DNA from: Haliscomenobacter hydrossis DSM 1100
GTDB taxonomy: Bacteria > Bacteroidota > Bacteroidia > Chitinophagales > Saprospiraceae
Length of the DNA: 64,000 nt
NCBI RefSeq assembly: GCF_000212735.1
Contig: NC_015510.1
Span: 4,713,001-4,777,000 of the forward strand
Direction: 5' to 3'
Shown here: piece by piece, positions 1 to 64,000 of the stretch
How positions within the stretch are numbered: the stretch's first letter is position 1
How the letters are laid out: the number at the start of each line of letters is the position of its first letter
Translations under genes and position numbers: made by a program
The notes under the pieces: model-generated
The model's input: the letters and a program-made list of their open reading frames with translations, nothing else
Told to the model about the DNA's origin: nothing
The model's database searches: none

Positions 1-2
1 AA

Positions 3-284
3 GGAAATACTGCGGCGGGTGAAAAGTATACCCAGGCCGGGCTGGCCGTGGTCAATACCTTATTGGATGAGCCTTATTTGAGCACCGCTGAAAACCACCA
101 GGGCTTGTTGTTGCATACCATTTATCACCAGCCCAACGGCTGGGATTATGTGCCCCAAGGCAGTAAAATTGCCTATGGCGAATCGTGTATGTGGGGCGAC
201 TACCACATTCGGGAAGTTTGCCTTTACCTGCAACGCATGATCAACAATGAGTCTTATTACACTTTTTTCAATTGTGTTAAATGA
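3..284 (+). CDS. Glycoside hydrolase family 88, C-terminal fragment (5' end outside window)
   Basis: Only about the last 93 residues are present; the reading frame is open from base 3. The tail has a GWDYVP segment followed by GESCMWGDYHIRE, which resembles the C-terminus of unsaturated glucuronyl hydrolases of family GH88. These enzymes hydrolyse the 4,5-unsaturated uronate released by polysaccharide lyases. The catalytic Asp residues would lie upstream of the window, so activity cannot be judged. The stop codon overlaps the next start (ATGA at 281-284), which indicates translational coupling with the isomerase-like gene. A complete second GH88 gene lies at 35026-36204. The family call is fairly confident; the exact substrate is unknown. 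Confidence 0.75.
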   Translation, partial: GNTAAGEKYTQAGLAVVNTLLDEPYLSTAENHQGLLLHTIYHQPNGWDYVPQGSKIAYGESCMWGDYHIREVCLYLQRMINNESYYTFFNCVK

Positions 285-1114
285 GCCACGAACCCATTAC
301 TGACTTGTCCAAACTTTGTATTCATACCATCACCACCAAGCCCTGGGCCATTGAAGAAGCGGCCAAAAATTTTGCGGCAGCAGGCGTAAAGGGCATCACC
401 GTGTGGCGCGATACACTGGCGGGTAGAGACATCAAAAAAACGGGCGACCTGCTCAGAGCACATGATTTGTCGATTGTGTCGCTGTGTCGGGGTGGTTTTT
501 TTCCCAGTATTGACAAAACCAAACGACAGGCCGCCATCGACGACAACCGCAAAGCCATCGAAGAGGCTCATCAGTTGGGGACACAATTGATTGTCCTCGT
601 CTGCGGGGCCGACCCTGCACAATCGCTGGAAGATTCCCGCCAACAGATTCAGGACGGGATTGAAGCGGTTCTGCCCGAAGCGTCGGCGGCGGGCGTACGG
701 CTGGCCATTGAGCCCCTGCATCCGATGTATGCCGACACCCGCTCGGCCATCAATACCCTCGCACAAGCCAATGACATGACCGAGGCGATCAACTCGCCCT
801 GGGTGGGTGTAGCCGTGGATGTGTACCATCTTTGGTGGGATCCGAATTTGGAGCAGGAGATCAAACGCTGCGGCAACAACGAGGCCTTGTTCGCCTTTCA
901 CATCTGTGATTGGAAATCCCCTACCGTGGACATGCTCAATGACCGCGGACTGATGGGCGAAGGCTGTATTCCCCTCAAAAAAATCAGGTCCTGGGTAGAA
1001 GCAACCGGATTTGACGGCTTCCGCGAAGTGGAGATTTTTTCCACGGAATACTGGCAACAAGATCAATCCCAATTTTTGCAAAAAATAATCACTGGATACA
1101 AAAATCATGCTTAG
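281..1114 (+). CDS. Sugar phosphate isomerase/epimerase, AP endonuclease 2-like TIM barrel
   Basis: This 277-residue cytoplasmic protein has no signal peptide and shows the xylose isomerase-like TIM-barrel pattern. Putative metal ligands are E144 (LAIEPLHP), D180 and H183 (VAVDVYHLWWD), H207 (FHICDW) and a Glu near 252 (REVEIF). Family members isomerise or epimerise sugars and keto-sugars, often next to Gfo/Idh/MocA dehydrogenases, as here. The start overlaps the GH88 stop by 4 bases, so this is the second gene of an operon. It probably processes the sugar released by the upstream hydrolase (inference). The substrate cannot be read from sequence. Its stop codon abuts a heptad palindromic repeat. 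Confidence 0.85.
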   Translation: MSHEPITDLSKLCIHTITTKPWAIEEAAKNFAAAGVKGITVWRDTLAGRDIKKTGDLLRAHDLSIVSLCRGGFFPSIDKTKRQAAIDDNRKAIEEAHQLGTQLIVLVCGADPAQSLEDSRQQIQDGIEAVLPEASAAGVRLAIEPLHPMYADTRSAINTLAQANDMTEAINSPWVGVAVDVYHLWWDPNLEQEIKRCGNNEALFAFHICDWKSPTVDMLNDRGLMGEGCIPLKKIRSWVEATGFDGFREVEIFSTEYWQQDQSQFLQKIITGYKNHA

Positions 1115-1195
1115 CGGTCAGCTATGAGCTGTCAGCAATCAGCCCCACGCAAAGTGTGCTGAAAGCTGAAAGCTCATAGCTGACTGCTGACCGCT
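1113..1195. repeat. Palindromic repeat with AGCNNTC heptad arms (copy 1)
   Basis: The left arm is four consecutive heptads, AGCGGTC, AGCTATG, AGCTGTC and AGCAATC. The right arm is the same type of array in inverted orientation, ending GACTGCTGACCGCT. The array begins within the stop codon of the isomerase-like gene. Related copies lie at 2348-2461, 2814-2879 and 62614-62689. Confidence 0.85.
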
Positions 1196-1209
1196 CAAAG
1201 CTTAACAAC

Positions 1210-2355
1210 ATGAAGCAACACACCGTCGGTATCATCATGAATGGCGTTACCGGGCGCATGGGCACCAACCAACATTTGCTGCGCTCCATTGCCGAAATCA
1301 TCAAACAAGGAGGCGTTAAAGTGGGCGCTGGGGAAACCATCATGCCCGACCCGATTCTGATTGGCAGGGATGTAAACAAATTAAAAAGGCTTTGTGACCT
1401 AACGGGCATTACCAAGATGAGTACCGATTTAGACGAAGCCTTGGCAAACCCCTACTTCAGCATCTATTTTGATGCCCAAACGACGGGCCGACGGGCCGAT
1501 GCCGTCAAAGCAGCCATCAAAGCAGGGAAACACATTTATTGCGAAAAACCGATTGCCGTCAGCACGGAATCGGCGATGGAGTTGTACGATTTGGCCACCC
1601 AGGCTGGGCTCAAAAACGGGGTGGTGCAGGATAAATTATGGCTTCCGGGCATTGTGAAAATAAAACGCCTGATTGAGCAAGGTTTTTTTGGCAAAATCCT
1701 CTCGGTTCGTGGCGAGTTTGGGTACTGGGTATTTGAGGGCGATAACATCGCCGCACAACGCCCTTCCTGGAACTACCGCAAAGAAGATGATGGAGGCATT
1801 ATTGTGGACATGTTGTGCCATTGGCGGTATGTTTTAGACGAGGTATTCGGCGAAGTAAAATCCGTTTCTTGCCTGGGTGCTACCCATATTCCTACCCGGG
1901 TAGATGAAAATGGAAACCAATACGAGTGTACGGCGGATGACTCCGCTTATGCCACTTTTGAACTGAAAAACGGGGTCATTGCACATTTCAATTCCTCCTG
2001 GACGGTGCGGGTAAGGCGTGATGATTTGCTCACCCTGCAAGTGGACGGCACCAAAGGCTCGGCTGTGGCTGGCCTGCGGGAATGTTACATCCAGCATTAT
2101 GGCAATACACCCAAACCAGTTTGGAACCCCGATATCGCCCAGCCCATTGATTTTTTTGGCGGCTGGTCAAAAGTACCGGAGCAGGAAGTACACGACAATG
2201 CCTTTAAAGTGCAATGGGAGTTGTTTTTGAAACATGTGGTGAAAGATGAGCCTTTCCCCTGGAATTTGAAGGCGGGTGCGAAAGGTGTGCAGTTGGCGGA
2301 GAAGGGACTGGAGAGTTGGGCAAAAAGAGCTTGGGTCGATGTGCCGGAGCTATGA
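1210..2355 (+). CDS. Gfo/Idh/MocA family oxidoreductase
   Basis: The 381-residue protein has an N-terminal Rossmann segment with a glycine-rich loop (GIIMNGVTGRMG, about 7-18). The family's EKP motif is at 112-114 and supplies the catalytic Lys. A C-terminal beta-sheet substrate domain follows, including the DMLCHWRYVLDEVFG helix. These enzymes are NAD(P)-dependent sugar or cyclitol dehydrogenases of the cytoplasm. It sits between an isomerase-like gene and an SDR, which fits oxidation or epimerisation of a sugar acid from the GH88 step (inference). The substrate is unknown. The last codons and the stop lie inside an AGCNNTC repeat array, so the C-terminus (..VPEL) may have been shaped by the repeat. 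Confidence 0.9.
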   Translation: MKQHTVGIIMNGVTGRMGTNQHLLRSIAEIIKQGGVKVGAGETIMPDPILIGRDVNKLKRLCDLTGITKMSTDLDEALANPYFSIYFDAQTTGRRADAVKAAIKAGKHIYCEKPIAVSTESAMELYDLATQAGLKNGVVQDKLWLPGIVKIKRLIEQGFFGKILSVRGEFGYWVFEGDNIAAQRPSWNYRKEDDGGIIVDMLCHWRYVLDEVFGEVKSVSCLGATHIPTRVDENGNQYECTADDSAYATFELKNGVIAHFNSSWTVRVRRDDLLTLQVDGTKGSAVAGLRECYIQHYGNTPKPVWNPDIAQPIDFFGGWSKVPEQEVHDNAFKVQWELFLKHVVKDEPFPWNLKAGAKGVQLAEKGLESWAKRAWVDVPEL

Positions 2356-2461
2356 GCAATCAGCTATGAGCTATGAGCAATCAGCTGTCAGCAATCAGCT
2401 GTCAGCAGAGTTGGGCTGATAGCTCAAAGCTGACAGCTGATAGCTCAAAGCTGATTGCTAT
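2348..2461. repeat. Palindromic repeat with AGCNNTC heptad arms (copy 2)
   Basis: Eight in-register heptads run from 2348: AGCTATG, AGCAATC, AGCTATG twice, AGCAATC, AGCTGTC, AGCAATC, AGCTGTC. The inverted array GCTGATAGCTCAAAGCTGAC... follows at about 2424-2459. The first heptad contains the stop codon of the upstream oxidoreductase gene. It forms the 3' border of the four-helix-bundle gene. Confidence 0.85.
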
Positions 2462-2792
2462 ACGCAAAAATCATTTTCCGCACTTGTACAATTTCTTCAT
2501 GAAGCTCTGTAAAAGTGGATTCAGAGATGTATTGTAGATCTCTTGAAAGAATTAATTGGTATTCCAATTCAGAAGAAGAACCAGTAGCAATGACAAAAAA
2601 CTGCTTTAATTGTGGGTTTGAGTTTCTGCCACATCCTTCAGCAATGTTGGTGGGTATGGATGAGGAGGAACGCCTCATTTGTGAAGTTAATCCAAAAAGT
2701 TCGTCTTTTGGGTATTGTTTGGTGATTTGGTAAATTCTTAAAGTAAGCGCATGACCTCTTTTCCAAACTTCAAGTTTTGTAAAGTCTCTCAT
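2445..2792 (-). CDS. Four-helix bundle protein, S23 ribosomal / intervening-sequence (IVP) family
   Basis: The 115-residue protein starts MRDFTKLEVWKRG and contains SSSIPTNIAEGCGR, which are hallmarks of the S23/IVP four-helix-bundle family (also called bAvd-like). The length is typical. Members occur in 23S rRNA intervening sequences and in many Bacteroidota genomes. Their function is unclear, with nucleic-acid binding suggested for relatives such as Avd. The gene is antisense to the surrounding operon, and its C-terminal codons overlap the heptad repeat at 2348-2461. Another copy of the repeat lies just upstream (2814-2879). Gene plus flanking repeats look like an inserted unit, which is inference. 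No reverse transcriptase or rRNA is nearby. Confidence 0.9.
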   Translation of the reverse strand: MRDFTKLEVWKRGHALTLRIYQITKQYPKDELFGLTSQMRRSSSSIPTNIAEGCGRNSNPQLKQFFVIATGSSSELEYQLILSRDLQYISESTFTELHEEIVQVRKMIFAYSNQL

Positions 2793-2813
2793 GTATTTTA
2801 CAGGTTTAAAACA

Positions 2814-2879
2814 TTCAGCAATCAGCTGTCAGCTATTAACTCAAATTTGCTGAAAGCTGATGGCTGAAAGCTGACAGCC
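2814..2879. repeat. Palindromic repeat with AGCNNTC heptad arms (copy 3)
   Basis: The left arm has AGCAATC, AGCTGTC, AGCTATT. The right arm, read in reverse complement, has GGCTGTC, AGCTTTC, AGCCATC, AGCTTTC, AGC. It lies just upstream of the four-helix-bundle gene on the opposite side from copy 2, and just before the SDR start. Confidence 0.8.
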
Positions 2880-2893
2880 AAAAATAATCAAAA

Positions 2894-3664
2894 ATGACAA
2901 AGGTTGCTTTAGTAACGGGAGGAAGCAGAGGCATTGGGCTAGGCATCGTAAAACAATTGGCACAACAAGGTTTTAACATCGCCATCAACGGGGTAAGGCC
3001 AGCAGAAGGTGTTGCTGATGTTTTGGCCAGCATCAAAGCCCTGGGCGTCGAAGTCATTTACTGCCAGGGCAACGTTGCCTTAAGTGCCGACAGGGCGAAG
3101 ATCCTGCAAGCGGTAAAAGACCACTTTGGGCAATTGAACATCCTGGTCAACAACGCCGGGATTGCCCCACGCGAAAGACGGGACGTGCTCAATACCAGCG
3201 AAGTCAGTTTTGACGAAGTGCTGGATACCAACCTCAAAAGTTGTTATTTCCTCACCCAGGCTGCCGCCAACTGGATGATTGAACAAAAAGAAAGCAACGC
3301 TGATTTTTCAGGATCTATCATCAACATCTCGTCAATTTCTGCTACGGTTGCTTCCGTCAATCGGGGCGAATATTGTGTGTCCAAGGCCGGGATCAGTATG
3401 GTGACGCAGCTTTTTGCCGCTCGTTTGGGCGAATACTTCATTCCGGTGTACGAAGTTCGTCCGGGTGTCATTGCCACGGACATGACGGCGGGCGTAAAAG
3501 AAAAATACGATAACCTGATTGCCCAAGGGCTTTGTGTACAACCGCGTTGGGGTACCCCGGAAGACGTTGGCAAAGCGGTCGGTGCACTGGCAATGGGCAG
3601 TTTTCCATACTCTACAGGTCAGGTCTTTATGGTCGATGGCGGGCTTACCATGCCGCGTTTATAA
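2894..3664 (+). CDS. Short-chain dehydrogenase/reductase (FabG-like)
   Basis: The 256-residue classical SDR has cofactor motif TGGSRGIG (8-15), NNAG (86-89), and catalytic S147, Y160 and K164 in NISS and YCVSKAG. The C-terminus has the usual GQVFMVDGG. It should catalyse NAD(P)-dependent oxidoreduction of a hydroxyl/keto group in the cytoplasm. Automatic pipelines would call it 3-ketoacyl-ACP reductase. The neighbouring isomerase, Gfo/Idh enzyme and carrier point instead to a sugar acid such as a keto-deoxy-uronate. That reading is from context only. Confidence 0.88.
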   Translation: MTKVALVTGGSRGIGLGIVKQLAQQGFNIAINGVRPAEGVADVLASIKALGVEVIYCQGNVALSADRAKILQAVKDHFGQLNILVNNAGIAPRERRDVLNTSEVSFDEVLDTNLKSCYFLTQAAANWMIEQKESNADFSGSIINISSISATVASVNRGEYCVSKAGISMVTQLFAARLGEYFIPVYEVRPGVIATDMTAGVKEKYDNLIAQGLCVQPRWGTPEDVGKAVGALAMGSFPYSTGQVFMVDGGLTMPRL

Positions 3665-3667
3665 TAG

Positions 3668-3788
3668 TTAGGTTGAGGAGGTTGAGAAAGTTGAGAAGGT
3701 TTAGGCTTCCGCAGCGGTTTTGACGATGTTTTCATCTAAGTCGCTGCGGAAGCCTAAACCTTCTCAACTTCCCTAAACCTTCTCAACA
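3668..3788. repeat. Intergenic palindrome with perfect 26-bp arms
   Basis: Perfect inverted arms lie at 3691-3716 and 3742-3767, separated by 25 nt. The inner arm is GGCTTCCGCAGCG. The outer left side is a tandem GTTGAGNAG array (GTTGAGGAG, GTTGAGAAA, GTTGAGAAG). The inner core resembles that of the palindrome at 28949-29025. It lies between the SDR and MFS genes, which run in the same direction. Confidence 0.85.
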
Positions 3789-3820
3789 ATACATTTTAAT
3801 ACATCTTCAACCACATCAAG

Positions 3821-5038
3821 ATGCAAGCAGACAAATTAAGTGCAGGACAGTACAAAGTCACCGCCACCGGTTTTTTAAGTTTGTTTTCCATTGTAGGCAT
3901 CATGTTCTATGGGCTTCCCTTTTTCTTTGATTTTTGGGTAAAAGAATTTGGTTGGTCCAGGGCCATGGTCACCTCTGGAAACCTGGCGGGGAAAGTGATT
4001 GTCGGCCCACTTTTTGGCTTTGCAGCCGGGTGGTTCATCGACCGTTTTGGCCCACGGCGACTGATGTTGTCCGGCATCCTGATGGTTGGACTAGCCGTGA
4101 TGGGTCTGGGGATCATGCAGTCCGTATGGCAATTTTATACGTTTTACTTTCTGATCGCCCTGGGCTACATGTGCGGTGGTCCACTGCCCAATCAGGTGCT
4201 GATTTCCAGGTGGTTTAGTACCGCCCGGGGGAAAGCGATGGGCATTGCTTATTTGGGTATTGGCGTTGGCGGGATGTTGGTGCCCCACATTGCGCGCTGG
4301 TTGAATCAGGAGGCGGGCTGGCGTACGGCCCTGACCGTGCTGGGTGGGATCATCATTGTGGTGGCCTTTCCGATGGCCTGGTTTGTCAAGGAGAGTCCCG
4401 ATGAACAGGCTGAAGAACATAAAACGCCGGAGCCCAAAGTATCTTTATCCAGTGTCGTGAGAAGCAAATCCTTCTATCTATTGGCCATTGGCAGCATGTG
4501 CTCGATTGGCGCAGTGGCGGGGGTCAGCCAGAACCTCAAACTGTTTTTGAGTCTCGATTTGCAATACAGCCAAGGACAGGCGGCCAGCATCATGTCACTG
4601 GTTTTGGGTTCCAGCATCATTGGGCGTTTATTAATGGGTTGGTTGGCGGATCGTTTTGCCAAAAAGCACGTCATGTTGCTCATTTACGCGATTGTCAGTT
4701 TGTCCATTTTGTTGCTGTACAGCAGCACAACGCCTACCGCCATTTATGTGTTTGCTGTGCTGTTTGGCATTGGGCTGGGTGGCGATTACATGATCATTCC
4801 CTTGATGGCCGCAGAGTTGTTTGGGGTAAAAGTAATGGGCCGGGTGATGGGACTTATTTTAACCGTTGATGGCCTGGCGGAGGCCTTTGGACCCATTATG
4901 GCGGGTGCCTTGCGCGACAGAACGGGCAGTTATGCGATGGGCTTTACGGCCTTGATTGTGTTGTCGGTGGTCGGTTGTATTGCGGTGGGGTTGTTGCCGG
5001 GTAAGCAAAAGGATTTACCCACAAAAACTGGGTATTGA
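3821..5038 (+). CDS. MFS transporter, oxalate/formate antiporter-like (monocarboxylate type)
   Basis: The 405-residue protein has about 12 hydrophobic segments with a central loop near residues 190-210 (KESPDEQAEEHKTPEPK). Conserved loop patterns include DRFGPRRL after TM2 and a related ADRFAKKH in the second half. The DFWVKEFGWSRAMVT segment near the N-terminus is typical of the OFA/monocarboxylate MFS group. It is the last gene of the catabolic run and probably imports the sugar acid or oligosaccharide product handled by the upstream enzymes (inference). The start ATG at 3821 follows a palindrome. No promoter is obvious. Confidence 0.85.
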   Translation: MQADKLSAGQYKVTATGFLSLFSIVGIMFYGLPFFFDFWVKEFGWSRAMVTSGNLAGKVIVGPLFGFAAGWFIDRFGPRRLMLSGILMVGLAVMGLGIMQSVWQFYTFYFLIALGYMCGGPLPNQVLISRWFSTARGKAMGIAYLGIGVGGMLVPHIARWLNQEAGWRTALTVLGGIIIVVAFPMAWFVKESPDEQAEEHKTPEPKVSLSSVVRSKSFYLLAIGSMCSIGAVAGVSQNLKLFLSLDLQYSQGQAASIMSLVLGSSIIGRLLMGWLADRFAKKHVMLLIYAIVSLSILLLYSSTTPTAIYVFAVLFGIGLGGDYMIIPLMAAELFGVKVMGRVMGLILTVDGLAEAFGPIMAGALRDRTGSYAMGFTALIVLSVVGCIAVGLLPGKQKDLPTKTGY

Positions 5039-5163
5039 GGAAACCTTTATGATAGGAGGCATAATCATTGAAACTATTTGAAGGTGAGGGGGGTTAAGTT
5101 AATGGTGTTTTAGTTTTATGCAGCAGACCAGGTGCTGATTAGCCGTCTGTTTATTCCTATTCC

Positions 5164-8100
5164 ATGCGACCAAATGAAGTAACAAAAAAAAACAGACCGC
5201 TTTTAACCAAAATTGGACGTGGAATCATTGTCTTTTTCTTCTCCATCGTATTGTTGCTTGCCTTATTACTCTTGCTCCTGCAAACCAAACCCGTCCAAAA
5301 TTTTGCCAGAAAAAAAATTGTCGCTTATCTCGAACAAAAGCTGGGTACTACCTTGGCCATCAAGCGACTGGATATCTCCTTTCCCAAAATGCTGGTACTG
5401 GAAGGGGTGTACGTTGAAGACCAAACCAAAGACACCCTGCTGGCTGGTCATCAATTGAAAGTCGACATCGACCTGTTTCAATTGCTCAACAATCGGGTAC
5501 AAATCAATGAAATCGTATTAAAGGGCATTACGCTGAAACTAAAGCGACCAGCTTCAGATCAGCCCTTCAATTACCAGTTTATCGTAGACGCTTTTGCGAC
5601 CGAGGAAGAAAATCCCAGTCCGGATACCTCCGCCCTCATTATGGCCGTGGATAAATTAATCCTCGACGATACCCGCCTGGTATTTTTGGATGTACTTACG
5701 GGCAATGATGTGGATGTTTACCTCGGGCATGCCCAACTGCGGATCGCCCGCATTGATGCGAACAAACTGGAATACGATGTCCCCCAAATTGATATTCGTG
5801 GTTTAAGGGGCAGGGTCAATCAAAACACGCCTTTGGAAATTACCGCTGTCAATACCAATCCCAACCCTGAGCTGGTCAACGAAAAACCGGAATACTTCAA
5901 ATTTACGAATCAACAAACGCGCCTACGGGATGTAGACTTCGCCTACAGCAGTGAAGCTGCGGCCATCAACACCAACTTTACCTTCAAAGACCTGCAAGTT
6001 TCCCCGAAAACCATCGACCTGGAAAAAAACCTGATTGCCCTCCACAAACTGCAACTAAGTGATTTTACAGGCCGAATTGACCTGAATACCCAAGCTGAAG
6101 CGGAGCTCATCAAACTGACCACCCAAACCGATCAGGAACTACAAACGGAGTACCTGCCCTGGAAATTCACCGCTGACCTTGTTCGCCTCCACAACAGCAA
6201 CCTCATTTACAACGACAACACCCAAGTCCGCCAGAAAAGTGGCATGGATTACGCGCATTTAAACCTCCAGAACCTGACCTTGCACGGCGACGATTTTTTG
6301 TACAACCGGGATACCATCGCCCTAAGGATCAGGAAAGGGCAAATGTGGGAAGGCAGTGGATTTAGACTGGAGCAATTGCAAGCAGATTTTCAGTATACCA
6401 GCCGTGAAGTACGTTTGGAAAAGTTATGGATCAAAACCCCCGGTTCCACGATCCAGCGGAGGGCCATCCTCAGTTATCCTTCGGTGGCCGCAATTCAAAA
6501 AAATCCAGCACTGATGGGGCTCAATTTGGACATCGAGAATAGCCGCATCCAGGTCAAAGACCTCCTCACTTTTGTCCCTTTCCTGGCCAACCAACCTGCG
6601 TTCAAAAACCCCGCTGCCGTCTTTGAACTCAATACCAACATGTTTGGTAGCCTGGCCCGACTCAACATCCGGGAATTGCAGTTCAGCGGTTTTGAAAATA
6701 CCCAGGCCGACCTCTCCGGAACCATCCACAATGCGACCGACCCCGATCATTTTTCAGTCGACCTCAACATTCGCCAATTCAGTACCAGCCGCAATGACGC
6801 CTTGCTTTTTGTGCCGCCCAACAGCATTCCCGACAGCATTACGCTGCCAGAATCCATGTCGCTCTCCGGAACGGTAAAAGGCAGCGCAGCAAACCTGAAC
6901 GCAGATCTTGACCTCCGCACGCCCTTGGGTAATGCCCAGGTGAATGGAACCATCAGCAATGCTGCCCGCTCCCAAAAGGCGGCCTACAATGCCACCATCG
7001 CCGTACAGGCCTTGCAGGTAGGAACCATCCTGCAACAGCCGGAAACGCTGGGGGCACTCAGTGCAAAATTTGCGGTACAAGGAAAAGGTTATGAGGTAAA
7101 AACCGCAGAAGTGCAGGCCAAAGGCGTTGTCACCAGCGCCGTTTACAACAAATATACTTACCGCGATTTTCAACTGGATGCGACTTTGATCAAGCAACAG
7201 TTTGATGTGCGCGGGGGCATGAAAGACCCAAACCTGCATTTCACGGTGCAGGCCACCGGCGAATTGGGCGGAGCGTATCCCGCTTTTGCCGGAACCTTGA
7301 ACATTGACAGCATAAAAACTGGCCCGCTGCACCTGAGCACCGACCCAATCGTTTACCGGGGCGTCATCAAAGCGGATGTTCCGGCGCTGAATCTGGACAG
7401 TTTGAATGGGCAGATTTATTTGCTCAATTCTTTGCTGATCAGCAACAACCAACGCGTAAACATCGATTCCATTGAGTTGGTAGCCAGCTACCAAGACGGG
7501 CAGCAATCGCTCGATTTAAGCACCCATTTTGCCCAGGCCAGGCTCAGCGGCCAGTACAAGCTGACCCAGTTGGGCGATATTTTTACGCAGGCCATCCAGC
7601 CTTATTTTGCCATCGTCCCCAGCTCCACCCTTCCCGATACCTCCCTGGTTTATGACTTTAGTCTTCAGGCCACGGTCAGCGATCATGTGGCCATCCAGGC
7701 TTTTTTGCCCGATTTGCAGCGGATGGATGACATCGTGCTTGACGCCCACTTTTCCAGCGCCAGCGGATGGTTTGCAAATTTAACTTCACCCAATATTGCC
7801 TATGGAGCCAATCGAATTTCCGGATTAAATCTCCGTGCACAAACCCAGGGCGATCACATCCGCTTCACTACCAGCATCGCGGAAATCGGCAATGGAGAAA
7901 CTTTTGTGGTGCAAGGCACCCAAATGCGGGCCAGCATCGCCAACAATCAGATCGATTTTGGACTACGCATCGGCGACGACGCCCGGCGAGATAAATACCG
8001 GCTCTCCGGGCTTTTTGCCCAGGAAACGGAAGGACACTATTCGTTGTCGCTTCGATCGGATAGTTTATTGCTGAATTACGAGCCTTGGGCCATCGACGGC

Positions 8101-10254
8101 AACAATCAGATTCGTTTTGGCGATAATCTGGTCAATGCCCGCCATTTTGATTTGAGCCGAAAAAATCAACACCTGAGAATCAACAGCCGGGATAGTTCCA
8201 GCAATAGCCCTTTGGGCATCAGTTTTGAAAACTTCCACCTGTCCACACTTACCGGATTTTTGCAGGTAGATTCATTGTTTGCCGACGGCACCCTCAACGG
8301 AAACATCGTTTTGAATGACATCTATACGCAGTTAAACTTTACGACCGACCTGACCATCAACAACCTGGAGGTGGAAAGGGATACGATCGGCGACATCAAT
8401 GCCAAAATCAGTAACCCCAAACCCAATGTTTTTGCCACCGATATCAGCATCAAAGGCCGTGGCAACGATGTAGCGCTCACCGGAAACTATTACCTCAAGG
8501 CGGAAGATAAAAGCACGATGGACTTTAATCTGGCGGTCAAAAGTTTACAATGGAATACGCTCGAAGGCCTAAGTATGGGGGCCATCCGGAATGGGAAAGG
8601 ATTCCTGAGTGGCAATGTGAAAATTGGCAACAAACCCACTGCGCCCGACATTGCTGGCCGCCTAGGTTTCAACGAAACCAGCATGGTCATCAGCATGCTC
8701 AACAGCGAGTTTAAAATTGACAATGAACAAATTATCGCTGTAGAAAACCAGGGACTGCGTTTCAATTCATTCACCATCCGCGACTCATCTGAAAACAAGT
8801 TAACCATCAATGGGGTGGCCAAAACGACCAACTATTTGAATTACACCTTTGACCTGAGCCTGCTGGCCAATAATTTCAGGGCACTGAATACGAGTAAAAA
8901 GGACAATGACCTGTATTACGGCCAACTCTTTTTTGATACGAATGTAAAAATCACTGGCACCGAAACCGCACCAGTTGTAGAGGGTACCCTGCGCATCAAT
9001 GAAAGCACCCGCCTAACCGCCGTGATCCCACAAGAACAGCCGGGGGTGGTGGAACGCGACGGGATCGTGGTATTTGTAGACAAGGACGCCCCTCTGAATG
9101 ATGCTTTGTTTTTGAAACAAATGGATACCCTGAACAAAACCGACATCCAGGGAATGGAGGTTTCGGTCAATATCGAAATAGACAAAAAAGCGGTGCTGAA
9201 TTTGATCGTCGATGAGGGCAATGGAGATTTTCTCCGCCTCCAGGGCGAAGCGGTGTTGAATGGTGGCATCGACAAAAGTGGAAAAATAACCCTCACCGGG
9301 TCTTATGAATTGGAAGAGGGCGCTTACGAAATGTCCTTCAATGTGATCCGTCGCCGTTTCGATATTCAAAAAGGCAGCAAAATTACCTGGATCGGCGAGC
9401 CTACCAATGCCCTCGTAGACATTACCGCGGTGTATCTGGCCAATACGTCGGCAGTGGAGCTGATTCAGGATCAAATCACCGAGGCCCGAACCGACATGCG
9501 TTACCAGCAAAAACTTCCTTTTGCGGTGTACCTGAATATGGATGGCTCACTGATGCAACCGGTTCTCACGTTCGACATTGTTTTGCCGGAAGAAAGCACC
9601 ACGCGCATCGACAATGACATTGCCGGCCAGGTGGAAATGCGGCTGAATCAGCTAAAGGCCGAACCTTCGGAGTTGAACAAGCAGGTTTTTGCCTTGCTCT
9701 TGCTGAATCGATTCATCTCCGAAAATCCATTTGAAAGCAGCACCGGAGTCCTCAATGTGAGCACTTTGGCCCGCCAGAGTGTCAGCAAAATGTTGACCGA
9801 ACAGTTGAACAACCTCGCCAGTGGTTTGATTTCCGGCGTAGACCTCAATTTTGACATCGTTTCTTCGGAGGATTATACTTCGGGCAGCTTGCAAAATAAA
9901 ACCGACCTGAATGTGGGCCTTTCCAAACGTTTGTTGAACGATCGCCTGAACGTTTCCATCGGGACCAATTTTGAACTCGAAGGAGCTCGTCAAAGCAATG
10001 AAACGGGTGCGGGAGGCAGTAGTATATCACCCAATCTGAACATCGAATACCTCCTTTCCCAGGATGGAAAGTACCTCTTGAGGGCCTATCGCCGCAACGA
10101 ATATGAAGGCGTGATAGATGGTTATGTGGTAGAAACCGGGATTGGATTTGTGCTTTCAATGGATTACGACAAATTTAAAGAAATATTCGAGGCCAGAAAA
10201 ATGCGGAGAAAGGCGTCCAAAGTAGGAAAAAGAAAGGAAGAAGATGAAGAATAA
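5164..10254 (+). CDS. tamB: TamB-like translocation/assembly module protein (DUF490)
   Basis: This 1696-residue protein has one N-terminal membrane anchor (about 18-40) followed by a very long beta-rich region of AsmA/TamB type. The C-terminal TamB (DUF490) region starts around residue 1200. This is the architecture of inner-membrane-anchored bridge proteins that span the periplasm and, with an Omp85 partner, support outer-membrane protein assembly or lipid transport. The next gene, a TamA-type Omp85 lipoprotein, overlaps its end by 11 bases, matching the usual Bacteroidota tamB-tamL pairing. It ends in a highly charged tail (RKKASK..KEEDEE). No promoter is evident in the 125-base gap upstream. 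Confidence 0.9.
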   Translation: MRPNEVTKKNRPLLTKIGRGIIVFFFSIVLLLALLLLLLQTKPVQNFARKKIVAYLEQKLGTTLAIKRLDISFPKMLVLEGVYVEDQTKDTLLAGHQLKVDIDLFQLLNNRVQINEIVLKGITLKLKRPASDQPFNYQFIVDAFATEEENPSPDTSALIMAVDKLILDDTRLVFLDVLTGNDVDVYLGHAQLRIARIDANKLEYDVPQIDIRGLRGRVNQNTPLEITAVNTNPNPELVNEKPEYFKFTNQQTRLRDVDFAYSSEAAAINTNFTFKDLQVSPKTIDLEKNLIALHKLQLSDFTGRIDLNTQAEAELIKLTTQTDQELQTEYLPWKFTADLVRLHNSNLIYNDNTQVRQKSGMDYAHLNLQNLTLHGDDFLYNRDTIALRIRKGQMWEGSGFRLEQLQADFQYTSREVRLEKLWIKTPGSTIQRRAILSYPSVAAIQKNPALMGLNLDIENSRIQVKDLLTFVPFLANQPAFKNPAAVFELNTNMFGSLARLNIRELQFSGFENTQADLSGTIHNATDPDHFSVDLNIRQFSTSRNDALLFVPPNSIPDSITLPESMSLSGTVKGSAANLNADLDLRTPLGNAQVNGTISNAARSQKAAYNATIAVQALQVGTILQQPETLGALSAKFAVQGKGYEVKTAEVQAKGVVTSAVYNKYTYRDFQLDATLIKQQFDVRGGMKDPNLHFTVQATGELGGAYPAFAGTLNIDSIKTGPLHLSTDPIVYRGVIKADVPALNLDSLNGQIYLLNSLLISNNQRVNIDSIELVASYQDGQQSLDLSTHFAQARLSGQYKLTQLGDIFTQAIQPYFAIVPSSTLPDTSLVYDFSLQATVSDHVAIQAFLPDLQRMDDIVLDAHFSSASGWFANLTSPNIAYGANRISGLNLRAQTQGDHIRFTTSIAEIGNGETFVVQGTQMRASIANNQIDFGLRIGDDARRDKYRLSGLFAQETEGHYSLSLRSDSLLLNYEPWAIDGNNQIRFGDNLVNARHFDLSRKNQHLRINSRDSSSNSPLGISFENFHLSTLTGFLQVDSLFADGTLNGNIVLNDIYTQLNFTTDLTINNLEVERDTIGDINAKISNPKPNVFATDISIKGRGNDVALTGNYYLKAEDKSTMDFNLAVKSLQWNTLEGLSMGAIRNGKGFLSGNVKIGNKPTAPDIAGRLGFNETSMVISMLNSEFKIDNEQIIAVENQGLRFNSFTIRDSSENKLTINGVAKTTNYLNYTFDLSLLANNFRALNTSKKDNDLYYGQLFFDTNVKITGTETAPVVEGTLRINESTRLTAVIPQEQPGVVERDGIVVFVDKDAPLNDALFLKQMDTLNKTDIQGMEVSVNIEIDKKAVLNLIVDEGNGDFLRLQGEAVLNGGIDKSGKITLTGSYELEEGAYEMSFNVIRRRFDIQKGSKITWIGEPTNALVDITAVYLANTSAVELIQDQITEARTDMRYQQKLPFAVYLNMDGSLMQPVLTFDIVLPEESTTRIDNDIAGQVEMRLNQLKAEPSELNKQVFALLLLNRFISENPFESSTGVLNVSTLARQSVSKMLTEQLNNLASGLISGVDLNFDIVSSEDYTSGSLQNKTDLNVGLSKRLLNDRLNVSIGTNFELEGARQSNETGAGGSSISPNLNIEYLLSQDGKYLLRAYRRNEYEGVIDGYVVETGIGFVLSMDYDKFKEIFEARKMRRKASKVGKRKEEDEE

Positions 10255-12499
10255 GCGCGTAGTACTTTTTGCTTTCACCATCTCTCTGGTCGTCTTGCTG
10301 GCTGGGTGCAGCAGCATTAAATCTGTTCCCGAAAATGACGCCTTGTATACCGGGGCAAGGATAAAAATAACCAGCACTGAAGTACCCTCAAAACAAAAAA
10401 AAGCCCTGCAAAGTACCCTGGAAGGCCTACCCAGACCCAAACCGAATACTCGGGTTTTAGGTATGCCCATTAAACTGTGGCTGTACAATCTGGGCAGTAA
10501 AAAAGGCCTGGGCGCCTGGCTGCGCCGCAAATATGGCGAAGCGCCCGTTTTGCTCAGCGCGGTAAAACTGGGATACAATGCCGATTTATTGGACAACTAT
10601 CTCGAAAATCGGGGCTTTTTTCAGGCAAAAGTGCAAGGTGACACCACTGTAATTGGCAAAAAAGCCAGCGCCGAATATACCGTAGCGACCGGGCCTGAAT
10701 ATAAAATCAGGAGCATTACTTTTCCTGCTGACAGTGGCATCCTGGCAAGTGCCATTCGTGCCACCCAGCCCAAAACACTGCTGGTTCCTGGTGCTCCTTT
10801 TAACCTCGACCTCATCAAAGGAGAAAGGACCCGCATTGACATCGACTTGAAAGAGCAGGGTTTTTACTACTTCAGTGGCGAATACCTCCTGCTCGAAACC
10901 GATAGCACCGTAGGCAATTATGAAGTGGATTTGTACCTTCAGGTAAAACCGGAAACCCCCTCCGCCGCCAGGCAAACTTACGACATCAATAACGTGTACA
11001 TTTATTCCAATTACAACCTCTCCACCATCAGTCCCGATACCAGCTTGGCCAATGCCGAATTGTATGCGGGAGGGTATTATGTCATCGACTCCGCTCAGCT
11101 GTTTCGGCAGCGCGTTTTTGAACAAAGTATGCAATTCCTGCCGGGTGATTTGTACAGCCGCAAAGACCACAATACCACACTCAGTTGGCTGATCAACCTG
11201 GGGAGTTTCAAGTTTGTGAAAAACCGCTTTGAATCGGTCTTGGACAGCACCAAATTAAACGCATTTTACTACCTCACGCCCCTGCCTAAACAGTCCTTGC
11301 GCGCAGAACTTACCGGAACCACCAAAACCAATAACCTCGTCGGCTCACAAGTTACCCTGGGATGGAGGCACCGCAATATTTTTCGTGGTGCCGAACATTT
11401 GGCCGTGAATTTATTTGGCAGTACCGAAGTGCAGGTCAGCGGCAATTTTGGAAAATCAAATCCTTTCCGCTTAGGGGGGGAAATTACCCTCAGTATTCCC
11501 CGTTTCGTCGTTCCTTTTTTGGACATTCGGGGCCGCAGCGAATTTGTGCCCAGAACCAACCTGCAATTGGGCTATGAATTGTTGAATCGGCAAAACCTAT
11601 ATACCCTCAACAGTTTTCGTGGAAATTTTGGGTATACCTGGAAAGAAAACCTGCAAAAAGAACATCAACTCAATCCTTTTACTTTCAACTACGTCAAACC
11701 ATTGGAGGTTGCTCAACAGTACCTCGACAGCATCGTCAAAAATCCTTCGCTGGCCAAAATAGTGGAAGAACAATTTATAGTCGGTTCTACCTACAATTAT
11801 AGTTACAATGAACTCGCCGGTTCTACTCGTCGAACAGGCTTTTATTTCAATGGTCTCCTGGATATAGCGGGCACTTTTGCCGGATTGGTGAATGGTTCCA
11901 ACTGGCGAAACAATGAGGTGGGCACCTTACTGGGAGTGAAATTTTCACAATATGCCAAAGCCGAAATTGACCTGCGCTACTACAAACAACTTGACCGCCG
12001 CAGTCAATGGGTCAACCGCCTCATTTTGGGTTTTGGCTATCCTTACGGCAATAGCCGACAGCTCCCTTTTGTGAAACAGTTTTTCTCGGGAGGAAACAAC
12101 AGCCTGCGGGGTTTTCGCAGCCGTACCGTTGGGCCAGGGCGTTATACGCCGCCCAACCGGGACAATCCTGGGGTACTTTTTTTACCCGATCAGTCGGGCG
12201 ACATGAAGCTGGAATTCAATTCCGAATACCGGCCCAAGCTGTTCAGTATCGTCGAAGGGGCTTTGTTTTTCGATGCCGGAAATGTCTGGTTACTGAATGA
12301 GGATCCACTCAAACCGGGCGCACAATTCAGCAGCAGGTTTTTGAAAGAACTGGCCGTGGATGCGGGCTTTGGCCTCCGCCTGGATTTTACCATCTTGTTG
12401 CTGCGCCTGGACTTCGCCTTTCCCCTAAAAGTACCTTACCTCGATAAACTCCCCAACAAAAACATGGTGTTTAACCTGGCCATCGGGTATCCTTTTTAG
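10244..12499 (+). CDS. tamL: TamL: lipoprotein-type TamA/BamA family outer-membrane protein
   Basis: The 751-residue protein has a lipoprotein signal with lipobox LAGC (Cys22). A periplasmic POTRA-like region follows (about 30-350), then a C-terminal Omp85 16-strand barrel ending in an aromatic residue (..IGYPF). The barrel contains SGGNNSLRGFRSRTVGPG, which is the conserved L6 'RGF' loop of Omp85 proteins. Lipid-modified TamA variants (TamL) are known from Bacteroidota. It overlaps tamB by 11 bases, so the two are co-translated. It should sit in the outer membrane and work with TamB in envelope biogenesis. Family confidence is high; the name TamL follows its lipobox and tamB linkage. Confidence 0.92.
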   Translation: MKNKRVVLFAFTISLVVLLAGCSSIKSVPENDALYTGARIKITSTEVPSKQKKALQSTLEGLPRPKPNTRVLGMPIKLWLYNLGSKKGLGAWLRRKYGEAPVLLSAVKLGYNADLLDNYLENRGFFQAKVQGDTTVIGKKASAEYTVATGPEYKIRSITFPADSGILASAIRATQPKTLLVPGAPFNLDLIKGERTRIDIDLKEQGFYYFSGEYLLLETDSTVGNYEVDLYLQVKPETPSAARQTYDINNVYIYSNYNLSTISPDTSLANAELYAGGYYVIDSAQLFRQRVFEQSMQFLPGDLYSRKDHNTTLSWLINLGSFKFVKNRFESVLDSTKLNAFYYLTPLPKQSLRAELTGTTKTNNLVGSQVTLGWRHRNIFRGAEHLAVNLFGSTEVQVSGNFGKSNPFRLGGEITLSIPRFVVPFLDIRGRSEFVPRTNLQLGYELLNRQNLYTLNSFRGNFGYTWKENLQKEHQLNPFTFNYVKPLEVAQQYLDSIVKNPSLAKIVEEQFIVGSTYNYSYNELAGSTRRTGFYFNGLLDIAGTFAGLVNGSNWRNNEVGTLLGVKFSQYAKAEIDLRYYKQLDRRSQWVNRLILGFGYPYGNSRQLPFVKQFFSGGNNSLRGFRSRTVGPGRYTPPNRDNPGVLFLPDQSGDMKLEFNSEYRPKLFSIVEGALFFDAGNVWLLNEDPLKPGAQFSSRFLKELAVDAGFGLRLDFTILLLRLDFAFPLKVPYLDKLPNKNMVFNLAIGYPF

Positions 12500-12524
12500 C
12501 ACTCGCCTACGTGGAGCTTTTTTT

Positions 12525-12592
12525 ACCACAGATTCACACAGATTTACACAGATTATACTCATAATTTGTGTAAATCTGTGTGAATCCGTGGT
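12525..12592. repeat. Intergenic palindrome, 32-bp arms of ACACAGATTT-type units
   Basis: The arms at 12525-12556 and 12561-12592 match at 30 of 32 positions around a 4-nt loop. Each arm is a tandem of about 10-bp CACAGATT(T/C)A units. It lies between the convergent tamL and SIS genes, so it could act as a bidirectional terminator. A REP-like GCACTCGCCTACG segment lies at 12499, at the tamL stop codon. Confidence 0.85.
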
Positions 12593-12602
12593 GCACAAAA
12601 TC

Positions 12603-13166
12603 CTACGTTTTTTCGATAAAAGCATAACAAACCATGTGGCAGATCCCCATATGCGCATCTTCCACCCGGCCGTAGTGGGTCTCATCCACCGCGATGAGGA
12701 AATCGGCCAGTTCGGCCAATTGACAAGGCCGGGAACTCACCAGCGCAATCACAAACACCCCCTGTTCTTTGGCCCATTTGGCGGCTTTGACCAGGTTGGG
12801 TGAATTTCCACTCACACTCAAAGCCATAAACAGGTCGCCGGGCTGGGCAAAATTCATCAGTTGTCGCACGTAGATGTCTTCGTAGGCGTAGTCATTCCCT
12901 AAAGCCGTGATCCAGGAGAGGTGCTCATTGAGCGACATGCCTTTGAAGGGTTTGTCCATTTTATCCGAAGCCGCTTTGCTCAAATCGGTGATAAAATGGG
13001 AGGCATTGGTGGCGCTCCCGCCATTGCCACAGACGAACATCTGGCGGTTTTCCTGCCAGGCTTTTTCGTAAATGGCGATGAGTTCCGCGATTTTTGCCTG
13101 CGGCAAATTGGCAATCAGGCGCTGGTGTTTTTCAAGGTAGTCAGCAATAAATATGCTTGTATCCAT
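12603..13166 (-). CDS. SIS-domain phosphosugar isomerase (D-sedoheptulose-7-phosphate isomerase, GmhA-like)
   Basis: The protein has 187 residues from the ATG at 13166; an upstream in-frame TTG at 13190 is less likely. It shows the SIS-domain pattern: CGNGGSATNASH phosphosugar loop, ALSVSGNSPN loop and a C-terminal EDAHMGICHMVCY helix like that of GmhA. GmhA converts sedoheptulose-7-phosphate to heptose-7-phosphate for LPS core heptose. Other SIS proteins of this size act on different phosphosugars, so the role is probable rather than certain. No other heptose genes are nearby. It is co-directional with the ROK kinase gene, separated by a large palindrome. Confidence 0.82.
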   Translation of the reverse strand: MDTSIFIADYLEKHQRLIANLPQAKIAELIAIYEKAWQENRQMFVCGNGGSATNASHFITDLSKAASDKMDKPFKGMSLNEHLSWITALGNDYAYEDIYVRQLMNFAQPGDLFMALSVSGNSPNLVKAAKWAKEQGVFVIALVSSRPCQLAELADFLIAVDETHYGRVEDAHMGICHMVCYAFIEKT

Positions 13167-13284
13167 ATCTTTTTTAATTGAAGGTAACAATCTAATAGAC
13201 TTCGATTCTACCGCCTAGCGCTATTTATTCATAATATTTACTGTTACCCCGGAGCCTTCGGCTCGTTCACATGAGTCACAAATG

Positions 13285-13380
13285 GAGCGCGGATGACGCG
13301 GATTAAGCGGATTAACGCGGATTTTAACTTACAAATAAATAAATCCGCGTTAATCCGCTTAATCCGCGTCATCCGCGCTC
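13285..13380. repeat. Intergenic palindrome with perfect 40-bp arms of GCGGATTAA-type units
   Basis: The arms at 13285-13324 and 13341-13380 are perfect reverse complements (40 of 40) with a 16-nt AT-rich loop. Each arm is a tandem of 9-10-bp GCGGATTAA-like units. A small hairpin GAGCC-TTC-GGCTC precedes it near 13250. It lies between the ROK and SIS genes, both on the minus strand. Confidence 0.9.
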
Positions 13381-13419
13381 CCATTATTGTCGCTTTTATC
13401 AGCCCACATGGGTGTTTAA

Positions 13420-14325
13420 CTACCGATTCAGCAGGCACAATGCCCCCACCAGCACGGCCTCTTCTTTAAGGTTTGCCAGCGCGATCCGCGGCCCCGGCTG
13501 AAACGCCTTGACCAAATATTTGGGCAGCGCCTCCTGTACCCGCACCCTGAGTGCCTCACCAATCAGCGAAACGCCACCACCCAGCACAATGATTTGTGGG
13601 TTAAACAAATGCACCACATGTGAAAGGCCCCAGGCCAGGGTATCCGAATAGTCCTTGAGTAGTTCAGCGGCAGTGAGATCGCCTTGATTGAATGCAGGCA
13701 ATAAAAACTGGGCCTCCCCGGATTGCTGGGCTCCTACCCCTTGTTTGAGTATTGATTGTGCGGGCAAGCTGGGCAACAAAGCTCGAATTTTGGCGTCCAA
13801 GGCCCAGCCCGAACAATTGGACTCCAGGGTGTTCCCATCGCGATCCATCTGCAACAGCCCGACCTCAGCTTCCCCCGGTACATTGCCGTGGTAAAGCTGC
13901 CCACTGCTGACCATTCCGCCGCCGACCCCACTGCCTAGAGTAATGTAAAAAACCTGTGCGTAACCTTCCCCTGCGCCAAAACGGGCTTCACCCAGCGCGG
14001 CTACATTGGCATCGTTGTCGATAAAAGCCGGAGCATCAAACCGTTCTTTTATCCATTGGTTTAAATCAAATCCCGACCAGCCCCCAATTTGGTGCGAGGT
14101 AGCGATGACCCCCGTTTGGCGGTTGACGGGCCCGCCAAAGCCGATCCCAATGCGGCTGGGCGGCTGCGGCAAGGCTTGCAAAGTTTGGTCAATTTGAGCC
14201 AAAATACCCTGCGCACCCTGGGCTTTGTCCACCCGGTAGCGGTAGATTTGATCAATCTTACCTGTGGCAGGGTCACCTGTGGCCAGTTGTAGTTTGGTGC
14301 CGCCGATTTCGATGCCTATGTTCAT
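13420..14325 (-). CDS. ROK family sugar kinase, lacking the usual zinc-site residues
   Basis: The 301-residue protein has an ATP-binding N-terminus (IEIGGTKL), the FGGPVN segment and IDNDANVAALGE with catalytic D105. The glycine-rich ITLGSGVGGG loop and the C-terminal VLGGGVSLI loop are also present. ROK kinases phosphorylate glucose, GlcNAc, mannose or similar sugars in the cytoplasm. The family's zinc site (GExGH plus CxCGxxGC) is not conserved. The sequence reads GEAEVG and then NTLESNCSGWALDAK, with one Cys at 171, and no N-terminal helix-turn-helix is present. It is therefore a kinase-type rather than regulator-type member. The substrate is not deducible. Confidence 0.88.
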   Translation of the reverse strand: MNIGIEIGGTKLQLATGDPATGKIDQIYRYRVDKAQGAQGILAQIDQTLQALPQPPSRIGIGFGGPVNRQTGVIATSHQIGGWSGFDLNQWIKERFDAPAFIDNDANVAALGEARFGAGEGYAQVFYITLGSGVGGGMVSSGQLYHGNVPGEAEVGLLQMDRDGNTLESNCSGWALDAKIRALLPSLPAQSILKQGVGAQQSGEAQFLLPAFNQGDLTAAELLKDYSDTLAWGLSHVVHLFNPQIIVLGGGVSLIGEALRVRVQEALPKYLVKAFQPGPRIALANLKEEAVLVGALCLLNR

Positions 14326-14380
14326 TGTTGCTCCACAAGTTGTTAACCTAACGTGAGTTTTGAATTAACACCGCAGATTA

Positions 14381-14639
14381 CGCATTTTTTACCGCGGAGT
14401 AAAGGAGTATACGCGGAGTTCCGCGGAGTTTTTTAGGGGCACCTGCGGTGCACAGAGGCTACGGAGGTCGCTATGGTTGAAAGTTGGTTCGTTACCCTCA
14501 AGTCCCATTATTTTTGACTTGATCCTAAACAAGATCTTCCTATAGCTCGAACTCCAGCCACCGCAGGTGGCAAACTCCTTAAAACTAAAAACTCCGCGGA
14601 ACTCCGCGTGCACTCCGTTACTCTGCGGTGAAAAATGCG
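14381..14639. repeat. Large imperfect palindrome filling a 357-bp gap
   Basis: The left arm (about 14381-14437) and right arm (about 14576-14638) are inverted copies rich in CCGCGGAGT units. They enclose about 140 nt that contain a second inverted pair around CACCTGCGGTG and CCACCGCAGGTGG. The rest of 14326-14682 shows no gene. An ORF that spans the arms is judged spurious. Confidence 0.75.
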
Positions 14640-14682
14640 AAATGTGAGTTATTAATAAAAATAATTCAAAACGCTCGTTATC

Positions 14683-15930
14683 CTACTCCTCCAAAAAGTC
14701 CAAATCTCGATTGTGCGTTTCCGAAATGGTCAAGATCGAAAACAGGCCAATCGCAAAACACAACAGCCCTACGAAAGCACCGGATTCAATCACACTAAAC
14801 GACTGCTTAAAATAGCCAAACAGGGTGGTCATGAGCACAACAGTGCCACGCACCATATTCGGTATCGTGGTAGCGGCGGTGGCGCGTAGGTTGGTGCCAA
14901 ACTGTTCGGCCCCAATGGTCACAAACATCGCCCAATACCCGATACCAAAACCCAAAAACAGGACCAGTCCATAAAAGGTAGAGGCGGTATTGATGCCCCC
15001 AAACAAATAGATGACCGTACAAACCAGCGTAAAAAGCATCAAGCCCAGCACCGCCTTTTTGCGGGAGTGGAGCCAATGGCTCAAAAAACCACTACTCAGG
15101 TCGCCCACCGATAGTCCGATGTAGCACCACATGATCGACAGTCCGGGTTTGATCGGCTCGGGAATATTCATGGCCAGGCCAAACTCATTGCTAAACGTGG
15201 CCAGAATCCCGATGACAAACCAGGTAGGCAAACCCATTCCGATGCATTTCAAATAGCGAATCAGTCGGTCTCGGTTGGTAAATAGCGAAAAGAAATTCCC
15301 GCGTTGCAAGTGTTTCTGTGCCTTGATGTGCATAAAAACGCCAGACTCAAAAACGCCAATGCGCAACAACAACAGCGCAATACCCATGCCGCCACCGATG
15401 AAATAGGCCGTACGCCAGTCAAACCATTCTACGCTGAAGTAAGCCACCACGGCCCCCAACAGGCCGATTCCCGCAACCAGAGAAGTTCCGATGGCGCGCA
15501 AATGTTTGGGCAAAATTTCGGACACCAGGGTAATCCCCGCGCCCAACTCTCCGGCCAGGCCAATCCCGGCTATGAAGCGCAGGATTTTGTAAGTCGTGGG
15601 ATCTTGAACAAAACCACAGGCGATGTTCGCCAGGGAATAGGTGAGAATGGATCCAAAAAGTACCGAAAGTCGACCTTTTTTATCCCCCAATACGCCCCAT
15701 AATATCCCGCCGATCAGCAAGCCGATCATCTGCCAATTGAGGATGCTGGCGCCTACGGAAGATACTTCCTGTTCGGATAGCCCCAGGGACTGTAAACTCG
15801 GAATGCGCACGATGCTAAAGAGCAATAAATCGTAGATGTCGACAAAATAGCCCAGTGCGGCGACAATGACGGGTATACTGAACAGGTGTTGAAGCGAGCT
15901 TTTGGCGCTGAACGGGTTTGGGTTACTCAT
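14683..15930 (-). CDS. MFS transporter, metabolite:H+ symporter / sugar porter-like
   Basis: The 415-residue protein has about 12 membrane segments. The loop 2-3 motif GVLGDKKGRLSVL is a form of the MFS GxxxDxxGRR signature. RFIAGIGLAGELGAGITLVSEILPKHLRA in the TM4-5 region is typical of sugar and metabolite:H+ symporters. An acidic pair in TM1 (GYFVDIYDLL) may help proton coupling. It is preceded by the ROK kinase gene in the same direction, which suggests a transported sugar that is phosphorylated, but the 357-bp repeat gap weakens an operon claim. The substrate is unknown. Confidence 0.85.
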   Translation of the reverse strand: MSNPNPFSAKSSLQHLFSIPVIVAALGYFVDIYDLLLFSIVRIPSLQSLGLSEQEVSSVGASILNWQMIGLLIGGILWGVLGDKKGRLSVLFGSILTYSLANIACGFVQDPTTYKILRFIAGIGLAGELGAGITLVSEILPKHLRAIGTSLVAGIGLLGAVVAYFSVEWFDWRTAYFIGGGMGIALLLLRIGVFESGVFMHIKAQKHLQRGNFFSLFTNRDRLIRYLKCIGMGLPTWFVIGILATFSNEFGLAMNIPEPIKPGLSIMWCYIGLSVGDLSSGFLSHWLHSRKKAVLGLMLFTLVCTVIYLFGGINTASTFYGLVLFLGFGIGYWAMFVTIGAEQFGTNLRATAATTIPNMVRGTVVLMTTLFGYFKQSFSVIESGAFVGLLCFAIGLFSILTISETHNRDLDFLEE

Positions 15931-16011
15931 GTGTTGATTTGATTTGTAATCGCGTTTTCGTGTATTAAAGACTGTTAAAATGGAAAAACCCCTAATTGGG
16001 ATGCTGAATAA

Positions 16012-17769
16012 TTAAGGATTGGACTGGCAATCTACAACCTTGTAGACCTTTCCGTCGGACTTGGTGAACAAAAACAGCTCCCCATTCAGCCCCAATCCCA
16101 GACGAAAATCGGGTTTGATCCCTTTGGTCAATTCCATGACTTTGACCAGCTCGTTGCCCATTTTTAGCTCCAACTCTTGAAACGGCGCTTGTTGACCCTG
16201 TTTCAATTGAGCGGTTTCCACACAAAAGAGCCGCCCATTGTTGATGTCGCCACAAACGTACTTGCCACGGAGCTGCGGGAATGCGGTACCCGTGTACACA
16301 AAACCACTGATGATGGCTTTGCCTTCGTCGTGGTCGTATTGCGCCACTGGATAGGTGTAATTCAGTTTACTATCCGAGGCGGGCAGGGCGTACACCTTGT
16401 CCATTTTGCCCCGATGATTGATCACAAAAGTACCCTCGCGCTCCGGCCAGCCATAATCTCCACCCGCAACGCCCAGGTTTAACTCCTCAATGTTGGCGTG
16501 GCCGATATCGGTGATCAAGAGCCTGCCATCGGGTGTCCAGAGGTAGCGATTGGGGTTGCGAAAGCCGCGACAAAAAATCTCCCGACAGGCCTCGCTATCG
16601 CTGAGTTTGGCGTAGGGATTGTCGCGCGGAATGCCGTAGCGCCCATTTTTGCTGTTGTTTCCCGCCGGGTCGATCCTCAGTACTGAGCCCCAGATGCGAC
16701 TTTTGTCGTTGCAAATAAAATGATAGCGATTTTCAGAGGCTCCGCCATCGCCTACACCAATGTACAGCAGGCCATACTCCGGATCACCCCGTTTGGCCAA
16801 TGGATTAAAGGTGATTTCCTGTACGCCGTGGATGCCCGTCACCATATTGATGCGCAGCAACTCCCGACCATTTCCGGAAAAAGGCAGCGCCTTGGGGTCC
16901 TTCAGTTTCCATTCGGTGAGTACCCACTGCATGGCCACCTTGATCGAATCGGCATAACTGAAATCGGCCACTGCGGTTTTGGCCGGTTCGGTATGGGTCG
17001 TGTAAAACAGGCCGTTTTGGTAAAAATCGGGATGAAAGGCATAGCTGCCCAAGCCCGTGCCCATCCCGGGCGCGTTGATGAAATTTGGACGTTCCTTGGC
17101 CATATCCATCGCTACCAGCCATTGCTTGTCCTTCAATTCGTACAAAATGCCGCGCAAATCCTGGATGAACAAACGCTCGGGTGTCCCTGGCAACACCTGC
17201 ATTTTGTTGATGCGGGCGATCGGGGCTTTGTCCGCCGTAACGGGGGCGGTCATGACGTGTTCAATTTGCAGGTGAAGGCCACTTTTGGCAATTTTTGTCG
17301 GCATGGGGTCGCTGATCGCCGGACCTAAATCACTGACTTGTTCCTGCTGTGGTGCTTGCTGCTGGGTATGAATGTAGGCCATGATGGCTTCAAGGTCAGC
17401 GTCCTTCAGGTTGGTAAAAGGTGGCATCAATTGCTTGTACTCCTCAAAAAGCTGGACGGCCCGGATATCCCCTTGTTCAATCAACTCGGGCGCATTGCGG
17501 ATGAATTTTTTCAACCAAACCGGATTTACCAGCGAGGTGACTTCTCCCAAACCCGGCCCAATTCCTTTTTGTAAAAAATTGTGGCAAGGCGAACAGTAGG
17601 CCTGGAACAATTGCTGTCCTTTGGCGTGTACTTTGGTATCGGTGGAGTAGGCCAGGAGTGCCTTTGACAGCGAACTGTCGTTTTTTTTGCTCGTGGTACA
17701 GCTGCTAAGGGCTAAAATGAGGCTACAAAAAATAATCGTGGGAAAGTATAGCTTGGGCAAAACTTGCAT
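16012..17769 (-). CDS. Lipoprotein fusion: cytochrome c domain plus PQQ-type glucose/sorbosone dehydrogenase
   Basis: The 585-residue protein has lipobox LSSC (Cys24) and a mono-haem cytochrome c domain with CSPCH at 59-63 and probable axial Met115 (LMPPF). A six-bladed beta-propeller of the glucose/sorbosone dehydrogenase family follows, from about residue 190 to the end. Typical segments are GMGTGLGSYAFHPDF, YIGVGDGG, RGFRNPNRYLWTPDGRL and GGDYGWPEREG. It should be anchored outside the cytoplasm, oxidise an aldose or similar substrate with a quinone cofactor, and pass electrons to its own haem. In most relatives the haem domain is C-terminal or a separate protein. Cofactor and substrate are inferred from the family. 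Confidence 0.87.
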   Translation of the reverse strand: MQVLPKLYFPTIIFCSLILALSSCTTSKKNDSSLSKALLAYSTDTKVHAKGQQLFQAYCSPCHNFLQKGIGPGLGEVTSLVNPVWLKKFIRNAPELIEQGDIRAVQLFEEYKQLMPPFTNLKDADLEAIMAYIHTQQQAPQQEQVSDLGPAISDPMPTKIAKSGLHLQIEHVMTAPVTADKAPIARINKMQVLPGTPERLFIQDLRGILYELKDKQWLVAMDMAKERPNFINAPGMGTGLGSYAFHPDFYQNGLFYTTHTEPAKTAVADFSYADSIKVAMQWVLTEWKLKDPKALPFSGNGRELLRINMVTGIHGVQEITFNPLAKRGDPEYGLLYIGVGDGGASENRYHFICNDKSRIWGSVLRIDPAGNNSKNGRYGIPRDNPYAKLSDSEACREIFCRGFRNPNRYLWTPDGRLLITDIGHANIEELNLGVAGGDYGWPEREGTFVINHRGKMDKVYALPASDSKLNYTYPVAQYDHDEGKAIISGFVYTGTAFPQLRGKYVCGDINNGRLFCVETAQLKQGQQAPFQELELKMGNELVKVMELTKGIKPDFRLGLGLNGELFLFTKSDGKVYKVVDCQSNP

Positions 17770-17939
17770 TATTTGCTGGTTTCATGTAGGTGAATGATGT
17801 ATTCTGCATCACAAAATACATTTTTTTGGATTTGGCGGGATTGAATTTAATTTTTTTGCCTGCGAGGCGCAACACACCGACCAATCAGTTTCCAAACAGG
17901 AAGGGGATCAATTAATCCGAAAACATGCTAACTTAGCCC

Positions 17940-18500
17940 ATGTTAAAAATCAACTTTATGCACAAGTTTGTCAAGTACGGTTTAATCCTAATGTCATCAG
18001 TAGTTTGTTCTTCCATTTTTGGACAAAGCCCCCAATTCCCGATCGTAAAAGCTTTTGGTGGGATTTACGAAATCCCGGATGCAAGGGAGCTGCCCGATGC
18101 TACCTTGACCTATAAAATCCTCGTGGATTTATCCACTGCCGCAGAGGACAACAAACAAATTTCCAGATGGGTGGACAATGTAGCCCGGCTGATGAACCTC
18201 CATGGTTTGGCGGGAGTCCCCAAAGCGGCGCTCAATGTGAAGGTGGTCATCCATGGGGGAGCCATTTTTACCTTGCTTACCAACGAGCAATACCAAGAAC
18301 GCTTTCAGACCGACAATACCAATCTCAAGGTTTATGAAGCCCTGCTGGAAGCAGGTGTAGACATTATGGTTTGTGGCCAATCCCTGATCGCGCGCAAAAT
18401 GGTTACCAAAGACCTTTGGCCGGGCGTAAAAGTCGCTCATTCAGCGTTGACGACCATCACCACCTACGTGCCACAAGGGTACGTGCTCTTGAAGTTTTGA
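17940..18500 (+). CDS. Secreted DsrE/F-like family protein
   Basis: The protein has 186 residues. Translation may begin at 17940 or at ATG 17958 (MHKFVKYG..), which gives a cleaner signal peptide ending IFGQ. The mature part matches the DsrE/DsrF-like fold family: a YKILVDLS strand, VKVVIHGGAI, and VDIMVCGQSL with the conserved Cys, then YVPQGYVLL at the end. Cytoplasmic DsrE proteins carry sulfur; periplasmic versions like this one are common in Bacteroidota with no assigned role. It is a single gene on the plus strand, convergent with the TIM-barrel gene at 18531. Confidence 0.78.
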   Translation: MLKINFMHKFVKYGLILMSSVVCSSIFGQSPQFPIVKAFGGIYEIPDARELPDATLTYKILVDLSTAAEDNKQISRWVDNVARLMNLHGLAGVPKAALNVKVVIHGGAIFTLLTNEQYQERFQTDNTNLKVYEALLEAGVDIMVCGQSLIARKMVTKDLWPGVKVAHSALTTITTYVPQGYVLLKF

Positions 18501-18530
18501 ACAAAAGGAGGGGTTGAAACTTAAAAACTA

Positions 18531-19385
18531 CTACAGCCCCTTCAAATACGCCAAACTCAAAGGCACCTGCTCACTCGCCTTCGGGTTCTCATCCTCAATG
18601 TAGAAATACTTGATGCTGGTTTTGCGGGCGGCTTTCAGGATTTTCGGCAAATTCAGTTGTCCCGTGCCCAGGGTGACGTCGTTTTCCGTGGGTGTACCGC
18701 CGCTAAAGTCGCCAACCACCCCTTTTTTGAGGTCTTTGACGTGCATCAAACGGAAGCGCTTCGGGTATTTTTTGAGCAGCGCAGCGGGATCTTGTCCAGG
18801 GTGAAACACCCACAGGATGTCCATTTCAAAAGAAACGTAGTCGGGATTGGTGTTTTGTACGATGTAATCGAAATAGGTGCCTTTGCCGTAGGGTAGGAAC
18901 TCAAAGCCGTGGTTGTGGTAACAAAAAGTCAGGCCATTCTCTTTGAGTTTTTGGCCAAAACGGTTGAAATCAGCCACGGTTTTTTGGGCCAGTGCCAGAT
19001 CCATCGGAGCGGTGTGGGGAATCCAGGCCACCCGTACAAATTCCGCGCCGAGTATTTTCGCCTCTTCCATCACCTGGTCAATTTTGTTCAGCAAAGCATC
19101 GTAACTCACGCCATAGCTGGTACAAATCATGCCTCGAGCATCCAAAAGGGTACGCAATTCGGAGGCGGTTTTGCCAAATAAATTGGAAAATTCGATGTTG
19201 GTAACGCCCAGTGCTTTGATGTTGTCCAGGGTTTTGGGTACATCTTTGGCAAATTCGTTGCGGTAGGTGTAGGACACTACGCCGGGCATGTCTTTGAGGA
19301 TTTTTCCGAATTTTGCCTGCGCAAAAACTTGCACACAGCACATTACCAGGACGCCAATACTTATCGATTTTAGTGTTGTTTGCAT
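18531..19385 (-). CDS. Exported sugar phosphate isomerase/epimerase-like TIM-barrel protein
   Basis: The protein has 284 residues from the ATG at 19385, chosen because it yields a signal peptide (MQTTLKSISIG..QVFAQ). An in-frame upstream ATG at 19427 would add 14 residues before it. The mature part is a xylose isomerase-like barrel with CYHNHGFEF, VSFEMDILWV, RLMHVKD and FYIEDE, which supply the usual His/Glu/Asp metal ligands. Secreted members are common in Bacteroidota and often stand near DUF1080 and Gfo/Idh genes linked to 3-keto-glycoside metabolism. A DUF1080 gene lies at 36291. The substrate is unknown. Confidence 0.85.
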   Translation of the reverse strand: MQTTLKSISIGVLVMCCVQVFAQAKFGKILKDMPGVVSYTYRNEFAKDVPKTLDNIKALGVTNIEFSNLFGKTASELRTLLDARGMICTSYGVSYDALLNKIDQVMEEAKILGAEFVRVAWIPHTAPMDLALAQKTVADFNRFGQKLKENGLTFCYHNHGFEFLPYGKGTYFDYIVQNTNPDYVSFEMDILWVFHPGQDPAALLKKYPKRFRLMHVKDLKKGVVGDFSGGTPTENDVTLGTGQLNLPKILKAARKTSIKYFYIEDENPKASEQVPLSLAYLKGL

Positions 19386-19495
19386 TTTTTGTTTGTTTGA
19401 TGGTTGATGTGGGCTACTGAGGGCCATTCCGTCAGATAGACGAACTGGTTTGGCTTTACCCTGATTTTTTGATGCTGTTCATTTGCGCCTTAGTG

Positions 19496-20734
19496 CTATT
19501 TTTTCACCAAAAAAGCCCCGACGTAAAAAGCCCGCCCGGCATAAAGCAGCGGGTTATTGATCTTGTTGTTGCGCTTTTGCAAAATGGCGGCTTTGTCGAG
19601 TTCATTCGGAGAAACCTTGATGATCGCCCGGTGTTTGCCCTCCGACAAACCATTGATCAGGCTGTAACTCATACGGTAGTAGGTACAATATTCGTCAAAA
19701 CGGTTGAGGTATCGCGGCGCGTCCTCATCGATCCAAACCACAATTTGACCACTACTGGGTCCCATCACATCCAACAGCCCCAGGCTGCTGCCCTTGAAAC
19801 GTACGCTTAAAAACTGGGCGGTATCGGCCGTGGCATACACCGGGGGCATCAGGTCAGCAAAAGGTTTGCGCAATACCACGGAATCGGTCAGGCGCCAACC
19901 CGCAGTTTTTTTCACCTGATCCAGCGAGAGCATGCGGGCCTTTTCCAGGTTTTGGGGCAAAATGGCAATTTTTAACGCATGAGCCCCCGGTTTGCCCATA
20001 CTTTGCAACACCTTAAACTGGCGTTGGACGGCTTCGGCATAGACTTTATGCCCGGTTTCCACCAGGGGGTGAACACCATCTTCCGAAAAGATCATTTGCC
20101 CAGGGTTTTCGCTGACTTTGGCTTGCAACAACATTTTACCTTCTGTGATCAACTGAACGGCAGGTTGAGCCATCGCGATGGAGGGAATTTGGTAATGATC
20201 AGCCACAGCTTCCATCGCTGAAGCCGAAACCGGAAATTTGCCCCGCTGGTAAAACTCCAACTGTGGCCTGGAAAACGTGTACACGAAGCAAATGTCGCTG
20301 CGGCGGTTTTTTCGCCAGATTTGCCGCACAATGCCCTCCATCGCCGCTTTCACTTCGGGGGCTGATTTCCCATTGTCGTTGACGGCAAACTCCACAAATA
20401 CCAGATCGGGCTGGTGCTGCAACACGTGTGTTTGCAAGCGGTAAGCGCCAAAATCCGAACCCGTGCCCCCAATTGCCGCCATGATTTCAGAGAACTGCGC
20501 CTGGGGAAATTCCGTTTTTAACCACTGAAAACTTTGCTCCCGCCAGCCCTGGTCTGCGCGGGTAATGCTGCCACCCAGGTAGGCAATTTTTACAGGCTTT
20601 CCTTTTTGGACTTTGGCAAAAAAATTGGGAAGCCCGCCACGGGGACTGAGTTCCTGCGTGTTGGCAAGGGTATCAGATTGGGCAAAGCTATAATGGAATT
20701 GACTGAGCAAAAAAAATAAAATGATTGCCCGCAT
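19496..20734 (-). CDS. Secreted SGNH/GDSL hydrolase
   Basis: The 412-residue protein has a signal peptide (..HYSFAQ). The SGNH blocks are visible: nucleophile S56 in AYLGGSITRA, the Gly of block II (GGTGS near 90), N119 in EFAVND, and D219/H222 in DGVHP. About 180 C-terminal residues form an extra beta-rich domain. Such enzymes are usually carbohydrate esterases that remove acetyl or other acyl groups. It stands at the downstream end of a run of minus-strand polysaccharide-degrading genes, 40 bp after the GH29-like gene, so the two are likely co-transcribed. The acyl substrate is not known. Confidence 0.85.
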   Translation of the reverse strand: MRAIILFFLLSQFHYSFAQSDTLANTQELSPRGGLPNFFAKVQKGKPVKIAYLGGSITRADQGWREQSFQWLKTEFPQAQFSEIMAAIGGTGSDFGAYRLQTHVLQHQPDLVFVEFAVNDNGKSAPEVKAAMEGIVRQIWRKNRRSDICFVYTFSRPQLEFYQRGKFPVSASAMEAVADHYQIPSIAMAQPAVQLITEGKMLLQAKVSENPGQMIFSEDGVHPLVETGHKVYAEAVQRQFKVLQSMGKPGAHALKIAILPQNLEKARMLSLDQVKKTAGWRLTDSVVLRKPFADLMPPVYATADTAQFLSVRFKGSSLGLLDVMGPSSGQIVVWIDEDAPRYLNRFDEYCTYYRMSYSLINGLSEGKHRAIIKVSPNELDKAAILQKRNNKINNPLLYAGRAFYVGAFLVKK

Positions 20735-20773
20735 GTTGATTCGTTTAGGTCTAAAAGTTTCGCTGAAAGAGAA

Positions 20774-22783
20774 TTATTCTACCACTACAATCGAATGTAC
20801 CCCTAACTTAGGCACTTTCAGTGTGGCCACGCCATTGGCATAAGTGAAAGGTAAAGGTTTATGCTCTGGTTGTTGCACAATTTTCAGGGGCTTCTTGGGG
20901 AGCCTGATTTTCAGACTCAAATCGGTCAGCGGCGGCAGCTCATCGTACGTGTATACTTTATCGCTGTTGTGGTTGCCCCCGGCATTGATCAGGTTGATGG
21001 CCAGTTTTCCTTTCATGTCATTGACAGTGACGTGCACCAATTTGGAACCTTGTACTTCCACGATGGGATTGGAGAACAATTTTTTGACGATGCCCTGCAA
21101 AAAATCGCGCAGTTGAGGCGATTGGAAATTGCGGAAACTCATGCCAAAATTAAAGTACACCCCGGCGATTTTTCCTTGGCCAATATCCGCCATGGAAGCA
21201 GCAACGCCACTGGGGTACCGGGTGTCCTGGTTCACATAATAATTGCCCAATACGGGGTTTCCAGCTTTGAGGTTTACTTTTTGCAGCAAATCATTTACCA
21301 GCCCCAGATCGCCATTGCTAGCCACCCAGCAGAGTTGTTTTTGGACTGGGCCGCTCAACTCAATGCCCAATTCGGTGCTGAAATTTTTTACCGCTTCTGC
21401 GCCGATGACCAGCAGCTTTCCGCCATTTTGGGCATAGGTTTTTAGTTCTTGCAAAAAGTCCGGCTCCAGGTAAATCCATTCTGGAATGATGACCAGCGGA
21501 TATTGGTCGAGCCTGCCTTTCAGGTGGTGTTCAGACAATACCTCTACCGCGTTTTGCTCATCCATCAAAGCGGTCAAAATGGCTTTTACGGGTTCGGCAG
21601 CAGCGTTGTTGTAAATGCTGGAATTGTATTTTTTGAAACTCGCCAATGAATACAGCAGTGCGATTTGGGGAATGGCCGTTGCGCCTTGTGTATAGGCTTG
21701 TCTGGCGCGGGCAAATTTGGCCAACTCAGTCATGGTTTTTACTTGCTGGGTTCGAATGGATGCGTCGCGATTTTGGGTAAAATAACATTGGTAGCTACCA
21801 CCAGTAGCGATCACTTCGGCGATTTCCTGGCTCAGGTTGAGGGCAGTTTTAGGGCCATGATTGCCCGTGTTCCAGGCGGTATTGAAACTCCAGGACATCA
21901 AATCCCAGGGCTTTTTGTAGGTACGCGACTGGGCGGCCAAGACTCTGGCTTCAAAAAGCACAGAATTTACCCCGTTCATGGGCGTGAGGTCGCCCGACAT
22001 AAAATCGATGTTGAGGTCAACGGGTTCGGGCATAAAGGAGGAGAACGCCCAGTTGGAGGCCACCTGAAAACTGGGCTTGTACTGGTGCAACTGATCGGTA
22101 TAATGCCCCACGTAGTTTTTAAACGATTGACGGGCAAAATTCATCAGGTCGAGGTAATGCTCGTCCTGTTTGGTTTTGGGAAGGGTCGAAATCCCCGTTT
22201 GTTGCCGGAATTTTTCTAGGGCTTTGGGTGAATAATCGAGTACGGTGGCCCAACAATCGCCGTCCACCCAAACCCCGTCCACGCCGTAGTCGGCTATTTC
22301 TTTCAGTTGGGGAATCATCAGTTCGTCCACGTATGCGCCATGCACCGAGGTTTTTTGGGTGCTGGGTTTGCCGTTGGCATCTATTGCCGCCCATTCGGGG
22401 TGTTTCAGGAGGGCGGCATCGTCGTATACGCCGGAATAGTGTACGTACAAGGCCACGCCATGTTTTTGGGTGACTTTGCGGAACAAGGCCAGTGGGTCCT
22501 GGGTGAAACTTTTGACCTGGGTACCGGCTGCTACTTTGGTCGGGTAGCTCGCCACCCCGGGGTGGCCTTTGGAGTCAACCTGGATAAAATCGGGTTTAAC
22601 GGCGGTCAACAGGCTGTCAATCATCCCTTCGGTGAGGGTTTTGCCCACCAATGAATCGTTGACGCTGGCGTGAAAATCGAAATGCAGGCCGAAGAAGCTG
22701 TCGGCGCGGCGGAGGGGTGCTTTTTGGGCGAAGAGGGTAGTGGTACCAAAAATAAAAAACAGCGTAAATAAACAGTTCTTCAT
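20774..22783 (-). CDS. Secreted putative glycoside hydrolase (GH29/clan GH-A-like barrel with trimerisation-type domain)
   Basis: The 669-residue protein has a signal peptide (..TTLFAQ). Residues about 25-360 look like a TIM barrel: DSFFGLHFDFHA, VALYVHYSGVYD, DYGVDGVWVDGD with candidate catalytic acids, and NIDFMSGDLTP. Residues about 365-520 resemble the beta-galactosidase trimerisation/glutamine amidotransferase-like fold (IALLYS.., LVIIPEWIYLE.., GGKLLVIGAE). A beta-sandwich tail follows. The start is like alpha-L-fucosidases of GH29 and the middle is like GH42-type proteins, so the exact family is uncertain. It lies in the glycan-degradation block directly upstream of the SGNH esterase gene. 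Confidence 0.65.
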   Translation of the reverse strand: MKNCLFTLFFIFGTTTLFAQKAPLRRADSFFGLHFDFHASVNDSLVGKTLTEGMIDSLLTAVKPDFIQVDSKGHPGVASYPTKVAAGTQVKSFTQDPLALFRKVTQKHGVALYVHYSGVYDDAALLKHPEWAAIDANGKPSTQKTSVHGAYVDELMIPQLKEIADYGVDGVWVDGDCWATVLDYSPKALEKFRQQTGISTLPKTKQDEHYLDLMNFARQSFKNYVGHYTDQLHQYKPSFQVASNWAFSSFMPEPVDLNIDFMSGDLTPMNGVNSVLFEARVLAAQSRTYKKPWDLMSWSFNTAWNTGNHGPKTALNLSQEIAEVIATGGSYQCYFTQNRDASIRTQQVKTMTELAKFARARQAYTQGATAIPQIALLYSLASFKKYNSSIYNNAAAEPVKAILTALMDEQNAVEVLSEHHLKGRLDQYPLVIIPEWIYLEPDFLQELKTYAQNGGKLLVIGAEAVKNFSTELGIELSGPVQKQLCWVASNGDLGLVNDLLQKVNLKAGNPVLGNYYVNQDTRYPSGVAASMADIGQGKIAGVYFNFGMSFRNFQSPQLRDFLQGIVKKLFSNPIVEVQGSKLVHVTVNDMKGKLAINLINAGGNHNSDKVYTYDELPPLTDLSLKIRLPKKPLKIVQQPEHKPLPFTYANGVATLKVPKLGVHSIVVVE

Positions 22784-22823
22784 CTGATGTTGGGTTAAAA
22801 TAAGCCAAAATATACCGATCCTA

Positions 22824-23969
22824 CTACTTCAACAACTCATCCAGTTTCTGATAAATCTCCTCATCCTCGCCCACATAACGGCCAATGATGACTCCTTTGG
22901 GGTCGACAATGATTTTGGTCGGAAAACCGGCCACGTTGAACTTCAGCACATAATTTTCATTTTTTCGGCTCAAGACGTGGTGCCATTTGTAGTCGGAGTT
23001 TTCGATGAATTTTTTCCAACGCTCGCCGCTATCGGATTCTTGCGCTACCCCTACAATCTCCATTTTGTCGGGATACTTGTTGAGGTATTCTTTCATTTTG
23101 GGCATGCCGGCGATGCAGGGACCGCACCAGGTACCCCAAAAATCGAGGACGACGTATTTGCCTTTTAAAGCCGAGAGGACAAATGGTTTTCCATCGAAAG
23201 TATTCAAGGAATTGATCTCGGGAACAGGGCTGCCGACCTTGGTTTTTTTGATGCCATCAATTCTTTCCGCTACCTCCTGGTAGTAGGAGATGTCGGCGAG
23301 TTTCGGGTCCATTTTTCCAAACGCCTCCATCGCTTCATCGCTGCTGACTTGTGAACGAATCATCATGTCAGAAAGCAGCCAGGCTGTAGTGACGGAAGCG
23401 GTGTTTTGAGCAAGGAATTTTTTCTTGAGCTCAACTATAGCTTGGTCACATTGTTCCGCCGTGTCTTGCATGGCTTTGATGAGCAGGGTATCGGTTACCC
23501 GTTTATTGGCAATTTTCACCTGGATGTTCAGCGCCTGGTTCATCAGGGGATAAACCGCTTTGTTGAGCGCAGCAAGGTCGGCATTGGTTGGGTCTCCGGT
23601 TGGGTAAGCGTTAACAAAGTCGGTGATCTCGCCAGAAAAGCTAATTTTTGAGCCCGGCGAAGCAATGAACATGAATTGCGATGATTTTGCCGGATAATAC
23701 CCTCGGCCTACCCTTTTTACGGTGCGCTCCACATTGGGATAAATGACCACCATCGCTGTTTTGGGGATGGAAGTGGTAAAAGAGAAAACTTCATGCTCCA
23801 CAGGAATGGTATCACTCCGGGAACCTTTGGGAAAAGAATCGTCGTAAATGTACATGGACAGGTATTTGGAATCCAGCCCTTTGATTTTTCCACTGACGGT
23901 GAACAGGTTGGTTTGTCCGGACGATTTTACGGAAATCGCCAGCAAGAAGAATAGGAAGATTGTCCGCAT
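22824..23969 (-). CDS. TlpA-like thioredoxin-family lipid/periplasmic disulfide reductase with DUF4369-like N-terminus
   Basis: The 381-residue protein has a signal peptide (..KSSGQ). An N-terminal beta domain (about 22-120, VSGKIKGLDSKYL..) resembles DUF4369. A helical linker follows, and then a C-terminal thioredoxin/AhpC-TSA domain with WGTWCGPC (redox Cys pair at about 282-285) and the cis-Pro segment AGFPTK. Proteins of this build are frequent in Bacteroidota and reduce or isomerise disulfides in the periplasm. It lies within the polysaccharide block but could serve secreted proteins in general. The start ATG at 23969 agrees with the signal peptide. Confidence 0.88.
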   Translation of the reverse strand: MRTIFLFFLLAISVKSSGQTNLFTVSGKIKGLDSKYLSMYIYDDSFPKGSRSDTIPVEHEVFSFTTSIPKTAMVVIYPNVERTVKRVGRGYYPAKSSQFMFIASPGSKISFSGEITDFVNAYPTGDPTNADLAALNKAVYPLMNQALNIQVKIANKRVTDTLLIKAMQDTAEQCDQAIVELKKKFLAQNTASVTTAWLLSDMMIRSQVSSDEAMEAFGKMDPKLADISYYQEVAERIDGIKKTKVGSPVPEINSLNTFDGKPFVLSALKGKYVVLDFWGTWCGPCIAGMPKMKEYLNKYPDKMEIVGVAQESDSGERWKKFIENSDYKWHHVLSRKNENYVLKFNVAGFPTKIIVDPKGVIIGRYVGEDEEIYQKLDELLK

Positions 23970-24091
23970 GGCTATTTGGTTTTAGTGGTTCTACATTTAA
24001 CGTAGAAAAATCTGTGTAAAATCTGCGAGAAAATCGGAGTAGCATCTGCGCGAAATAAAATACTCGAGCAAATACAGCAAAATACTCAAAT

Positions 24092-26416
24092 TCACTCCAA
24101 AATAATTACCAAATCTTTCAGCGCCTGGTTCCGCATCACCTGCAGCGACAATCTCCCCGTCCACAACACTTTTTCGTACAAAAGTAGTAGCGATTCTGCG
24201 TGGGTGACCAATTCCCCATTGGCCTTGCGGATCACATCCCCTTTCAATAGGCCAGATTTGGCCAACGGTGATTTTGCCGACAACTCCAGTACAATCACGC
24301 CATTTTCGTCGGGTAACCCATAAGCAGAACGATCGCCAAGGCCGTTAATCGATTTGATTTTGGCATTCAGCCAACTCAGTTCTTTGAAGGTTTTTTCGTT
24401 GGAAATAAACAAAAGATCCGGGATACGCGGCTGGGCGGCTAATTTTTTCAAAGTGGGCTTTTGTACCCCAAAACGATCCATCGGGAAATTTTCAAATCCG
24501 ATCTCAAAGGCTTTAGATCCTTTGCTTAGGGTAAAATCAGCCTCGACAGGGTTGACAAAATGCAACTCGCCAGCGATGCTCGAAGAATCAGTGCCCTTGC
24601 TTCTGGCTTTGTCCAAATCAGTCGCAGTGCTAAAAAAATTGTAGTCGATGGTTTTACCCCAATCGTTTACCCCAATCGGGAAATATGCCCGCATGAACAC
24701 ATTGCGCTGGATAACATCACCGCTATTTTTAAACCAGACGTGGGGATGTAAGGAATTGTTGATAAAAATGTTGTTCTCGGCTACCCGGAAATAGCCCTCG
24801 CGCAATTTTAATCCTCCTTTTAAAAAAACGTTGTTGTAGATGTGGTAATTGGAGCTGCCGTCGTCGAGGTCTACGTCCCAGCCGTGGTCGCAACGAAAGC
24901 GGTTGTTGCGGATGATGGTGGTGTATTGGGCGTCCAGCAAAGCCAGGGAGATGTCGTTGTCGTTGTTAAAATGCCAGTAGCGGTCGCGGCCCCAAGAGTT
25001 GAAAGCGCCATGATCGCTGGTTTCGAGCACGGTTTCAAAGGCATCGTTGTATTCGATGAGGTGACCGCCAAAGGCACCGTCACCCACATTGATGGCCGCA
25101 CGGGGCACTTGATAAATGCTGTTGTGCCGAACCGTAATTTGCGCGGCCACCTGAATTTGTACGCCAGCCACCTGTTTTTCTACCCGCCCAATGTGGTGAA
25201 TGAGGTTGTCTTCAATCAGGCATTGACGAGGGTACAAATGATTGTTGGGGCCCGGTACGTAGTCCATTTGATCGGGAGGAATCACTTTTTCGTACCGATT
25301 GGGCACAGATCGCACCGCTGAGGTATCACCCACCAAACAGATGGCACTGGCTCCAATGTCATAAAAATGGCAACCTCGAATAATGGCGTTCAAGTTGTAA
25401 CGGTTGATGAACAAGGCATTGCCGCCTAAATCATTGAATGTACAATCTGAAATGGTACAGTTTTCGGTGTTTTCAAATACTACTGCTGCACCGCGATAAA
25501 TGCACCAGTCACTACGCAGCAGGGGTTCGTATTTTTCCATAAACGTACGTTCGGCATTTACGAAGTGAATGCCTTTGATGCTGACGTTTTTGAGGGGTTC
25601 TTCTTCTTGTCCTTTGAGCTCAATCAAGTGTTTGAGGGCAGAAATTTCGATTTTGGCTGTGGCTAGATTGAGGCCGGGTGGCGGGAAAAAATACAGTGTT
25701 TTTTCGGCTTCATTGAAATACCATTCCCCCGGCGCGTCCAATTCTTCAAAAATGTTTTCCACAAAACGATACTTGGTGTGCATGGCCGAAGGGCGGTTGT
25801 TTTGGGTGCCGCCATCCAGCAGGAGCTCGTTTCCCTTTTTTCCGGTGATGCGGTACTGAAATCCGCCCCATTGCCCGGCGTGCATGGCGTGTACGAAACC
25901 ATTTTTGGGATTGCTCCAGCGATTAACCCGCTCGGGAGCGATGGCATCGGTGGCGAAGCCATTGAAGATCTTCACGGTATCGGTATAATTGGGATAGCGG
26001 GCTAAAACCTGTAATTTCCCATTCACAAAAAGTTGCTCAAAGGCGGGGTTGTCCAGTTGGGCTTTCCACAAGTTGTCGCTGGTTTTTTGCCATTGTAGGC
26101 GGACTCTTTTGCCTCCGCTGAGGGTGACTGCGCCTTGCTGGTAATTGAAGACACTGAGGGTTTTGCCCTTCCATTTTGAGGCATCTATGACCAGGGTTTT
26201 GCCCAGATAATGGGTTCCGGCGAACAATTGGATGTCAATAGATGGTGCTTTAGCGTTTTGCGCCAGGCTCAGGGCTTTTTCAAGCGTGGCTACAGGGGTT
26301 TGTAGTGTTCCTGTATTATGATCTTTGCCTGTTGGGGAGACGTAAATGGTACTTTGAGCAGGAGATTGGGCGATGAACAAACAAAGACCAATGAATAGGT
26401 AGAAGGGTTTTTTCAT
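24092..26416 (-). CDS. Secreted right-handed beta-helix protein with C-terminal PDZ-like domain
   Basis: The protein has 774 residues from ATG 26416; an upstream TTG at 26425 would add three. It has a signal peptide ending in AQ, then IYVSPTGKDHNTGT, the typical start of pectin-lyase-like beta-helix proteins. Parallel beta-helix repeats cover about 250-600 (NCTISDCTFNDLGGNALFI, NAIIRGCHFYDIGASAICL). Residues about 690-774 form a PDZ-like domain (GVIVLELSAKSPLAKSGLLKGDVIRKANG). The helix probably binds or cleaves a polysaccharide. No lyase catalytic triad could be assigned. The PDZ tail is unusual for this class. Confidence 0.8.
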   Translation of the reverse strand: MKKPFYLFIGLCLFIAQSPAQSTIYVSPTGKDHNTGTLQTPVATLEKALSLAQNAKAPSIDIQLFAGTHYLGKTLVIDASKWKGKTLSVFNYQQGAVTLSGGKRVRLQWQKTSDNLWKAQLDNPAFEQLFVNGKLQVLARYPNYTDTVKIFNGFATDAIAPERVNRWSNPKNGFVHAMHAGQWGGFQYRITGKKGNELLLDGGTQNNRPSAMHTKYRFVENIFEELDAPGEWYFNEAEKTLYFFPPPGLNLATAKIEISALKHLIELKGQEEEPLKNVSIKGIHFVNAERTFMEKYEPLLRSDWCIYRGAAVVFENTENCTISDCTFNDLGGNALFINRYNLNAIIRGCHFYDIGASAICLVGDTSAVRSVPNRYEKVIPPDQMDYVPGPNNHLYPRQCLIEDNLIHHIGRVEKQVAGVQIQVAAQITVRHNSIYQVPRAAINVGDGAFGGHLIEYNDAFETVLETSDHGAFNSWGRDRYWHFNNDNDISLALLDAQYTTIIRNNRFRCDHGWDVDLDDGSSNYHIYNNVFLKGGLKLREGYFRVAENNIFINNSLHPHVWFKNSGDVIQRNVFMRAYFPIGVNDWGKTIDYNFFSTATDLDKARSKGTDSSSIAGELHFVNPVEADFTLSKGSKAFEIGFENFPMDRFGVQKPTLKKLAAQPRIPDLLFISNEKTFKELSWLNAKIKSINGLGDRSAYGLPDENGVIVLELSAKSPLAKSGLLKGDVIRKANGELVTHAESLLLLYEKVLWTGRLSLQVMRNQALKDLVIILE

Positions 26417-26575
26417 TCTTTGCAAATTTGGGCTTCAAAAGATATTTTTTGTAAAATAGCACCTGAACAAAAAAAATACAACTGGACTAGAGAAAATAGA
26501 GAAAATTACCGGGTCATCCCGCGCGTTTTATCCTGCTAAAAACTGCTTTCTCAACGGCAGCAAAGCTTTGAATTT

Positions 26576-26583
26576 TATATTTG
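26576..26583 (+). promoter_or_regulatory. Candidate -7 element (TATATTTG) of the sulfatase gene
   Basis: It matches the Bacteroidota TAnnTTTG consensus, 16 nt before the sulfatase start. No clear -33 TTG element is present at the expected distance. Confidence 0.45.
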
Positions 26584-26599
26584 CACTAAAACCATTACC

Positions 26600-28027
26600 A
26601 TGAAATCTGTGCTAAGCTATATCTTTTTTTGGAGCATCGCCTGTTGTATGCTGGCACAAACATCCAAACCCAATATCCTCGTCCTGTTTACGGACGACCA
26701 TACTTATAGTGCAGTAGGAGCTTTGGGCAATAAAGTGGTCAAAACGCCCAACATGGACGAACTGGTAAAAAATGGAACCACTTTCACCAGGGCCAGTTGC
26801 CTGGGTGGAAAACACGGCGCGTTGTGTGTGGTCAGCCGGGCAGGAATCATGACCGGGCGTTACCTCAACAGTTTGCAAGGCGGAGCCGATGTGATTCCCC
26901 CTGATCAGATCATGCTGCCCGAACAGTTGAAAAAGCAGGGTTATAAAACCTTTGCCACCGGAAAATGGCACAACGACAAAGCCTCGTACACCCGGGCTTT
27001 TGACGAAGCGGACAACATCTTTTTGGGAGGCATGCACTTCCCCAAAGAAGGCGGCCATGAGCATGCCAATTTGTATCATTTTGACCCGACAGGCAAGTAC
27101 CCCCAAGAAACGCAATGGAGTGCGGAGCAGTTTTCGAGCAACATGTACGCCGATGCAGCCATTGCCTATTTGAATCAAAACAAAGGGGGGCAACAGCCAT
27201 TTTTTGCGTATGTCGCTTTCACTTCGCCGCACGATCCGCGCACTCCTCCTGCGCCTTACGACAAAATGTACGACCCCAATGACATCCCCTTGCCCAAGAA
27301 TTACCTTCCGCAACACCCCTTCGACAATGGGGAAATACGCGTGCGCGACGAACAATTGTTGCCCCTTCCCCGTACCCCTGAAATGGTCAAAAAAGACCTT
27401 GCAGCCTATTACGGAATGATTTCAGAAGTAGATGCCCAAATTGGTCGGATCATCCAAACCCTCAAAGCCAATGGCCAATACGACAATACCCTCATTATTT
27501 TTGCGGGCGACAATGGGTTGGCCGTCGGTTCACACGGCCTGGTTGGCAAACAAAGTTTGTACGAACACAGCATGCGGATACCCTTGGTCATGGTAGGACC
27601 GAATATTCCCAAAAACAAAAAGACCGATGCACTTTGCTACCTGTCGGATATTTTTCCAACCGTTTGCAGTTATCTAAACATAGAAAAGCCCGCTTCGAGC
27701 GAGGGTAAAAATTTATTGGAGGCGATTCACAATCCAACAACCGCATTGAGAAAAACCATTTACTACAAGTACCGAGATATTCAGCTAGCCGTTCGCACGG
27801 ATGACAATTGGAAATTGATCAAGTACAATGTGAATGGGGTTGAACATCGGCAATTGTTTAACCTCAATAAAGACCCTTTTGAAACCAAAAATCTGGCGGA
27901 TGCTAAAAAATACCAGTCAAAATTGGCCGAAATGACCGAGGTTTTGAAAACCGAAATGACTTTTTATCACGACAATTTAGATCTCAACAAGCCGAATTGG
28001 GGTAAAGCGGAGAAAAAGGGTAAATAA
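26600..28027 (+). CDS. Secreted sulfatase (S1 family) with non-canonical formylglycine motif
   Basis: The 475-residue protein has a signal peptide (..CMLAQ). Sulfatase features are NILVLFTDDH with metal ligands D32/D33, KTPNMDEL, TGKWH, FTSPHDPR, DNTLIIFAGDNGLAVGSHG and the HSMRIPLVMVGP strand. The activation motif reads C76-V-V-S-R followed by xxxMTGR, where the family norm is C-x-P/A-S-R; Pro/Ala is replaced by Val. Whether it is converted to formylglycine is uncertain. It is the only plus-strand gene inside the degradation block and has its own promoter. It probably removes sulfate esters from the target glycan. Confidence 0.88.
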   Translation: MKSVLSYIFFWSIACCMLAQTSKPNILVLFTDDHTYSAVGALGNKVVKTPNMDELVKNGTTFTRASCLGGKHGALCVVSRAGIMTGRYLNSLQGGADVIPPDQIMLPEQLKKQGYKTFATGKWHNDKASYTRAFDEADNIFLGGMHFPKEGGHEHANLYHFDPTGKYPQETQWSAEQFSSNMYADAAIAYLNQNKGGQQPFFAYVAFTSPHDPRTPPAPYDKMYDPNDIPLPKNYLPQHPFDNGEIRVRDEQLLPLPRTPEMVKKDLAAYYGMISEVDAQIGRIIQTLKANGQYDNTLIIFAGDNGLAVGSHGLVGKQSLYEHSMRIPLVMVGPNIPKNKKTDALCYLSDIFPTVCSYLNIEKPASSEGKNLLEAIHNPTTALRKTIYYKYRDIQLAVRTDDNWKLIKYNVNGVEHRQLFNLNKDPFETKNLADAKKYQSKLAEMTEVLKTEMTFYHDNLDLNKPNWGKAEKKGK

Positions 28028-28050
28028 GCTCTTCGTAACTGGTTCAGCCC

Positions 28051-28821
28051 CTAAAACTTATACTCTACCCCGGCCGGCAGCGCCTCCACTGCCAGCTTCA
28101 TCCACTTTCCGTCAATTTTGATGACCACAATTTTGTTGTCTTTGTCGTAAAAAATGGTGCCGTCGCCACTGTCCTTGAGTTCTTTGTAGTTCACGTATTT
28201 GGCGTCTTTTTCGGCGTTGGTTTCGTCATCGCCAGCGGGTTTGGTTTCCAGCAGGTCTTCCTTGCCGATGGCCCCCAGGGTAAAGGCATTGCTGAGTTTT
28301 AGGGAGCCGTAAAAAATGGCTTTGTCGCGGCCAAACAAGAAGGAATGTTGCCGCACATCCGAGCCAATTTTGAACCAGTTGTAGGCCGATTCGCTGTGGT
28401 TGTACACCGTGCCGTAGTAGTACAGTTCGGCCACGGGTTTATTTTCTTCCACGTGTTTGTTGACCAGCATGGTGATGCGCGATTTGTCGTCTTTGGCATA
28501 CCCTTCAAAGACGTGATAGCCCCAGCGTTTTTTGTTCTTCTCATCGGGGTTGCCGCGCACTTGTACCATGTACGGGGTGCTGAGGATGCCGTTGACGTTG
28601 CTGTACATGGGCGTTAGTGCCGGATTAAAGCCAAAACTATAGCCGCGTTCTTTCCAACGAAACCAGCTGGTGTCGATGTCAGAGCTGAGTTCAACGCGTT
28701 TGGAACTGGAGCGTGGGCTTCCCGCCAGGATGTTGTAGTACTTGTTGGGCTTGGGTGCTTTTTGGGCAAATACAGCTTGCGCAACAAGCAGGAAAAGGAG
28801 CATAATTTTGAACGGTCTCAT
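28051..28821 (-). CDS. Secreted protein of unknown function
   Basis: The 256-residue protein has a clear signal peptide (MRPFKIMLLFLLVAQAVFAQ). I do not recognise the family. The mature part is lysine- and tyrosine-rich and probably beta-rich: YSFGFNPALTPMYSNVNG, KKRWGYHVFEGYAKDDKSRITM, VAELYYYGTVYNHSESAYNWF. It contains an acidic stretch near 205-215 (GDDETNAEKDAKY) and no cysteines. It is convergent with the sulfatase gene (24 bp apart) and lies downstream of the GH36-like gene on the same strand, so it may be part of the glycan block. No catalytic motif was seen. Confidence 0.75.
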   Translation of the reverse strand: MRPFKIMLLFLLVAQAVFAQKAPKPNKYYNILAGSPRSSSKRVELSSDIDTSWFRWKERGYSFGFNPALTPMYSNVNGILSTPYMVQVRGNPDEKNKKRWGYHVFEGYAKDDKSRITMLVNKHVEENKPVAELYYYGTVYNHSESAYNWFKIGSDVRQHSFLFGRDKAIFYGSLKLSNAFTLGAIGKEDLLETKPAGDDETNAEKDAKYVNYKELKDSGDGTIFYDKDNKIVVIKIDGKWMKLAVEALPAGVEYKF

Positions 28822-28929
28822 TTTTATCGGTATTTAAAATGGAAAATAAATAGACTTGAGGTGAGTTGAATATCACGCAATTGATAAAATTTCGGTTCAA
28901 GCAAGTTTGTGATTTTTTGAGTGAAGAGT

Positions 28930-29055
28930 ACATGAGTACATGAGTTACGAGTTTTGAAGTAAGCTACCGCAGCAACTTTGACCAAAGCGGTGTCTAAGTT
29001 GCTGCGGTAGCCTACTTCAAAACTCATGTACTCATGTATTCGTCACTCGTAACTC
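28930..29055. repeat. Intergenic palindrome, 30-bp near-perfect core arms
   Basis: The core arms at 28949-28978 and 28996-29025 match at 29 of 30 positions. The inner core GCTACCGCAGC...GCTGCGGTAGC resembles that of 3691-3767, and both loops contain TCTAAGT. Outer flanks are tandem ACATGAGT units and their inverted counterparts. It occupies most of the 320-bp gap 28822-29141, where no gene is seen. Confidence 0.85.
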
Positions 29056-29141
29056 AAAAGAATCTTATTCCAAAATCATTAGGCAATTCACCAACTGCCT
29101 GATCATCAACTTACCTCAAGTCTAATAACAATTGAGCAGCC

Positions 29142-31310
29142 TTACTCTATCACAAACCAGGTATACCCCTCCGGTTCAATGCTAAACGTAAGTTCCACTT
29201 CGTAATTCCGATTGAGGACGTATTTTTTGGGTGCACCATCTTTTTCTTTGATGGTGGCCGTACTGGTCAAACCCGTGTAATACAGTGGCACTTTGATGGT
29301 TCGGGTCATTTTCTCTTTCGTCGGGTTGTACAGCATCACAAAACCCTTTTGTTTGAGCAAAGGGTTGACGTGGATGAAGCCATCCCAATCCCGACCGTCG
29401 GCACGGCGCAAATGGATCATGTCGGCGTTCAGGATTTCGCGGTATTTTTTGTACCAGCTGATCGTTCGTGCCACCATGGCGCGGGTAGCTTCCGAGTCGT
29501 ACAGCCGTGGGCCGCGGTAACAGGCCTGTACCCCCGCGCCGTAATATTGCACCATCAACTGCTCGTAGTCGCGCAGGTGCTCACTCAGGGGTTCGAGGAT
29601 GGCTTCGGGGCCGCCGCCCTGGTAGCGGGTCAGGGGCACAAAACCCCAGCTCATTGAGCCCGTTTTTTCGATGGTGCCATCGTGGATGTTCTGGCGGTTG
29701 AGGATGCGTTGTTGTTCGCGCGACAAGGAAAAATTGACCTCGCGGTAGCCGATGGCAATTTTATGGGTGCCGTCTAAAAAATACCAGTCGGGCGCATTGA
29801 TGTACACCCCGTGCTCATTCAGCCAGCGGTACAGCTCTTTTTGGATGTCCATTTGTCGCCATTGTGAGTCGTCCAGTCCGGTATGGCCGGGGTGGGTCGT
29901 GGAGGCGCAGACGTCGCCGGGGTAGGGACCGTCGTTTTCCCAGATGTCGAATCCGGTTTTTGCAAAAAAAGTCTTGATTTTATCACGAAACCCCAGTCCC
30001 CAGTTGCTGCCAAAACAAGGCGCGTTGCCAAAAAACGCCCCACCGGGTTTGCCCGTTTTGGGATCGACCACGTCATCGGCGTCGCTGATGCGGCGGGAGC
30101 TGAAGAGGGCGTACCCACCCAACAAAATGCCTTTGCTGTGCGCGTAATCGGCCAGTTCTTTCCAGCGTTGGATGTTGGTGGCGCTGGTGTCTTCCATGTT
30201 GAGGTGACTGCCAAAGCTGAGGATGACGGCCTCGTAGCCAGTATTCGCACATTGGTCAATGCTGTTGCGCACTTCCTGGTCATTTTTGCTGACCAGGTGC
30301 ATGAAGATGGGGTTTTGGGTCGTCCAGGGCGCGATGGCCCGGTACATTTTGCGGATCATCAGGCCGCGGCGCTGGCGGTCATAGCTGTCCATCAGCAGTT
30401 CGTGGGTCCTGACGGATTTGAACACCTCACCGGGGCGCAGCACAATGCCGGGGGCTTTTTCGGGGTAAATCTCCAGCAAGCAAGGCGTTTCGTAATTGTA
30501 GTTGACCTGAGAGGTGTAGGCCGCATCGGTTTTCCAATGCGTGGTTTGGTCGCTGATGTCGTAACGCATGGCGTTGTTGAAGGCGTAGTTGGTTTCAATG
30601 TAGATGCCGTGCTGTTTTTTCATTTCTTCGGGCTTGCCCACTACGGCGCTTTCTTCTTCAACCAGCGCCAGGACTTCATTGACCACGCGGTTCAACTTCA
30701 AGTCTTTGGTACTTTTGTTCTCGATGGATATCCACTTGACAATCAGAGGCAACCCATCATAGAGCTCATAATGTACGTTGACTTGCAAGCCACTCAGCGC
30801 AGGTGCTTGGGCCAGGTATTTGCAGGTGAGCAGTTTTCCCGTCGGTTGGGTTTTGTTCAACGTCCAGGTATTGGCTTTCCAGTTGATGGAGGGTTTAATC
30901 GCTTCTACGGAATGGCTTTGGAACACAAAATCTTCCTTCCCCAGCTCCAACTTGTCCAGCCACTCGGGCAGCAGGTAAGCATTTTCTTTTTGACCGAGGA
31001 GCCCGCCGACGTTGTATTCCACGCCGTCGACGCTGATTTTGGCTTCGGGTTTTACGGCGCGCAAAAGTTGCTGCCCGTTGGAGAGATTTTTATAATCAAA
31101 ACAGGCCAGGTTGGCGCCTATTCTGAATACCCGTTTGACCAGACCGTTGTACAAGATGATGTTTTTACCCTCTACAATGACCTCGGCTTTTTGAGAAAAA
31201 GGCGTAACCAACCAATCGGTGCTGGTCAGTTTGTCGTAACGCGCCAGGGTGTTTTGGGCGAACAATTGGTTGATGGAAAACAGGGTTAGGGCAAAAAGAA
31301 AGTGCTTCAT
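29142..31310 (-). CDS. Secreted GH36-like (clan GH-D) alpha-galactosidase-type hydrolase
   Basis: The 722-residue protein has a signal peptide (..NQLFAQ). An N-terminal beta-sandwich (about 30-320) precedes a TIM barrel (about 330-640). The barrel has YEAVILSFGSHLNMEDT, GILLGGYALFSS and TGFDIWENDGPYPGD, with candidate nucleophile D455 or D460, and VNFSLSREQQRILN. A beta-sandwich tail ends in YTWFVIE. The pattern fits GH36 and related clan GH-D enzymes, which release terminal alpha-linked sugars. It lies in the same-strand group with the GH31, alginate-lyase-family and GH88 genes. Linkage and sugar are unknown. Confidence 0.72.
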   Translation of the reverse strand: MKHFLFALTLFSINQLFAQNTLARYDKLTSTDWLVTPFSQKAEVIVEGKNIILYNGLVKRVFRIGANLACFDYKNLSNGQQLLRAVKPEAKISVDGVEYNVGGLLGQKENAYLLPEWLDKLELGKEDFVFQSHSVEAIKPSINWKANTWTLNKTQPTGKLLTCKYLAQAPALSGLQVNVHYELYDGLPLIVKWISIENKSTKDLKLNRVVNEVLALVEEESAVVGKPEEMKKQHGIYIETNYAFNNAMRYDISDQTTHWKTDAAYTSQVNYNYETPCLLEIYPEKAPGIVLRPGEVFKSVRTHELLMDSYDRQRRGLMIRKMYRAIAPWTTQNPIFMHLVSKNDQEVRNSIDQCANTGYEAVILSFGSHLNMEDTSATNIQRWKELADYAHSKGILLGGYALFSSRRISDADDVVDPKTGKPGGAFFGNAPCFGSNWGLGFRDKIKTFFAKTGFDIWENDGPYPGDVCASTTHPGHTGLDDSQWRQMDIQKELYRWLNEHGVYINAPDWYFLDGTHKIAIGYREVNFSLSREQQRILNRQNIHDGTIEKTGSMSWGFVPLTRYQGGGPEAILEPLSEHLRDYEQLMVQYYGAGVQACYRGPRLYDSEATRAMVARTISWYKKYREILNADMIHLRRADGRDWDGFIHVNPLLKQKGFVMLYNPTKEKMTRTIKVPLYYTGLTSTATIKEKDGAPKKYVLNRNYEVELTFSIEPEGYTWFVIE

Positions 31311-31329
31311 GGCTTGTTGTTGGTTAAAG

Positions 31330-31437
31330 TCTAAGGTGTCTCTTAGGTGTCTGTGGGTACTTAGGTGGTGAAATAATACTTTGCTATACAGGTCTTTTTT
31401 TCTTTTTTCACTACCTTAGAAACCATAGACACCTTAA
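31330..31437. repeat. Imperfect intergenic palindrome with AGGTGTCT units
   Basis: The left side has CTAAGGTGTCT, CTTAGGTGTCTG and CTTAGGTGGTGAAA. The right side has TTTCACTACCTTAGAAACCATAGACACCTT in inverted orientation. It lies between the GH31 and GH36-like genes. Confidence 0.65.
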
Positions 31438-31483
31438 GTTATGCATGTACAACGCTTGACGATATAAATTTGAATTAGCAAAA

Positions 31484-33640
31484 CTATTTGGTCTTGGTCA
31501 TAAAGACCCATTTTATTTCTTTGGCATACCCAAAAGGTTTCCCAGTAGGCAGTGTGGGCAATTCCCCTTGTAAGGCTCCCACGCTGTTTTTTGCCACCGC
31601 AAGTCTGGTAAATGAATGCGCTCCTTTTTCGTAATCAAAGGAAATCCCATCGTCATCGTACAGCTGAAAACTTCCTGCTGCGCTGCCGTAATGGCGTACT
31701 TCCAGGGGCAAAATATCCCCAACCTTGGGTGCCTGGCGACGGGTTGGAATCATCGGAATGATCCCTCCATCTTTGACAAATAAAGGAATTTTATCCAAAG
31801 CTGGCGTAATGTTGATTTTTTGATTCTCCCCGACCAATTCCCCGGTGTAAAAATCGTACCATTTGCCTTGGGGCAAGTATACTTCGCGACTCGTTTCGCC
31901 CGCAAACATGGGGGCGACCAGGATGAAATCTCCCATCATGTACTGGTCTTTGATGTCTTTTTTGACGCTCATGGCGTAGGGGTTGGCCGTGGCGTCCAGT
32001 TGCCCAGCTACGGTTGGTGGTTTGTAGCCAAAACCCTCTACCAGGTTCATCGCCCGGAATGGCGGTTTACCCTCAAAATGGTACTGCGCAAAAGTGCTGT
32101 ACAGATACGGCAACAACTGCATGCGCAAACTGGCCACCTCATTGACTGCTTGTTCCACCTCGGGAAAAGACCAGGGCTTGGTGCCATCAGCCCAGGCGTT
32201 GAGCATGGCCATGGGTGAAAAACACACCGACTGCATGCGGCGCACCCACTCCTCAGCGCTTTTGGAGGCGCGTACTTCGGGAGTCCAGAGCACACCGATA
32301 AAACTGCTGTTGACCAGGGCGGTAATGAAGTCCTTGTGGCTGTAATAATCGTTGTAAATCACGTAAGGAAAATTGCTGGAACCCGCATTCGACGCCCGCA
32401 CCAGCCCATAAGTGCGTTTGTTGATTGCTTTGAACCAGCTGCCCGTCATGTTTTGAACCATGTTTCCGTAAACCTGACGCATCTGTTCGGCACTGGTGCC
32501 CGAAGGGAAAGTGGCCACATCGGGCCAGACCCAAAAATCGTAGCCGTCAACTTCATCTACCTTGTACCCACCCACCCCGATCTCCAGGTGGGTTTTCATA
32601 AAATGATCTTTGAACAACGCGCGGGTTTGGGGCAGGGTAAAATCGGAGACAATGCCGTTCCAAACCGTATGCGAGCCAGAAAGCGGCTTGATTTTTGGAT
32701 ACAAACTTGCTTTGGGGGAAACATAAGGATTGAACCAAAGATTGGCGCTCAATCCTTTTTTGGCCAGGGCTTCCAAAAAGCCTTTAGGATCGGGAAAACG
32801 CGTTTTGTCCCACTCAAAAGTACAAGGATAAGATGAACTGTGCCAGCCGGGTTCCACCCCAATGAAGTCGAGAGGGAAATTATGTGCTTCAAAACTCGTG
32901 GCTTCTTTCAAAATATCGTCTTGCGAATACAAAGTAGGTACCCGTTGGGTAAAACCCAGGCCCCATTTGGGTGGTAAATAGCCGCCGCCGTTCATCAAGT
33001 TGTAGCGTTGCACCACTTGCATGGGGGTAGGGCCAGCGAAAATGTAAATGTTGGCCCCTTCAGCTGGCACCAGGATTTCAACCGCATCTGAATAAGGTTG
33101 GGCATCCCATTGTTTGTCGGTATTGCGGTCGTACACGACGGGCGGATGCGCTGCGTTGGTTCTTACCCCCGTGCCCGCGTAAACCGTGATGTATCGGGCC
33201 GCATCAATCAGCACACCATAACCTTTAGAGGACACGTAAAAAGGAACCGGGGCGTGGGTGCGCCCATTGTCTTCGCCGCCATAATGGTCAACGTGCAGCT
33301 CCATAATTCGCCCGCGTTGGTTAACGGTTTGGAAATTGAGTCCCAGACCAAAAAGTTGCTCTTCTTCATCGAGGGGAAACCGCAGGTAGATTTTGTGGTC
33401 GATGACCTTGAGGTCTATCGCTGCTTTGTCGAGCGGGAAGGTAGTTTTGGGTAGTTTGGCCAGGGCCTGCAGTTGTGGTTTTGCGCCCGCAGTGCTCAGC
33501 AGGCTGATTTTTTCGGGTTTGCCCGCTGCGGCTTTCCAGATGCCGGGATATAGCTCTTGCCAGAGAAGTTTCGTTTGGGCAACAGCGCTAAATTGGCAAA
33601 TGATGAAGAGGAATAAAGTGAAGGTTCTGAAGGGCTGCAT
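31484..33640 (-). CDS. Secreted glycoside hydrolase family 31 (alpha-glucosidase/alpha-xylosidase type)
   Basis: The protein has 718 residues from the ATG at 33640, which gives a signal peptide (MQPFRTFTLF..SAVAQ). Longer in-frame starts to 33718 would precede it with non-signal sequence, part of it repeat-derived. GH31 features are the N-terminal beta-sandwich with LFGLGLNFQ and VPFYVSSKGYGVLID, the barrel start PPKWGLGF, DFIGVEPGWH, and GYKVDEVDGYDFW with candidate nucleophile D362. C-terminal beta domains follow (VAPMFAGETSREVYLPQGKWYDFYTGE). The family removes alpha-linked glucose, xylose or sulfoquinovose. The active-site region departs from the classic WxDMNE, so specificity is open. 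Confidence 0.88.
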   Translation of the reverse strand: MQPFRTFTLFLFIICQFSAVAQTKLLWQELYPGIWKAAAGKPEKISLLSTAGAKPQLQALAKLPKTTFPLDKAAIDLKVIDHKIYLRFPLDEEEQLFGLGLNFQTVNQRGRIMELHVDHYGGEDNGRTHAPVPFYVSSKGYGVLIDAARYITVYAGTGVRTNAAHPPVVYDRNTDKQWDAQPYSDAVEILVPAEGANIYIFAGPTPMQVVQRYNLMNGGGYLPPKWGLGFTQRVPTLYSQDDILKEATSFEAHNFPLDFIGVEPGWHSSSYPCTFEWDKTRFPDPKGFLEALAKKGLSANLWFNPYVSPKASLYPKIKPLSGSHTVWNGIVSDFTLPQTRALFKDHFMKTHLEIGVGGYKVDEVDGYDFWVWPDVATFPSGTSAEQMRQVYGNMVQNMTGSWFKAINKRTYGLVRASNAGSSNFPYVIYNDYYSHKDFITALVNSSFIGVLWTPEVRASKSAEEWVRRMQSVCFSPMAMLNAWADGTKPWSFPEVEQAVNEVASLRMQLLPYLYSTFAQYHFEGKPPFRAMNLVEGFGYKPPTVAGQLDATANPYAMSVKKDIKDQYMMGDFILVAPMFAGETSREVYLPQGKWYDFYTGELVGENQKINITPALDKIPLFVKDGGIIPMIPTRRQAPKVGDILPLEVRHYGSAAGSFQLYDDDGISFDYEKGAHSFTRLAVAKNSVGALQGELPTLPTGKPFGYAKEIKWVFMTKTK

Positions 33641-33669
33641 GTGCTTGTGATTGTTTTCAGTAAAAGTTA

Positions 33670-33784
33670 GCACTCGCCTACGGCGAATGCATTTTGACAT
33701 ATTTCCCCCGCAGATCACGCAGATTTACGCAGATTTTTTTCGAAGGAAGACCTTATCTGCCTAAATCTGCGTGATCTGCGGGGG
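33670..33784. repeat. Composite repeat: REP-like hairpin plus 30-bp palindrome of ACGCAGATTT units
   Basis: A 21-nt hairpin GCACTCGCC-TAC-GGCGAATGC lies at 33670-33690. It is followed 14 nt later by arms at 33705-33734 and 33755-33784 (29 of 30 matching) built from ACGCAGATT(T) units. The same hairpin-plus-palindrome layout recurs at 39781-39893 and, in degenerate form, at 12499-12592. Confidence 0.88.
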
Positions 33785-33840
33785 ATAAATAAAAAATCTA
33801 GCCCCGACTTTGTCGGAGTTAGATTTTTACGATTTTCAGC

Positions 33841-35013
33841 TTATTCTTCCAACCAAATCAAGGGATTCCGAATCGGCAGGCTCCGAATGACCTCTTCGGT
33901 TTGGGGAAAATGCTCCAGTTTTGTCCAGGTATCCAGCCAGGACTTTTCGGGGTATTGTTGATAGCCAAACAACAAAAAGGGGTGTGCTACGGGCCATTCC
34001 TCCCAATACATCACGTCTTTGGGGAAAGTCCAGGTCGATTTATCGGCCACAAAGGGAAGCATAAAATCGATGGCCTTTTTAAGGGTACGGCCATCCGGTA
34101 GGGTAAATTTCCAAAGATTTTCTTTTTCGTCGGACAAAATATGGCAAACACTGGTCATGGCGTCCAGGTTAAAAAGGGAATACCCGTAGGGTTTGGTGCG
34201 GCGGAGTTCCAGGGGAAAGCTGCCATCAGGATCCATTTGATTGGGCAACAAAACCGTTTTGAAACGATTTTTGCAGTACTCGATCAAGTCCTGATTGCTG
34301 GTTAGCTTGGCAAAAACTGCCACTTGCATCACCCAACAGGTGCCGTGGTTGTTTTTGGCCTCGCGTTCGTCAATGCCGTATTGATGGGTGCTGACCCATT
34401 GTAAATACTGGGCAAACCAACTTTTGATCTGCTGCAATTCTGCCGGATTGACGCTTTTGGCTTTTTCCATCACCCGAACCCCTTGCGCCACTTCCATCAT
34501 CTGAATCATGTCGATGATGCCAATGCCCCGGCCAGTGGCCCTCCCTTTGATGGCCTGGGCGTAGAGCAAAGACGGGTTCATCCGGGTGGCCTCGTCGATG
34601 AACCAGGCACGTAGGTGTACAAAAGCTTGCTCGACGTATTTTTCATTTTTGCTCAGGCGATAGGCCGAAGCCAGGGTTCCGATGATTTGGCTAAAACGCA
34701 CCATGGCCTTGCGGTGAGCGGTGAAATTACCGGGATTGGATTGGCCATCGCGCTGGATGTAAGGGCCTTGGGGGTCATCGGGATTGGGCCACCAATAATC
34801 ACCTTCGGAATAAAAATCGTGCAAACCGCCAGCCGAGCGTTCACATCGGGCTGCGGTGACGGTAATGGGGGCTTGGGTTAAAGCCCAATGGGCCTGGGCA
34901 AGGGTTTCTTTTTTTAAAACCTTGGTCACTTTGTCCAGGGCGTTTTGCGCGGGAAGGGAAAATGAACTGCCCAAAAAGAGACTCAGCAATAGCAAATTTT
35001 TTTTCCATGCCAT
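33841..35013 (-). CDS. Secreted alginate lyase family protein (PL5/PL38-like)
   Basis: The 390-residue protein has a signal peptide (..FSLPAQ). It has the alpha/alpha-toroid pattern of the alginate lyase Pfam family: YSEGDYWWPNPDDP near 68-81, an HR motif at 100-101, the active-site NNHGTCW at 221-227, and RRTKPYGYSLFN near 270-280. Lyases of this type cleave uronic-acid polysaccharides by beta-elimination and leave a 4,5-unsaturated end. The gene lies 12 bp downstream of a GH88 gene, whose product would process that end. This is a strong functional pairing. Whether the polymer is alginate, glucuronan or another uronate is not determined. Confidence 0.85.
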   Translation of the reverse strand: MAWKKNLLLLSLFLGSSFSLPAQNALDKVTKVLKKETLAQAHWALTQAPITVTAARCERSAGGLHDFYSEGDYWWPNPDDPQGPYIQRDGQSNPGNFTAHRKAMVRFSQIIGTLASAYRLSKNEKYVEQAFVHLRAWFIDEATRMNPSLLYAQAIKGRATGRGIGIIDMIQMMEVAQGVRVMEKAKSVNPAELQQIKSWFAQYLQWVSTHQYGIDEREAKNNHGTCWVMQVAVFAKLTSNQDLIEYCKNRFKTVLLPNQMDPDGSFPLELRRTKPYGYSLFNLDAMTSVCHILSDEKENLWKFTLPDGRTLKKAIDFMLPFVADKSTWTFPKDVMYWEEWPVAHPFLLFGYQQYPEKSWLDTWTKLEHFPQTEEVIRSLPIRNPLIWLEE

Positions 35014-35025
35014 GATGCAGTGCTT

Positions 35026-36204
35026 TTAGCTTTTGCGCAAATTTTTCTTCCTCAACAGCGATTCCAGGTAGTAATAATCGGCATACACGATGGGCACGTT
35101 GATCTCATGTTTGCCTGGCAGGTGTCCAGTGCTTTGAGTCAATAAAAAGCCAGCATGGGTATTGGGTGCGGTACGGTATTTTTTAGTCAGGTTTTTAAAA
35201 ATTTTATCCGCCGTGTGGTGGTAAAACTTTGCTTTGGTGGGCACCAGGCTACCCAATTCATAAAAAGCAGAAGCCATGAGTGCAGCGGCGGAGGCGTCGC
35301 GTGGAGCATTGGGAATGTCGGGGGCATTGAAGTCCCAGTACGGCACCAGATCTTTGGGTAAATTGGGGTGGTTCAGGATGAATTGGGCAATGTTCTCGGC
35401 GTGTTGCAGGTACGCTGTTTTGCCCGTTTCGCGGTAACACATCGCATAGGCATACAGGCCCCAGGATTGCCCTCTGGCCCAGGCCGATTCATGGCTGTAA
35501 CCCTGGTGGGTGTTTTTTTGAATGGCTTGCCCGGTTTTTACATCGTATCCCACCACGTGGTAAGAGCTGTAGTCAGGCCGGTAATGATTGCTCATGGTCG
35601 TGTTGGCGTGGCTGACCGCAACCTTGTAAAACAGCGAATCCTGGGTTTGTTTGAAAGCCCAAAAAAGGAGTTCGAGGTTCATCATGTTGTCGATGATGAC
35701 CGGAAAATCCCACTTGTCCTTGCTGTGGTCCCAGGAACGCAGGCAGCCGATTTTTTCATTAAACCGGGTGGTCAAAGTGCGGGCAGATTGCAGCAAAATG
35801 TCCCGGTATTGCGGGTCTTTGCTCAGGCGATAGCCGTTGCCAAAGCTGCAATACATCTTGAAACCCATGTCGTGGGTAGTACCATTGGTTTTTTCACGCT
35901 CGAGATTGGCGGTGAATTCCCGCGCTTTTTGTTGCCAAAATTGATCTCCGCTAAGTTCGTACAGGTACCAGAGGTTGCCTGCAAAAAAGCCACTGGTCCA
36001 ATCCCGGGAGGGTACCATAAAAAGGGTGTCTTCACGTAGGGAACGGGGGCTGACGAGATTGGCGTTTTTGGTTTTTGCCTGGTCGATGGCTTTTAAGGCC
36101 AGTTTGAATTGGAGGCTGGCGTGTTCAAGGGGGGGCAACTTGGTTTGTGCCTGTGTTTCGAGCAAAAATGACAAAAAGAGTAAGGGGAGAACCAGTTTTT
36201 TCAT
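35026..36204 (-). CDS. Secreted unsaturated glucuronyl hydrolase, GH88
   Basis: The 392-residue protein has a signal peptide (..LLETQAQ). GH88 features are VPSRDWTSGFFAGNLW, the proposed catalytic Asp pair D112 (HDMGF) and D172 (IIDNMMNLELL), HESAWARGQSWGLYAYAM, and the end segment NVPIVYADYYYLESL. The spacing of the two Asp residues (60) is as in characterised enzymes. It hydrates the 4,5-unsaturated uronate at the non-reducing end of lyase products. It is transcribed just upstream of the alginate-lyase-family gene (12 bp). This is an intact paralogue of the family fragment at the window's left edge. Confidence 0.92.
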   Translation of the reverse strand: MKKLVLPLLFLSFLLETQAQTKLPPLEHASLQFKLALKAIDQAKTKNANLVSPRSLREDTLFMVPSRDWTSGFFAGNLWYLYELSGDQFWQQKAREFTANLEREKTNGTTHDMGFKMYCSFGNGYRLSKDPQYRDILLQSARTLTTRFNEKIGCLRSWDHSKDKWDFPVIIDNMMNLELLFWAFKQTQDSLFYKVAVSHANTTMSNHYRPDYSSYHVVGYDVKTGQAIQKNTHQGYSHESAWARGQSWGLYAYAMCYRETGKTAYLQHAENIAQFILNHPNLPKDLVPYWDFNAPDIPNAPRDASAAALMASAFYELGSLVPTKAKFYHHTADKIFKNLTKKYRTAPNTHAGFLLTQSTGHLPGKHEINVPIVYADYYYLESLLRKKNLRKS

Positions 36205-36290
36205 TGAAGTGGATTTTAAAAACGGCAGAGGTATTTGGGGTATAGACGGAAGAAGGTGTAGTTTTCCCTAATCTCTACACGTTACTCCTT

Positions 36291-37163
36291 TTATTTTATC
36301 TCCGCTGGCGGCGCAAAATACTTTTGATACAAAGCCGATTTTGGACTCAAGCCCGCCAAATTCAACAACTCTACCTTCCGAAAATCAATCGGTTGGCCCT
36401 CACTTTGCAAAGCAATGAACCCTTCTTTGAGCAATTTGCCATCCACTTTAATGCTCGGATCGAAGCCATTTGCTACGCCGCCACCAATTTGAGGCTGGGA
36501 GTATTGCAGCACCACTTCACCATTGATGATGTGGGTGATCAGGGAGTCCCCCAATACGATGAGTTCGGCGCGTACCCATTCGTCTTTGCCATAGGTTTTG
36601 GAACTGGACTCAATGCAGTGGCGCGGATCTTTTTTGCCCTTAAAAATTACGTCGGTGCCTGGTGAGCACATGTTGCCCGTGGGGCGGGGCTTGCCATCAC
36701 CAAGGCTGGCCAGGAATTGCATTTCCACAGAGATGGGCCAGTCTTGTTCCTTGGGCATGGTGCGCGGGTCTTGGGAGTGGAACATCACCCCACTGTTGAG
36801 TTGGGTGTAGCTGGGCGCGTCTTTGCGCCACTCGTCGGCAAAGCGGTATTCGATGACCAGGTGGTAATGCGAAAACGGCTGCTTATAGTACAAATGGCCG
36901 TAGCGGTTGTTGAATTTGTCGTACTGGTCGTAACGTACCTTGATCATGCCGTCTTCGACCCGAAAGGTGTTGCCGTAATTATCGCCCACTTCGTGGTGGA
37001 AGATTTTTACAATCCAGTCTTTGGTGTTTTTGCCGTTGAAGAGGGAGATCCAGCCCTTTGTTTCGGGGCTTTTTTTAGTGCTTGAACAACTTGAATAGGC
37101 CAGCATCGTGGCGATGAGGCATAAAAATCCAAGAACCTGGATCGGTGTAGGTGTTTTTTTCAT
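36291..37163 (-). CDS. DUF1080 / 3-keto-disaccharide hydrolase-family lipoprotein
   Basis: The 290-residue protein has lipobox YSSC (Cys26). A concanavalin-like DUF1080 domain follows: WISLFNGKNTKDWIVK, FRVEDGMIKV, YHLVIEYRF, NSGVMFHSQDP, WPISVEMQFLASLGDG and a FRKVELLNL end. Some members hydrolyse 3-keto-glycosides made by Gfo/Idh-type oxidases; others bind carbohydrate only. It is the first gene of the minus-strand group leading to the GH88 and lyase genes, 86 bp before GH88. Its surface or periplasmic location comes from the lipobox. The enzymatic role is inference. Confidence 0.87.
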   Translation of the reverse strand: MKKTPTPIQVLGFLCLIATMLAYSSCSSTKKSPETKGWISLFNGKNTKDWIVKIFHHEVGDNYGNTFRVEDGMIKVRYDQYDKFNNRYGHLYYKQPFSHYHLVIEYRFADEWRKDAPSYTQLNSGVMFHSQDPRTMPKEQDWPISVEMQFLASLGDGKPRPTGNMCSPGTDVIFKGKKDPRHCIESSSKTYGKDEWVRAELIVLGDSLITHIINGEVVLQYSQPQIGGGVANGFDPSIKVDGKLLKEGFIALQSEGQPIDFRKVELLNLAGLSPKSALYQKYFAPPAEIK

Positions 37164-37253
37164 CTGTGCAGATCTTTTTAATCAAATGGCTACATGCATT
37201 CGCTGCGCTGTAAGGTATCAAATTTGGATCAGAGCTTGTTTAAGTTTTTTGTT

Positions 37254-37305
37254 CATTTCCCCCCTTTCGGGGTGATTTTTTAGTGGTTGCCAGCCCATAG
37301 TTTTG
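37254..37305 (+). promoter_or_regulatory. Promoter of TonB receptor gene: CATTTCCCCCCTTTCGGGGTGAT box plus TAGTTTTG
   Basis: A box at 37254-37276, containing the dyad CCCCTTTCGGGG, lies exactly 21 nt before a TAGTTTTG -7 element (37298-37305), itself 16 nt before the ATG. The same box, spacing and -7 type stand before the DUF2911 gene at 45186. Confidence 0.6.
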
Positions 37306-37321
37306 CATGTAAAATTACCCG

Positions 37322-39760
37322 ATGCACAAATACTTACTCCTCGCCATTTTCGCTTTAGCGCATTTGTCCATTGTTCATGCCCAAGCTGAGCAAATTGGGA
37401 AAATAACCGGACAGGTCAACCTTGAAAACAATAAAGCAGCCGACAACGCCACGGTTGCGCTGCACCGAAGTACCGATTCGGTGCTGGTCAAAACTGCCTT
37501 GCCCAACCAGGAAGGTTTTTTTGAATTTGAAAACATCAAAGCGGGCACGTATGTCGTTGCGGTTTCACAGGTAGGCTATGCCAAATTCAAATCAGCAACA
37601 ATCCGTATTGGGGCACAAAACTGGACGGTAAATTTGTCGCCAATTGTTTTAACCGAAAAGGTTCAATCTTTAGCCGAAGTCACCATCGAAGCCAAAAAAC
37701 CGTTTATCGAACGAAAATTGGATAAACTGGTGGTCAATGTAGAAAACAGCATTGCCAGCGCGGGTAATTCTGTGCTGGAAGTATTGGAACGTGCGCCGGG
37801 CGTGATGGTCAACCAGGAAAGCTCGATAAACCTCAAAGGGAAGCAGGGCGTGATCGTGATGATTGACGGAAAACTGTCGCCTCTCTCTGGCGCAGATTTG
37901 ATTGCCTACCTCAAAGGGATTCCGGCCTCCAACATTGCCACCATCGAGATCATCACCCAACCCTCTGCCCGGTACGACGCGGCGGGCAACGCGGGCATCA
38001 TCAATATCAAGTTTAAAAAAGACCAACGGCAGGGACTTAACGGCGCTTTGACCCTGAATTATGGCCTGGGTTTTTATTCCAAACCGTCGGGTAGTACCAA
38101 TCTGAATTTCCGGAAAAAGAAATGGAACCTGTTTGGCAATTATTCGCATGCCCAACCCCAGCATTTTACCCGCTTTTACATCAACCGCAAGTTTTTTGAT
38201 GCCAATCAAGACCTGCAATCCACTTTTGACCAAACCTCCTTCATCAAACAGCCCATCAGCAGCGACAATACCCGCTTTGGCGCGGATTATTATGTGAACA
38301 AAAAAACGGTGATCGGCGCCTTGTTCAACTTGAACTGGAACAATAGTGACCGCAATGGCAAAACCAATTCCCTGATCACCTTGCCCAATGGTCAATTGGA
38401 TTACACCACCAGAACGGACATCCTCCTCAATGAAAACCGCTTTAACGGTTTTGGGAACTTCAACCTCAAACATACTTTTGACAGCACCGGAAGAGAGCTC
38501 ACGACCGATATCGACTACGGACAATTCAGCGCCAATACCTTTCAAAACATCAACAATGCCAACTACAACGCCAGCAACGCCTTGATCGCGGCGGATAAAT
38601 TGAATACCGACCAAAACGGGCTTATCACGGTGCGATCCCTAAAAGCTGATTATGTGAATCCGCTAAAAAACAACGCCAAATTTGAAGCGGGTATCAAATT
38701 GAGTATTGTGGATTCAGACAATGACGTGAAGTTTTTCGACGTCACCGAAGAGACGCCCGTGTTGGATCAAAGTCGCTCCAATCATTTTATTTATCGAGAA
38801 AATGTGAACGCGGCCTACGTCAGTTTTGCCAAACAATTCAAAAAATTTGACCTCCAGCTTGGCCTGCGCCTGGAACAAACTTCCACCAAAGGGGAACAGT
38901 TGGCTACGGGTGAGGAATTCAGCCGCAGTTATGCGAATTTGTTCCCCAGTTTTGTGATCAACCGAAAGTTGTCGGACAAACACCAGCTTTCTTTTTCCTA
39001 CGCCAAAAGGATCGACCGCCCGAGTTACCGCCAGTTGAATCCTTTCAAAATCTTTGTCGATCCCTATACCTATGTGGTGGGTGAGCCGACTTTAAAGCCC
39101 GTACTCACCAATTCCTACGAAGTGAACCATACGTTTTTGAACAAATACGTGACTTCACTCAGCTATTCGAGCACCCGCGAGGTGATTACCGACATTTTTG
39201 TACAAGATGATTTGACCAAAATATCGTACCAAATCCCCGCTAACCTGCAAGACTTTGACCAGGTGAACATTGGTTTATTTATCCCCATTTCCATCAAAAA
39301 ATGGCTGAATTCGAGCATCAATGGCAGCGTGTATTGGAACCAGTATTCCAGCCCCTTGCAAGGTGGAAACTTGCTGAATGATTTCACGGCCTGGGATACC
39401 CGCATCAACAACACGGTTGTTTTGGGCAAAAAAGGCTGGAGCGCTGAGCTGAGTGGATTTTATCAGTCGAAAAATGCCTGGGGTTTGTTCATCATCCGCA
39501 ATTTGGCGCAGGTTTCATCCGGCATCCAAAAAGTATCGAAGGACAAAAACTCGACGTTCAAACTGGCGGTGTCCGACATCTTTTACACCAATCGTATTGC
39601 CGTACTGGTCAAGTATCAAAACATGGACTTTTTTACCGACCGTACCTGGGATTCAAAAGTAGCTACGGCATCCTTCACGCATCGTTTTGGAAAAAATACG
39701 GTGACCCGGGCCAGACAGCGCAACAGCGGGGTGGAAGACGAAAGAAGAAGAGTGGGTTAA
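37322..39760 (+). CDS. TonB-dependent receptor / outer-membrane beta-barrel family protein
   Basis: The 812-residue protein has a signal peptide (..IVHAQ). A carboxypeptidase-regulatory-like beta domain (about 25-105, GKITGQVNLENNKAADNATVAL) precedes a plug domain (about 120-235, VLEVLERAPGVMV, IDGKLSPLSGADLIAYLKGIP, AGIINI). A C-terminal barrel follows, with the family's FPSFVINRKLSDKHQLSFSYAKRIDRPSY. It belongs to the 'outer membrane beta-barrel' branch of TonB-dependent proteins, not to SusC, and no SusD follows. The ligand is unknown. Downstream is a two-component/ABC module on both strands, and the promoter box is shared with the DUF2911 gene beyond it. Confidence 0.88.
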   Translation: MHKYLLLAIFALAHLSIVHAQAEQIGKITGQVNLENNKAADNATVALHRSTDSVLVKTALPNQEGFFEFENIKAGTYVVAVSQVGYAKFKSATIRIGAQNWTVNLSPIVLTEKVQSLAEVTIEAKKPFIERKLDKLVVNVENSIASAGNSVLEVLERAPGVMVNQESSINLKGKQGVIVMIDGKLSPLSGADLIAYLKGIPASNIATIEIITQPSARYDAAGNAGIINIKFKKDQRQGLNGALTLNYGLGFYSKPSGSTNLNFRKKKWNLFGNYSHAQPQHFTRFYINRKFFDANQDLQSTFDQTSFIKQPISSDNTRFGADYYVNKKTVIGALFNLNWNNSDRNGKTNSLITLPNGQLDYTTRTDILLNENRFNGFGNFNLKHTFDSTGRELTTDIDYGQFSANTFQNINNANYNASNALIAADKLNTDQNGLITVRSLKADYVNPLKNNAKFEAGIKLSIVDSDNDVKFFDVTEETPVLDQSRSNHFIYRENVNAAYVSFAKQFKKFDLQLGLRLEQTSTKGEQLATGEEFSRSYANLFPSFVINRKLSDKHQLSFSYAKRIDRPSYRQLNPFKIFVDPYTYVVGEPTLKPVLTNSYEVNHTFLNKYVTSLSYSSTREVITDIFVQDDLTKISYQIPANLQDFDQVNIGLFIPISIKKWLNSSINGSVYWNQYSSPLQGGNLLNDFTAWDTRINNTVVLGKKGWSAELSGFYQSKNAWGLFIIRNLAQVSSGIQKVSKDKNSTFKLAVSDIFYTNRIAVLVKYQNMDFFTDRTWDSKVATASFTHRFGKNTVTRARQRNSGVEDERRRVG

Positions 39761-39780
39761 CCTAGTTTGTGAAAAATTTA

Positions 39781-39893
39781 GCACTCGCCTGCGGCGAATG
39801 CTTTAAACTTAATTAGCCCGCAGATCACGCAGATTCACGCAGATTTTTTTCAGAAAAAACATTATCTGCGTAAATCTGCGTGATCTGCGGGCT
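39781..39893. repeat. Composite repeat: REP-like hairpin plus 30-bp palindrome of ACGCAGATT units
   Basis: The hairpin GCACTCGCC-TGC-GGCGAATGC is at 39781-39801. The arms at 39815-39844 and 39864-39893 match at 29 of 30 positions. It lies between the convergent TonB receptor and LytTR genes. It is a sequence sibling of 33670-33784. Confidence 0.88.
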
Positions 39894-39929
39894 AAAAAAA
39901 TACAATCCACGGCAGGTGGAGCTAAACTT

Positions 39930-40601
39930 TTAACCTAGTTTTTTTCCCAGATCCGTCCTGAAAACACTCCCAATCGGAAGCAACTTCCCGTTTATCGATA
40001 CATATTCTTTGTCAATGTATTCGATTTTATTGAGGTTGATGATGATGGATTTATGAATTTGAATAAAATGATCCGGCAATACCGCTAAGGCTTCGCTAAT
40101 GGATTCCCGGGTTAAAATACTTTTGTGCTGGAATTGATATTCCATGTAATTTCCGCTTTTTTCAAGATAGAAAATATCGTCAACGGGTGTTCGGTATTGT
40201 TTGCTGCCACTTTTGAGCATCAAGGTTTTTTTGGTATTTTCGGTGGCTTCCGTTTTGTTTTGTAGCAATTTTCCGATTGTTTTTGAAAACCGCTCTAAAC
40301 TGATGGGTTTCAATAAGTAATCAACTGCCTCGACATCATAACTCTCCACCGCATATTCAGGATAGGCAGTTGTGAAAATAATTTTGATGTTTTTATCCAC
40401 CATTTTGGACAAGGAGATGCCCGAAAGGTGTGCCATGTTAATGTCTAAAAAGATCAAATCTACGGGCTCCTTGCTGATGAATTGAAAAGCCTTGAAGCCA
40501 TTTCTAAAGGTTCCTGCCAACTCAATTGCACTAAAATGAGCGAGATAGCTCTGGATGAGTTCAATCGCTTTGGGCTCGTCATCCACAATGATTGCCTTCA
40601 T
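39930..40601 (-). CDS. LytTR-family response regulator
   Basis: The protein has 223 residues from the ATG at 40601; a TTG at 40631 could extend it. The receiver domain has VDDEP, phosphorylation site D53 (LIFLDINM), a TTAYP strand and the Lys of DYLLKP. The C-terminal LytTR DNA-binding domain has the patterns YLEKSGNYMEYQ, LPDHFIQIHKSIIINLNKIEYID and the end segment PIGSVFRTDL. Its natural partner is the LytS-type kinase at 43981. It is divergent from the ABC transporter genes. Three direct repeats with 21-bp period lie in the shared upstream region, matching LytTR binding geometry. Confidence 0.92.
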   Translation of the reverse strand: MKAIIVDDEPKAIELIQSYLAHFSAIELAGTFRNGFKAFQFISKEPVDLIFLDINMAHLSGISLSKMVDKNIKIIFTTAYPEYAVESYDVEAVDYLLKPISLERFSKTIGKLLQNKTEATENTKKTLMLKSGSKQYRTPVDDIFYLEKSGNYMEYQFQHKSILTRESISEALAVLPDHFIQIHKSIIINLNKIEYIDKEYVSINGKLLPIGSVFRTDLGKKLG

Positions 40602-40628
40602 GTTTTGCTGTTTCGAAAATCCTGTTTT

Positions 40629-40636
40629 CAAATTTA
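40629..40636 (-). promoter_or_regulatory. Candidate -7 element (TAAATTTG) of the LytTR regulator gene
   Basis: On the minus strand it reads TAAATTTG, 27 nt before the ATG. An 18-nt segment around it (TCAAATTTACANATTAAT on the plus strand) recurs before the kinase gene at 45070. Confidence 0.45.
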
Positions 40637-40665
40637 CAGATTAATGCCTTCTAAAAGTTAAGAAT

Positions 40666-40715
40666 GGTATGAAGTTAACACATAGGGGTATGAAATCAAT
40701 GGTTTTGGGTATAAA
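40666..40715. promoter_or_regulatory. Three GGTATRAA direct repeats, 21-bp period (predicted LytTR operator)
   Basis: GGTATGAA at 40666, GGTATGAA at 40687 and GGTATAAA at 40708 are exactly 21 bp apart, two DNA turns. LytTR regulators bind direct repeats of about 9 bp separated by 12-13 bp. The site lies between the divergent LytTR gene and ABC ATPase gene, so it could control both. Confidence 0.6.
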
Positions 40716-40843
40716 CGGAAGTAAAACTTTTTTCTCACAAATTGAATCCATTTTGTACCTGGCTTTCTCCCTTTTATACCTTCTGCATGATCGCTCATGG
40801 ATAAAAGCTTTGTTTTGAATCTTCATTTAAAGCAATACGCAGC

Positions 40844-41518
40844 ATGATCCAACTCAAGAATATCAATAAAATTTACGATGGTTTAGCCGGAAAAGTCCAT
40901 GCCTTAAAAGACATTACGCTTACCATTGAAGCCGGTGAAAGCGTTGTTGTTATTGGAAAATCGGGCAGTGGAAAATCTACTTTGTTGAACGTTTTATCGG
41001 GTATAGACCGCCCCGAATCAGGAGAATTGACCATCAATGGCCAAAATTTGATTGCACTAAATGAAAGCCAGCTGGCCAAATGGCGCGGCAAAAATGTCGG
41101 CGTTGTTTTCCAATTCTATCAACTCTTACCGACACTCTCCGCTTTAGACAACATTGTTTTTGCGATGGGCCTGGTGAATTGTATACCCCCAAAAGAACGA
41201 AAACAACGGGCCATTGGCCTGCTACAGGAAGTAGAGTTGGGGGAGAAAGCCCATAAATTCCCCAATGAACTGTCTGGTGGCGAAATTCAACGGGTTGCCA
41301 TTGCCCGAGCTTTGGCAAATGACCCGCCGATCGTCATTGCCGATGAGCCAACGGGGAACCTGGACAGCAAAACAGGGGAGCAGATTTATGCCTTGTTTCA
41401 GCGGCTCAAAGCACAAGGCAAAAACTTGATTATCGTCACGCATGAAGACATTTCAAAGCGGGATTTTGACCAGGTCATCACCATTCAAGACGGAACCCTA
41501 AACAATTTCAAAGCATGA
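40844..41518 (+). CDS. ABC transporter ATP-binding protein, MacB/LolD type
   Basis: The 224-residue protein has Walker A GKSGSGKST (38-46), a Q-loop in VVFQFYQLLPTLSALDN, signature LSGGE, Walker B VIADEPTGNLDS and an H-loop (VTHE). The size and DNIVFAMGL region fit the MacB/LolD/FtsE group, which powers FtsX-type permeases acting on substrates in the periplasm or membrane. The stop overlaps the permease start (ATGA), so the two are translated together. It is divergent from the LytTR gene with the 21-bp repeat site between them. This suggests a kinase-controlled export or envelope-stress function (inference). Confidence 0.93.
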   Translation: MIQLKNINKIYDGLAGKVHALKDITLTIEAGESVVVIGKSGSGKSTLLNVLSGIDRPESGELTINGQNLIALNESQLAKWRGKNVGVVFQFYQLLPTLSALDNIVFAMGLVNCIPPKERKQRAIGLLQEVELGEKAHKFPNELSGGEIQRVAIARALANDPPIVIADEPTGNLDSKTGEQIYALFQRLKAQGKNLIIVTHEDISKRDFDQVITIQDGTLNNFKA

Positions 41519-43851
41519 AAAGCATCCTCCTCTTTCTGTTAAAAAGTTTTTGGCTCTCTAAAGGAAAACTGTTTTTATGTATTTTTTCTGCGGTTATTTC
41601 CGCAGCGGGGATCAGTAGTGTTGTCTATAGTTTTGCCTTGTCGGAGCGAGATTTTAAAGAGAATTTTTCAAAAACAAACCCGGTTGATCTTGTCCTGTAT
41701 CTGGACCAGGTAAACGAGGGAATGATAAAAAAGATCAGACGACATAAAGATGTTGAAACCATTGAAAGAAGGGAAATTACTTCCGGAAGGATTAAAAATA
41801 CATCAGATAACTGGATGGCATTTGTACTATATGGGGTTGAAAACATAGAAAAACCGCTCATCAGCAAATTTGACATTGAGGCAAAAAAATCGTTGCAGGG
41901 AACCTGGCTATGCGTTGAAAAAAGTTGTACGCAGTTTGTGGCTCCAACTGGGGCTGAGTTGGTGATGCAGTTTAGGGAAACCCAAGTAGTCAAAGTCAAA
42001 AACACGGGTACTGTACACGACCCTGGCCTGGCACCCGGCTCAATGGAGCAAGCGGTGTATGCCTATACCTCGCTTGAAAATTTTGAAAACCTGATTGGAC
42101 AAAGCCAAAGCGAACAACGTTTTTTGATTAAGGTAAAACTACAGAACCCCAGCAAAGATGATTTAAAGGCTATAGGCAACGCGTTGTCAGTCTTAGTTAA
42201 AAGCAGTGGAGGGGTCGTTAAGACCATGCTGATTCCCCCTCCTGGTGAACATCCTCATCAAAACATCGTCAATGGCGTTTCATTTTTATTAAAAATATTC
42301 GGTTTTGTCATCTCTCTGCTGGGCATTATCCTGCTTTCTTTAATTCTGATTACCTGGCTTTATCCTCAAATTCCCCACATCGGAATCATCAAAACCCTGG
42401 GAGGCTCTAGTCGTAACATCCGCACGAGTTATTTCGCCATACTTTTTTTGATTATCGGGATCGGCTTGCTGATCGGTTTACCGCTCGGTTACCTGATTGG
42501 TCAAGGGTATAGCAACACCATCGCCTTTTTTCAAAATTTTACCCCCATCAAGGCACCACTACCAGTCACAACCCATTTGTTGGCTATTTTTTCGGCCTTA
42601 ATTTTGCCTTTTTTATTGGCAACTATTCCCCTGGTAAATGCCTCGCGCATTAGTGTGCAAAGTGCCTTGAGTAAAGTATTTTATATCCCAAACAAGGCAT
42701 TTTTCAAAAGCACTCAAGCATTCATAAAAAATAGTTCACTTAAATACGGGATCAATAATTTATTCAGAACCAGTTCACGTACCCTGTTGATATCGTTGCT
42801 CTTCATCATGGGTTTCGGTTTGTTCATCACGGGGGCGAATCTGAAGTATTCTATACAAGAAGATTTCAGGAACCTGGATAAAAATTCCTACTACAATGTC
42901 ACGGTTTTTCTGGGTGATACGCTGCGGGGCAAATTGGATTTTTTAGAAAAGCTTCCTTTTGTTGACGCCACTTCTTACGTTTCGAGAAAGAGTGGATCTT
43001 TTACCCTGGCAGGCCAAGCCAATCCAGAAAATACAGCATTAAAAATACTCTCGCCGGATTATGTGCTGAGTGACGCTTTATTGATGCTTGGAAAAATCCA
43101 AAAAAATTGCCCCGATTGTATTTACATCGGCATGAAATATCAATCCGATTTTAAACAAACTGCCCTGGGGGATACCATTTTTTTTAGCTCAAATGGCCAT
43201 AAAAAACCTTTTATCTTTTCAGGCGTAGTGAAAGACCTTGGTAGCCATCCACCCGCTCTCTATCAATTCAACAGTGTTCCAAACGAAATTTATCGAGACC
43301 TGGCGATCAAAGTAAAAGACGGCTTTTCACTGGAAGTAGCCAAAGCCCAAATTGAGGCTGCTTGCCAGGACAATGGCATTGAGGTAAAAGGGATTACGGA
43401 TGCCACGACAAGAATGACCTCCCTGCAAAATCATTTAGAGCCAACCTTCAAAATCATTGAAATTACGGGGTTTTTAACCTTGGTGCTTGGATTGATCGGG
43501 ATGTTGATCGTGATTGGCCTTTCCTTGCAAGAAAGGAGTCGGGAAACGGGTATTATCAAGGCATTGGGTGGAACGGCGGTACAAATCTCCCGGCTGGTTT
43601 TAATCGAATACCTGATGGTTTCGGTGGTCTGCATTGCTGTAGGGACTGGATTTTCCTATTTTTTCACCACGGTGATGGGCAATATATTGGGTACCTTAAT
43701 CCTGGGGTCGCCCATCCTTGCCTCTTTTAATTGGCCATATCTTGTACTGACCATCGTTTTACTTTTGGTAGTACTTACCCTGTTCATTTCGGTTTACAGT
43801 TATAACAAGGTCAAACAAAGTTCAAATTCACTATTGAATCAAGTGTTTTGA
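41515..43851 (+). CDS. FtsX/MacB-like ABC transporter permease, two-repeat type
   Basis: The 778-residue protein has one N-terminal membrane helix (about 14-36), a large extracytoplasmic domain (about 40-255) and three helices (about 260-385). A further helix lies near 415-440, then a second external domain, and three C-terminal helices (about 650-770). Both FtsX-type repeats carry the coupling segment with GIIKTLGG and GIIKALGG. The architecture is that of full-length permeases that homodimerise around two ATPases. It overlaps the ATPase gene by 4 bases. Unlike MacB, the usual membrane-fusion partner is absent from the locus. The substrate is unknown; antibiotic peptides or lipoproteins are typical. 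Confidence 0.9.
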   Translation: MKSILLFLLKSFWLSKGKLFLCIFSAVISAAGISSVVYSFALSERDFKENFSKTNPVDLVLYLDQVNEGMIKKIRRHKDVETIERREITSGRIKNTSDNWMAFVLYGVENIEKPLISKFDIEAKKSLQGTWLCVEKSCTQFVAPTGAELVMQFRETQVVKVKNTGTVHDPGLAPGSMEQAVYAYTSLENFENLIGQSQSEQRFLIKVKLQNPSKDDLKAIGNALSVLVKSSGGVVKTMLIPPPGEHPHQNIVNGVSFLLKIFGFVISLLGIILLSLILITWLYPQIPHIGIIKTLGGSSRNIRTSYFAILFLIIGIGLLIGLPLGYLIGQGYSNTIAFFQNFTPIKAPLPVTTHLLAIFSALILPFLLATIPLVNASRISVQSALSKVFYIPNKAFFKSTQAFIKNSSLKYGINNLFRTSSRTLLISLLFIMGFGLFITGANLKYSIQEDFRNLDKNSYYNVTVFLGDTLRGKLDFLEKLPFVDATSYVSRKSGSFTLAGQANPENTALKILSPDYVLSDALLMLGKIQKNCPDCIYIGMKYQSDFKQTALGDTIFFSSNGHKKPFIFSGVVKDLGSHPPALYQFNSVPNEIYRDLAIKVKDGFSLEVAKAQIEAACQDNGIEVKGITDATTRMTSLQNHLEPTFKIIEITGFLTLVLGLIGMLIVIGLSLQERSRETGIIKALGGTAVQISRLVLIEYLMVSVVCIAVGTGFSYFFTTVMGNILGTLILGSPILASFNWPYLVLTIVLLLVVLTLFISVYSYNKVKQSSNSLLNQVF

Positions 43852-43910
43852 GTTATACCCCACACGGGATGACCAGGTGATTTTTGTCTCTTTCTTTTTT
43901 CGCCTTACCG

Positions 43911-43970
43911 CGTTGCAAATGCTCGCCGTAGCTTTGGCTACGTCTGCGCTTTGCGCCTTGCAGGTCAAAA
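43911..43970. repeat. Intergenic repeat with GTAGC-TTTG-GCTAC hairpin
   Basis: The stretch has GCAAATGCTCGCCGTAGC TTTG GCTACGTCTGCGCTTTGC, an imperfect dyad, between the convergent permease and kinase genes. It may act as a bidirectional terminator. Confidence 0.55.
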
Positions 43971-43980
43971 AATAAATTCG

Positions 43981-45066
43981 TCAAAATTTCACCTGCCCAC
44001 CCCGCGTGGGGTATATCTCCAACAGAACCTCAAAATCTCCATTTTGCTGAATGCTTAAATGATGCCGATGCGGATAAACCAAATTCAAGCGCTTTTTAGA
44101 AGACTCAATTCCCAAACCGCTGCCTTTTAATTGTTGCATGGTTTCGTGAATTTGGTTGATGCACCTAAATGTAATTGTAGCACCATCGGTCAAGTCAAAA
44201 ACGACCACAATCTTGGAATTTTTTTCGGGTTCCAGGCCATACTTAAAAGCATTTTCAATAAATGGAATAAAAATCGCAGGTTCAATCAGCTGTTTGTCGT
44301 TTGTTCCCAGTACCTCCAATTGAAAGTCCAATTCTTCTTTTTCAAACCTCAAGGCATGGAGTTCGGCAAAATTTCTAATGAACTCTATTTCCTTCCAAAT
44401 GGGAATTTTTTCATGTGCAGAATCCACAACCACATACCTCAATAAACCGGACAAGCGCTCAAAAGCCTTAGCCAATGCCGGGTTTTCTTTTTGATTGACC
44501 ATCGACAGCAGGTTATTCAAGACATTAAATAAAAAATGAGGATGCAATTGGGAGCGGAGCAGGTTAAGTTCGGCCTGCGTTTTTTCCATCTCAAGTTTCT
44601 GGTTTTGGGTGTCTGCCAAAATCCAGATTTTGCTAAATGAATACGCGCAAGAAACCGTGAAATAAAAAAACAAAATCCCTCCGCTTAAAAAAGAATTAAC
44701 TACGGGTTTTTGAAAATGAGGATAATGGTTTTGAAAAACATGAAAAGAGGCAATGGCAACCACCAAAAGAATCAATGATCTGAGGAATATTTTTCCATAT
44801 TTTTTACTTCGATCCAACACAAAAATATTGATAAAATTGGCATAAAACAGCAGCATGGCAATCAGGAGAATGACAAAAAGTTTTGTCGTAACGATGCTGC
44901 TTCTCATAAAAAGATCGGTTTCATCAGGAGTAAGCGTACGGCCATAAAAAGGGAAAAGCAGGAGACGCCCTTGCACTGGCTGAATAGAGAAATGCGTCAG
45001 CACAACCCAACCCGAAAGCAACCAAAAAACAATATTGCCCAGAATTTCTATCCATTTTTTTGACAT
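43981..45066 (-). CDS. LytS/YehU-type sensor histidine kinase
   Basis: The 361-residue protein has four hydrophobic segments in the first about 150 residues (near 10-25, 62-85, 97-112, 128-148). A coiled segment follows, then the His_kinase domain with LRSQLHPHFLFN (175-181; likely phosphoacceptor H177). An atypical HATPase domain has EPAIFIPFIENAFKYGL and GSGLGIESSKKRL. This is the standard partner of LytTR regulators in Bacteroidota. It sits on the far side of the ABC permease gene, convergent with it. A segment just before its start is nearly identical to one before the LytTR gene, so the two may be co-regulated. Confidence 0.92.
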   Translation of the reverse strand: MSKKWIEILGNIVFWLLSGWVVLTHFSIQPVQGRLLLFPFYGRTLTPDETDLFMRSSIVTTKLFVILLIAMLLFYANFINIFVLDRSKKYGKIFLRSLILLVVAIASFHVFQNHYPHFQKPVVNSFLSGGILFFYFTVSCAYSFSKIWILADTQNQKLEMEKTQAELNLLRSQLHPHFLFNVLNNLLSMVNQKENPALAKAFERLSGLLRYVVVDSAHEKIPIWKEIEFIRNFAELHALRFEKEELDFQLEVLGTNDKQLIEPAIFIPFIENAFKYGLEPEKNSKIVVVFDLTDGATITFRCINQIHETMQQLKGSGLGIESSKKRLNLVYPHRHHLSIQQNGDFEVLLEIYPTRGGQVKF

Positions 45067-45070
45067 GATT

Positions 45071-45078
45071 CAAATTTA
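45071..45078 (-). promoter_or_regulatory. TAAATTTG element before the kinase gene
   Basis: It reads TAAATTTG on the minus strand, only 4 nt before the ATG at 45066. A real -7 element here would imply a very short leader or a later start. It is part of the 18-nt segment shared with 40628-40645. Confidence 0.35.
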
Positions 45079-45115
45079 CACATTAATTGATTGTGATGAC
45101 TCATTTGACTGCTTG

Positions 45116-45166
45116 CATTTCCCCCTTTCCGGGTGATATATGCCTTGAAAGGTTTTGGTAATTTTG
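45116..45166 (+). promoter_or_regulatory. Promoter of DUF2911 gene: CATTTCCCCCTTTCCGGGTGAT box plus TAATTTTG
   Basis: The box is at 45116-45137 and the -7 element TAATTTTG is at 45159-45166, 21 nt later, as in the TonB receptor promoter at 37254-37305. The ATG follows 19 nt downstream. Confidence 0.6.
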
Positions 45167-45185
45167 AAAAAAAGCCCAACTTGTT

Positions 45186-46298
45186 ATGAAAAGAATCATA
45201 CCCACGCTCTTGCTCATCATGAGCCTCAACACCCTTTCATTTGCCCAAATCATGCCCCTGACTTCTGAACCTGACGGCGGGAACAAAAAGGCTTGGGTAG
45301 CCGAACAAATCGGCATCGTAAAAATAGCCATCACTTACGGCAGGCCAGGGGTGAAAGGGCGAGAAGGCAAAATTTGGGGAACACCAGTTGCCCACTATGG
45401 CCTGGTCGACATGGGCCACGGCACCAGTTATGCCGTACCCTGGCGGGCAGGGGCCAATGAAAACACTACCATTTCTTTTTCGCACCCTGTAAAAATTGAA
45501 GGAAAAGATTTGGCTGCGGGTGCTTATGGATTTTTTATCATGAATGGCGAAACCGAAAGCACTTTGATTTTTTCCAAAAATTCATCTTCCTGGGGCAGTT
45601 TTTATTACCAGCCCGAAGCCGATGCCCTGCGGGTAACGGTGAAAAATCAAACCCTGCCGTCCAGCGTGGAATGGCTGAAATACGAGTTTCTGAACCAAAC
45701 CGATAACTCAGCAACCATTGCCCTTTCTTGGGAAAAACGCATGATCCCCTTTACCGTAGAGGCAGAAACCCAAAAACTGCAAATTGAAGCCTTCAAAAAG
45801 GACTTACAAACCACTCGATCACCCGACGATTTTGTGCAAGCCGCCAATTATTGTTTGCGCAACAACATCGAACTCGAACAGGCTTTGGCCTGGATCGATC
45901 GAGGCATCTATTTCCGCATCATGGGTGAAAAAACGTTCCGCACCCTGAGCACCAAAGCGGCAATTTTGACCAAATTAAATCGGATGGATGAAGCGAAAAA
46001 AATCATGGAAGAAGCCCTGCCCATGGGCACAGTGACCGATGTTCATTTTTATGGCCGCACCCTTTTGAGTGCTAATCAACCGCAGGAGGCCTTTAAAGTT
46101 TTTAAAGCCAATTACGATAAACACCCCAATGTGTATACCACCAACGTGGGTTTGGGCCGGGCTTATTCCGCGCTTGGGGATTACAAAAATGCCGCCATTT
46201 ACATGAAAGCGGCTTTGCCCCTGGCACCCGATAATTTGAATAAAACGAATGTGGAAGTGATGATCAAGAAGTTGGAAGAAGGAAAAAATGTGAATTAA
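45186..46298 (+). CDS. Secreted DUF2911 protein with C-terminal TPR region
   Basis: The 370-residue protein has a signal peptide (..LSFAQ). The DUF2911 domain (about 40-185) has ITYGRPGVKGREGKIWG, VPWRAGANENTTISFSHPVKIEGKDLAAGAYGFF and WGSFYYQPEADALRV. The C-terminal part (about 195-365) is helical with tetratricopeptide-like pairs (LDKHPNVYTTNVGLGRAYSALGDYKNAAIYM-type), suggesting protein contacts. DUF2911 has no firm function. Its promoter carries the same box as the TonB receptor gene on the other side of the kinase/ABC module, so it may belong to that regulon. Confidence 0.88.
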   Translation: MKRIIPTLLLIMSLNTLSFAQIMPLTSEPDGGNKKAWVAEQIGIVKIAITYGRPGVKGREGKIWGTPVAHYGLVDMGHGTSYAVPWRAGANENTTISFSHPVKIEGKDLAAGAYGFFIMNGETESTLIFSKNSSSWGSFYYQPEADALRVTVKNQTLPSSVEWLKYEFLNQTDNSATIALSWEKRMIPFTVEAETQKLQIEAFKKDLQTTRSPDDFVQAANYCLRNNIELEQALAWIDRGIYFRIMGEKTFRTLSTKAAILTKLNRMDEAKKIMEEALPMGTVTDVHFYGRTLLSANQPQEAFKVFKANYDKHPNVYTTNVGLGRAYSALGDYKNAAIYMKAALPLAPDNLNKTNVEVMIKKLEEGKNVN

Positions 46299-46303
46299 AA
46301 AAA

Positions 46304-46373
46304 GTAGCACAAAGGATACAAAGACGGATGTCGCCTGGTGTCCTTTGTGCTTTCCTTCGTGTTCTTTGTGCTA
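46304..46373. repeat. Intergenic palindrome of GCACAAAGGA-type units
   Basis: TAGCACAAAGGATACAAAG on the left is mirrored by CCTTCGTGTTCTTTGTGCTA on the right, with TGTCCTTTGTGC inside. It lies between the convergent DUF2911 and carboxylesterase genes. The units resemble those of 53114-53232. Confidence 0.75.
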
Positions 46374-46385
46374 AAAATGCTATGC

Positions 46386-47999
46386 TTATTGCGTCACCGA
46401 CACCTGCAGCAAGTCCTTATCGTGGTGGTACCGAATCTGGCACAAGTTGTCAAAAAACATCGTGGTACCTTTAGCCGCAGTGTATTTTTCCCAGGCAGGA
46501 AGCCCCGCATGAGCAGGATTGCCCGTACGCGCAAAGTTGATCCAGGATTGGCTCATCTTGGCGGCCAGGGCATAGGCTTCTTTAGTGGCACCAGTCATCT
46601 CCGCACAACGGGCGATGTTGTTGAACACAAAGGGTAATTCCATACAGTGCATGGCCTTGTATTTGCCGTCCATTACGGGCGACTGCCAACTGAACAGGTA
46701 CATGTAAACCGGAGCGCCTCCAGGCAACGCCGATTTGATGTTGGCTTGATTCACCGCACCCGGCCGGAAGGTCATGTCCACATCCAGCAAATCCGAAGGC
46801 TTTTTATCAGTAGGATAGGCCTTTTTTACCGCTGCTACAAAAGAAGTAGTTTTGTCGCCCTGTTGTTTTTTGATGTATTCCATCACTTGCTCCTGGCTAC
46901 CATTGCTCAGCCCGGCACGACCCGAGGCCATAAATTCGTTTTTCACCGTGCCAATTAGCAAAGGAACGTTTTTGGACAAGTCCAGTGCTTCCGGTGACAT
47001 GGGTTGGTAGGGCAACAAATCACCATCCAGACTGGGTCCCCAACTAAGGCCAAAACCTCCAATGGTTTTGCCTTCTGCACGCATACGTTCAGCAACAGTC
47101 CGCAATGCCTGAGTTCCGGCAGCGCTCAATTGTGAGAAAGGGATTTTCTGAAGGCTATCTGCCTGGTTTGGAGCCAGTTTGAGCACTTTGAGCACTTCGG
47201 CAGTGATGGCCTGGGTTTCCGTTTTTCCCAACATATTCGAGCGGAAAGCGCCACTTTGATTGATGGCTTTGTGGAACAAACCTTTGGCGGATGGCATGGC
47301 CATCAGGGTATTCACTTTGGCACCACCGCCCGATTGACCGAAAATGGTGACGTTGTTGGGATCACCACCAAAGTTGGCAATATTGGCCTTGACCCATTCC
47401 AGCGCCACCCGCATATCGAGGATGCTCAGGTTGGCGGAGTGTTTGTACTTTTCGCCATAAGCCGAAAGGTCCAAATAGCCCAAAATGTTGAGGCGGTGGT
47501 TGATGGATACGACCACAACGTCGCCTTTTTTAGCCAGATTTTCGCCGTCATAGGAAGGCAATTCCTGCGAAGATCCCGCGGTGAATCCACCACCGTGGAT
47601 CCAAAACATCACCGGGCGTTTTTTGCCATCGCTGATGCTGGGCGTCCAAACGTTGATGCGCATGCAGTCTTCTCCGGAAAAGCCCCAGCTGTGGTTAAAC
47701 ACAAATTCTGATTCGTCTCCGGCTGCTGTTACATTAGTGGGCGTCAATAGTGGTGCCACTGGTCCATAAGTCATGGAACTGCGGACTCCTGTCCAAGGTT
47801 GGGGTTTTTGTGGCGACTCAAACCGTTTGGCTTCAGCGTAAGGAATACCCTTATAGGTAAAAATACTGTTGTTGATGTAGCCCCGTACTTTGCCCGCATC
47901 AGTGTTGGCAACGGCCACGTTTTCACCCGTGATTTGCTGCGCAAACGCAGTGAAATAGGTAGCTCCAGTCAGGAGAAGTGCTAGGAATATTTTTTGCAT
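46386..47999 (-). CDS. Secreted type-B carboxylesterase
   Basis: The 537-residue protein has a signal peptide (..FTAFAQ). Alpha/beta-hydrolase type-B features are oxyanion-hole HGGG (135-138), SEDCMRINVW-like GEDCMRINVWTP, nucleophile S223 in FGQSGGG, an acidic residue in the VPLLIGTVKNEF region, and the probable catalytic His in KAMHCMELPFVF. The family hydrolyses carboxylic esters. The length and domain order are normal. It is divergent from the Nudix-derived regulator gene, with a 29-bp dyad between them, so it is probably its regulatory target. The substrate ester is unknown. Confidence 0.9.
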   Translation of the reverse strand: MQKIFLALLLTGATYFTAFAQQITGENVAVANTDAGKVRGYINNSIFTYKGIPYAEAKRFESPQKPQPWTGVRSSMTYGPVAPLLTPTNVTAAGDESEFVFNHSWGFSGEDCMRINVWTPSISDGKKRPVMFWIHGGGFTAGSSQELPSYDGENLAKKGDVVVVSINHRLNILGYLDLSAYGEKYKHSANLSILDMRVALEWVKANIANFGGDPNNVTIFGQSGGGAKVNTLMAMPSAKGLFHKAINQSGAFRSNMLGKTETQAITAEVLKVLKLAPNQADSLQKIPFSQLSAAGTQALRTVAERMRAEGKTIGGFGLSWGPSLDGDLLPYQPMSPEALDLSKNVPLLIGTVKNEFMASGRAGLSNGSQEQVMEYIKKQQGDKTTSFVAAVKKAYPTDKKPSDLLDVDMTFRPGAVNQANIKSALPGGAPVYMYLFSWQSPVMDGKYKAMHCMELPFVFNNIARCAEMTGATKEAYALAAKMSQSWINFARTGNPAHAGLPAWEKYTAAKGTTMFFDNLCQIRYHHDKDLLQVSVTQ

Positions 48000-48024
48000 T
48001 GTTGATAAATGTAGGATGACAAAA

Positions 48025-48053
48025 TACTATTGTATCATTTCGTGACAATAGTA
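48025..48053. promoter_or_regulatory. Perfect 9-bp inverted repeat, candidate operator for NrtR-like regulator
   Basis: TACTATTGT (48025-48033) and ACAATAGTA (48045-48053) are perfect reverse complements separated by 11 nt. They lie in the 109-bp gap between the divergent carboxylesterase and regulator genes. Dyads of this size are what dimeric NrtR-family regulators bind. Confidence 0.6.
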
Positions 48054-48077
48054 ATACTTATTTTGAAAAAATCCTAT

Positions 48078-48085
48078 TACTTTTG
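48078..48085 (+). promoter_or_regulatory. Candidate -7 element (TACTTTTG) of the NrtR-like regulator gene
   Basis: It matches TAnnTTTG, 23 nt before the ATG at 48109 and 24 nt downstream of the dyad. No firm -33 element was found. Confidence 0.45.
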
Positions 48086-48108
48086 AGAAAAAACATTAGA
48101 TCGCTGCC

Positions 48109-48822
48109 ATGCAAAAAATGCCACTTCCAGCTGTAAACGAACACATTCCTCACCTTGCTTTTGATTCTGTGATTTTTGGGTTTTCAGGCACGCAGTTGAA
48201 AATTCTGATCATGGAATACCACAATACCAACATCTTTGCACTACCGGGTGGCTTTGTAAAAAAGGAAGAGCACCTGAACGATGCCGTAAGACGTGGCTTA
48301 AAAGAGCGCACTGGACTGGACAATATTTACCTGGAGCAGTTTTATACTTTTGGGGATGCTGATCGCCAAAAACCGGAAGCCATGCGCAGCATTCTGGCCA
48401 ACAATGGCTTGTCGCCTGAAAAATACAGCTGGATGCTGGAGCGCTTCATTTCGGTTGCCTATTACGCACTAATCAATTACCAGGATGTGGTACCACAACC
48501 CGATGCCCTCTCTGATTCTTGCCAGTGGTACAACATTGATGCTTTACCGCCGCTGATGATGGACCATCAATTGATTGTGGAAAAAGCACTGGAAACCTTG
48601 CGCAATAACCTGGACCGCAAATTGGCCAAGGGCAACATGTTGCCACCGAAGTTCACCATGAAAGACTTGCAAAATGCCTATGAAGCCATCTTGGGAACGC
48701 CCCTCTTGCGCACGACTTTTCAGCGCCGCATGTTGAGTTTGGAGATTCTGGAGCGCCATGAAAAGCAGTATTCCGGTGGGGCACACAAAGCGCCGTTTTT
48801 GTATAGTTTTATCAAGAATTGA
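48109..48822 (+). CDS. Nudix-domain transcriptional regulator (NrtR-like)
   Basis: The 237-residue protein has an N-terminal Nudix domain (about 15-150) and a C-terminal winged helix (about 165-235) typical of NrtR-like regulators. The Nudix box at 47-70 reads G-x5-E-x7-RGLKERxGL where active hydrolases have REUxEExGU. Two catalytic Glu positions are thus Gly and Arg, so it is most likely a ligand sensor rather than an enzyme. Bacteroidota relatives control sugar or NAD metabolism. It is divergent from the carboxylesterase gene with an inverted-repeat site between them. Its 3' end overlaps the convergent madM by 11 bases. The ligand is unknown. Confidence 0.88.
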   Translation: MQKMPLPAVNEHIPHLAFDSVIFGFSGTQLKILIMEYHNTNIFALPGGFVKKEEHLNDAVRRGLKERTGLDNIYLEQFYTFGDADRQKPEAMRSILANNGLSPEKYSWMLERFISVAYYALINYQDVVPQPDALSDSCQWYNIDALPPLMMDHQLIVEKALETLRNNLDRKLAKGNMLPPKFTMKDLQNAYEAILGTPLLRTTFQRRMLSLEILERHEKQYSGGAHKAPFLYSFIKN

Positions 48823-49576
48823 AGCACAATTTAACCAGAATATACAGAATGGAAGGACACAACAAACAGCCCAAACCCGTATAAAACGTTGCCGTCATAG
48901 CGCCATAAGGTACCAATTTGGGGTCGGTAGCGGCCAGTCCTGCCGCAACGCCACTCGTCGTACCCATCAAGCCACCATAAATCATCGCCGCTTGCGGGTT
49001 GTTCAAACCAATGAAGCGGGCTACAAAAGGCGTGCCGATGGTCACCAGAATCGATTTGACCACCCCGGCGGCAATACTGATGGCCACCACCTCCGAACTA
49101 GCCCCCACCGCCGTTCCCGTTACCGGGCCCACCACAAAAGTACAAGCCCCTGCGCCGATGGTCGTGATGCTGGCCGCGTCCTGGTAACCCATCGCTACCG
49201 CGATAATTGCTCCTACCGTAAAGGACAGGATCACCCCCACAAAAAGGGACACAATTCCCGCCAATCCCGTTTTTTTGATGATGCCAAAGCTGGCACCCAT
49301 GGCTGTAGAAACGATGGCGAAATCCCGGAACATGGCCCCGCCCATAAGTTCAAAACCGGATAACTGTTGGATGTCGGCGATGCCCTTGGTTCCACCAGTC
49401 ACCATGCCGCCGATGTAGGCGAGTACCAATCCGGTAAAGATGGCAATGGCCGAACCGGGGATTTTTTTGTTGGTCAAGACCCTGGATAGGTATTCGGAGC
49501 AGTACGTCACGACGCCCGTGACCAAAAAGGCGACCACAAGCCCGTTTTTGACCAAAACTGTAGTGATATAGTCCAT
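48812..49576 (-). CDS. madM: Malonate transporter subunit MadM
   Basis: The 254-residue membrane protein has about eight hydrophobic segments. It matches MadM, the large subunit of the two-component sodium-coupled malonate carrier: GVVTYCSEYLSRVLTNKKIPGSAIAIFTGLVLAYIGG, GGAMFRDFAIVSTAMGASFG, GPVTGTAVGASSEV and YGGLMGTTSGVAAGLAATDP. It starts 3 bases after the madL stop, so the two are one operon. No malonate decarboxylase or malonyl-CoA synthetase gene is next to it, so the fate of imported malonate is not shown. Its C-terminus overlaps the regulator gene's 3' end on the other strand. Confidence 0.92.
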   Translation of the reverse strand: MDYITTVLVKNGLVVAFLVTGVVTYCSEYLSRVLTNKKIPGSAIAIFTGLVLAYIGGMVTGGTKGIADIQQLSGFELMGGAMFRDFAIVSTAMGASFGIIKKTGLAGIVSLFVGVILSFTVGAIIAVAMGYQDAASITTIGAGACTFVVGPVTGTAVGASSEVVAISIAAGVVKSILVTIGTPFVARFIGLNNPQAAMIYGGLMGTTSGVAAGLAATDPKLVPYGAMTATFYTGLGCLLCPSILYILVKLCFNS

Positions 49577-49579
49577 CGG

Positions 49580-49942
49580 TTATGCTGCTTTGGGGCTGAG
49601 TTTGGAAAGGAGCGGCATCACTGCGAGGCAAACCAACACGGGAATGATGCCTGCCAGCAGTGCCACCAAACCACTGGACAACGCAACGCGCACATTTTGA
49701 ATGGCCGACATGGCCACAATGACGGGGATGTACATTTTGCTCCAAAACATGACGCCTTCTTCCATTTCCTGGTGAAAACGTCCGCGTTGTTCCAACCAAT
49801 TTTGGGCGAGGATCAGCAATAGCATCGCGAATCCGACGCCGCCGACATTGGCGTCAATGTGCAGGATTCGGCCCAGGGTTTCTCCGCTGAGTTGGCCGAT
49901 GATGAAGCAGGCGGCGAGTAATGCGACTCCTCTGATGAGCAT
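49580..49942 (-). CDS. madL: Malonate transporter subunit MadL
   Basis: The 120-residue membrane protein has about four hydrophobic segments and the MadL pattern: MLIRGVALLAACFIIGQ, GRILHIDANVGGVGFAMLLL, EEGVMFWSKMYIPVIVAMSA and SGLVALLAG. It is the small subunit of the MadLM malonate carrier and is followed immediately by madM. The 104 bp between its start and the first tRNA gene show no other gene. Confidence 0.92.
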   Translation of the reverse strand: MLIRGVALLAACFIIGQLSGETLGRILHIDANVGGVGFAMLLLILAQNWLEQRGRFHQEMEEGVMFWSKMYIPVIVAMSAIQNVRVALSSGLVALLAGIIPVLVCLAVMPLLSKLSPKAA

Positions 49943-50046
49943 GAAAGATAATTTTCCGGGTAAGATAAAGAGATAAGCGGGTGGGAATAGTTAGGTGCAA
50001 AAAAAAAGTCTCCAAGTTGTACAACTTGAAGACTTCCGCTGTTAAG

Positions 50047-50120
50047 CGGTCCGGACGGGACTCGAACCCGCGACCCCCTGCGTGACAGGCAGGTATTCTA
50101 ACCAACTGAACTACCGAACC
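50047..50120 (-). tRNA. tRNA-Asp (anticodon GTC), copy 1
   Basis: The 74-nt cloverleaf has acceptor GGTTCGG paired with CCGGACC (one G-U), a D stem GTTC/GAAT, and anticodon stem-loop CCTGCCTGTCACGCAGG with GTC. The T arm is GCGGGTTCGAGTCCCGT. Discriminator G73 is the Asp identity base. CCA is not encoded. It is identical to the copy at 50267-50340. Confidence 0.95.
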
Positions 50121-50130
50121 ATACTCTTTA

Positions 50131-50203
50131 AGATTCGACGGAACCCGAACTGGCGACTCTCCCGATGAAATCGGGATATTCTAACCAACTGAACTACCGA
50201 ACC
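50131..50203 (-). tRNA. tRNA-like sequence with Glu anticodon TTC, copy 1 (possible pseudogene)
   Basis: The first 27 nt are identical to the neighbouring tRNA-Asp. The anticodon arm TCCCG-ATTTCAT-CGGGA carries TTC. The T stem has mismatches (GCCAG against TCCGT), T-loop position 58 is G rather than A, and the discriminator would be T. The acceptor pairs only if the 3' half is one base shorter. It is either a diverged tRNA-Glu or a decayed copy. Confidence 0.5.
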
Positions 50204-50234
50204 AAAAATTCGTTTCGATCTACTTTTCTTATCT

Positions 50235-50256
50235 GGGCATCCACAAAGGGATGCCC
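50235..50256. other. Hairpin between the two tRNA cassettes
   Basis: GGGCATCC-ACAAAG-GGATGCCC forms a perfect 8-bp stem with a 6-nt loop. No T-run follows on the minus strand, so it may be a processing signal rather than a terminator. Confidence 0.45.
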
Positions 50257-50266
50257 CTAATGTTGG

Positions 50267-50340
50267 CGGTCCGGACGGGACTCGAACCCGCGACCCCCTG
50301 CGTGACAGGCAGGTATTCTAACCAACTGAACTACCGAACC
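50267..50340 (-). tRNA. tRNA-Asp (anticodon GTC), copy 2
   Basis: This is the same 74-nt sequence as copy 1, 220 bp away, part of a 157-bp direct duplication that also contains the Glu-anticodon tRNA-like sequence. All arms pair normally. Confidence 0.95.
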
Positions 50341-50350
50341 ATACTCTTTA

Positions 50351-50423
50351 AGATTCGACGAAACTCGAACTGGCGACTCTCCCGATGAAATCGGGATATT
50401 CTAACCAACTGAACTACCGAACC
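50351..50423 (-). tRNA. tRNA-like sequence with Glu anticodon TTC, copy 2 (possible pseudogene)
   Basis: It differs from copy 1 at two T-arm positions: TTCGAGT loop instead of TTCGGGT, and TTCGT instead of TCCGT. This version has a normal A58 and a better T stem. The acceptor register and T discriminator remain abnormal. It would be transcribed first of the four. Confidence 0.5.
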
Positions 50424-50625
50424 TTGATAGGCAGCCGAAACTGCCTAATAGATCGAAACAATATATATGGTAACAGAAGCAGCAACTAGTGGTGCCTCTG
50501 GAACGCACGCTAACGCTTTTCGCTAACGTGGCTGCAAATGTAATTTGAGTTACGCTAACTTGCAACTGATTTCCATCAAAAAATAAAAAAAAACTGTCCT
50601 TTCCATTTTCCATACAGGTAATTGT

Positions 50626-50633
50626 TAATTTTG
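50626..50633 (+). promoter_or_regulatory. Candidate -7 element (TAATTTTG) of the accA operon
   Basis: It matches TAnnTTTG, 24 nt before the accA start. No clear -33 TTG was found at the expected spacing. The stretch from the last tRNA-like sequence (50424) to here holds no gene. Confidence 0.45.
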
Positions 50634-50657
50634 CCCTTCTAATCTAATTGTATAGCT

Positions 50658-51635
50658 ATGGTCTTTTTGGAGTTTGAAAAGCCGCTGGAAATATTGTACG
50701 AGCAACTGGAAAAGCTCAAGGAAATCGGTGCGAGCGGAGAGATCGACGTTTCCGAGTCAATAAAAGCCCTGGAGACCAAAATTTCGGAAAAGCGAAAAGA
50801 GCTTTACGACCACCTCACCGGATGGCAAAGAGTTCAGCTTTCGCGCCACCCGGAGCGGCCGTACACCCTTTTTTACATCAACCAGATGTGCAACAAGTTT
50901 ATTGAGTTGCACGGTGACCGCTATGTAAAGGACGACAAAGCCATCGTAGGTGGTCTGGCGGAAATAGATGGACAAACCGTCGTCATCCTGGGCCATCAAA
51001 AAGGTACCAATACCAAAATGCGCCAGTACCGCAACTTTGGTATGGCCAATCCCGATGGTTACCGCAAGGCGCTGCGCCTGATGAAAATAGCCGAACGTTT
51101 TGGCTTTCCCGTGATTACCCTGATCGATACCCCCGGAGCTTACCCCGGTTTGGAAGCCGAAGAACGTGGACAAGCCGAAGCCATTGCCCGCAACCTTTTT
51201 GAGATGGCCCAGTTGAAAACCCAGATCATCTGTGTGATCATCGGAGAAGGTGCCTCGGGTGGGGCCATCGGCATTGGTTTGGGCGACCGGGTGTTTATGC
51301 TGGAAAACTCCTGGTATTCGGTTATTTCTCCCGAAAACTGCTCAACCATTCTCTGGAGAACCTGGGATTACAAGGAACAAGCCGCTGAAGCCCTTAAACT
51401 CACTGCCGAGCACATGCTGGCCAACGGGCTCATTGATGGCATTATCCCCGAGCCACTCGGCGGCGCCCATTCGGCACCGGAGGAAATGGCTCAGATTTTG
51501 AAGGCTGCAATCAAAAAATCCATCGCTGAGCTAAAAGAACTGGGTACAGAGGAGTTGATCGATGCCCGTGTAGACAAGTACTCCAATATGGGCATGTACG
51601 AATACGTTCCAGTCGAAGCAAAGACCGAGGAATAA
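50658..51635 (+). CDS. accA: Acetyl-CoA carboxylase carboxyltransferase subunit alpha
   Basis: The 325-residue cytoplasmic protein is of normal AccA length. Family features are [18 protein letters not shown] at the start, [116 protein letters not shown] and [12 protein letters not shown]. With AccD and biotin-AccBC it makes malonyl-CoA, the first committed step of fatty acid synthesis. It heads a run with the DUF6913 gene and dapA, with gaps of 11 bp and then an overlap. Confidence 0.97.
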
Positions 51636-51646
51636 ACCAAATTGAA

Positions 51647-52201
51647 ATGAAAATCATTCACGATATCCGAACCTACTTTCGCAACAATTCGCTCAAGAGC
51701 AAATTGAAATTGCGCAGCAACCAAAATCGCAAGCGGATAAACTTTGAGGAAGCACAAACAGTAGGCCTTATTTTTGACGCTACCGACAACGATAAGCGCC
51801 AAACCGCGCTGAGTTATGCGGAAAAATTGAGCAAATTGGGCAAAAAAGTCAAACTGCTCGGTTTTTTTGACAGCAAACAAGACAGCGTTGATTTTACTTT
51901 TGGCTATTTCAACCGCAAAAACATCGACTGGGCATTGCGGCCCAATGGCAAAAGTGTAGAATCTTTTTTACAAGGGGCCTACGATATCCTCATCACGCTC
52001 AACCCCCTGACCAATCAGCATGTGGAGTACATTTCTGCACTCGCCAACGCACACCTCAAAATTGGTCCCAGCACCAATAACATTGACAGCTACGATCTGA
52101 TGATCGATGTACGCAATAAAAATAGTGTGATGGACTTCATCCGCGAGATGGAGCAGTTGTTGACCAAGACAAATATCAAACATGGGGCTAGCAAAGTTTA
52201 G
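51647..52201 (+). CDS. DUF6913-like protein of unknown function
   Basis: The 184-residue cytoplasmic protein has no signal peptide. The N-terminus is basic (YFRNNSLKSKLKLRSNQNRKR), then comes an alpha/beta segment: VGLIFDATDNDKRQTALSYAEKLSKLGKKVKLLGFFDSK, DILITLNPLTNQHVEYISALANAHLKIGP and YDLMIDVRN. It resembles the short DUF6913 proteins commonly encoded just before dapA in Bacteroidota. The function is unknown. It starts 11 bp after accA, and its end overlaps dapA by 20 bases, so it is translationally coupled to it. Confidence 0.8.
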   Translation: MKIIHDIRTYFRNNSLKSKLKLRSNQNRKRINFEEAQTVGLIFDATDNDKRQTALSYAEKLSKLGKKVKLLGFFDSKQDSVDFTFGYFNRKNIDWALRPNGKSVESFLQGAYDILITLNPLTNQHVEYISALANAHLKIGPSTNNIDSYDLMIDVRNKNSVMDFIREMEQLLTKTNIKHGASKV

Positions 52202-53081
52202 AGGAACGGGCGTAGCGCTGATTACCCCTTTCCGCAACAAGGCTATAGATTACGCTGCCCTCGAAACCATTATCGAGCACGTCATTCAAGGGGGCGTTGA
52301 CTACATTGTTTCGTTGGGTACTACTGGCGAGGCAATCACGCTCAGCAGCAAAGAGTGCCGGGAGGTATTCGATTTCACCATCAAAGTGGTAAACGGGCGC
52401 AAGCCGTTGGTTGCCGGCCTGTTTGGCAGCAATTTTACGGAGGCACTGGTAGAAAAGATCCGCAATTACAATCTGGAAGGTTTCGACGCCATCATGTCGA
52501 GTAGCCCGGCTTACAGTAAGCCACCCCAAGAGGGCATCTACCAGCATTACATGCAGATCGCCGGGATTTCACCAGTGCCTATTATCATCTACAATGTTCC
52601 CGGACGCACAGGAAGCAACGTCAAACCCGAAACCATCCTCCGCCTGGCCGAAAGCAGCGCCAAATTTGCAGGGGTGAAAGAAGCTTCCGGTGACCTCAAC
52701 CAGGCCATGAAAATCCTCAAGGATCGTCCCGAGCATTTTGCCGTCATTTCCGGCGACGATGCCCTGACCGTACCCATGATGGCGTGCGGTGGCGATGGTG
52801 CGATTTCCGTGATTGCCAACATGTACCCCGCCCATTTTTCGGCAATGGTGCGTAGCGCGCTGGAAGGGGATTTTCCCACCGCCGCCCGCCTGAATGCCGA
52901 GTTGCTCGACATCCACCAGTGGTTGTACATCGAAAACAACCCGGTAGGGGTAAAGGCTGGCATGGAGATTTTGGGGCTGTGCAGCAAAGAAGTACGGGTG
53001 CCGTTGGTACCGCTTTCGGAGGGAAATTTCCAGAATTTGAAAAGAGAAATGGAGCGGGTGCCGGAATTGGTTTTAGTGTAA
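52182..53081 (+). CDS. dapA: 4-hydroxy-tetrahydrodipicolinate synthase
   Basis: The 299-residue TIM-barrel lyase has the DapA active site: GTTGE with T47/T48, Y137 in IIIYNVPGRTG, and Schiff-base K166 in GVKEASGD. The GDD and GGDGAISVIANM segments lie downstream. It condenses pyruvate with aspartate semialdehyde in lysine and diaminopimelate synthesis. Length and motifs are canonical. No lysine riboswitch is visible; the gene is translated from the accA operon, overlapping the upstream gene by 20 bases. Confidence 0.96.
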   Translation: MGLAKFRGTGVALITPFRNKAIDYAALETIIEHVIQGGVDYIVSLGTTGEAITLSSKECREVFDFTIKVVNGRKPLVAGLFGSNFTEALVEKIRNYNLEGFDAIMSSSPAYSKPPQEGIYQHYMQIAGISPVPIIIYNVPGRTGSNVKPETILRLAESSAKFAGVKEASGDLNQAMKILKDRPEHFAVISGDDALTVPMMACGGDGAISVIANMYPAHFSAMVRSALEGDFPTAARLNAELLDIHQWLYIENNPVGVKAGMEILGLCSKEVRVPLVPLSEGNFQNLKREMERVPELVLV

Positions 53082-53113
53082 GGTTTCGAAAGAAAGTACC
53101 AATATTGATTCAG

Positions 53114-53232
53114 AGCGACACATTTTAACACAAGGGACACAAAGGCTGCACAAAGGACACAAAGACTTGTCAACGTCTAACTTTGTGTCCCTTGTGCAGC
53201 CTTGGTGTCCTTTGTGTTAAAACACATGTCGC
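53114..53232. repeat. Intergenic palindrome with 38-bp core arms of CACAAAGGA-type units
   Basis: The core arms at 53127-53164 and 53181-53218 match at 35 of 38 positions around a 16-nt loop. Outer flanks GCGACACATTTTA and TAAAACACATGTCGC continue the symmetry. Its right flank contains an in-frame ATG (53226) of the P450 gene, which argues for the later start at 53262. Confidence 0.88.
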
Positions 53233-53261
53233 TTTGGGATGAATTACAACCCAAAAATACC

Positions 53262-54608
53262 ATGTCCAGCAACATCCCCACCATTCCTCGCCTCAAAACC
53301 TTGATTACTTCCCTGAAATTCCTCCGCGATCCCATTACGGTGATCAAAGGAAACCTCGCCGAATACGGCCATACCTACCGTTTTTACATCGGCGGCATCA
53401 TCCCGGCCACCTTCACTGCCGACCCGGCTTTTATCCAGCACATCCTGCAAAAGAACCACCGGATGTACAAAAAATCGCCGATTCACTTCGAACATTTGGG
53501 GCATTTTGTGGGCAAAGGCTTATTGACCATTGACGGCGACCACTGGTTGCGCCAACGCCGCCTGATCCAACCCAGTTTTCACCGTTCCCGCCTTGCCAAC
53601 CTTACCCACCTGATGAATGAGGTGATCGTTGAGCGCAGGGCCAAATTTGGCCAAGAGATCCAACAAGGCCCGGTAAATATGGCCGAACACATGATGGACA
53701 TGGCCTTCAACATCATCATGCGCTCCATCTTCAGCGTAAGTGTACCCGAGGAACAGGTGCGCAAAATGAGTGATCAAATTACCCAGATTCAAGCTTTTGT
53801 GATTCAACTTATACGCCAACCTTACCTCAACTGGTGGCGCAAACTAAGTGGCAAAATCAAGGAACACGAGGACATTGCTGCTGACCTGGAGCAGTCGATC
53901 CTGACGCTGGTGCAACAACGCCAAACCAGTGGCGAACAACGCGACGACTTGTTGCAGATGCTGCTCGACTCGCGTTACGAGGACAACGGTGAGGCCATGA
54001 GCCAACAACAATTGCTTGACGAACTCAAGATCATTTTTGTGGCCGGGCACGAAACTTCGGCCAATGGCCTGGCCTGGGCCTGGTATCTGCTCAGTCAACA
54101 TCCCGAGGCAGTCGCCAAAATTCGTACAGAGCTGGATGCTACAGTTGGTGAGCGCATTCCCACTTTTGAAGACTTGCCCAAACTGGAATACCTGAGCCAG
54201 GTGGTTGACGAAGTGCTGCGCATGTACCCTCCCGCCTGGATTACCGATCGGATGGCGGCAGAAGACGATGAGTTCAACGGCATCAAAATTGCCAAAGGTG
54301 CCATCGTTGCCACCTATATTTACGGGGCACACCATTCCCCCGAACATTGGGACGAACCGGAAGTGTTCAAACCCGAACGTTTTGTCAAAGGGGCAAAAAT
54401 TCCGCCTTTTGCATATCTGCCTTTTGGGGGTGGGCCCCGCTTGTGTATCGGCAACCACTTTGCACTGATGGAAATGCAACTGGTGATCGCCGAGATGATC
54501 AAGCGCTATGATTTTGCGCTGGAGCCGGGGCATGAGGTGGTGCCACAGCCTTTGATTACCTTGCGGCCAAAAGATGGGATTTGGATGCGTTTTTGGAAAA
54601 GGCAATAA
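53262..54608 (+). CDS. Cytochrome P450
   Basis: The protein has 448 residues from ATG 53262; ATG 53226 would add 12 but lies in the palindrome flank. P450 features are WLRQRRLIQPSFH (C-helix), the I-helix AGHETSA, the ExxR pair in EVLRMYPPAW, the PERF segment KPERFVKGAKIPPFAYLPF, and the haem-binding loop FGGGPRLCIG with Cys at about 395. It is a soluble bacterial P450 without an N-terminal anchor, close to the CYP102/fatty-acid-hydroxylase-like group. No ferredoxin or reductase gene is adjacent, so redox partners are elsewhere. The substrate is unknown. Confidence 0.93.
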   Translation: MSSNIPTIPRLKTLITSLKFLRDPITVIKGNLAEYGHTYRFYIGGIIPATFTADPAFIQHILQKNHRMYKKSPIHFEHLGHFVGKGLLTIDGDHWLRQRRLIQPSFHRSRLANLTHLMNEVIVERRAKFGQEIQQGPVNMAEHMMDMAFNIIMRSIFSVSVPEEQVRKMSDQITQIQAFVIQLIRQPYLNWWRKLSGKIKEHEDIAADLEQSILTLVQQRQTSGEQRDDLLQMLLDSRYEDNGEAMSQQQLLDELKIIFVAGHETSANGLAWAWYLLSQHPEAVAKIRTELDATVGERIPTFEDLPKLEYLSQVVDEVLRMYPPAWITDRMAAEDDEFNGIKIAKGAIVATYIYGAHHSPEHWDEPEVFKPERFVKGAKIPPFAYLPFGGGPRLCIGNHFALMEMQLVIAEMIKRYDFALEPGHEVVPQPLITLRPKDGIWMRFWKRQ

Positions 54609-54610
54609 GT

Positions 54611-55615
54611 CTATTTACTCAAAAAATCTTCCGAAAGATCCCGCCACAGGGTGTGATAGTGGTAAATACCGCCATCCCGATTGCTGAATTCGATGATGAA
54701 AGAATCCGTCTTGATGGAGTAGTAGTGCAATTCATTGGTATTGTTGCTGCCTTGCCAGGTGAAAACTATCTTTTCTTTGGCCGCCAAAATGCGCTTCATT
54801 TTTTCTTGAGCCAGGGCTGGCGTGAGGTTTTCCACCCAGGCTCTGGCAATGCCTTCTACCAAACGCTGTTGTTTTAGCGTCATTTCCGTATAAAGCACCC
54901 CTTTTTTATCTTTCAGATGGGGCTCCTTTCCCGTTTGGGTCATCACATCCGCATCGACCGGGTGCGGCCCGATCCGGGCTTTTTTCTGCATCGCGGCATT
55001 CAGGTCATTGAACAGTTGATTGCCGAAGTCATTTTCTTCAAACATGAGGTGATGACCCGCGTAAGGCCCGGAAGTGGTTAAGGCCGGATTGATGCCCACA
55101 AACATGGGGGTACAAGTCACGCCTTTAGGGGAATAAGTCAAATTGAGGGAAATGTGGTGCCCTTCAAATTTCCAGGCCCAGACTTTGTCTTTACCTGGCG
55201 TTCCAAAAATGCTGAACCAATAGTTTTGATTGCCGTAACGCTTGGCAATGGGGCTATTGACTTTGCTCAATCGCTCCAGTATACCCTGGTCGTATTGAAT
55301 GATGAAGAGGAATTTTTGGTAGCCTTGCTGACTCAACACACTGCGCAAAAGGCTGTGTAAAATCACCCGTTGCGCATCGTCCAAATCCTTCATTTGGATG
55401 CCCTGGCGGTACACTTGTTCCAGCGGAAGATTGGACCATTTTAGCCTGGAGGTATCTGTAAAAGGTAGATTGGCAACGGTTTTTTGAGCTGGAGTCAAGC
55501 TGGCCAAAAAGTCGGTGGCCGCTTTGAGCGAAGTACTTTGGTCAAAAGTGCTTTGTCCCACTACCGCCAAAGTGATGAACAGCAGTGCAGTACAAGTTGT
55601 AAGTATTTTTTTCAT
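54611..55615 (-). CDS. Secreted DUF3500 protein
   Basis: The 334-residue protein has a signal peptide (..VVGQ). DUF3500 features are WSNLPLEQVYRQGIQMKDLDDAQR, YWFSIFGTPGKDKVWAWKFEGHHISLNLTY, VTCTPMFVGINPA and a C-terminal FTWQGSNNTNELHYYSIKTDSFIIEFSN. The many conserved His residues (EGHH, GHHLMFEE, HPVDAD, YHYHTLWRD) suggest metal binding. No activity is established for the family. It is convergent with the P450 gene, only 2 bp apart, and just downstream of the molybdenum hydroxylase pair on the same strand. Confidence 0.88.
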   Translation of the reverse strand: MKKILTTCTALLFITLAVVGQSTFDQSTSLKAATDFLASLTPAQKTVANLPFTDTSRLKWSNLPLEQVYRQGIQMKDLDDAQRVILHSLLRSVLSQQGYQKFLFIIQYDQGILERLSKVNSPIAKRYGNQNYWFSIFGTPGKDKVWAWKFEGHHISLNLTYSPKGVTCTPMFVGINPALTTSGPYAGHHLMFEENDFGNQLFNDLNAAMQKKARIGPHPVDADVMTQTGKEPHLKDKKGVLYTEMTLKQQRLVEGIARAWVENLTPALAQEKMKRILAAKEKIVFTWQGSNNTNELHYYSIKTDSFIIEFSNRDGGIYHYHTLWRDLSEDFLSK

Positions 55616-55697
55616 GCGACAAGGATTGCAGGTTGTCGGTAAACTTACAACTTTTAACGATAAGAGCCTTGCAAGGGGCTTGGGTTTTCCTGAAAAT

Positions 55698-57884
55698 CTA
55701 TTTAGCTCCTACTGTCGCCAAAACCCTTTCCGGGGTAAAAGGCATGTGCCGAAGTGCCTGGCCGGTAAGCGCCAGAAAAGCATTTGCCACGGCTGGCCCA
55801 ATGAAAGGTAGTCCTGCCTCACCTAAACCCGAAGGAGCTTCTTGCGAGTCGATGAACTTTACCTCCAGGGTTTCAGGAATATCGGCCATGCGGAGGATGG
55901 GATAATCGTGAAAATTGGATTGTTGCACTTCCCCGTTTTTGATGGTAATACTTTCGTGGAACACACTACTCAAACCCATCAGGAGGGAGCCTTCGGTTTG
56001 TGCCCGAGCATTGTCGGGTTGTACAATTACACCGCCGTCGACGACAGCCCAGATGTGGTGAACCTTTATTTTACCAGTTTCTCGGTCCAATGAGATTTCG
56101 CATATACCCGCGCCAGGGCTGCCACTGCGTTCGGCAAAGGCGATGCCCATGGCCCGGCCCGCTGGCAGTTTTTTACCCCATCTGGCCATTTCAGCAACGG
56201 TGTCGAGTACTTTCAACGCGCGGGGGTGGTTGCGCATCAGGTGTCGGCGATATTGATAAGGATCTTTTTTCTGGTCATGGGCGATTTCATCAATAAAGGC
56301 TTCGATGGCATATTTGTTCGGCCCGTGCCCTACGGCGCGCCAATGTTTGGTGCGGATGCCATGATCCACCGCCCGCAATTCAATCGAGAGGTCGGGCAAG
56401 GTGTAAAAGGGCATTTCTGCTCCGCTGGCCAGGAGGTTATCTCCCGTTCCCGAGATGATGTATTTCCAACTGGTGATGTTGCCCGCCTGATCCACGCCCG
56501 CCTGCAAGTGTTGCAGGCAAATGGGCCTGAATTGGCCATATTGCATATCGTCTTCGCGGGTCCAGATCAGTTTGAGGGGTTTGCGAACCGCTTTGGCCAA
56601 AGCGGCGGCTTCCTCTATATAATCAGCACTGGAACGACGGCCAAAGCCTCCGCCGAGGTAATGCGGATAAAGGGTTACTTTTGATTCTTCGAGGCCAAGT
56701 ACCCTTGCTGCTGCCCCTTTGGCACCATCCGGTGCCTGGGTACCGCACCATACCTCGGCGCTGTTGCCGTCGGCGGCCAGCGAAACCACGGCATTGAGTG
56801 GCTCCATTTGAGCGTGGTAGAGGTAATCGTTTTTGTAGGTGGCAGTATACACCTTCGTGGCCGTTTTGAGGGCGTTGGCAGGATCACCTTTTGATTCGAG
56901 GGAGCGACCTTTACGGCTGTCGTCATTGACCAGTGCGGTGTATTCTGCATAGGCCTGTTCGCTGCTGTGGGTAGCGGCTTTGGCCCCTTTGCTCCATTCT
57001 ATCCGCAGTGCTGCTTTGGCCTTCAGAGCTTTTTCCAGGGTGTCGGCTACCACGCCGATGCCATGATCCAGGGTAAGTACCTCAATTACACCAGCGATTT
57101 TGCGGATCTCGGCGGCATTGAGGAGGTTTGGTTTGGCACCGTTTACCGGCGACCTGCTGATCACGCCGTACACCATACCGGGCAAACGCACATCGATGGC
57201 GTATTTGGCACTGCCGTTCACCTTGGCCGGAATGTCGAAGCGGGCGATCTTTTGGTTGCCGATGAGGCGGAAATTTTTGGGGTCTTTTAATTGATTGGTG
57301 GGTATGGCGGGCAGTTTTTCCGGCAGGGTAGCAAAACTGGCAATTTCGCCATAGCTGATCTTGCGATTACTGGCCCGGTGAACCACCATGCTGGGTTCGG
57401 TGCTCAATTCGGCCATGGGTACATTCCATTTTTTGGCCACGTTGTCCATCAATACATAACGGGCCTGGGCACCAGCTTGCCGCAGGCTGTCGTAATAACC
57501 CGATACGGCGCGACTGCCCACGGTCATCATCCGCCCACCCCAGACTCCGGGGCCATAAATTTTGGGCTCGATCGGCGAATATTCGATGTGTACCGCCGCC
57601 CAATCGGCGTCCATTTCTTCGGCAAAAATGACGGGCAATGCCGTCATCGAGCCTTGGCCCATTTCGGCAGCAGGATTGTAGATGTTGATGCGGCCATCGG
57701 GGCGGATGTGCACCCAGGCACTGATCTGGCGGCCCTTATCTTCAGGGTTGGGCTCCATTTCCGGGTTTTCAAACGCCCATCGCGGCAGAATAGCATAGGT
57801 GGTGATGGCAAAAGTAATGCCTCCGGCGGCGCTCAGGAATTTGCGCCGGGAAACGGTGGTATCGGAAGATTTGCTGTTTTTCAT
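55698..57884 (-). CDS. Molybdopterin-binding subunit of xanthine dehydrogenase/isoquinoline 1-oxidoreductase family
   Basis: The protein has 728 residues from ATG 57884; an in-frame TTG at 57890 would overlap the upstream stop. A twin-arginine signal (SRRKFLSAAGG) shows export in folded form. The large subunit has features of the IorB group: AAEMGQGSMTALPVIFAEEMD, GGGFGRR, HWRAVGHGPNKYAIEAFIDE, VVDGGVIVQPDNARAQTEGSLLMGLS, and the active-site Glu in PSGLGEAGLPF. It binds molybdenum-cytosine dinucleotide and oxidises aldehydes or N-heterocycles. Its [2Fe-2S] partner is encoded 2 bp upstream. The substrate is unknown. Confidence 0.93.
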   Translation of the reverse strand: MKNSKSSDTTVSRRKFLSAAGGITFAITTYAILPRWAFENPEMEPNPEDKGRQISAWVHIRPDGRINIYNPAAEMGQGSMTALPVIFAEEMDADWAAVHIEYSPIEPKIYGPGVWGGRMMTVGSRAVSGYYDSLRQAGAQARYVLMDNVAKKWNVPMAELSTEPSMVVHRASNRKISYGEIASFATLPEKLPAIPTNQLKDPKNFRLIGNQKIARFDIPAKVNGSAKYAIDVRLPGMVYGVISRSPVNGAKPNLLNAAEIRKIAGVIEVLTLDHGIGVVADTLEKALKAKAALRIEWSKGAKAATHSSEQAYAEYTALVNDDSRKGRSLESKGDPANALKTATKVYTATYKNDYLYHAQMEPLNAVVSLAADGNSAEVWCGTQAPDGAKGAAARVLGLEESKVTLYPHYLGGGFGRRSSADYIEEAAALAKAVRKPLKLIWTREDDMQYGQFRPICLQHLQAGVDQAGNITSWKYIISGTGDNLLASGAEMPFYTLPDLSIELRAVDHGIRTKHWRAVGHGPNKYAIEAFIDEIAHDQKKDPYQYRRHLMRNHPRALKVLDTVAEMARWGKKLPAGRAMGIAFAERSGSPGAGICEISLDRETGKIKVHHIWAVVDGGVIVQPDNARAQTEGSLLMGLSSVFHESITIKNGEVQQSNFHDYPILRMADIPETLEVKFIDSQEAPSGLGEAGLPFIGPAVANAFLALTGQALRHMPFTPERVLATVGAK

Positions 57885-57886
57885 GG

Positions 57887-58345
57887 TCAAATTTCTTTAG
57901 CTGCCCGTTCAATGGCTTTGAGAATGCGCATATAGGTTCCACAACGGCAAAGTACGCCGCTCATCTGGTTGATGATTTCTTCCCGGCTGGGCTTTTTGTT
58001 GCTGGCCAAGAGCGCTGCGGCCTGCATGATTTGACCCGACTGACAATAGCCGCACTGGGCTACCTGTTCTTCGACCCAGGCTTTTTGCAGCGGGTGGTCA
58101 CCATTGGTTGACAACCCTTCGATCGTGGTGATGGTGCGTTTTTCAGCTACAGAAACTGGCGTGGTGCAGGAGCGGATCGGAACGCCATCGAGGTGAACGG
58201 TACAAGCGCCGCAATACGATTTGCCGCAGCTGTATTTGGTACCCGTGAGGCCCAGGTGCTCGCGCAGCACCCACAGCAAAGAGGTATCCGATTCTACATT
58301 CACGGTGCGCTTTTCGCCGTTGATGGTTAGGGTGATGGTAGCCAT
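57887..58345 (-). CDS. [2Fe-2S] subunit of the molybdenum hydroxylase (IorA-like)
   Basis: The 152-residue protein has two ferredoxin-type clusters. The plant-type cluster uses C40, C45, C48 and C60 ([14 protein letters not shown]); the second uses C98, C101, C133 and C135 (CGYCQSGQ.., CRCGTY). One Gly of the usual CGxGxCGAC is Ser43. It passes electrons from the molybdenum site of the next subunit, whose start is 2 bp downstream, and is probably co-exported with it through the partner's Tat signal, as it has none of its own. A cytochrome c subunit, often the third partner, is not adjacent. Confidence 0.94.
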
Positions 58346-58418
58346 ATTGTTGGAGGTTGTGGCAGGAATTAAAGACTTCGTAAGCTACAATTTTGTACGG
58401 ACATTCGCAAATTTGGGG

Positions 58419-58646
58419 TTAATTTCCGTCCCTTAGACTCTGGACATACATTTTTTCAACTTGCTCCCGCGCCCAAGGGGTTTTGCGCAAAAACGTCAAA
58501 CTGGATTTTATACTCGGGTCGAAGTTGAAGCAGCGGATGTTGATTTGCCGCCCCATTTCTTCCCAACCGTACTGCTCAACCAGATGGTGCAACATCTTTT
58601 CGAGGGTAACCCCGTGAAGTGGGTTGTTGGCTTGAGGATCTTTCAT
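58419..58646 (-). CDS. VF530 family (DUF2132) DNA-binding-like small protein
   Basis: The 75-residue protein matches VF530: [58 protein letters not shown]. The family has a small helical fold; the name comes from a Vibrio structure, and the biological role is not established. It is encoded upstream of the molybdenum hydroxylase genes on the same strand, 73 bp away, so it may or may not be co-transcribed. Confidence 0.9.
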
Positions 58647-58770
58647 GTGGTAGATTAAATCAAATGGTCTAGCCGGAAAATGGCCTTACAAAATTAAAGG
58701 TAAAACCAGGACAAGTGTTGAAAAAACTAAAAAATTCCTGATCAAAAGACCCAACAAGTTTAAACAAGCT

Positions 58771-61242
58771 CTAATACCGCCCACTCACCACACTCCCTCT
58801 CAGGGTCATTCCTTCCACCAAAACTTCAAAAGCTCCTCCTTTATCACTCGTAAAAAAGCTAAATGTAGCCCGACCGTTTTTGTCTGTTTCAATCAGCGGC
58901 TGCCAGTGCAAGGTGGTGCGGTAATCGGGCCGATCGTGCTCCGGTTTTTTCTGGTCGTAGAGGGGAGCATAAAACTCGCGGGCTTTGTAAAAGCCGGGGT
59001 GTTTGAAGTTGATGATGCCATTGACATCGTACTGGACGGGTTGACTGCCGTTGCGTTTGGTGTACACCGATACCACTCCGTTGATGCCCCGGCTGCCAAA
59101 CATAGCGGCCTGACCTCCTTTGAGTACATCTACAAAGGCAATGGTAGACACCGGAACGGTCGACAGCGTGCTGGCATCCACAACGGTACCATCCAGCACA
59201 AACAAGGCCTGTGCTGCGCCACTCAAACTATTGATCCCCCGGAGTACCACCGATTGATTGGGGAAAGTGCCCACCACTTGCGCTCCGGGTATCCGACGCA
59301 GCAGGTCAAAAACACTCAGCGCAGTATTTTTCCCCGGTACAGAATCAATAATCATCCGGTCGGTGGGTGCCCGGTAGGGGATGTCTCCCACTCCATAAGG
59401 ATTCTTTTCCCGTTTGGCTTTGACTTCAAACTCGGCCAAGCTTAACTTCCAAATGCCCGGGAACAAGGAATCCAGATCGGCCAGTTTTTTGCTGTCGGCC
59501 AAAAAACTGTTTTGTTGTACCGGATCAGCGCTCAGCGGCAAAGTGAAGCCTTGCAGTGGATTTACCGGTGGAGGGTTGTCTCCATCCAGGCGAATTTTGA
59601 GGTCGCGGTTGCCTGCAATCTGTTGTTGATTGCTGTCGGCATTTTTGCCTTTTTTGGTATTATTGGGGACTTTGGCGGCTTGAATGACCACCCGGGTGCT
59701 GTCGATAAAAGGGAAACCCGTGATGGCAAAACGCCCATCTGGTCCCGAACTTACCCGTTCGGAAATGCCTTTTTCTACGGCTACGACCATAAGATCAGCG
59801 GCAACGGGTTTGTCGGGTTGATCCAGTTTGGTGGTTTGTCCACTGATCGTGAAGCCCTGTTCAGGTAGCCAGGCCAAATCGGGTAAGGTGTCGCGCAGGA
59901 CGGCTTTCCAGGAAAAGCGGCGCCAGCCCTGGGTCAGCATCAGCATGTCTAGCAACTGCCGACGGGTGGCATTTTCTTCTACAAAAAAATAGCCGGGGTC
60001 TTCAATGTTGCCGGGTAAGTCTGATTGAAGGAGCAGGTAAGAGCGAATGTCCTGGCCGTATTTGGCCCAATACACACTTTGTTTGTCGGTAACGGTGGCG
60101 GATACGATGGCCTGTAGGGGCTTGCCCTCCTGATCCTTGAGTTGCAACTCGACTTTTACTTTTTGGCGCTTGTTGTACAGGGGGTTGTCGGTGCTGATGC
60201 TCAGTCGGGCGCGTTCACGGGGATTGTCTACAAATACTAGGCGCTCACAAAGGGGCTCACCAGTATTGCTGAACAGCGTGAATTGTGCAATGCCTTCGGG
60301 AATCGAATCGGTCGGGATGGTCAAGCTCAATTTGTCCTGGCCCTCCGTATTGCTGAAGGTGAAAATGGACTGGCCGCGCAGGTGTCCAAGAATAACTGCG
60401 TCTTTTAAGCCATTGGGCACATTGCAACGCACATTGATCAAGAGCTGATTGGGCGGGCGTTGGGTCACTTGGAGCGTGTATCCTTGTGGCAAAGCCGTCG
60501 GCAAAGGGATGTTCTTGACAATGCCTTGATGGTTGATTTCGGCGTTGTACCTTCGACCCGTCTGGGGGGTAAAACTGAAAGCACCCAGGCCAAAACGATA
60601 GGTTTTAAACACGGCCACCGGAGTGCCCTGGTCGTCGATTATTTTGCCTTCAAACTGCACACCAGTGCCGAGGTTGCTGGTGGCTTTGACGCCAATTTGT
60701 GAACTCAAACCTTGCACCAGATCGCCACCCTCCGGCATGAATTGTACGCTGAAATCGCTGATCGGAACGAGAGGATCAGCGGGTTTGTCGGCTTCCAATT
60801 TGGGTTTAAAAAACACCAGCTCGCGTTGAAAAAAAAAGGTAGAATCAAAATTGCGCATGTAGTTGGTGTAGGCCCGCAGGAGGTATTTGCCTTCCGGCCA
60901 ATCGCGTTCCGTGTCAAAATCACCCGTGCCTACGCCGTCCTGGATGCCAATATAGCGGCTGGCTTTGTGCTGGTCGGGACCAATGAGTTCGACGTACACA
61001 GGGTTGCTCAGCAGGGAAGGCAAATGTTCAGGACCAGCGGTAAGATAGGCGCTGAACCACAGGTTTTCACCTAATGCGTAATGGGGCTTATCGGTATGTA
61101 GGTAGACTTTTTCAGCCGGATATTTGGTTTGGTAGTTTTTGAGCTGTTGCTGGAGGCGTTCGGCCAGGCCGGGAGGCCATAAAAGCCAGGATAGTGGGAA
61201 GATGAGGAGTACGCAGGAGGGGCGGTAAGTTGAGTCTTTCAT
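58771..61242 (-). CDS. MG2-like domain protein with TonB receptor plug domain and no barrel
   Basis: The 823-residue protein has an N-terminal hydrophobic stretch (about 10-28) as possible signal. An alpha-2-macroglobulin MG2-like start follows (AEKVYLHTDKPHYALGENLWFSAYL), then several beta domains. A TonB plug-type domain lies at about 615-725 (LSVFDLLRRIPGAQVVG, VVLRGINSLSG, FVDVLKGGQAAMFGSRGINGVVSVYTKR). The end has FSFFTSDKGGAFEVLVEGMT, and no 22-strand barrel is present. Proteins of this build are frequent in Bacteroidota and are probably periplasmic or outer-membrane associated. The function is unknown; protein contacts with TonB-dependent systems are possible. Confidence 0.85.
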   Translation of the reverse strand: MKDSTYRPSCVLLIFPLSWLLWPPGLAERLQQQLKNYQTKYPAEKVYLHTDKPHYALGENLWFSAYLTAGPEHLPSLLSNPVYVELIGPDQHKASRYIGIQDGVGTGDFDTERDWPEGKYLLRAYTNYMRNFDSTFFFQRELVFFKPKLEADKPADPLVPISDFSVQFMPEGGDLVQGLSSQIGVKATSNLGTGVQFEGKIIDDQGTPVAVFKTYRFGLGAFSFTPQTGRRYNAEINHQGIVKNIPLPTALPQGYTLQVTQRPPNQLLINVRCNVPNGLKDAVILGHLRGQSIFTFSNTEGQDKLSLTIPTDSIPEGIAQFTLFSNTGEPLCERLVFVDNPRERARLSISTDNPLYNKRQKVKVELQLKDQEGKPLQAIVSATVTDKQSVYWAKYGQDIRSYLLLQSDLPGNIEDPGYFFVEENATRRQLLDMLMLTQGWRRFSWKAVLRDTLPDLAWLPEQGFTISGQTTKLDQPDKPVAADLMVVAVEKGISERVSSGPDGRFAITGFPFIDSTRVVIQAAKVPNNTKKGKNADSNQQQIAGNRDLKIRLDGDNPPPVNPLQGFTLPLSADPVQQNSFLADSKKLADLDSLFPGIWKLSLAEFEVKAKREKNPYGVGDIPYRAPTDRMIIDSVPGKNTALSVFDLLRRIPGAQVVGTFPNQSVVLRGINSLSGAAQALFVLDGTVVDASTLSTVPVSTIAFVDVLKGGQAAMFGSRGINGVVSVYTKRNGSQPVQYDVNGIINFKHPGFYKAREFYAPLYDQKKPEHDRPDYRTTLHWQPLIETDKNGRATFSFFTSDKGGAFEVLVEGMTLRGSVVSGRY

Positions 61243-61291
61243 GAGGGTTTCGCGATTAGGATGTGTCGGTAGAAATGGTGATTTACTGGAA

Positions 61292-61299
61292 CAAATATA
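61292..61299 (-). promoter_or_regulatory. Candidate -7 element (TATATTTG) of the MG2/plug gene
   Basis: It reads TATATTTG on the minus strand, 49 nt before the ATG at 61242, and matches TAnnTTTG. No -33 element was assigned. Confidence 0.4.
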
Positions 61300-61430
61300 G
61301 GGGCATTTTTTGGTGAAAAATGATGGGTAGTAATGGTTTAACCATTTTTAACATTAAATGCGCTTGTGCTAAAAATGAAAAAGGGACAATGCATTGCACT
61401 ATCCCTTTATATGTTGATTTTTGGTAAATC

Positions 61431-62594
61431 TTACCCCTTCAAATACCCCGCTCTCCAAACCCAAATGCCCCCAGCCGCAATTACTACGCCCAGCGCCACC
61501 GGCAAACTAAACCCCTTGGCAATGAACCCAATCACGGCCGGGCCGCCTAAAAAGCCAACCATGGCAAAAGTGTTCATGGTAGCCAAACCCGCACCGGGAG
61601 CCATACCGGGGACTTTAGCTGCAGCACTGTACAAGATGGGCGCACCCAGGGATACCCCGGCGCCTACCATCGCAAAACCAATCAGCACGGTAGCCGGATA
61701 AGGCAACAAAACCGCCAGCAACAAGCCGCTGGCCGCAACACAGCCACCTACCCGCAACACTTTTCCGCCGCTGTGGTGCTTCAGGATGGCATCACCCGCA
61801 AAACGGGTCAAAGCCATAAAGAGGGCATAAGCGGCAAACCCCCAACCCCACAGGGCGGCAGGCGCTTTGACAATTTCGCGCATGTATACCGCCGACCAGT
61901 CGGCCATCGTTCCCTCGGTCAGGTTGGTACACAAACTGATGGAAATCAGGCCCCATAATGCTGCATTGGGCAAACGAAACTTTGGCCGTGGTCCCGCGCT
62001 TTTGCTCACCATGACCTCGCTGGGTACTTTTTGAAGCGACTGATAAATGAATAGCGTAGACAAAAGCAGAATCGATCCCATGAACATGACGTGCGTGACC
62101 GGATGTACGCCCATGCCCATCGAGGTGGCTCCAAGCGCCGAACCAAACATGGCCCCACTGGACCATAAGGCATGGCAGGTCGACATGATGCGGATGCCGT
62201 CATATTTTTCGAGGCTGGTTGCCGCTGTATTCATCGAAACATTGGTGGTGGAAAAAGTTGTTCCCATCACAAATAAGGCCATGGCTACCAAACCCACCTG
62301 GGGCATCAAAAAAGGAATGACAAAAAACAGTGCACCCAAAGTACGGGCAATTAAGGTAGCCCGAACAGTGCCCAAACGATGCAAAATTCCAACCGAAAGT
62401 GGATTCATCAGGGTAACTCCAGCAGGTAGCGCCAACAGCAACAAACCCAATTGGGCCTCATCCAGTTGAAACTTCTGCTTGATGTATGGAATCATAGAAG
62501 ACCAGGTACCAAACAACAATCCTTGCATGGCGAAAACCAATCCGATGGCCCGGCTGGTACTGTGGTTGAAAAAGAGACGTAAGTGCGCAGTCAT
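61431..62594 (-). CDS. MFS transporter, FucP/YbjJ-like
   Basis: The 387-residue protein has about 12 membrane segments and little loop sequence. Typical features are FAMQGLLFGTWSSMIPYIKQKFQLDEAQLGLLLLALPAGVTLMNPLSVGILHRLG at the N-terminus, CHALWSSGAMFGSALGA in the TM5 region, and LTEGTMADWSAVYMREIVKAPAALWGWGFAAYALFMALTRFAGD at the start of the second half. This resembles the FucP/YbjJ branch, which handles sugars or unknown metabolites. It is a single gene with a heptad repeat upstream. The substrate cannot be assigned. Confidence 0.85.
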   Translation of the reverse strand: MTAHLRLFFNHSTSRAIGLVFAMQGLLFGTWSSMIPYIKQKFQLDEAQLGLLLLALPAGVTLMNPLSVGILHRLGTVRATLIARTLGALFFVIPFLMPQVGLVAMALFVMGTTFSTTNVSMNTAATSLEKYDGIRIMSTCHALWSSGAMFGSALGATSMGMGVHPVTHVMFMGSILLLSTLFIYQSLQKVPSEVMVSKSAGPRPKFRLPNAALWGLISISLCTNLTEGTMADWSAVYMREIVKAPAALWGWGFAAYALFMALTRFAGDAILKHHSGGKVLRVGGCVAASGLLLAVLLPYPATVLIGFAMVGAGVSLGAPILYSAAAKVPGMAPGAGLATMNTFAMVGFLGGPAVIGFIAKGFSLPVALGVVIAAGGIWVWRAGYLKG

Positions 62595-62613
62595 AAGGAG
62601 CGAATAGTTAATT

Positions 62614-62689
62614 GCTATCAGCAGTCAGCTATCAGCCATCAGCTAAATTATGGCTGGAGGCTGACTGCTGATAGCCGAAAGCTGAAAGC
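62614..62689. repeat. Palindromic repeat with AGCNNTC heptad arms (copy 4)
   Basis: The perfect 16-bp core arms are GCTATCAGCAGTCAGC (62614-62629) and its complement (62660-62675). More heptads follow inside (AGCTATC, AGCCATC) and outside (GCTTTC, AGCTTTC). The family is the same as at 1113-1195 and 2348-2879, about 60 kb away. Confidence 0.85.
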
Positions 62690-62893
62690 ACTGCAAAGTT
62701 ACGCAAGCTTCCGGTATCCACACCACTACTGCATTAACCGCTTTCGACGCTGTATTGATCTACTTTTGCCGGGTGGTGCTAAATTTCTTAAAAAAAAGTT
62801 ATACCTTGAAAAACAAAACAATATCTTTCTGGCATCCAGCGTAAGCCACCTTAGTGGTCATCGCTACGGATTTCTACTCAAAACATTCGCCTT

Positions 62894-64000
62894 ATGAGAA
62901 AACAATGCTTAACAAGGGCATTCTACATCCTGGCAGTGCTATGCTTTGCTGCCAACCTCTTACCTGCTCAAGACCTTTTTGAGCTCAAGTTTACCGACAA
63001 ATTAGGTGTAAAGTACAAAGGACTTCTGGTGCTTTTTAACGACAGCAAAATGTACATGCGGGTGGCCTACAATGCCGAAAACATGTACAAGGTAGTGAAC
63101 GTTGATTACAAATCGGAACATGGAACAACCGACGGCAGCGAATACCTGGTACTGATGGGGACAAACCCCCGGTTCATTACCCAATCGGGGCAATACGGTT
63201 ACAACCCGGATCACATCATTTTTTTGGAAAAACAGGATAAACCCTATTTGACCGACGACCCAAATGACACGTCCAAACTCTTACATGCCGATGCATTCAG
63301 GGCTTTGACCAAAACCGACATCACCGATCCTTATCTGCGTGAATTTTACTCCTCTGATGAAGCAGATTACAAGGCTTTACGCAGGATGTTTGGTCTTGAC
63401 TTGAATAGTCTGGTCCTCAAGCCGAAAACGAATACGTATTCGGCGGGCACGACCATGCACCTGGTCATTGCCGCGAATACCAACATTGGTGATATCGGGA
63501 TGAGTTGCGCTCGTGATCAAGCTTCTTTGACTGCAGAATTTAAGGGAATTGCTACTTCATTGGGTATTGGGTACAAGCAGTACCTGATCAACGGTGATAA
63601 TTTCACCAAACCTGCGGTGCTGAGTACCCTCAATACCCTGGTTCCCGGCAGTAATGATGTGGTGATTTTTGTGTACCGAGGCCACGGTTTCCGCTGGAAC
63701 GATCAACAGGGTGCCTGGCCACAATTGGACATGCGCAGTTCTCCGTATACCCGGATTGGCGAGAACACCGCCCTGGATTTGGACTTTGTGTTCAAAAACA
63801 TCAAAGCCAAAGGTGGCCGTTTGAACATCGTGTTGGGGGATTGTTGCAACTCCAGTATTGACATCAGCAGTCCACTAACGGGCAGTGAATTCCTGGCGAT
63901 GCAAGCCAACAACAATTACAACGACGACAAGCTGCGGGCTTTGTTCATGAATTCTAAAGGCAACTTGATGGCCACTTCCGCTAGTCCTGGAGAGGTTTCC
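62894..64000 (+). CDS. Secreted caspase-like (C14 family) protein, 3' end outside window
   Basis: An open frame of 369 residues runs to the window edge from ATG 62894, with a signal peptide (..CFAANLLPAQ). An N-terminal domain of unknown type (about 27-185) precedes a caspase p20-like fold. That fold has MHLVIAANTNIGDIGMSCARDQ, an ALSTLNTL-like helix, VIFVYRGHGFRW with catalytic-type H264, and NIVLGDCCNSS with Cys at 317-318. The His-Cys pair and DxC context match bacterial caspase homologues, though the usual DGxD/DAC motifs are altered. A TACTTTTG element lies 125 nt upstream. Possible C-terminal domains are not visible. The substrate and role are unknown. Confidence 0.8.
   Translation, partial: MRKQCLTRAFYILAVLCFAANLLPAQDLFELKFTDKLGVKYKGLLVLFNDSKMYMRVAYNAENMYKVVNVDYKSEHGTTDGSEYLVLMGTNPRFITQSGQYGYNPDHIIFLEKQDKPYLTDDPNDTSKLLHADAFRALTKTDITDPYLREFYSSDEADYKALRRMFGLDLNSLVLKPKTNTYSAGTTMHLVIAANTNIGDIGMSCARDQASLTAEFKGIATSLGIGYKQYLINGDNFTKPAVLSTLNTLVPGSNDVVIFVYRGHGFRWNDQQGAWPQLDMRSSPYTRIGENTALDLDFVFKNIKAKGGRLNIVLGDCCNSSIDISSPLTGSEFLAMQANNNYNDDKLRALFMNSKGNLMATSASPGEVS

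What the first reader, a model, noticed from the sequence alone, without database searches (positions are those of the whole stretch)
1113..62689. A shared architecture of intergenic palindromes whose arms are tandem arrays of 7-10-bp units
At least a dozen gaps hold long inverted repeats: 1113-1195, 2348-2461, 2814-2879, 3691-3767, 12525-12592, 13285-13380, 14381-14639, 28949-29025, 31330-31437, 33705-33784, 39815-39893, 46304-46373, 53127-53218 and 62614-62689. The unit differs between elements (AGCNNTC, GTTGAGNAG, ACACAGATTT, GCGGATTAA, ACGCAGATTT, CACAAAGGA), yet each arm is a tandem array of its own unit and the arms are inverted. Unrelated units with the same geometry suggest a common generating mechanism (replication slippage on hairpins or an active element) rather than simple terminators. 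Several lie between co-directional genes. I do not know whether this class has been named.
Basis: partly seen in the sequence, partly recalled or inferred. Interest (0 to 1): 0.7.

Follow-up and report, generated by a model that had tools for sequence, protein, structure and literature searches.

The report
Mobile hairpins with two small proteins
The repeat-built hairpins between this bacterium's genes look like gene-less copies of small mobile elements whose full-length versions carry one of two little-studied protein genes, and which occur with different repeat units in many bacterial phyla; how they move is not known.

Summary
An 864-kb sample of its genome has 152 hairpin-forming inverted repeats against 1 in a shuffle; 46 of 152 have periodic arms (7.6 expected), mostly outside long ORFs. 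Several are dispersed families, present or absent at the same site in related species. Full-length versions carry a gene between inverted arrays of one unit: a four-helix-bundle protein (TIGR02436/PF05635, the protein of 23S rRNA intervening sequences) or a GxxExxY protein (TIGR04256/PF13366, PD-(D/E)XK nuclease superfamily). One such gene lies in the window (2445-2792, minus). All 8 four-helix genes of this genome, 77 of 80 named genome loci and 15 of 15 plasmid loci examined show such flanks. Gene and arrays move together: three similar copies at unrelated sites in one genome, and a precise insertion between ~98% identical cyanobacterial plasmids. The mobility enzyme is not identified, and target duplications are not consistent. 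Ten searches of an open-access library found no description of this link.

The parts
1113..1195 (.). gene-less palindrome, 7-bp unit AGCNNTC
   Evidence: shares 17 9-mers with flanks of the four-helix gene in L024; present in G004, absent in G002 at this site
2348..2461 (.). palindromic array (AGCNNTC) on one side of the gene-bearing element
   Evidence: same array at the same site in G004, absent in G001, G002 and G003
2445..2792 (-). four-helix-bundle protein gene (TIGR02436, PF05635 23S_rRNA_IVP), 115 aa
   Evidence: TIGR02436 E 7.1e-37; PF05635 E 6.9e-40, weak bAvd match E 1.3e-4
2814..2879 (.). second palindromic array (AGCNNTC) closing the gene-bearing element
   Evidence: shares 11 9-mers with L024; below the thresholds
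3670..3793 (.). gene-less element, GTTGAGNAG units around core CTTCCGCAGCG
   Evidence: in the listed (cut-off) part at least 28 places in G001, 32 in G003, 5 in G004, 0 in G002; site occupied in G001 and G003, empty in G004 and G002
12525..12592 (.). gene-less palindrome, ACACAGATTT unit
   Evidence: site empty in G001, G003 and G004; unit flanks the GxxExxY gene in L012
13284..13381 (.). gene-less palindrome, GCGGATTAA unit, 41 of 41 arm bases paired; TGTCGCTT end motif just to its right
   Evidence: site empty in G001, different sequence in G004; 34 9-mers shared with GxxExxY flank L253
14359..14661 (.). composite element, ACTCCGCGG units and long core
   Evidence: site empty in G001 and G004; 55 9-mers shared with GxxExxY flank L011; contains two terminator-like sites
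28949..29025 (.). palindrome with core like that of the GTTGAG family, GAGTACAT units outside
   Evidence: many related copies in G003 and G001; no gene-flank match above random (60 of 300 random segments do as well)
31330..31437 (.). degenerate palindrome, CTTAGGTGTC unit
   Evidence: many copies in the genus; unit flanks GxxExxY genes L246 and L249 in G003 and G004
33704..33785 (.). gene-less palindrome, ACGCAGATTT unit
   Evidence: no gene-flank match above random in the genus (146 of 300)
39813..39895 (.). gene-less palindrome, ACGCAGATTT unit, sister of 33704-33785
   Evidence: no gene-flank match above random in the genus (138 of 300)
46304..46373 (.). weak gene-less palindrome, CACAAAGGA unit
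   Evidence: 17 9-mers shared with GxxExxY flank L243; below the thresholds
53123..53222 (.). gene-less palindrome, CACAAAGGA unit, with AAGCGACA-type end motif
   Evidence: 32 9-mers shared with GxxExxY flank L243
62613..62690 (.). gene-less palindrome, AGCNNTC unit
   Evidence: 15 and 12 9-mers shared with four-helix flanks L024 and L003

Best explanation
The palindromes are members, mostly gene-less, of families of small mobile DNA elements. A full-length element is: tandem array of a 7-10-bp unit, one small gene, the same array inverted. The gene encodes either a four-helix-bundle protein of the 23S rRNA intervening-sequence (S23/Avd-like) family or a GxxExxY protein of the PD-(D/E)XK nuclease superfamily. 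Each family has its own unit. Gene-less copies keep the two arrays, so that they can form a hairpin, and spread beside the full-length copies, as MITEs do beside their parent. Shown: the architecture, its linkage to these two families, dispersal, occupied and empty sites, and gene plus arrays at new sites as one piece. Inferred (about 0.5): the encoded protein binds or cuts its own array or hairpin and is the mobility factor. Inferred: arrays lengthen and shorten by slippage, and the arms are kept matched by hairpin-templated copying.
For: Tandem arrays (TRF, period 6-14) within 450 bp: four-helix genes 8 of 8 in this genome, 16 of 17 in the genus, 22 of 30 in the phylum; GxxExxY 5 of 6 own, 12 of 28 phylum; control toxin family PF05973 2 of 20; RAYT (Y1_Tnp) 1 of 7 (Fisher p against the control: four-helix own plus genus 2e-9, phylum 9.5e-6, GxxExxY phylum 0.014). 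80 named loci, 13 phylum-level labels positive: 77 of 80 near the gene, 22 of 76 at 350-570 bp. Plasmid loci 15 of 15 near, 6 of 15 distal. In G002 three elements (L025, L028, L032) with TTAATGG arrays are alike only from array end to array end, with unrelated flanks; two GxxExxY copies (L251, L254) share about 1.3 kb and differ outside. Precise insertion: L270 against L279 and L280, plasmids about 98% identical, 456 bp versus 28 bp between the starts of the same two markers. The same site holds a gene-less palindrome in L282 and a truncated copy in L281. A gene-less element sits inside a four-helix gene in L292. Six window sites could be compared in relatives, all six variable. GxxExxY residues E22, D62, E72, K74 and Q86 are invariant in 13 of 13. 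Of 101 periodic elements in the own sample 79 share unit k-mers with one of 14 home genes.
Against: No element was seen to move, and no known transposase is encoded. Target duplication is not consistent: 5 bp (GTAAT) at one site, none clear at another, at most 1 bp in the nested case. Home genes explain 79 of 101 own periodic elements but genes of the other genomes already explain 55; in G004 13 and 13 of 19; in G003 5 against 13 of 18 (a draft of 510 contigs). G002 has 9 usable genes but only 10 inverted repeats in 400 kb, 2 of them periodic, so gene and hairpins do not always go together. Of the phylum loci, 8 of 30 four-helix and 16 of 28 GxxExxY genes have no TRF array. With the looser measure the control family scores 8 of 20 and RAYT 3 of 7. 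The match of protein and unit similarity (r 0.66, 0 of 5000 permutations) may come from linkage on one element rather than recognition, and without pairs over 70% identity it falls to r 0.25 (genus) and 0.11 (genus plus phylum). Three of 14 window spans have no gene-flank match above random. An unbiased search for long-span periodic inverted repeats did not return the window's own four-helix element.
Confidence: 0.77

Rival explanations
1. The elements are mobile, but moved in trans by an unrelated enzyme such as a RAYT or IS200/IS605-type HUH transposase; the four-helix and GxxExxY proteins are regulators, immunity or passenger genes.
For: Seven Y1_Tnp genes are in the genome. Insertion without regular target duplication, and GATAA to the right of three gene-less copies (L286, L287, L292), recall single-strand insertion next to a short target. 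Gene-less elements outnumber gene-bearing ones (101 periodic elements in a tenth of the genome, against 14 genes in all of it).
Against: Only 1 of 7 RAYT loci has a tandem array near it; 3 of 7 have other, short perfect hairpins of the REP kind within 260 bp. The linkage of arrays to two protein families across phyla would be unexplained.
Confidence: 0.25
2. Local origin: each palindrome grew in place by slippage and template switching on a chance hairpin, with no mobile element.
For: Arms agree better within an element (94%) than between elements of one unit family (83%), 21 of 81 perfectly, though detection required 80%. Array length varies between near-identical plasmids (L270 and L271).
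Against: Dispersed families with common non-repetitive cores, AAGCGACA ends shared by three unit families, empty sites and copies of gene plus arrays at unrelated sites.
Confidence: 0.05
3. Transcription terminators or RNA-processing hairpins kept for regulation.
For: Hairpin gaps are commonest between convergent ORFs (30 of 69) and rarest between divergent ones (12 of 76), co-directional 71 of 245 (ORFs of 150 codons or more, chosen mechanically, so some pairs are mislabelled, e.g. 1109-1209).
Against: Arms of about 30-45 nt without a regular T tract; in window 1-20000 the terminator scan (45 sites, 28.2 expected) touches only the 14.4-14.6 kb element (the rest was not scanned); Rfam matches in the window are three tRNAs, none on an element; presence differs between related species at the same gene pair. 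The bias also fits selection against insertion into promoters.
Confidence: 0.05
4. The two genes are cargo that entered pre-existing repeat arrays by homologous recombination; the arrays are the primary and unrelated phenomenon.
For: Gene-less arrays are far more numerous, and relatives can hold arrays without a matching gene (G003).
Against: Gene and arrays co-occur under 13 phylum-level labels and are found at new sites as one piece; two families in the same position are hard to explain as cargo.
Confidence: 0.1

Closest known systems
23S rRNA intervening sequences (IVS) with S23 open reading frame, e.g. in Coxiella (PMC4990558, abstract and passages read)
   Same: Stem-loop made by complementary ends around a gene of the same four-helix family; suspected to be a mobile or selfish element
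   Different: Here between protein genes, not in helices of 23S rRNA; arms are tandem arrays; many unit families, gene-less copies, evidence of movement; a second protein family
Short tandemly repeated repetitive (STRR) sequences of cyanobacteria (recalled; the term was seen only in the listing)
   Same: Heptanucleotide tandem arrays between genes; the cyanobacterial plasmid loci here carry such arrays
   Different: STRR are known to me as plain repeats; the link to four-helix genes and inverted pairing was not found in the searches
TAACTGA repeats of Beggiatoaceae, cyanobacteria and Bacteroidetes (PMC4679880, passages read)
   Same: Intergenic heptamer arrays; the author raised that a repeat-binding protein might be the mobile element
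   Different: 169 direct sets and one indirect in the genome described; no protein family named in the passages seen
REP sequences with RAYT transposases, and MITEs (recalled)
   Same: Many short palindromes without genes beside a few gene-bearing copies
   Different: No HUH or DDE transposase; arms are tandem arrays; unit differs between families of one genome

Membership tests
23S rRNA IVS | gene of the 23S_rRNA_IVP/S23 family | tested here: met
   PF05635 E 6.9e-40 for window 2445-2792; only for gene-bearing elements of the four-helix kind, 1 in the window
23S rRNA IVS | complementary ends forming a long stem | tested here: met
23S rRNA IVS | location inside 23S rRNA | tested here: not met
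   window elements lie between protein genes; Rfam finds only tRNAs in the window
23S rRNA IVS | excision from RNA by RNase III | not testable with these tools
   needs RNA work
REP/RAYT | cognate Y1_Tnp gene flanked by the same repeats | tested here: not met
   tandem array near 1 of 7 Y1_Tnp loci; 3 of 7 have other short perfect hairpins
MITE | gene-less copies share ends with a gene-bearing parent | tested here: met
   L286 and L287 share both array ends with L270; window families with L003, L005, L011, L012 and others, not for 3 of 14 spans
MITE | constant target site duplication | tested here: inconclusive
   GTAAT 5 bp at one site, none clear at another, at most 1 bp in the nested case
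MITE | parent encodes a known transposase | tested here: not met
   parents encode TIGR02436 or TIGR04256 proteins; no transposase seen between the arrays of the loci read
STRR | tandem heptanucleotides between genes in cyanobacteria | tested here: met
   read by eye in the cyanobacterial plasmid loci L264-L275, weak in L265; in Haliscomenobacter units are 7-10 bp, so only the kind of repeat is shared
Intrinsic terminator | short G+C stem followed by T run | tested here: not met
   only 14.4-14.6 kb touches terminator-like sites in 1-20000; rest of the window not scanned

The most novel reading that the evidence does not exclude
A hitherto unnamed class of bacterial mobile element with no recognised transposase: a four-helix-bundle protein or a PD-(D/E)XK nuclease recognises the tandem, inverted array of its own element and mobilises both itself and gene-less hairpin copies. 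It would unite the STRR repeats of cyanobacteria, the intergenic tandem palindromes of Bacteroidota and other phyla, and the 23S rRNA intervening sequences as one kind, and explain what two very common uncharacterised protein families do.
Probability: 0.45. Interest if true: 0.92.

Novelty: new variant of a known kind. Interest (0 to 1): 0.8.

Why it matters
TIGR02436 occurs in 114 of 148 sampled genomes of this phylum and TIGR04256 in 74 of 148, yet neither family has an established function (recalled). If they are the genes of mobile hairpin elements, much of the repeated intergenic DNA in many bacteria gets an origin, and the old question whether 23S rRNA intervening sequences are mobile becomes testable with intergenic relatives that have empty sites. 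An element class without a known transposase would also be a new mechanism to look for.

Tried and rejected
REP/RAYT by descent: rejected as the parent. Terminators and known RNA families. An empty site for the TTAATGG element L025 in relatives: its two flanking genes match at separate places there, so it gave nothing. Target duplications in the genus: the gaps are too diverged to read. The first periodicity score (fixed-lag identity) missed arrays of mixed 9 and 10 bp and was replaced by a k-mer score. Structure prediction of the GxxExxY family was dropped.

Papers, ten searches: none; two papers with GxxExxY, neither about repeats (one passage each read: PMC8934634; PMC12085832); 85 papers, 20 listed, none on the subject by title; nine papers, one followed (PMC4853749, passages); two papers, the TAACTGA ones; one paper (PMC5524665, passages read: it lists four helix bundle genes in two phage-like regions, nothing on repeats); seven papers, listing only; 29 papers, 12 listed, one followed (PMC4990558); none; 127 papers, 10 listed, none on the subject by title. 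bioRxiv and most subscription journals are not held, so absence from print is not proven.

Rows dropped: seven loci at contig edges (one GxxExxY, six control); one genus four-helix, three genus GxxExxY, one phylum GxxExxY and six control. In one search the GxxExxY motif pattern was met by 42 of 45; of the other three, two carry D and ExK with other spacing by eye and one (L162) was cut with wrong coordinates. In one search, 11 of the 15 genus GxxExxY matches were used. One search used 24 of 25 genus four-helix loci, 35 of 55 genus plus phylum, and 15 of 34 GxxExxY, those with enough tandem k-mers. Phylum loci of the two families are the best-scoring, at most one per genome; the control had up to three per genome. 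In one search some random segments overlap elements. Only 15 of the 33 plasmid records were fetched.


Full report
Check of the observation. The window comes from Haliscomenobacter hydrossis: the genome has 8,771,651 bases in 4 contigs, the size given for the type strain (PMC3156403, abstract). Of the 14 listed spans 11 are inverted repeats with arms of 20 nt or more and one more; 2814-2879 and 46304-46373 are weaker and gapped. Arrays of period 7-14 are in or beside 11. In 864 kb of the genome there are 152 inverted repeats (arms 20 nt or more, 80% or more, span to 160) against 1 in one dinucleotide shuffle; 46 of 152 have periodic arms against 7.6 expected; 83% lie mostly outside ORFs of 100 codons or more, which cover 85% of the sequence. 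Gaps with such hairpins: 30 of 69 convergent, 71 of 245 co-directional, 12 of 76 divergent, by mechanically chosen ORFs.

What sits with them. The ORF 2445-2792 (minus), between the palindromes 2348-2461 and 2814-2879, is a four-helix-bundle protein: TIGR02436 E 7.1e-37, PF05635 '23S rRNA-intervening sequence protein' E 6.9e-40 with a weak bAvd match; its relatives 2gsc (E 4.6e-18) and 2rld (E 0.0025) have solved structures with five chains each. The genome has 8 such genes and 6 GxxExxY (TIGR04256) genes. Reading their flanks showed different tandem units: AGCTATC, GAGTTGAAG, GTTGAGAAG, GGGTTCGG, GTTGATGAGG, AAAAGTG, ACGAATG, GTGTGGGT for the four-helix genes; GCGGAGTT, CACAGATT, CGACGCG, ACACAAAGG, a CACAAAGGCGC-like repeat and AAACGGAT for GxxExxY (by eye). 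These are largely the units of the gene-less palindromes. Three of the 7 RAYT loci have other, short perfect hairpins nearby.

Controls. With Tandem Repeats Finder, arrays within 450 bp are present at 8 of 8 own, 16 of 17 genus and 22 of 30 phylum four-helix loci, 5 of 6 own and 12 of 28 phylum GxxExxY loci, 2 of 20 loci of the control toxin family PF05973 and 1 of 7 RAYT loci (Fisher values). A looser measure (shared inverted 8-mers or tandem 6-mers in 220 bp) gives 8 of 8, 16 of 16 and 23 of 30 for four-helix, 6 of 6 own, 11 of 12 genus and 24 of 28 phylum for GxxExxY, but also 8 of 20 for the control and 3 of 7 for RAYT; at 350-570 bp distance it gives 3, 6 and 11 for four-helix and 1, 8 and 6 for GxxExxY, 6 for the control. 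Among 80 named four-helix loci (best 80 of 569) from Bacteroidota, Chloroflexota, Acidobacteriota, Planctomycetota and others, 77 of 80 are positive near the gene against 22 of 76 further out; inverted sharing 60 of 80 against 10 of 80 shuffled, 15 of 76 further out and 12.6% of mismatched gene pairs (labels set from record titles). On plasmids, 15 of 15 loci fetched (of 33 records hit) from cyanobacteria, Gemmatirosa, Bernardetia and Sphingomonas are positive, 6 of 15 further out; some lie between cas10 and cmr3, between cas6 and cas4, or between fabD and fabG.

Movement. In G002 three four-helix elements with TTAATGG arrays (88-98% protein identity) are alike only over the element and sit between unrelated sequences. 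Two GxxExxY copies in G002 share about 1.3 kb and differ outside. The Trichormus plasmid locus L270 and the plasmids L279 and L280 are about 98% identical; between the starts of the same two markers L270 has 456 bp where they have 28, and GTAAT stands on both sides of the insert. Brasilonema holds a gene-less palindrome at that site and Nostoc C052 a truncated copy. A second plasmid site is filled in L273 and L285, without element in L284, and holds a gene-less palindrome in L283. At a third site L269 is filled and L289, L290 and L291 are empty, without a clear duplication. In L292 a gene-less element lies inside a four-helix gene, with at most 1 bp duplicated. In the genus the six window sites that could be compared all vary: 3670-3793 is present in G001 and G003 and absent in G004 and G002; 12525-12592 is absent in G001, G003 and G004; 14359-14661 absent in G001 and G004; 13284-13381 absent in G001, with other sequence in G004; the four-helix element is present in G004 and absent in G001, G002 and G003, where G001 and G003 have a hairpin of another family; 1113-1195 is present in G004 and absent in G002. 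The remaining spans could not be compared, because gene order differs or because 47-64 kb was not searched. Copy number differs by lineage: for the 3670 family at least 28, 32, 5 and 0 places in the listed part for G001, G003, G004 and G002.

Anatomy. Arms agree at 94% within and 83% between elements of one unit family, 21 of 81 perfectly (detection itself needed 80%). Cores and units are modular: a CTNCCGCAGC-like core occurs with GTTGAG and with TACGAGTTT units (by eye). A motif AAGCGACA marks an end of 6 of 8 CACAAAGG, 5 of 5 GCGGAT, 1 of 2 AACGGAT and 1 of 14 GGGTTCG elements and none of the other families; 14 of its 42 occurrences in 864 kb lie within 60 bp of an inverted repeat, 1.6 expected. 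Read from that end, many show a degenerate copy at the other; single cases with a CACAGAG and, as AGGCGACA, a TTAGGTG unit are in G004. Shared ends on different arms fit a common mobility system for these GxxExxY-type families. GxxExxY proteins keep E22, D62, E72, K74 and Q86 in 13 of 13 aligned sequences, the pattern of an active PD-(D/E)XK nuclease (the pattern is recalled). Four-helix proteins keep 18 invariant positions over 9 sequences from Bacteroidota and cyanobacteria.

Linkage of unit and gene. Protein identity and unit similarity go together (four-helix, genus: r 0.66, genus plus phylum r 0.55; GxxExxY r 0.53; each 0 of 5000 permutations), but this may be linkage on one element; without pairs over 70% identity r is 0.25, 0.11 and 0.31. 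In the own sample 79 of 101 periodic elements share unit k-mers with one of 14 home genes, 55 with one of 28 genes of the other genomes; in G004 13 and 13 of 19; in G003 5 and 13 of 18; in G002 1 and 1 of 2. So the home rule holds in the one complete genome and is not seen in the drafts. Of the 14 window spans 11 match a gene flank better than most random segments (2 to 14 of 300 reach the same value), 3 do not (60, 146 and 138 of 300).

Comparison. The IVS of 23S rRNA share gene family and stem, and have been suspected of being mobile (PMC4990558, abstract and passages). STRR (recalled) and the TAACTGA repeats share the heptamer arrays; the TAACTGA paper raised a mobile repeat-binding protein (PMC4679880, passages); the Thiomargarita genome paper reports palindromic repeats of undetermined role and TAACTGA occurrences (PMC4853749, passages). 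Ten searches brought up no paper linking these repeats to either protein family. I rate it a new variant of known kinds, with a fair chance of being a new class.

Mechanism. I commit to self-encoded mobility with gene-less followers, at about one half for the role of the protein. The chemistry is open. The mixed target duplications and the GATAA to the right of three gene-less copies (n = 3) are leads, no more.

Noticed in passing
L286, L287, L292: Three related gene-less elements have GATAA immediately to the right; in L292 this is part of the interrupted gene. It may be a target preference.
   Followed up: partly
L264 and L268: Four-helix genes sit inside CRISPR operons of cyanobacterial plasmids (cas6 / cas4, cas10 / cmr3).
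   Followed up: no
L278 against L288: A GxxExxY gene between inverted arrays separates fabD and fabG in a Sphingomonas plasmid; S. paeninsulae has no insert there.
   Followed up: partly
L017-L023: Seven RAYT-type genes, three with short perfect REP-like hairpins within 260 bp; L023 has a stop codon inside.
   Followed up: partly
   Followed up: no
window 50047-50423, minus: Three tRNA genes in a row, two with the same score and one weak.
   Followed up: no
G002: A species of the same genus with 25 inverted repeats per Mb against 150-176 in the others: the families expanded or were lost by lineage.
   Followed up: no
PMC5524665 (passages) and PMC12085832 (one passage): Four helix bundle genes are listed between guanylate kinase and nicotinate-nucleotide adenylyltransferase genes in Flavobacterium columnare, and a GxxExxY gene in an algal virus; flanks were not looked at.
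   Followed up: no
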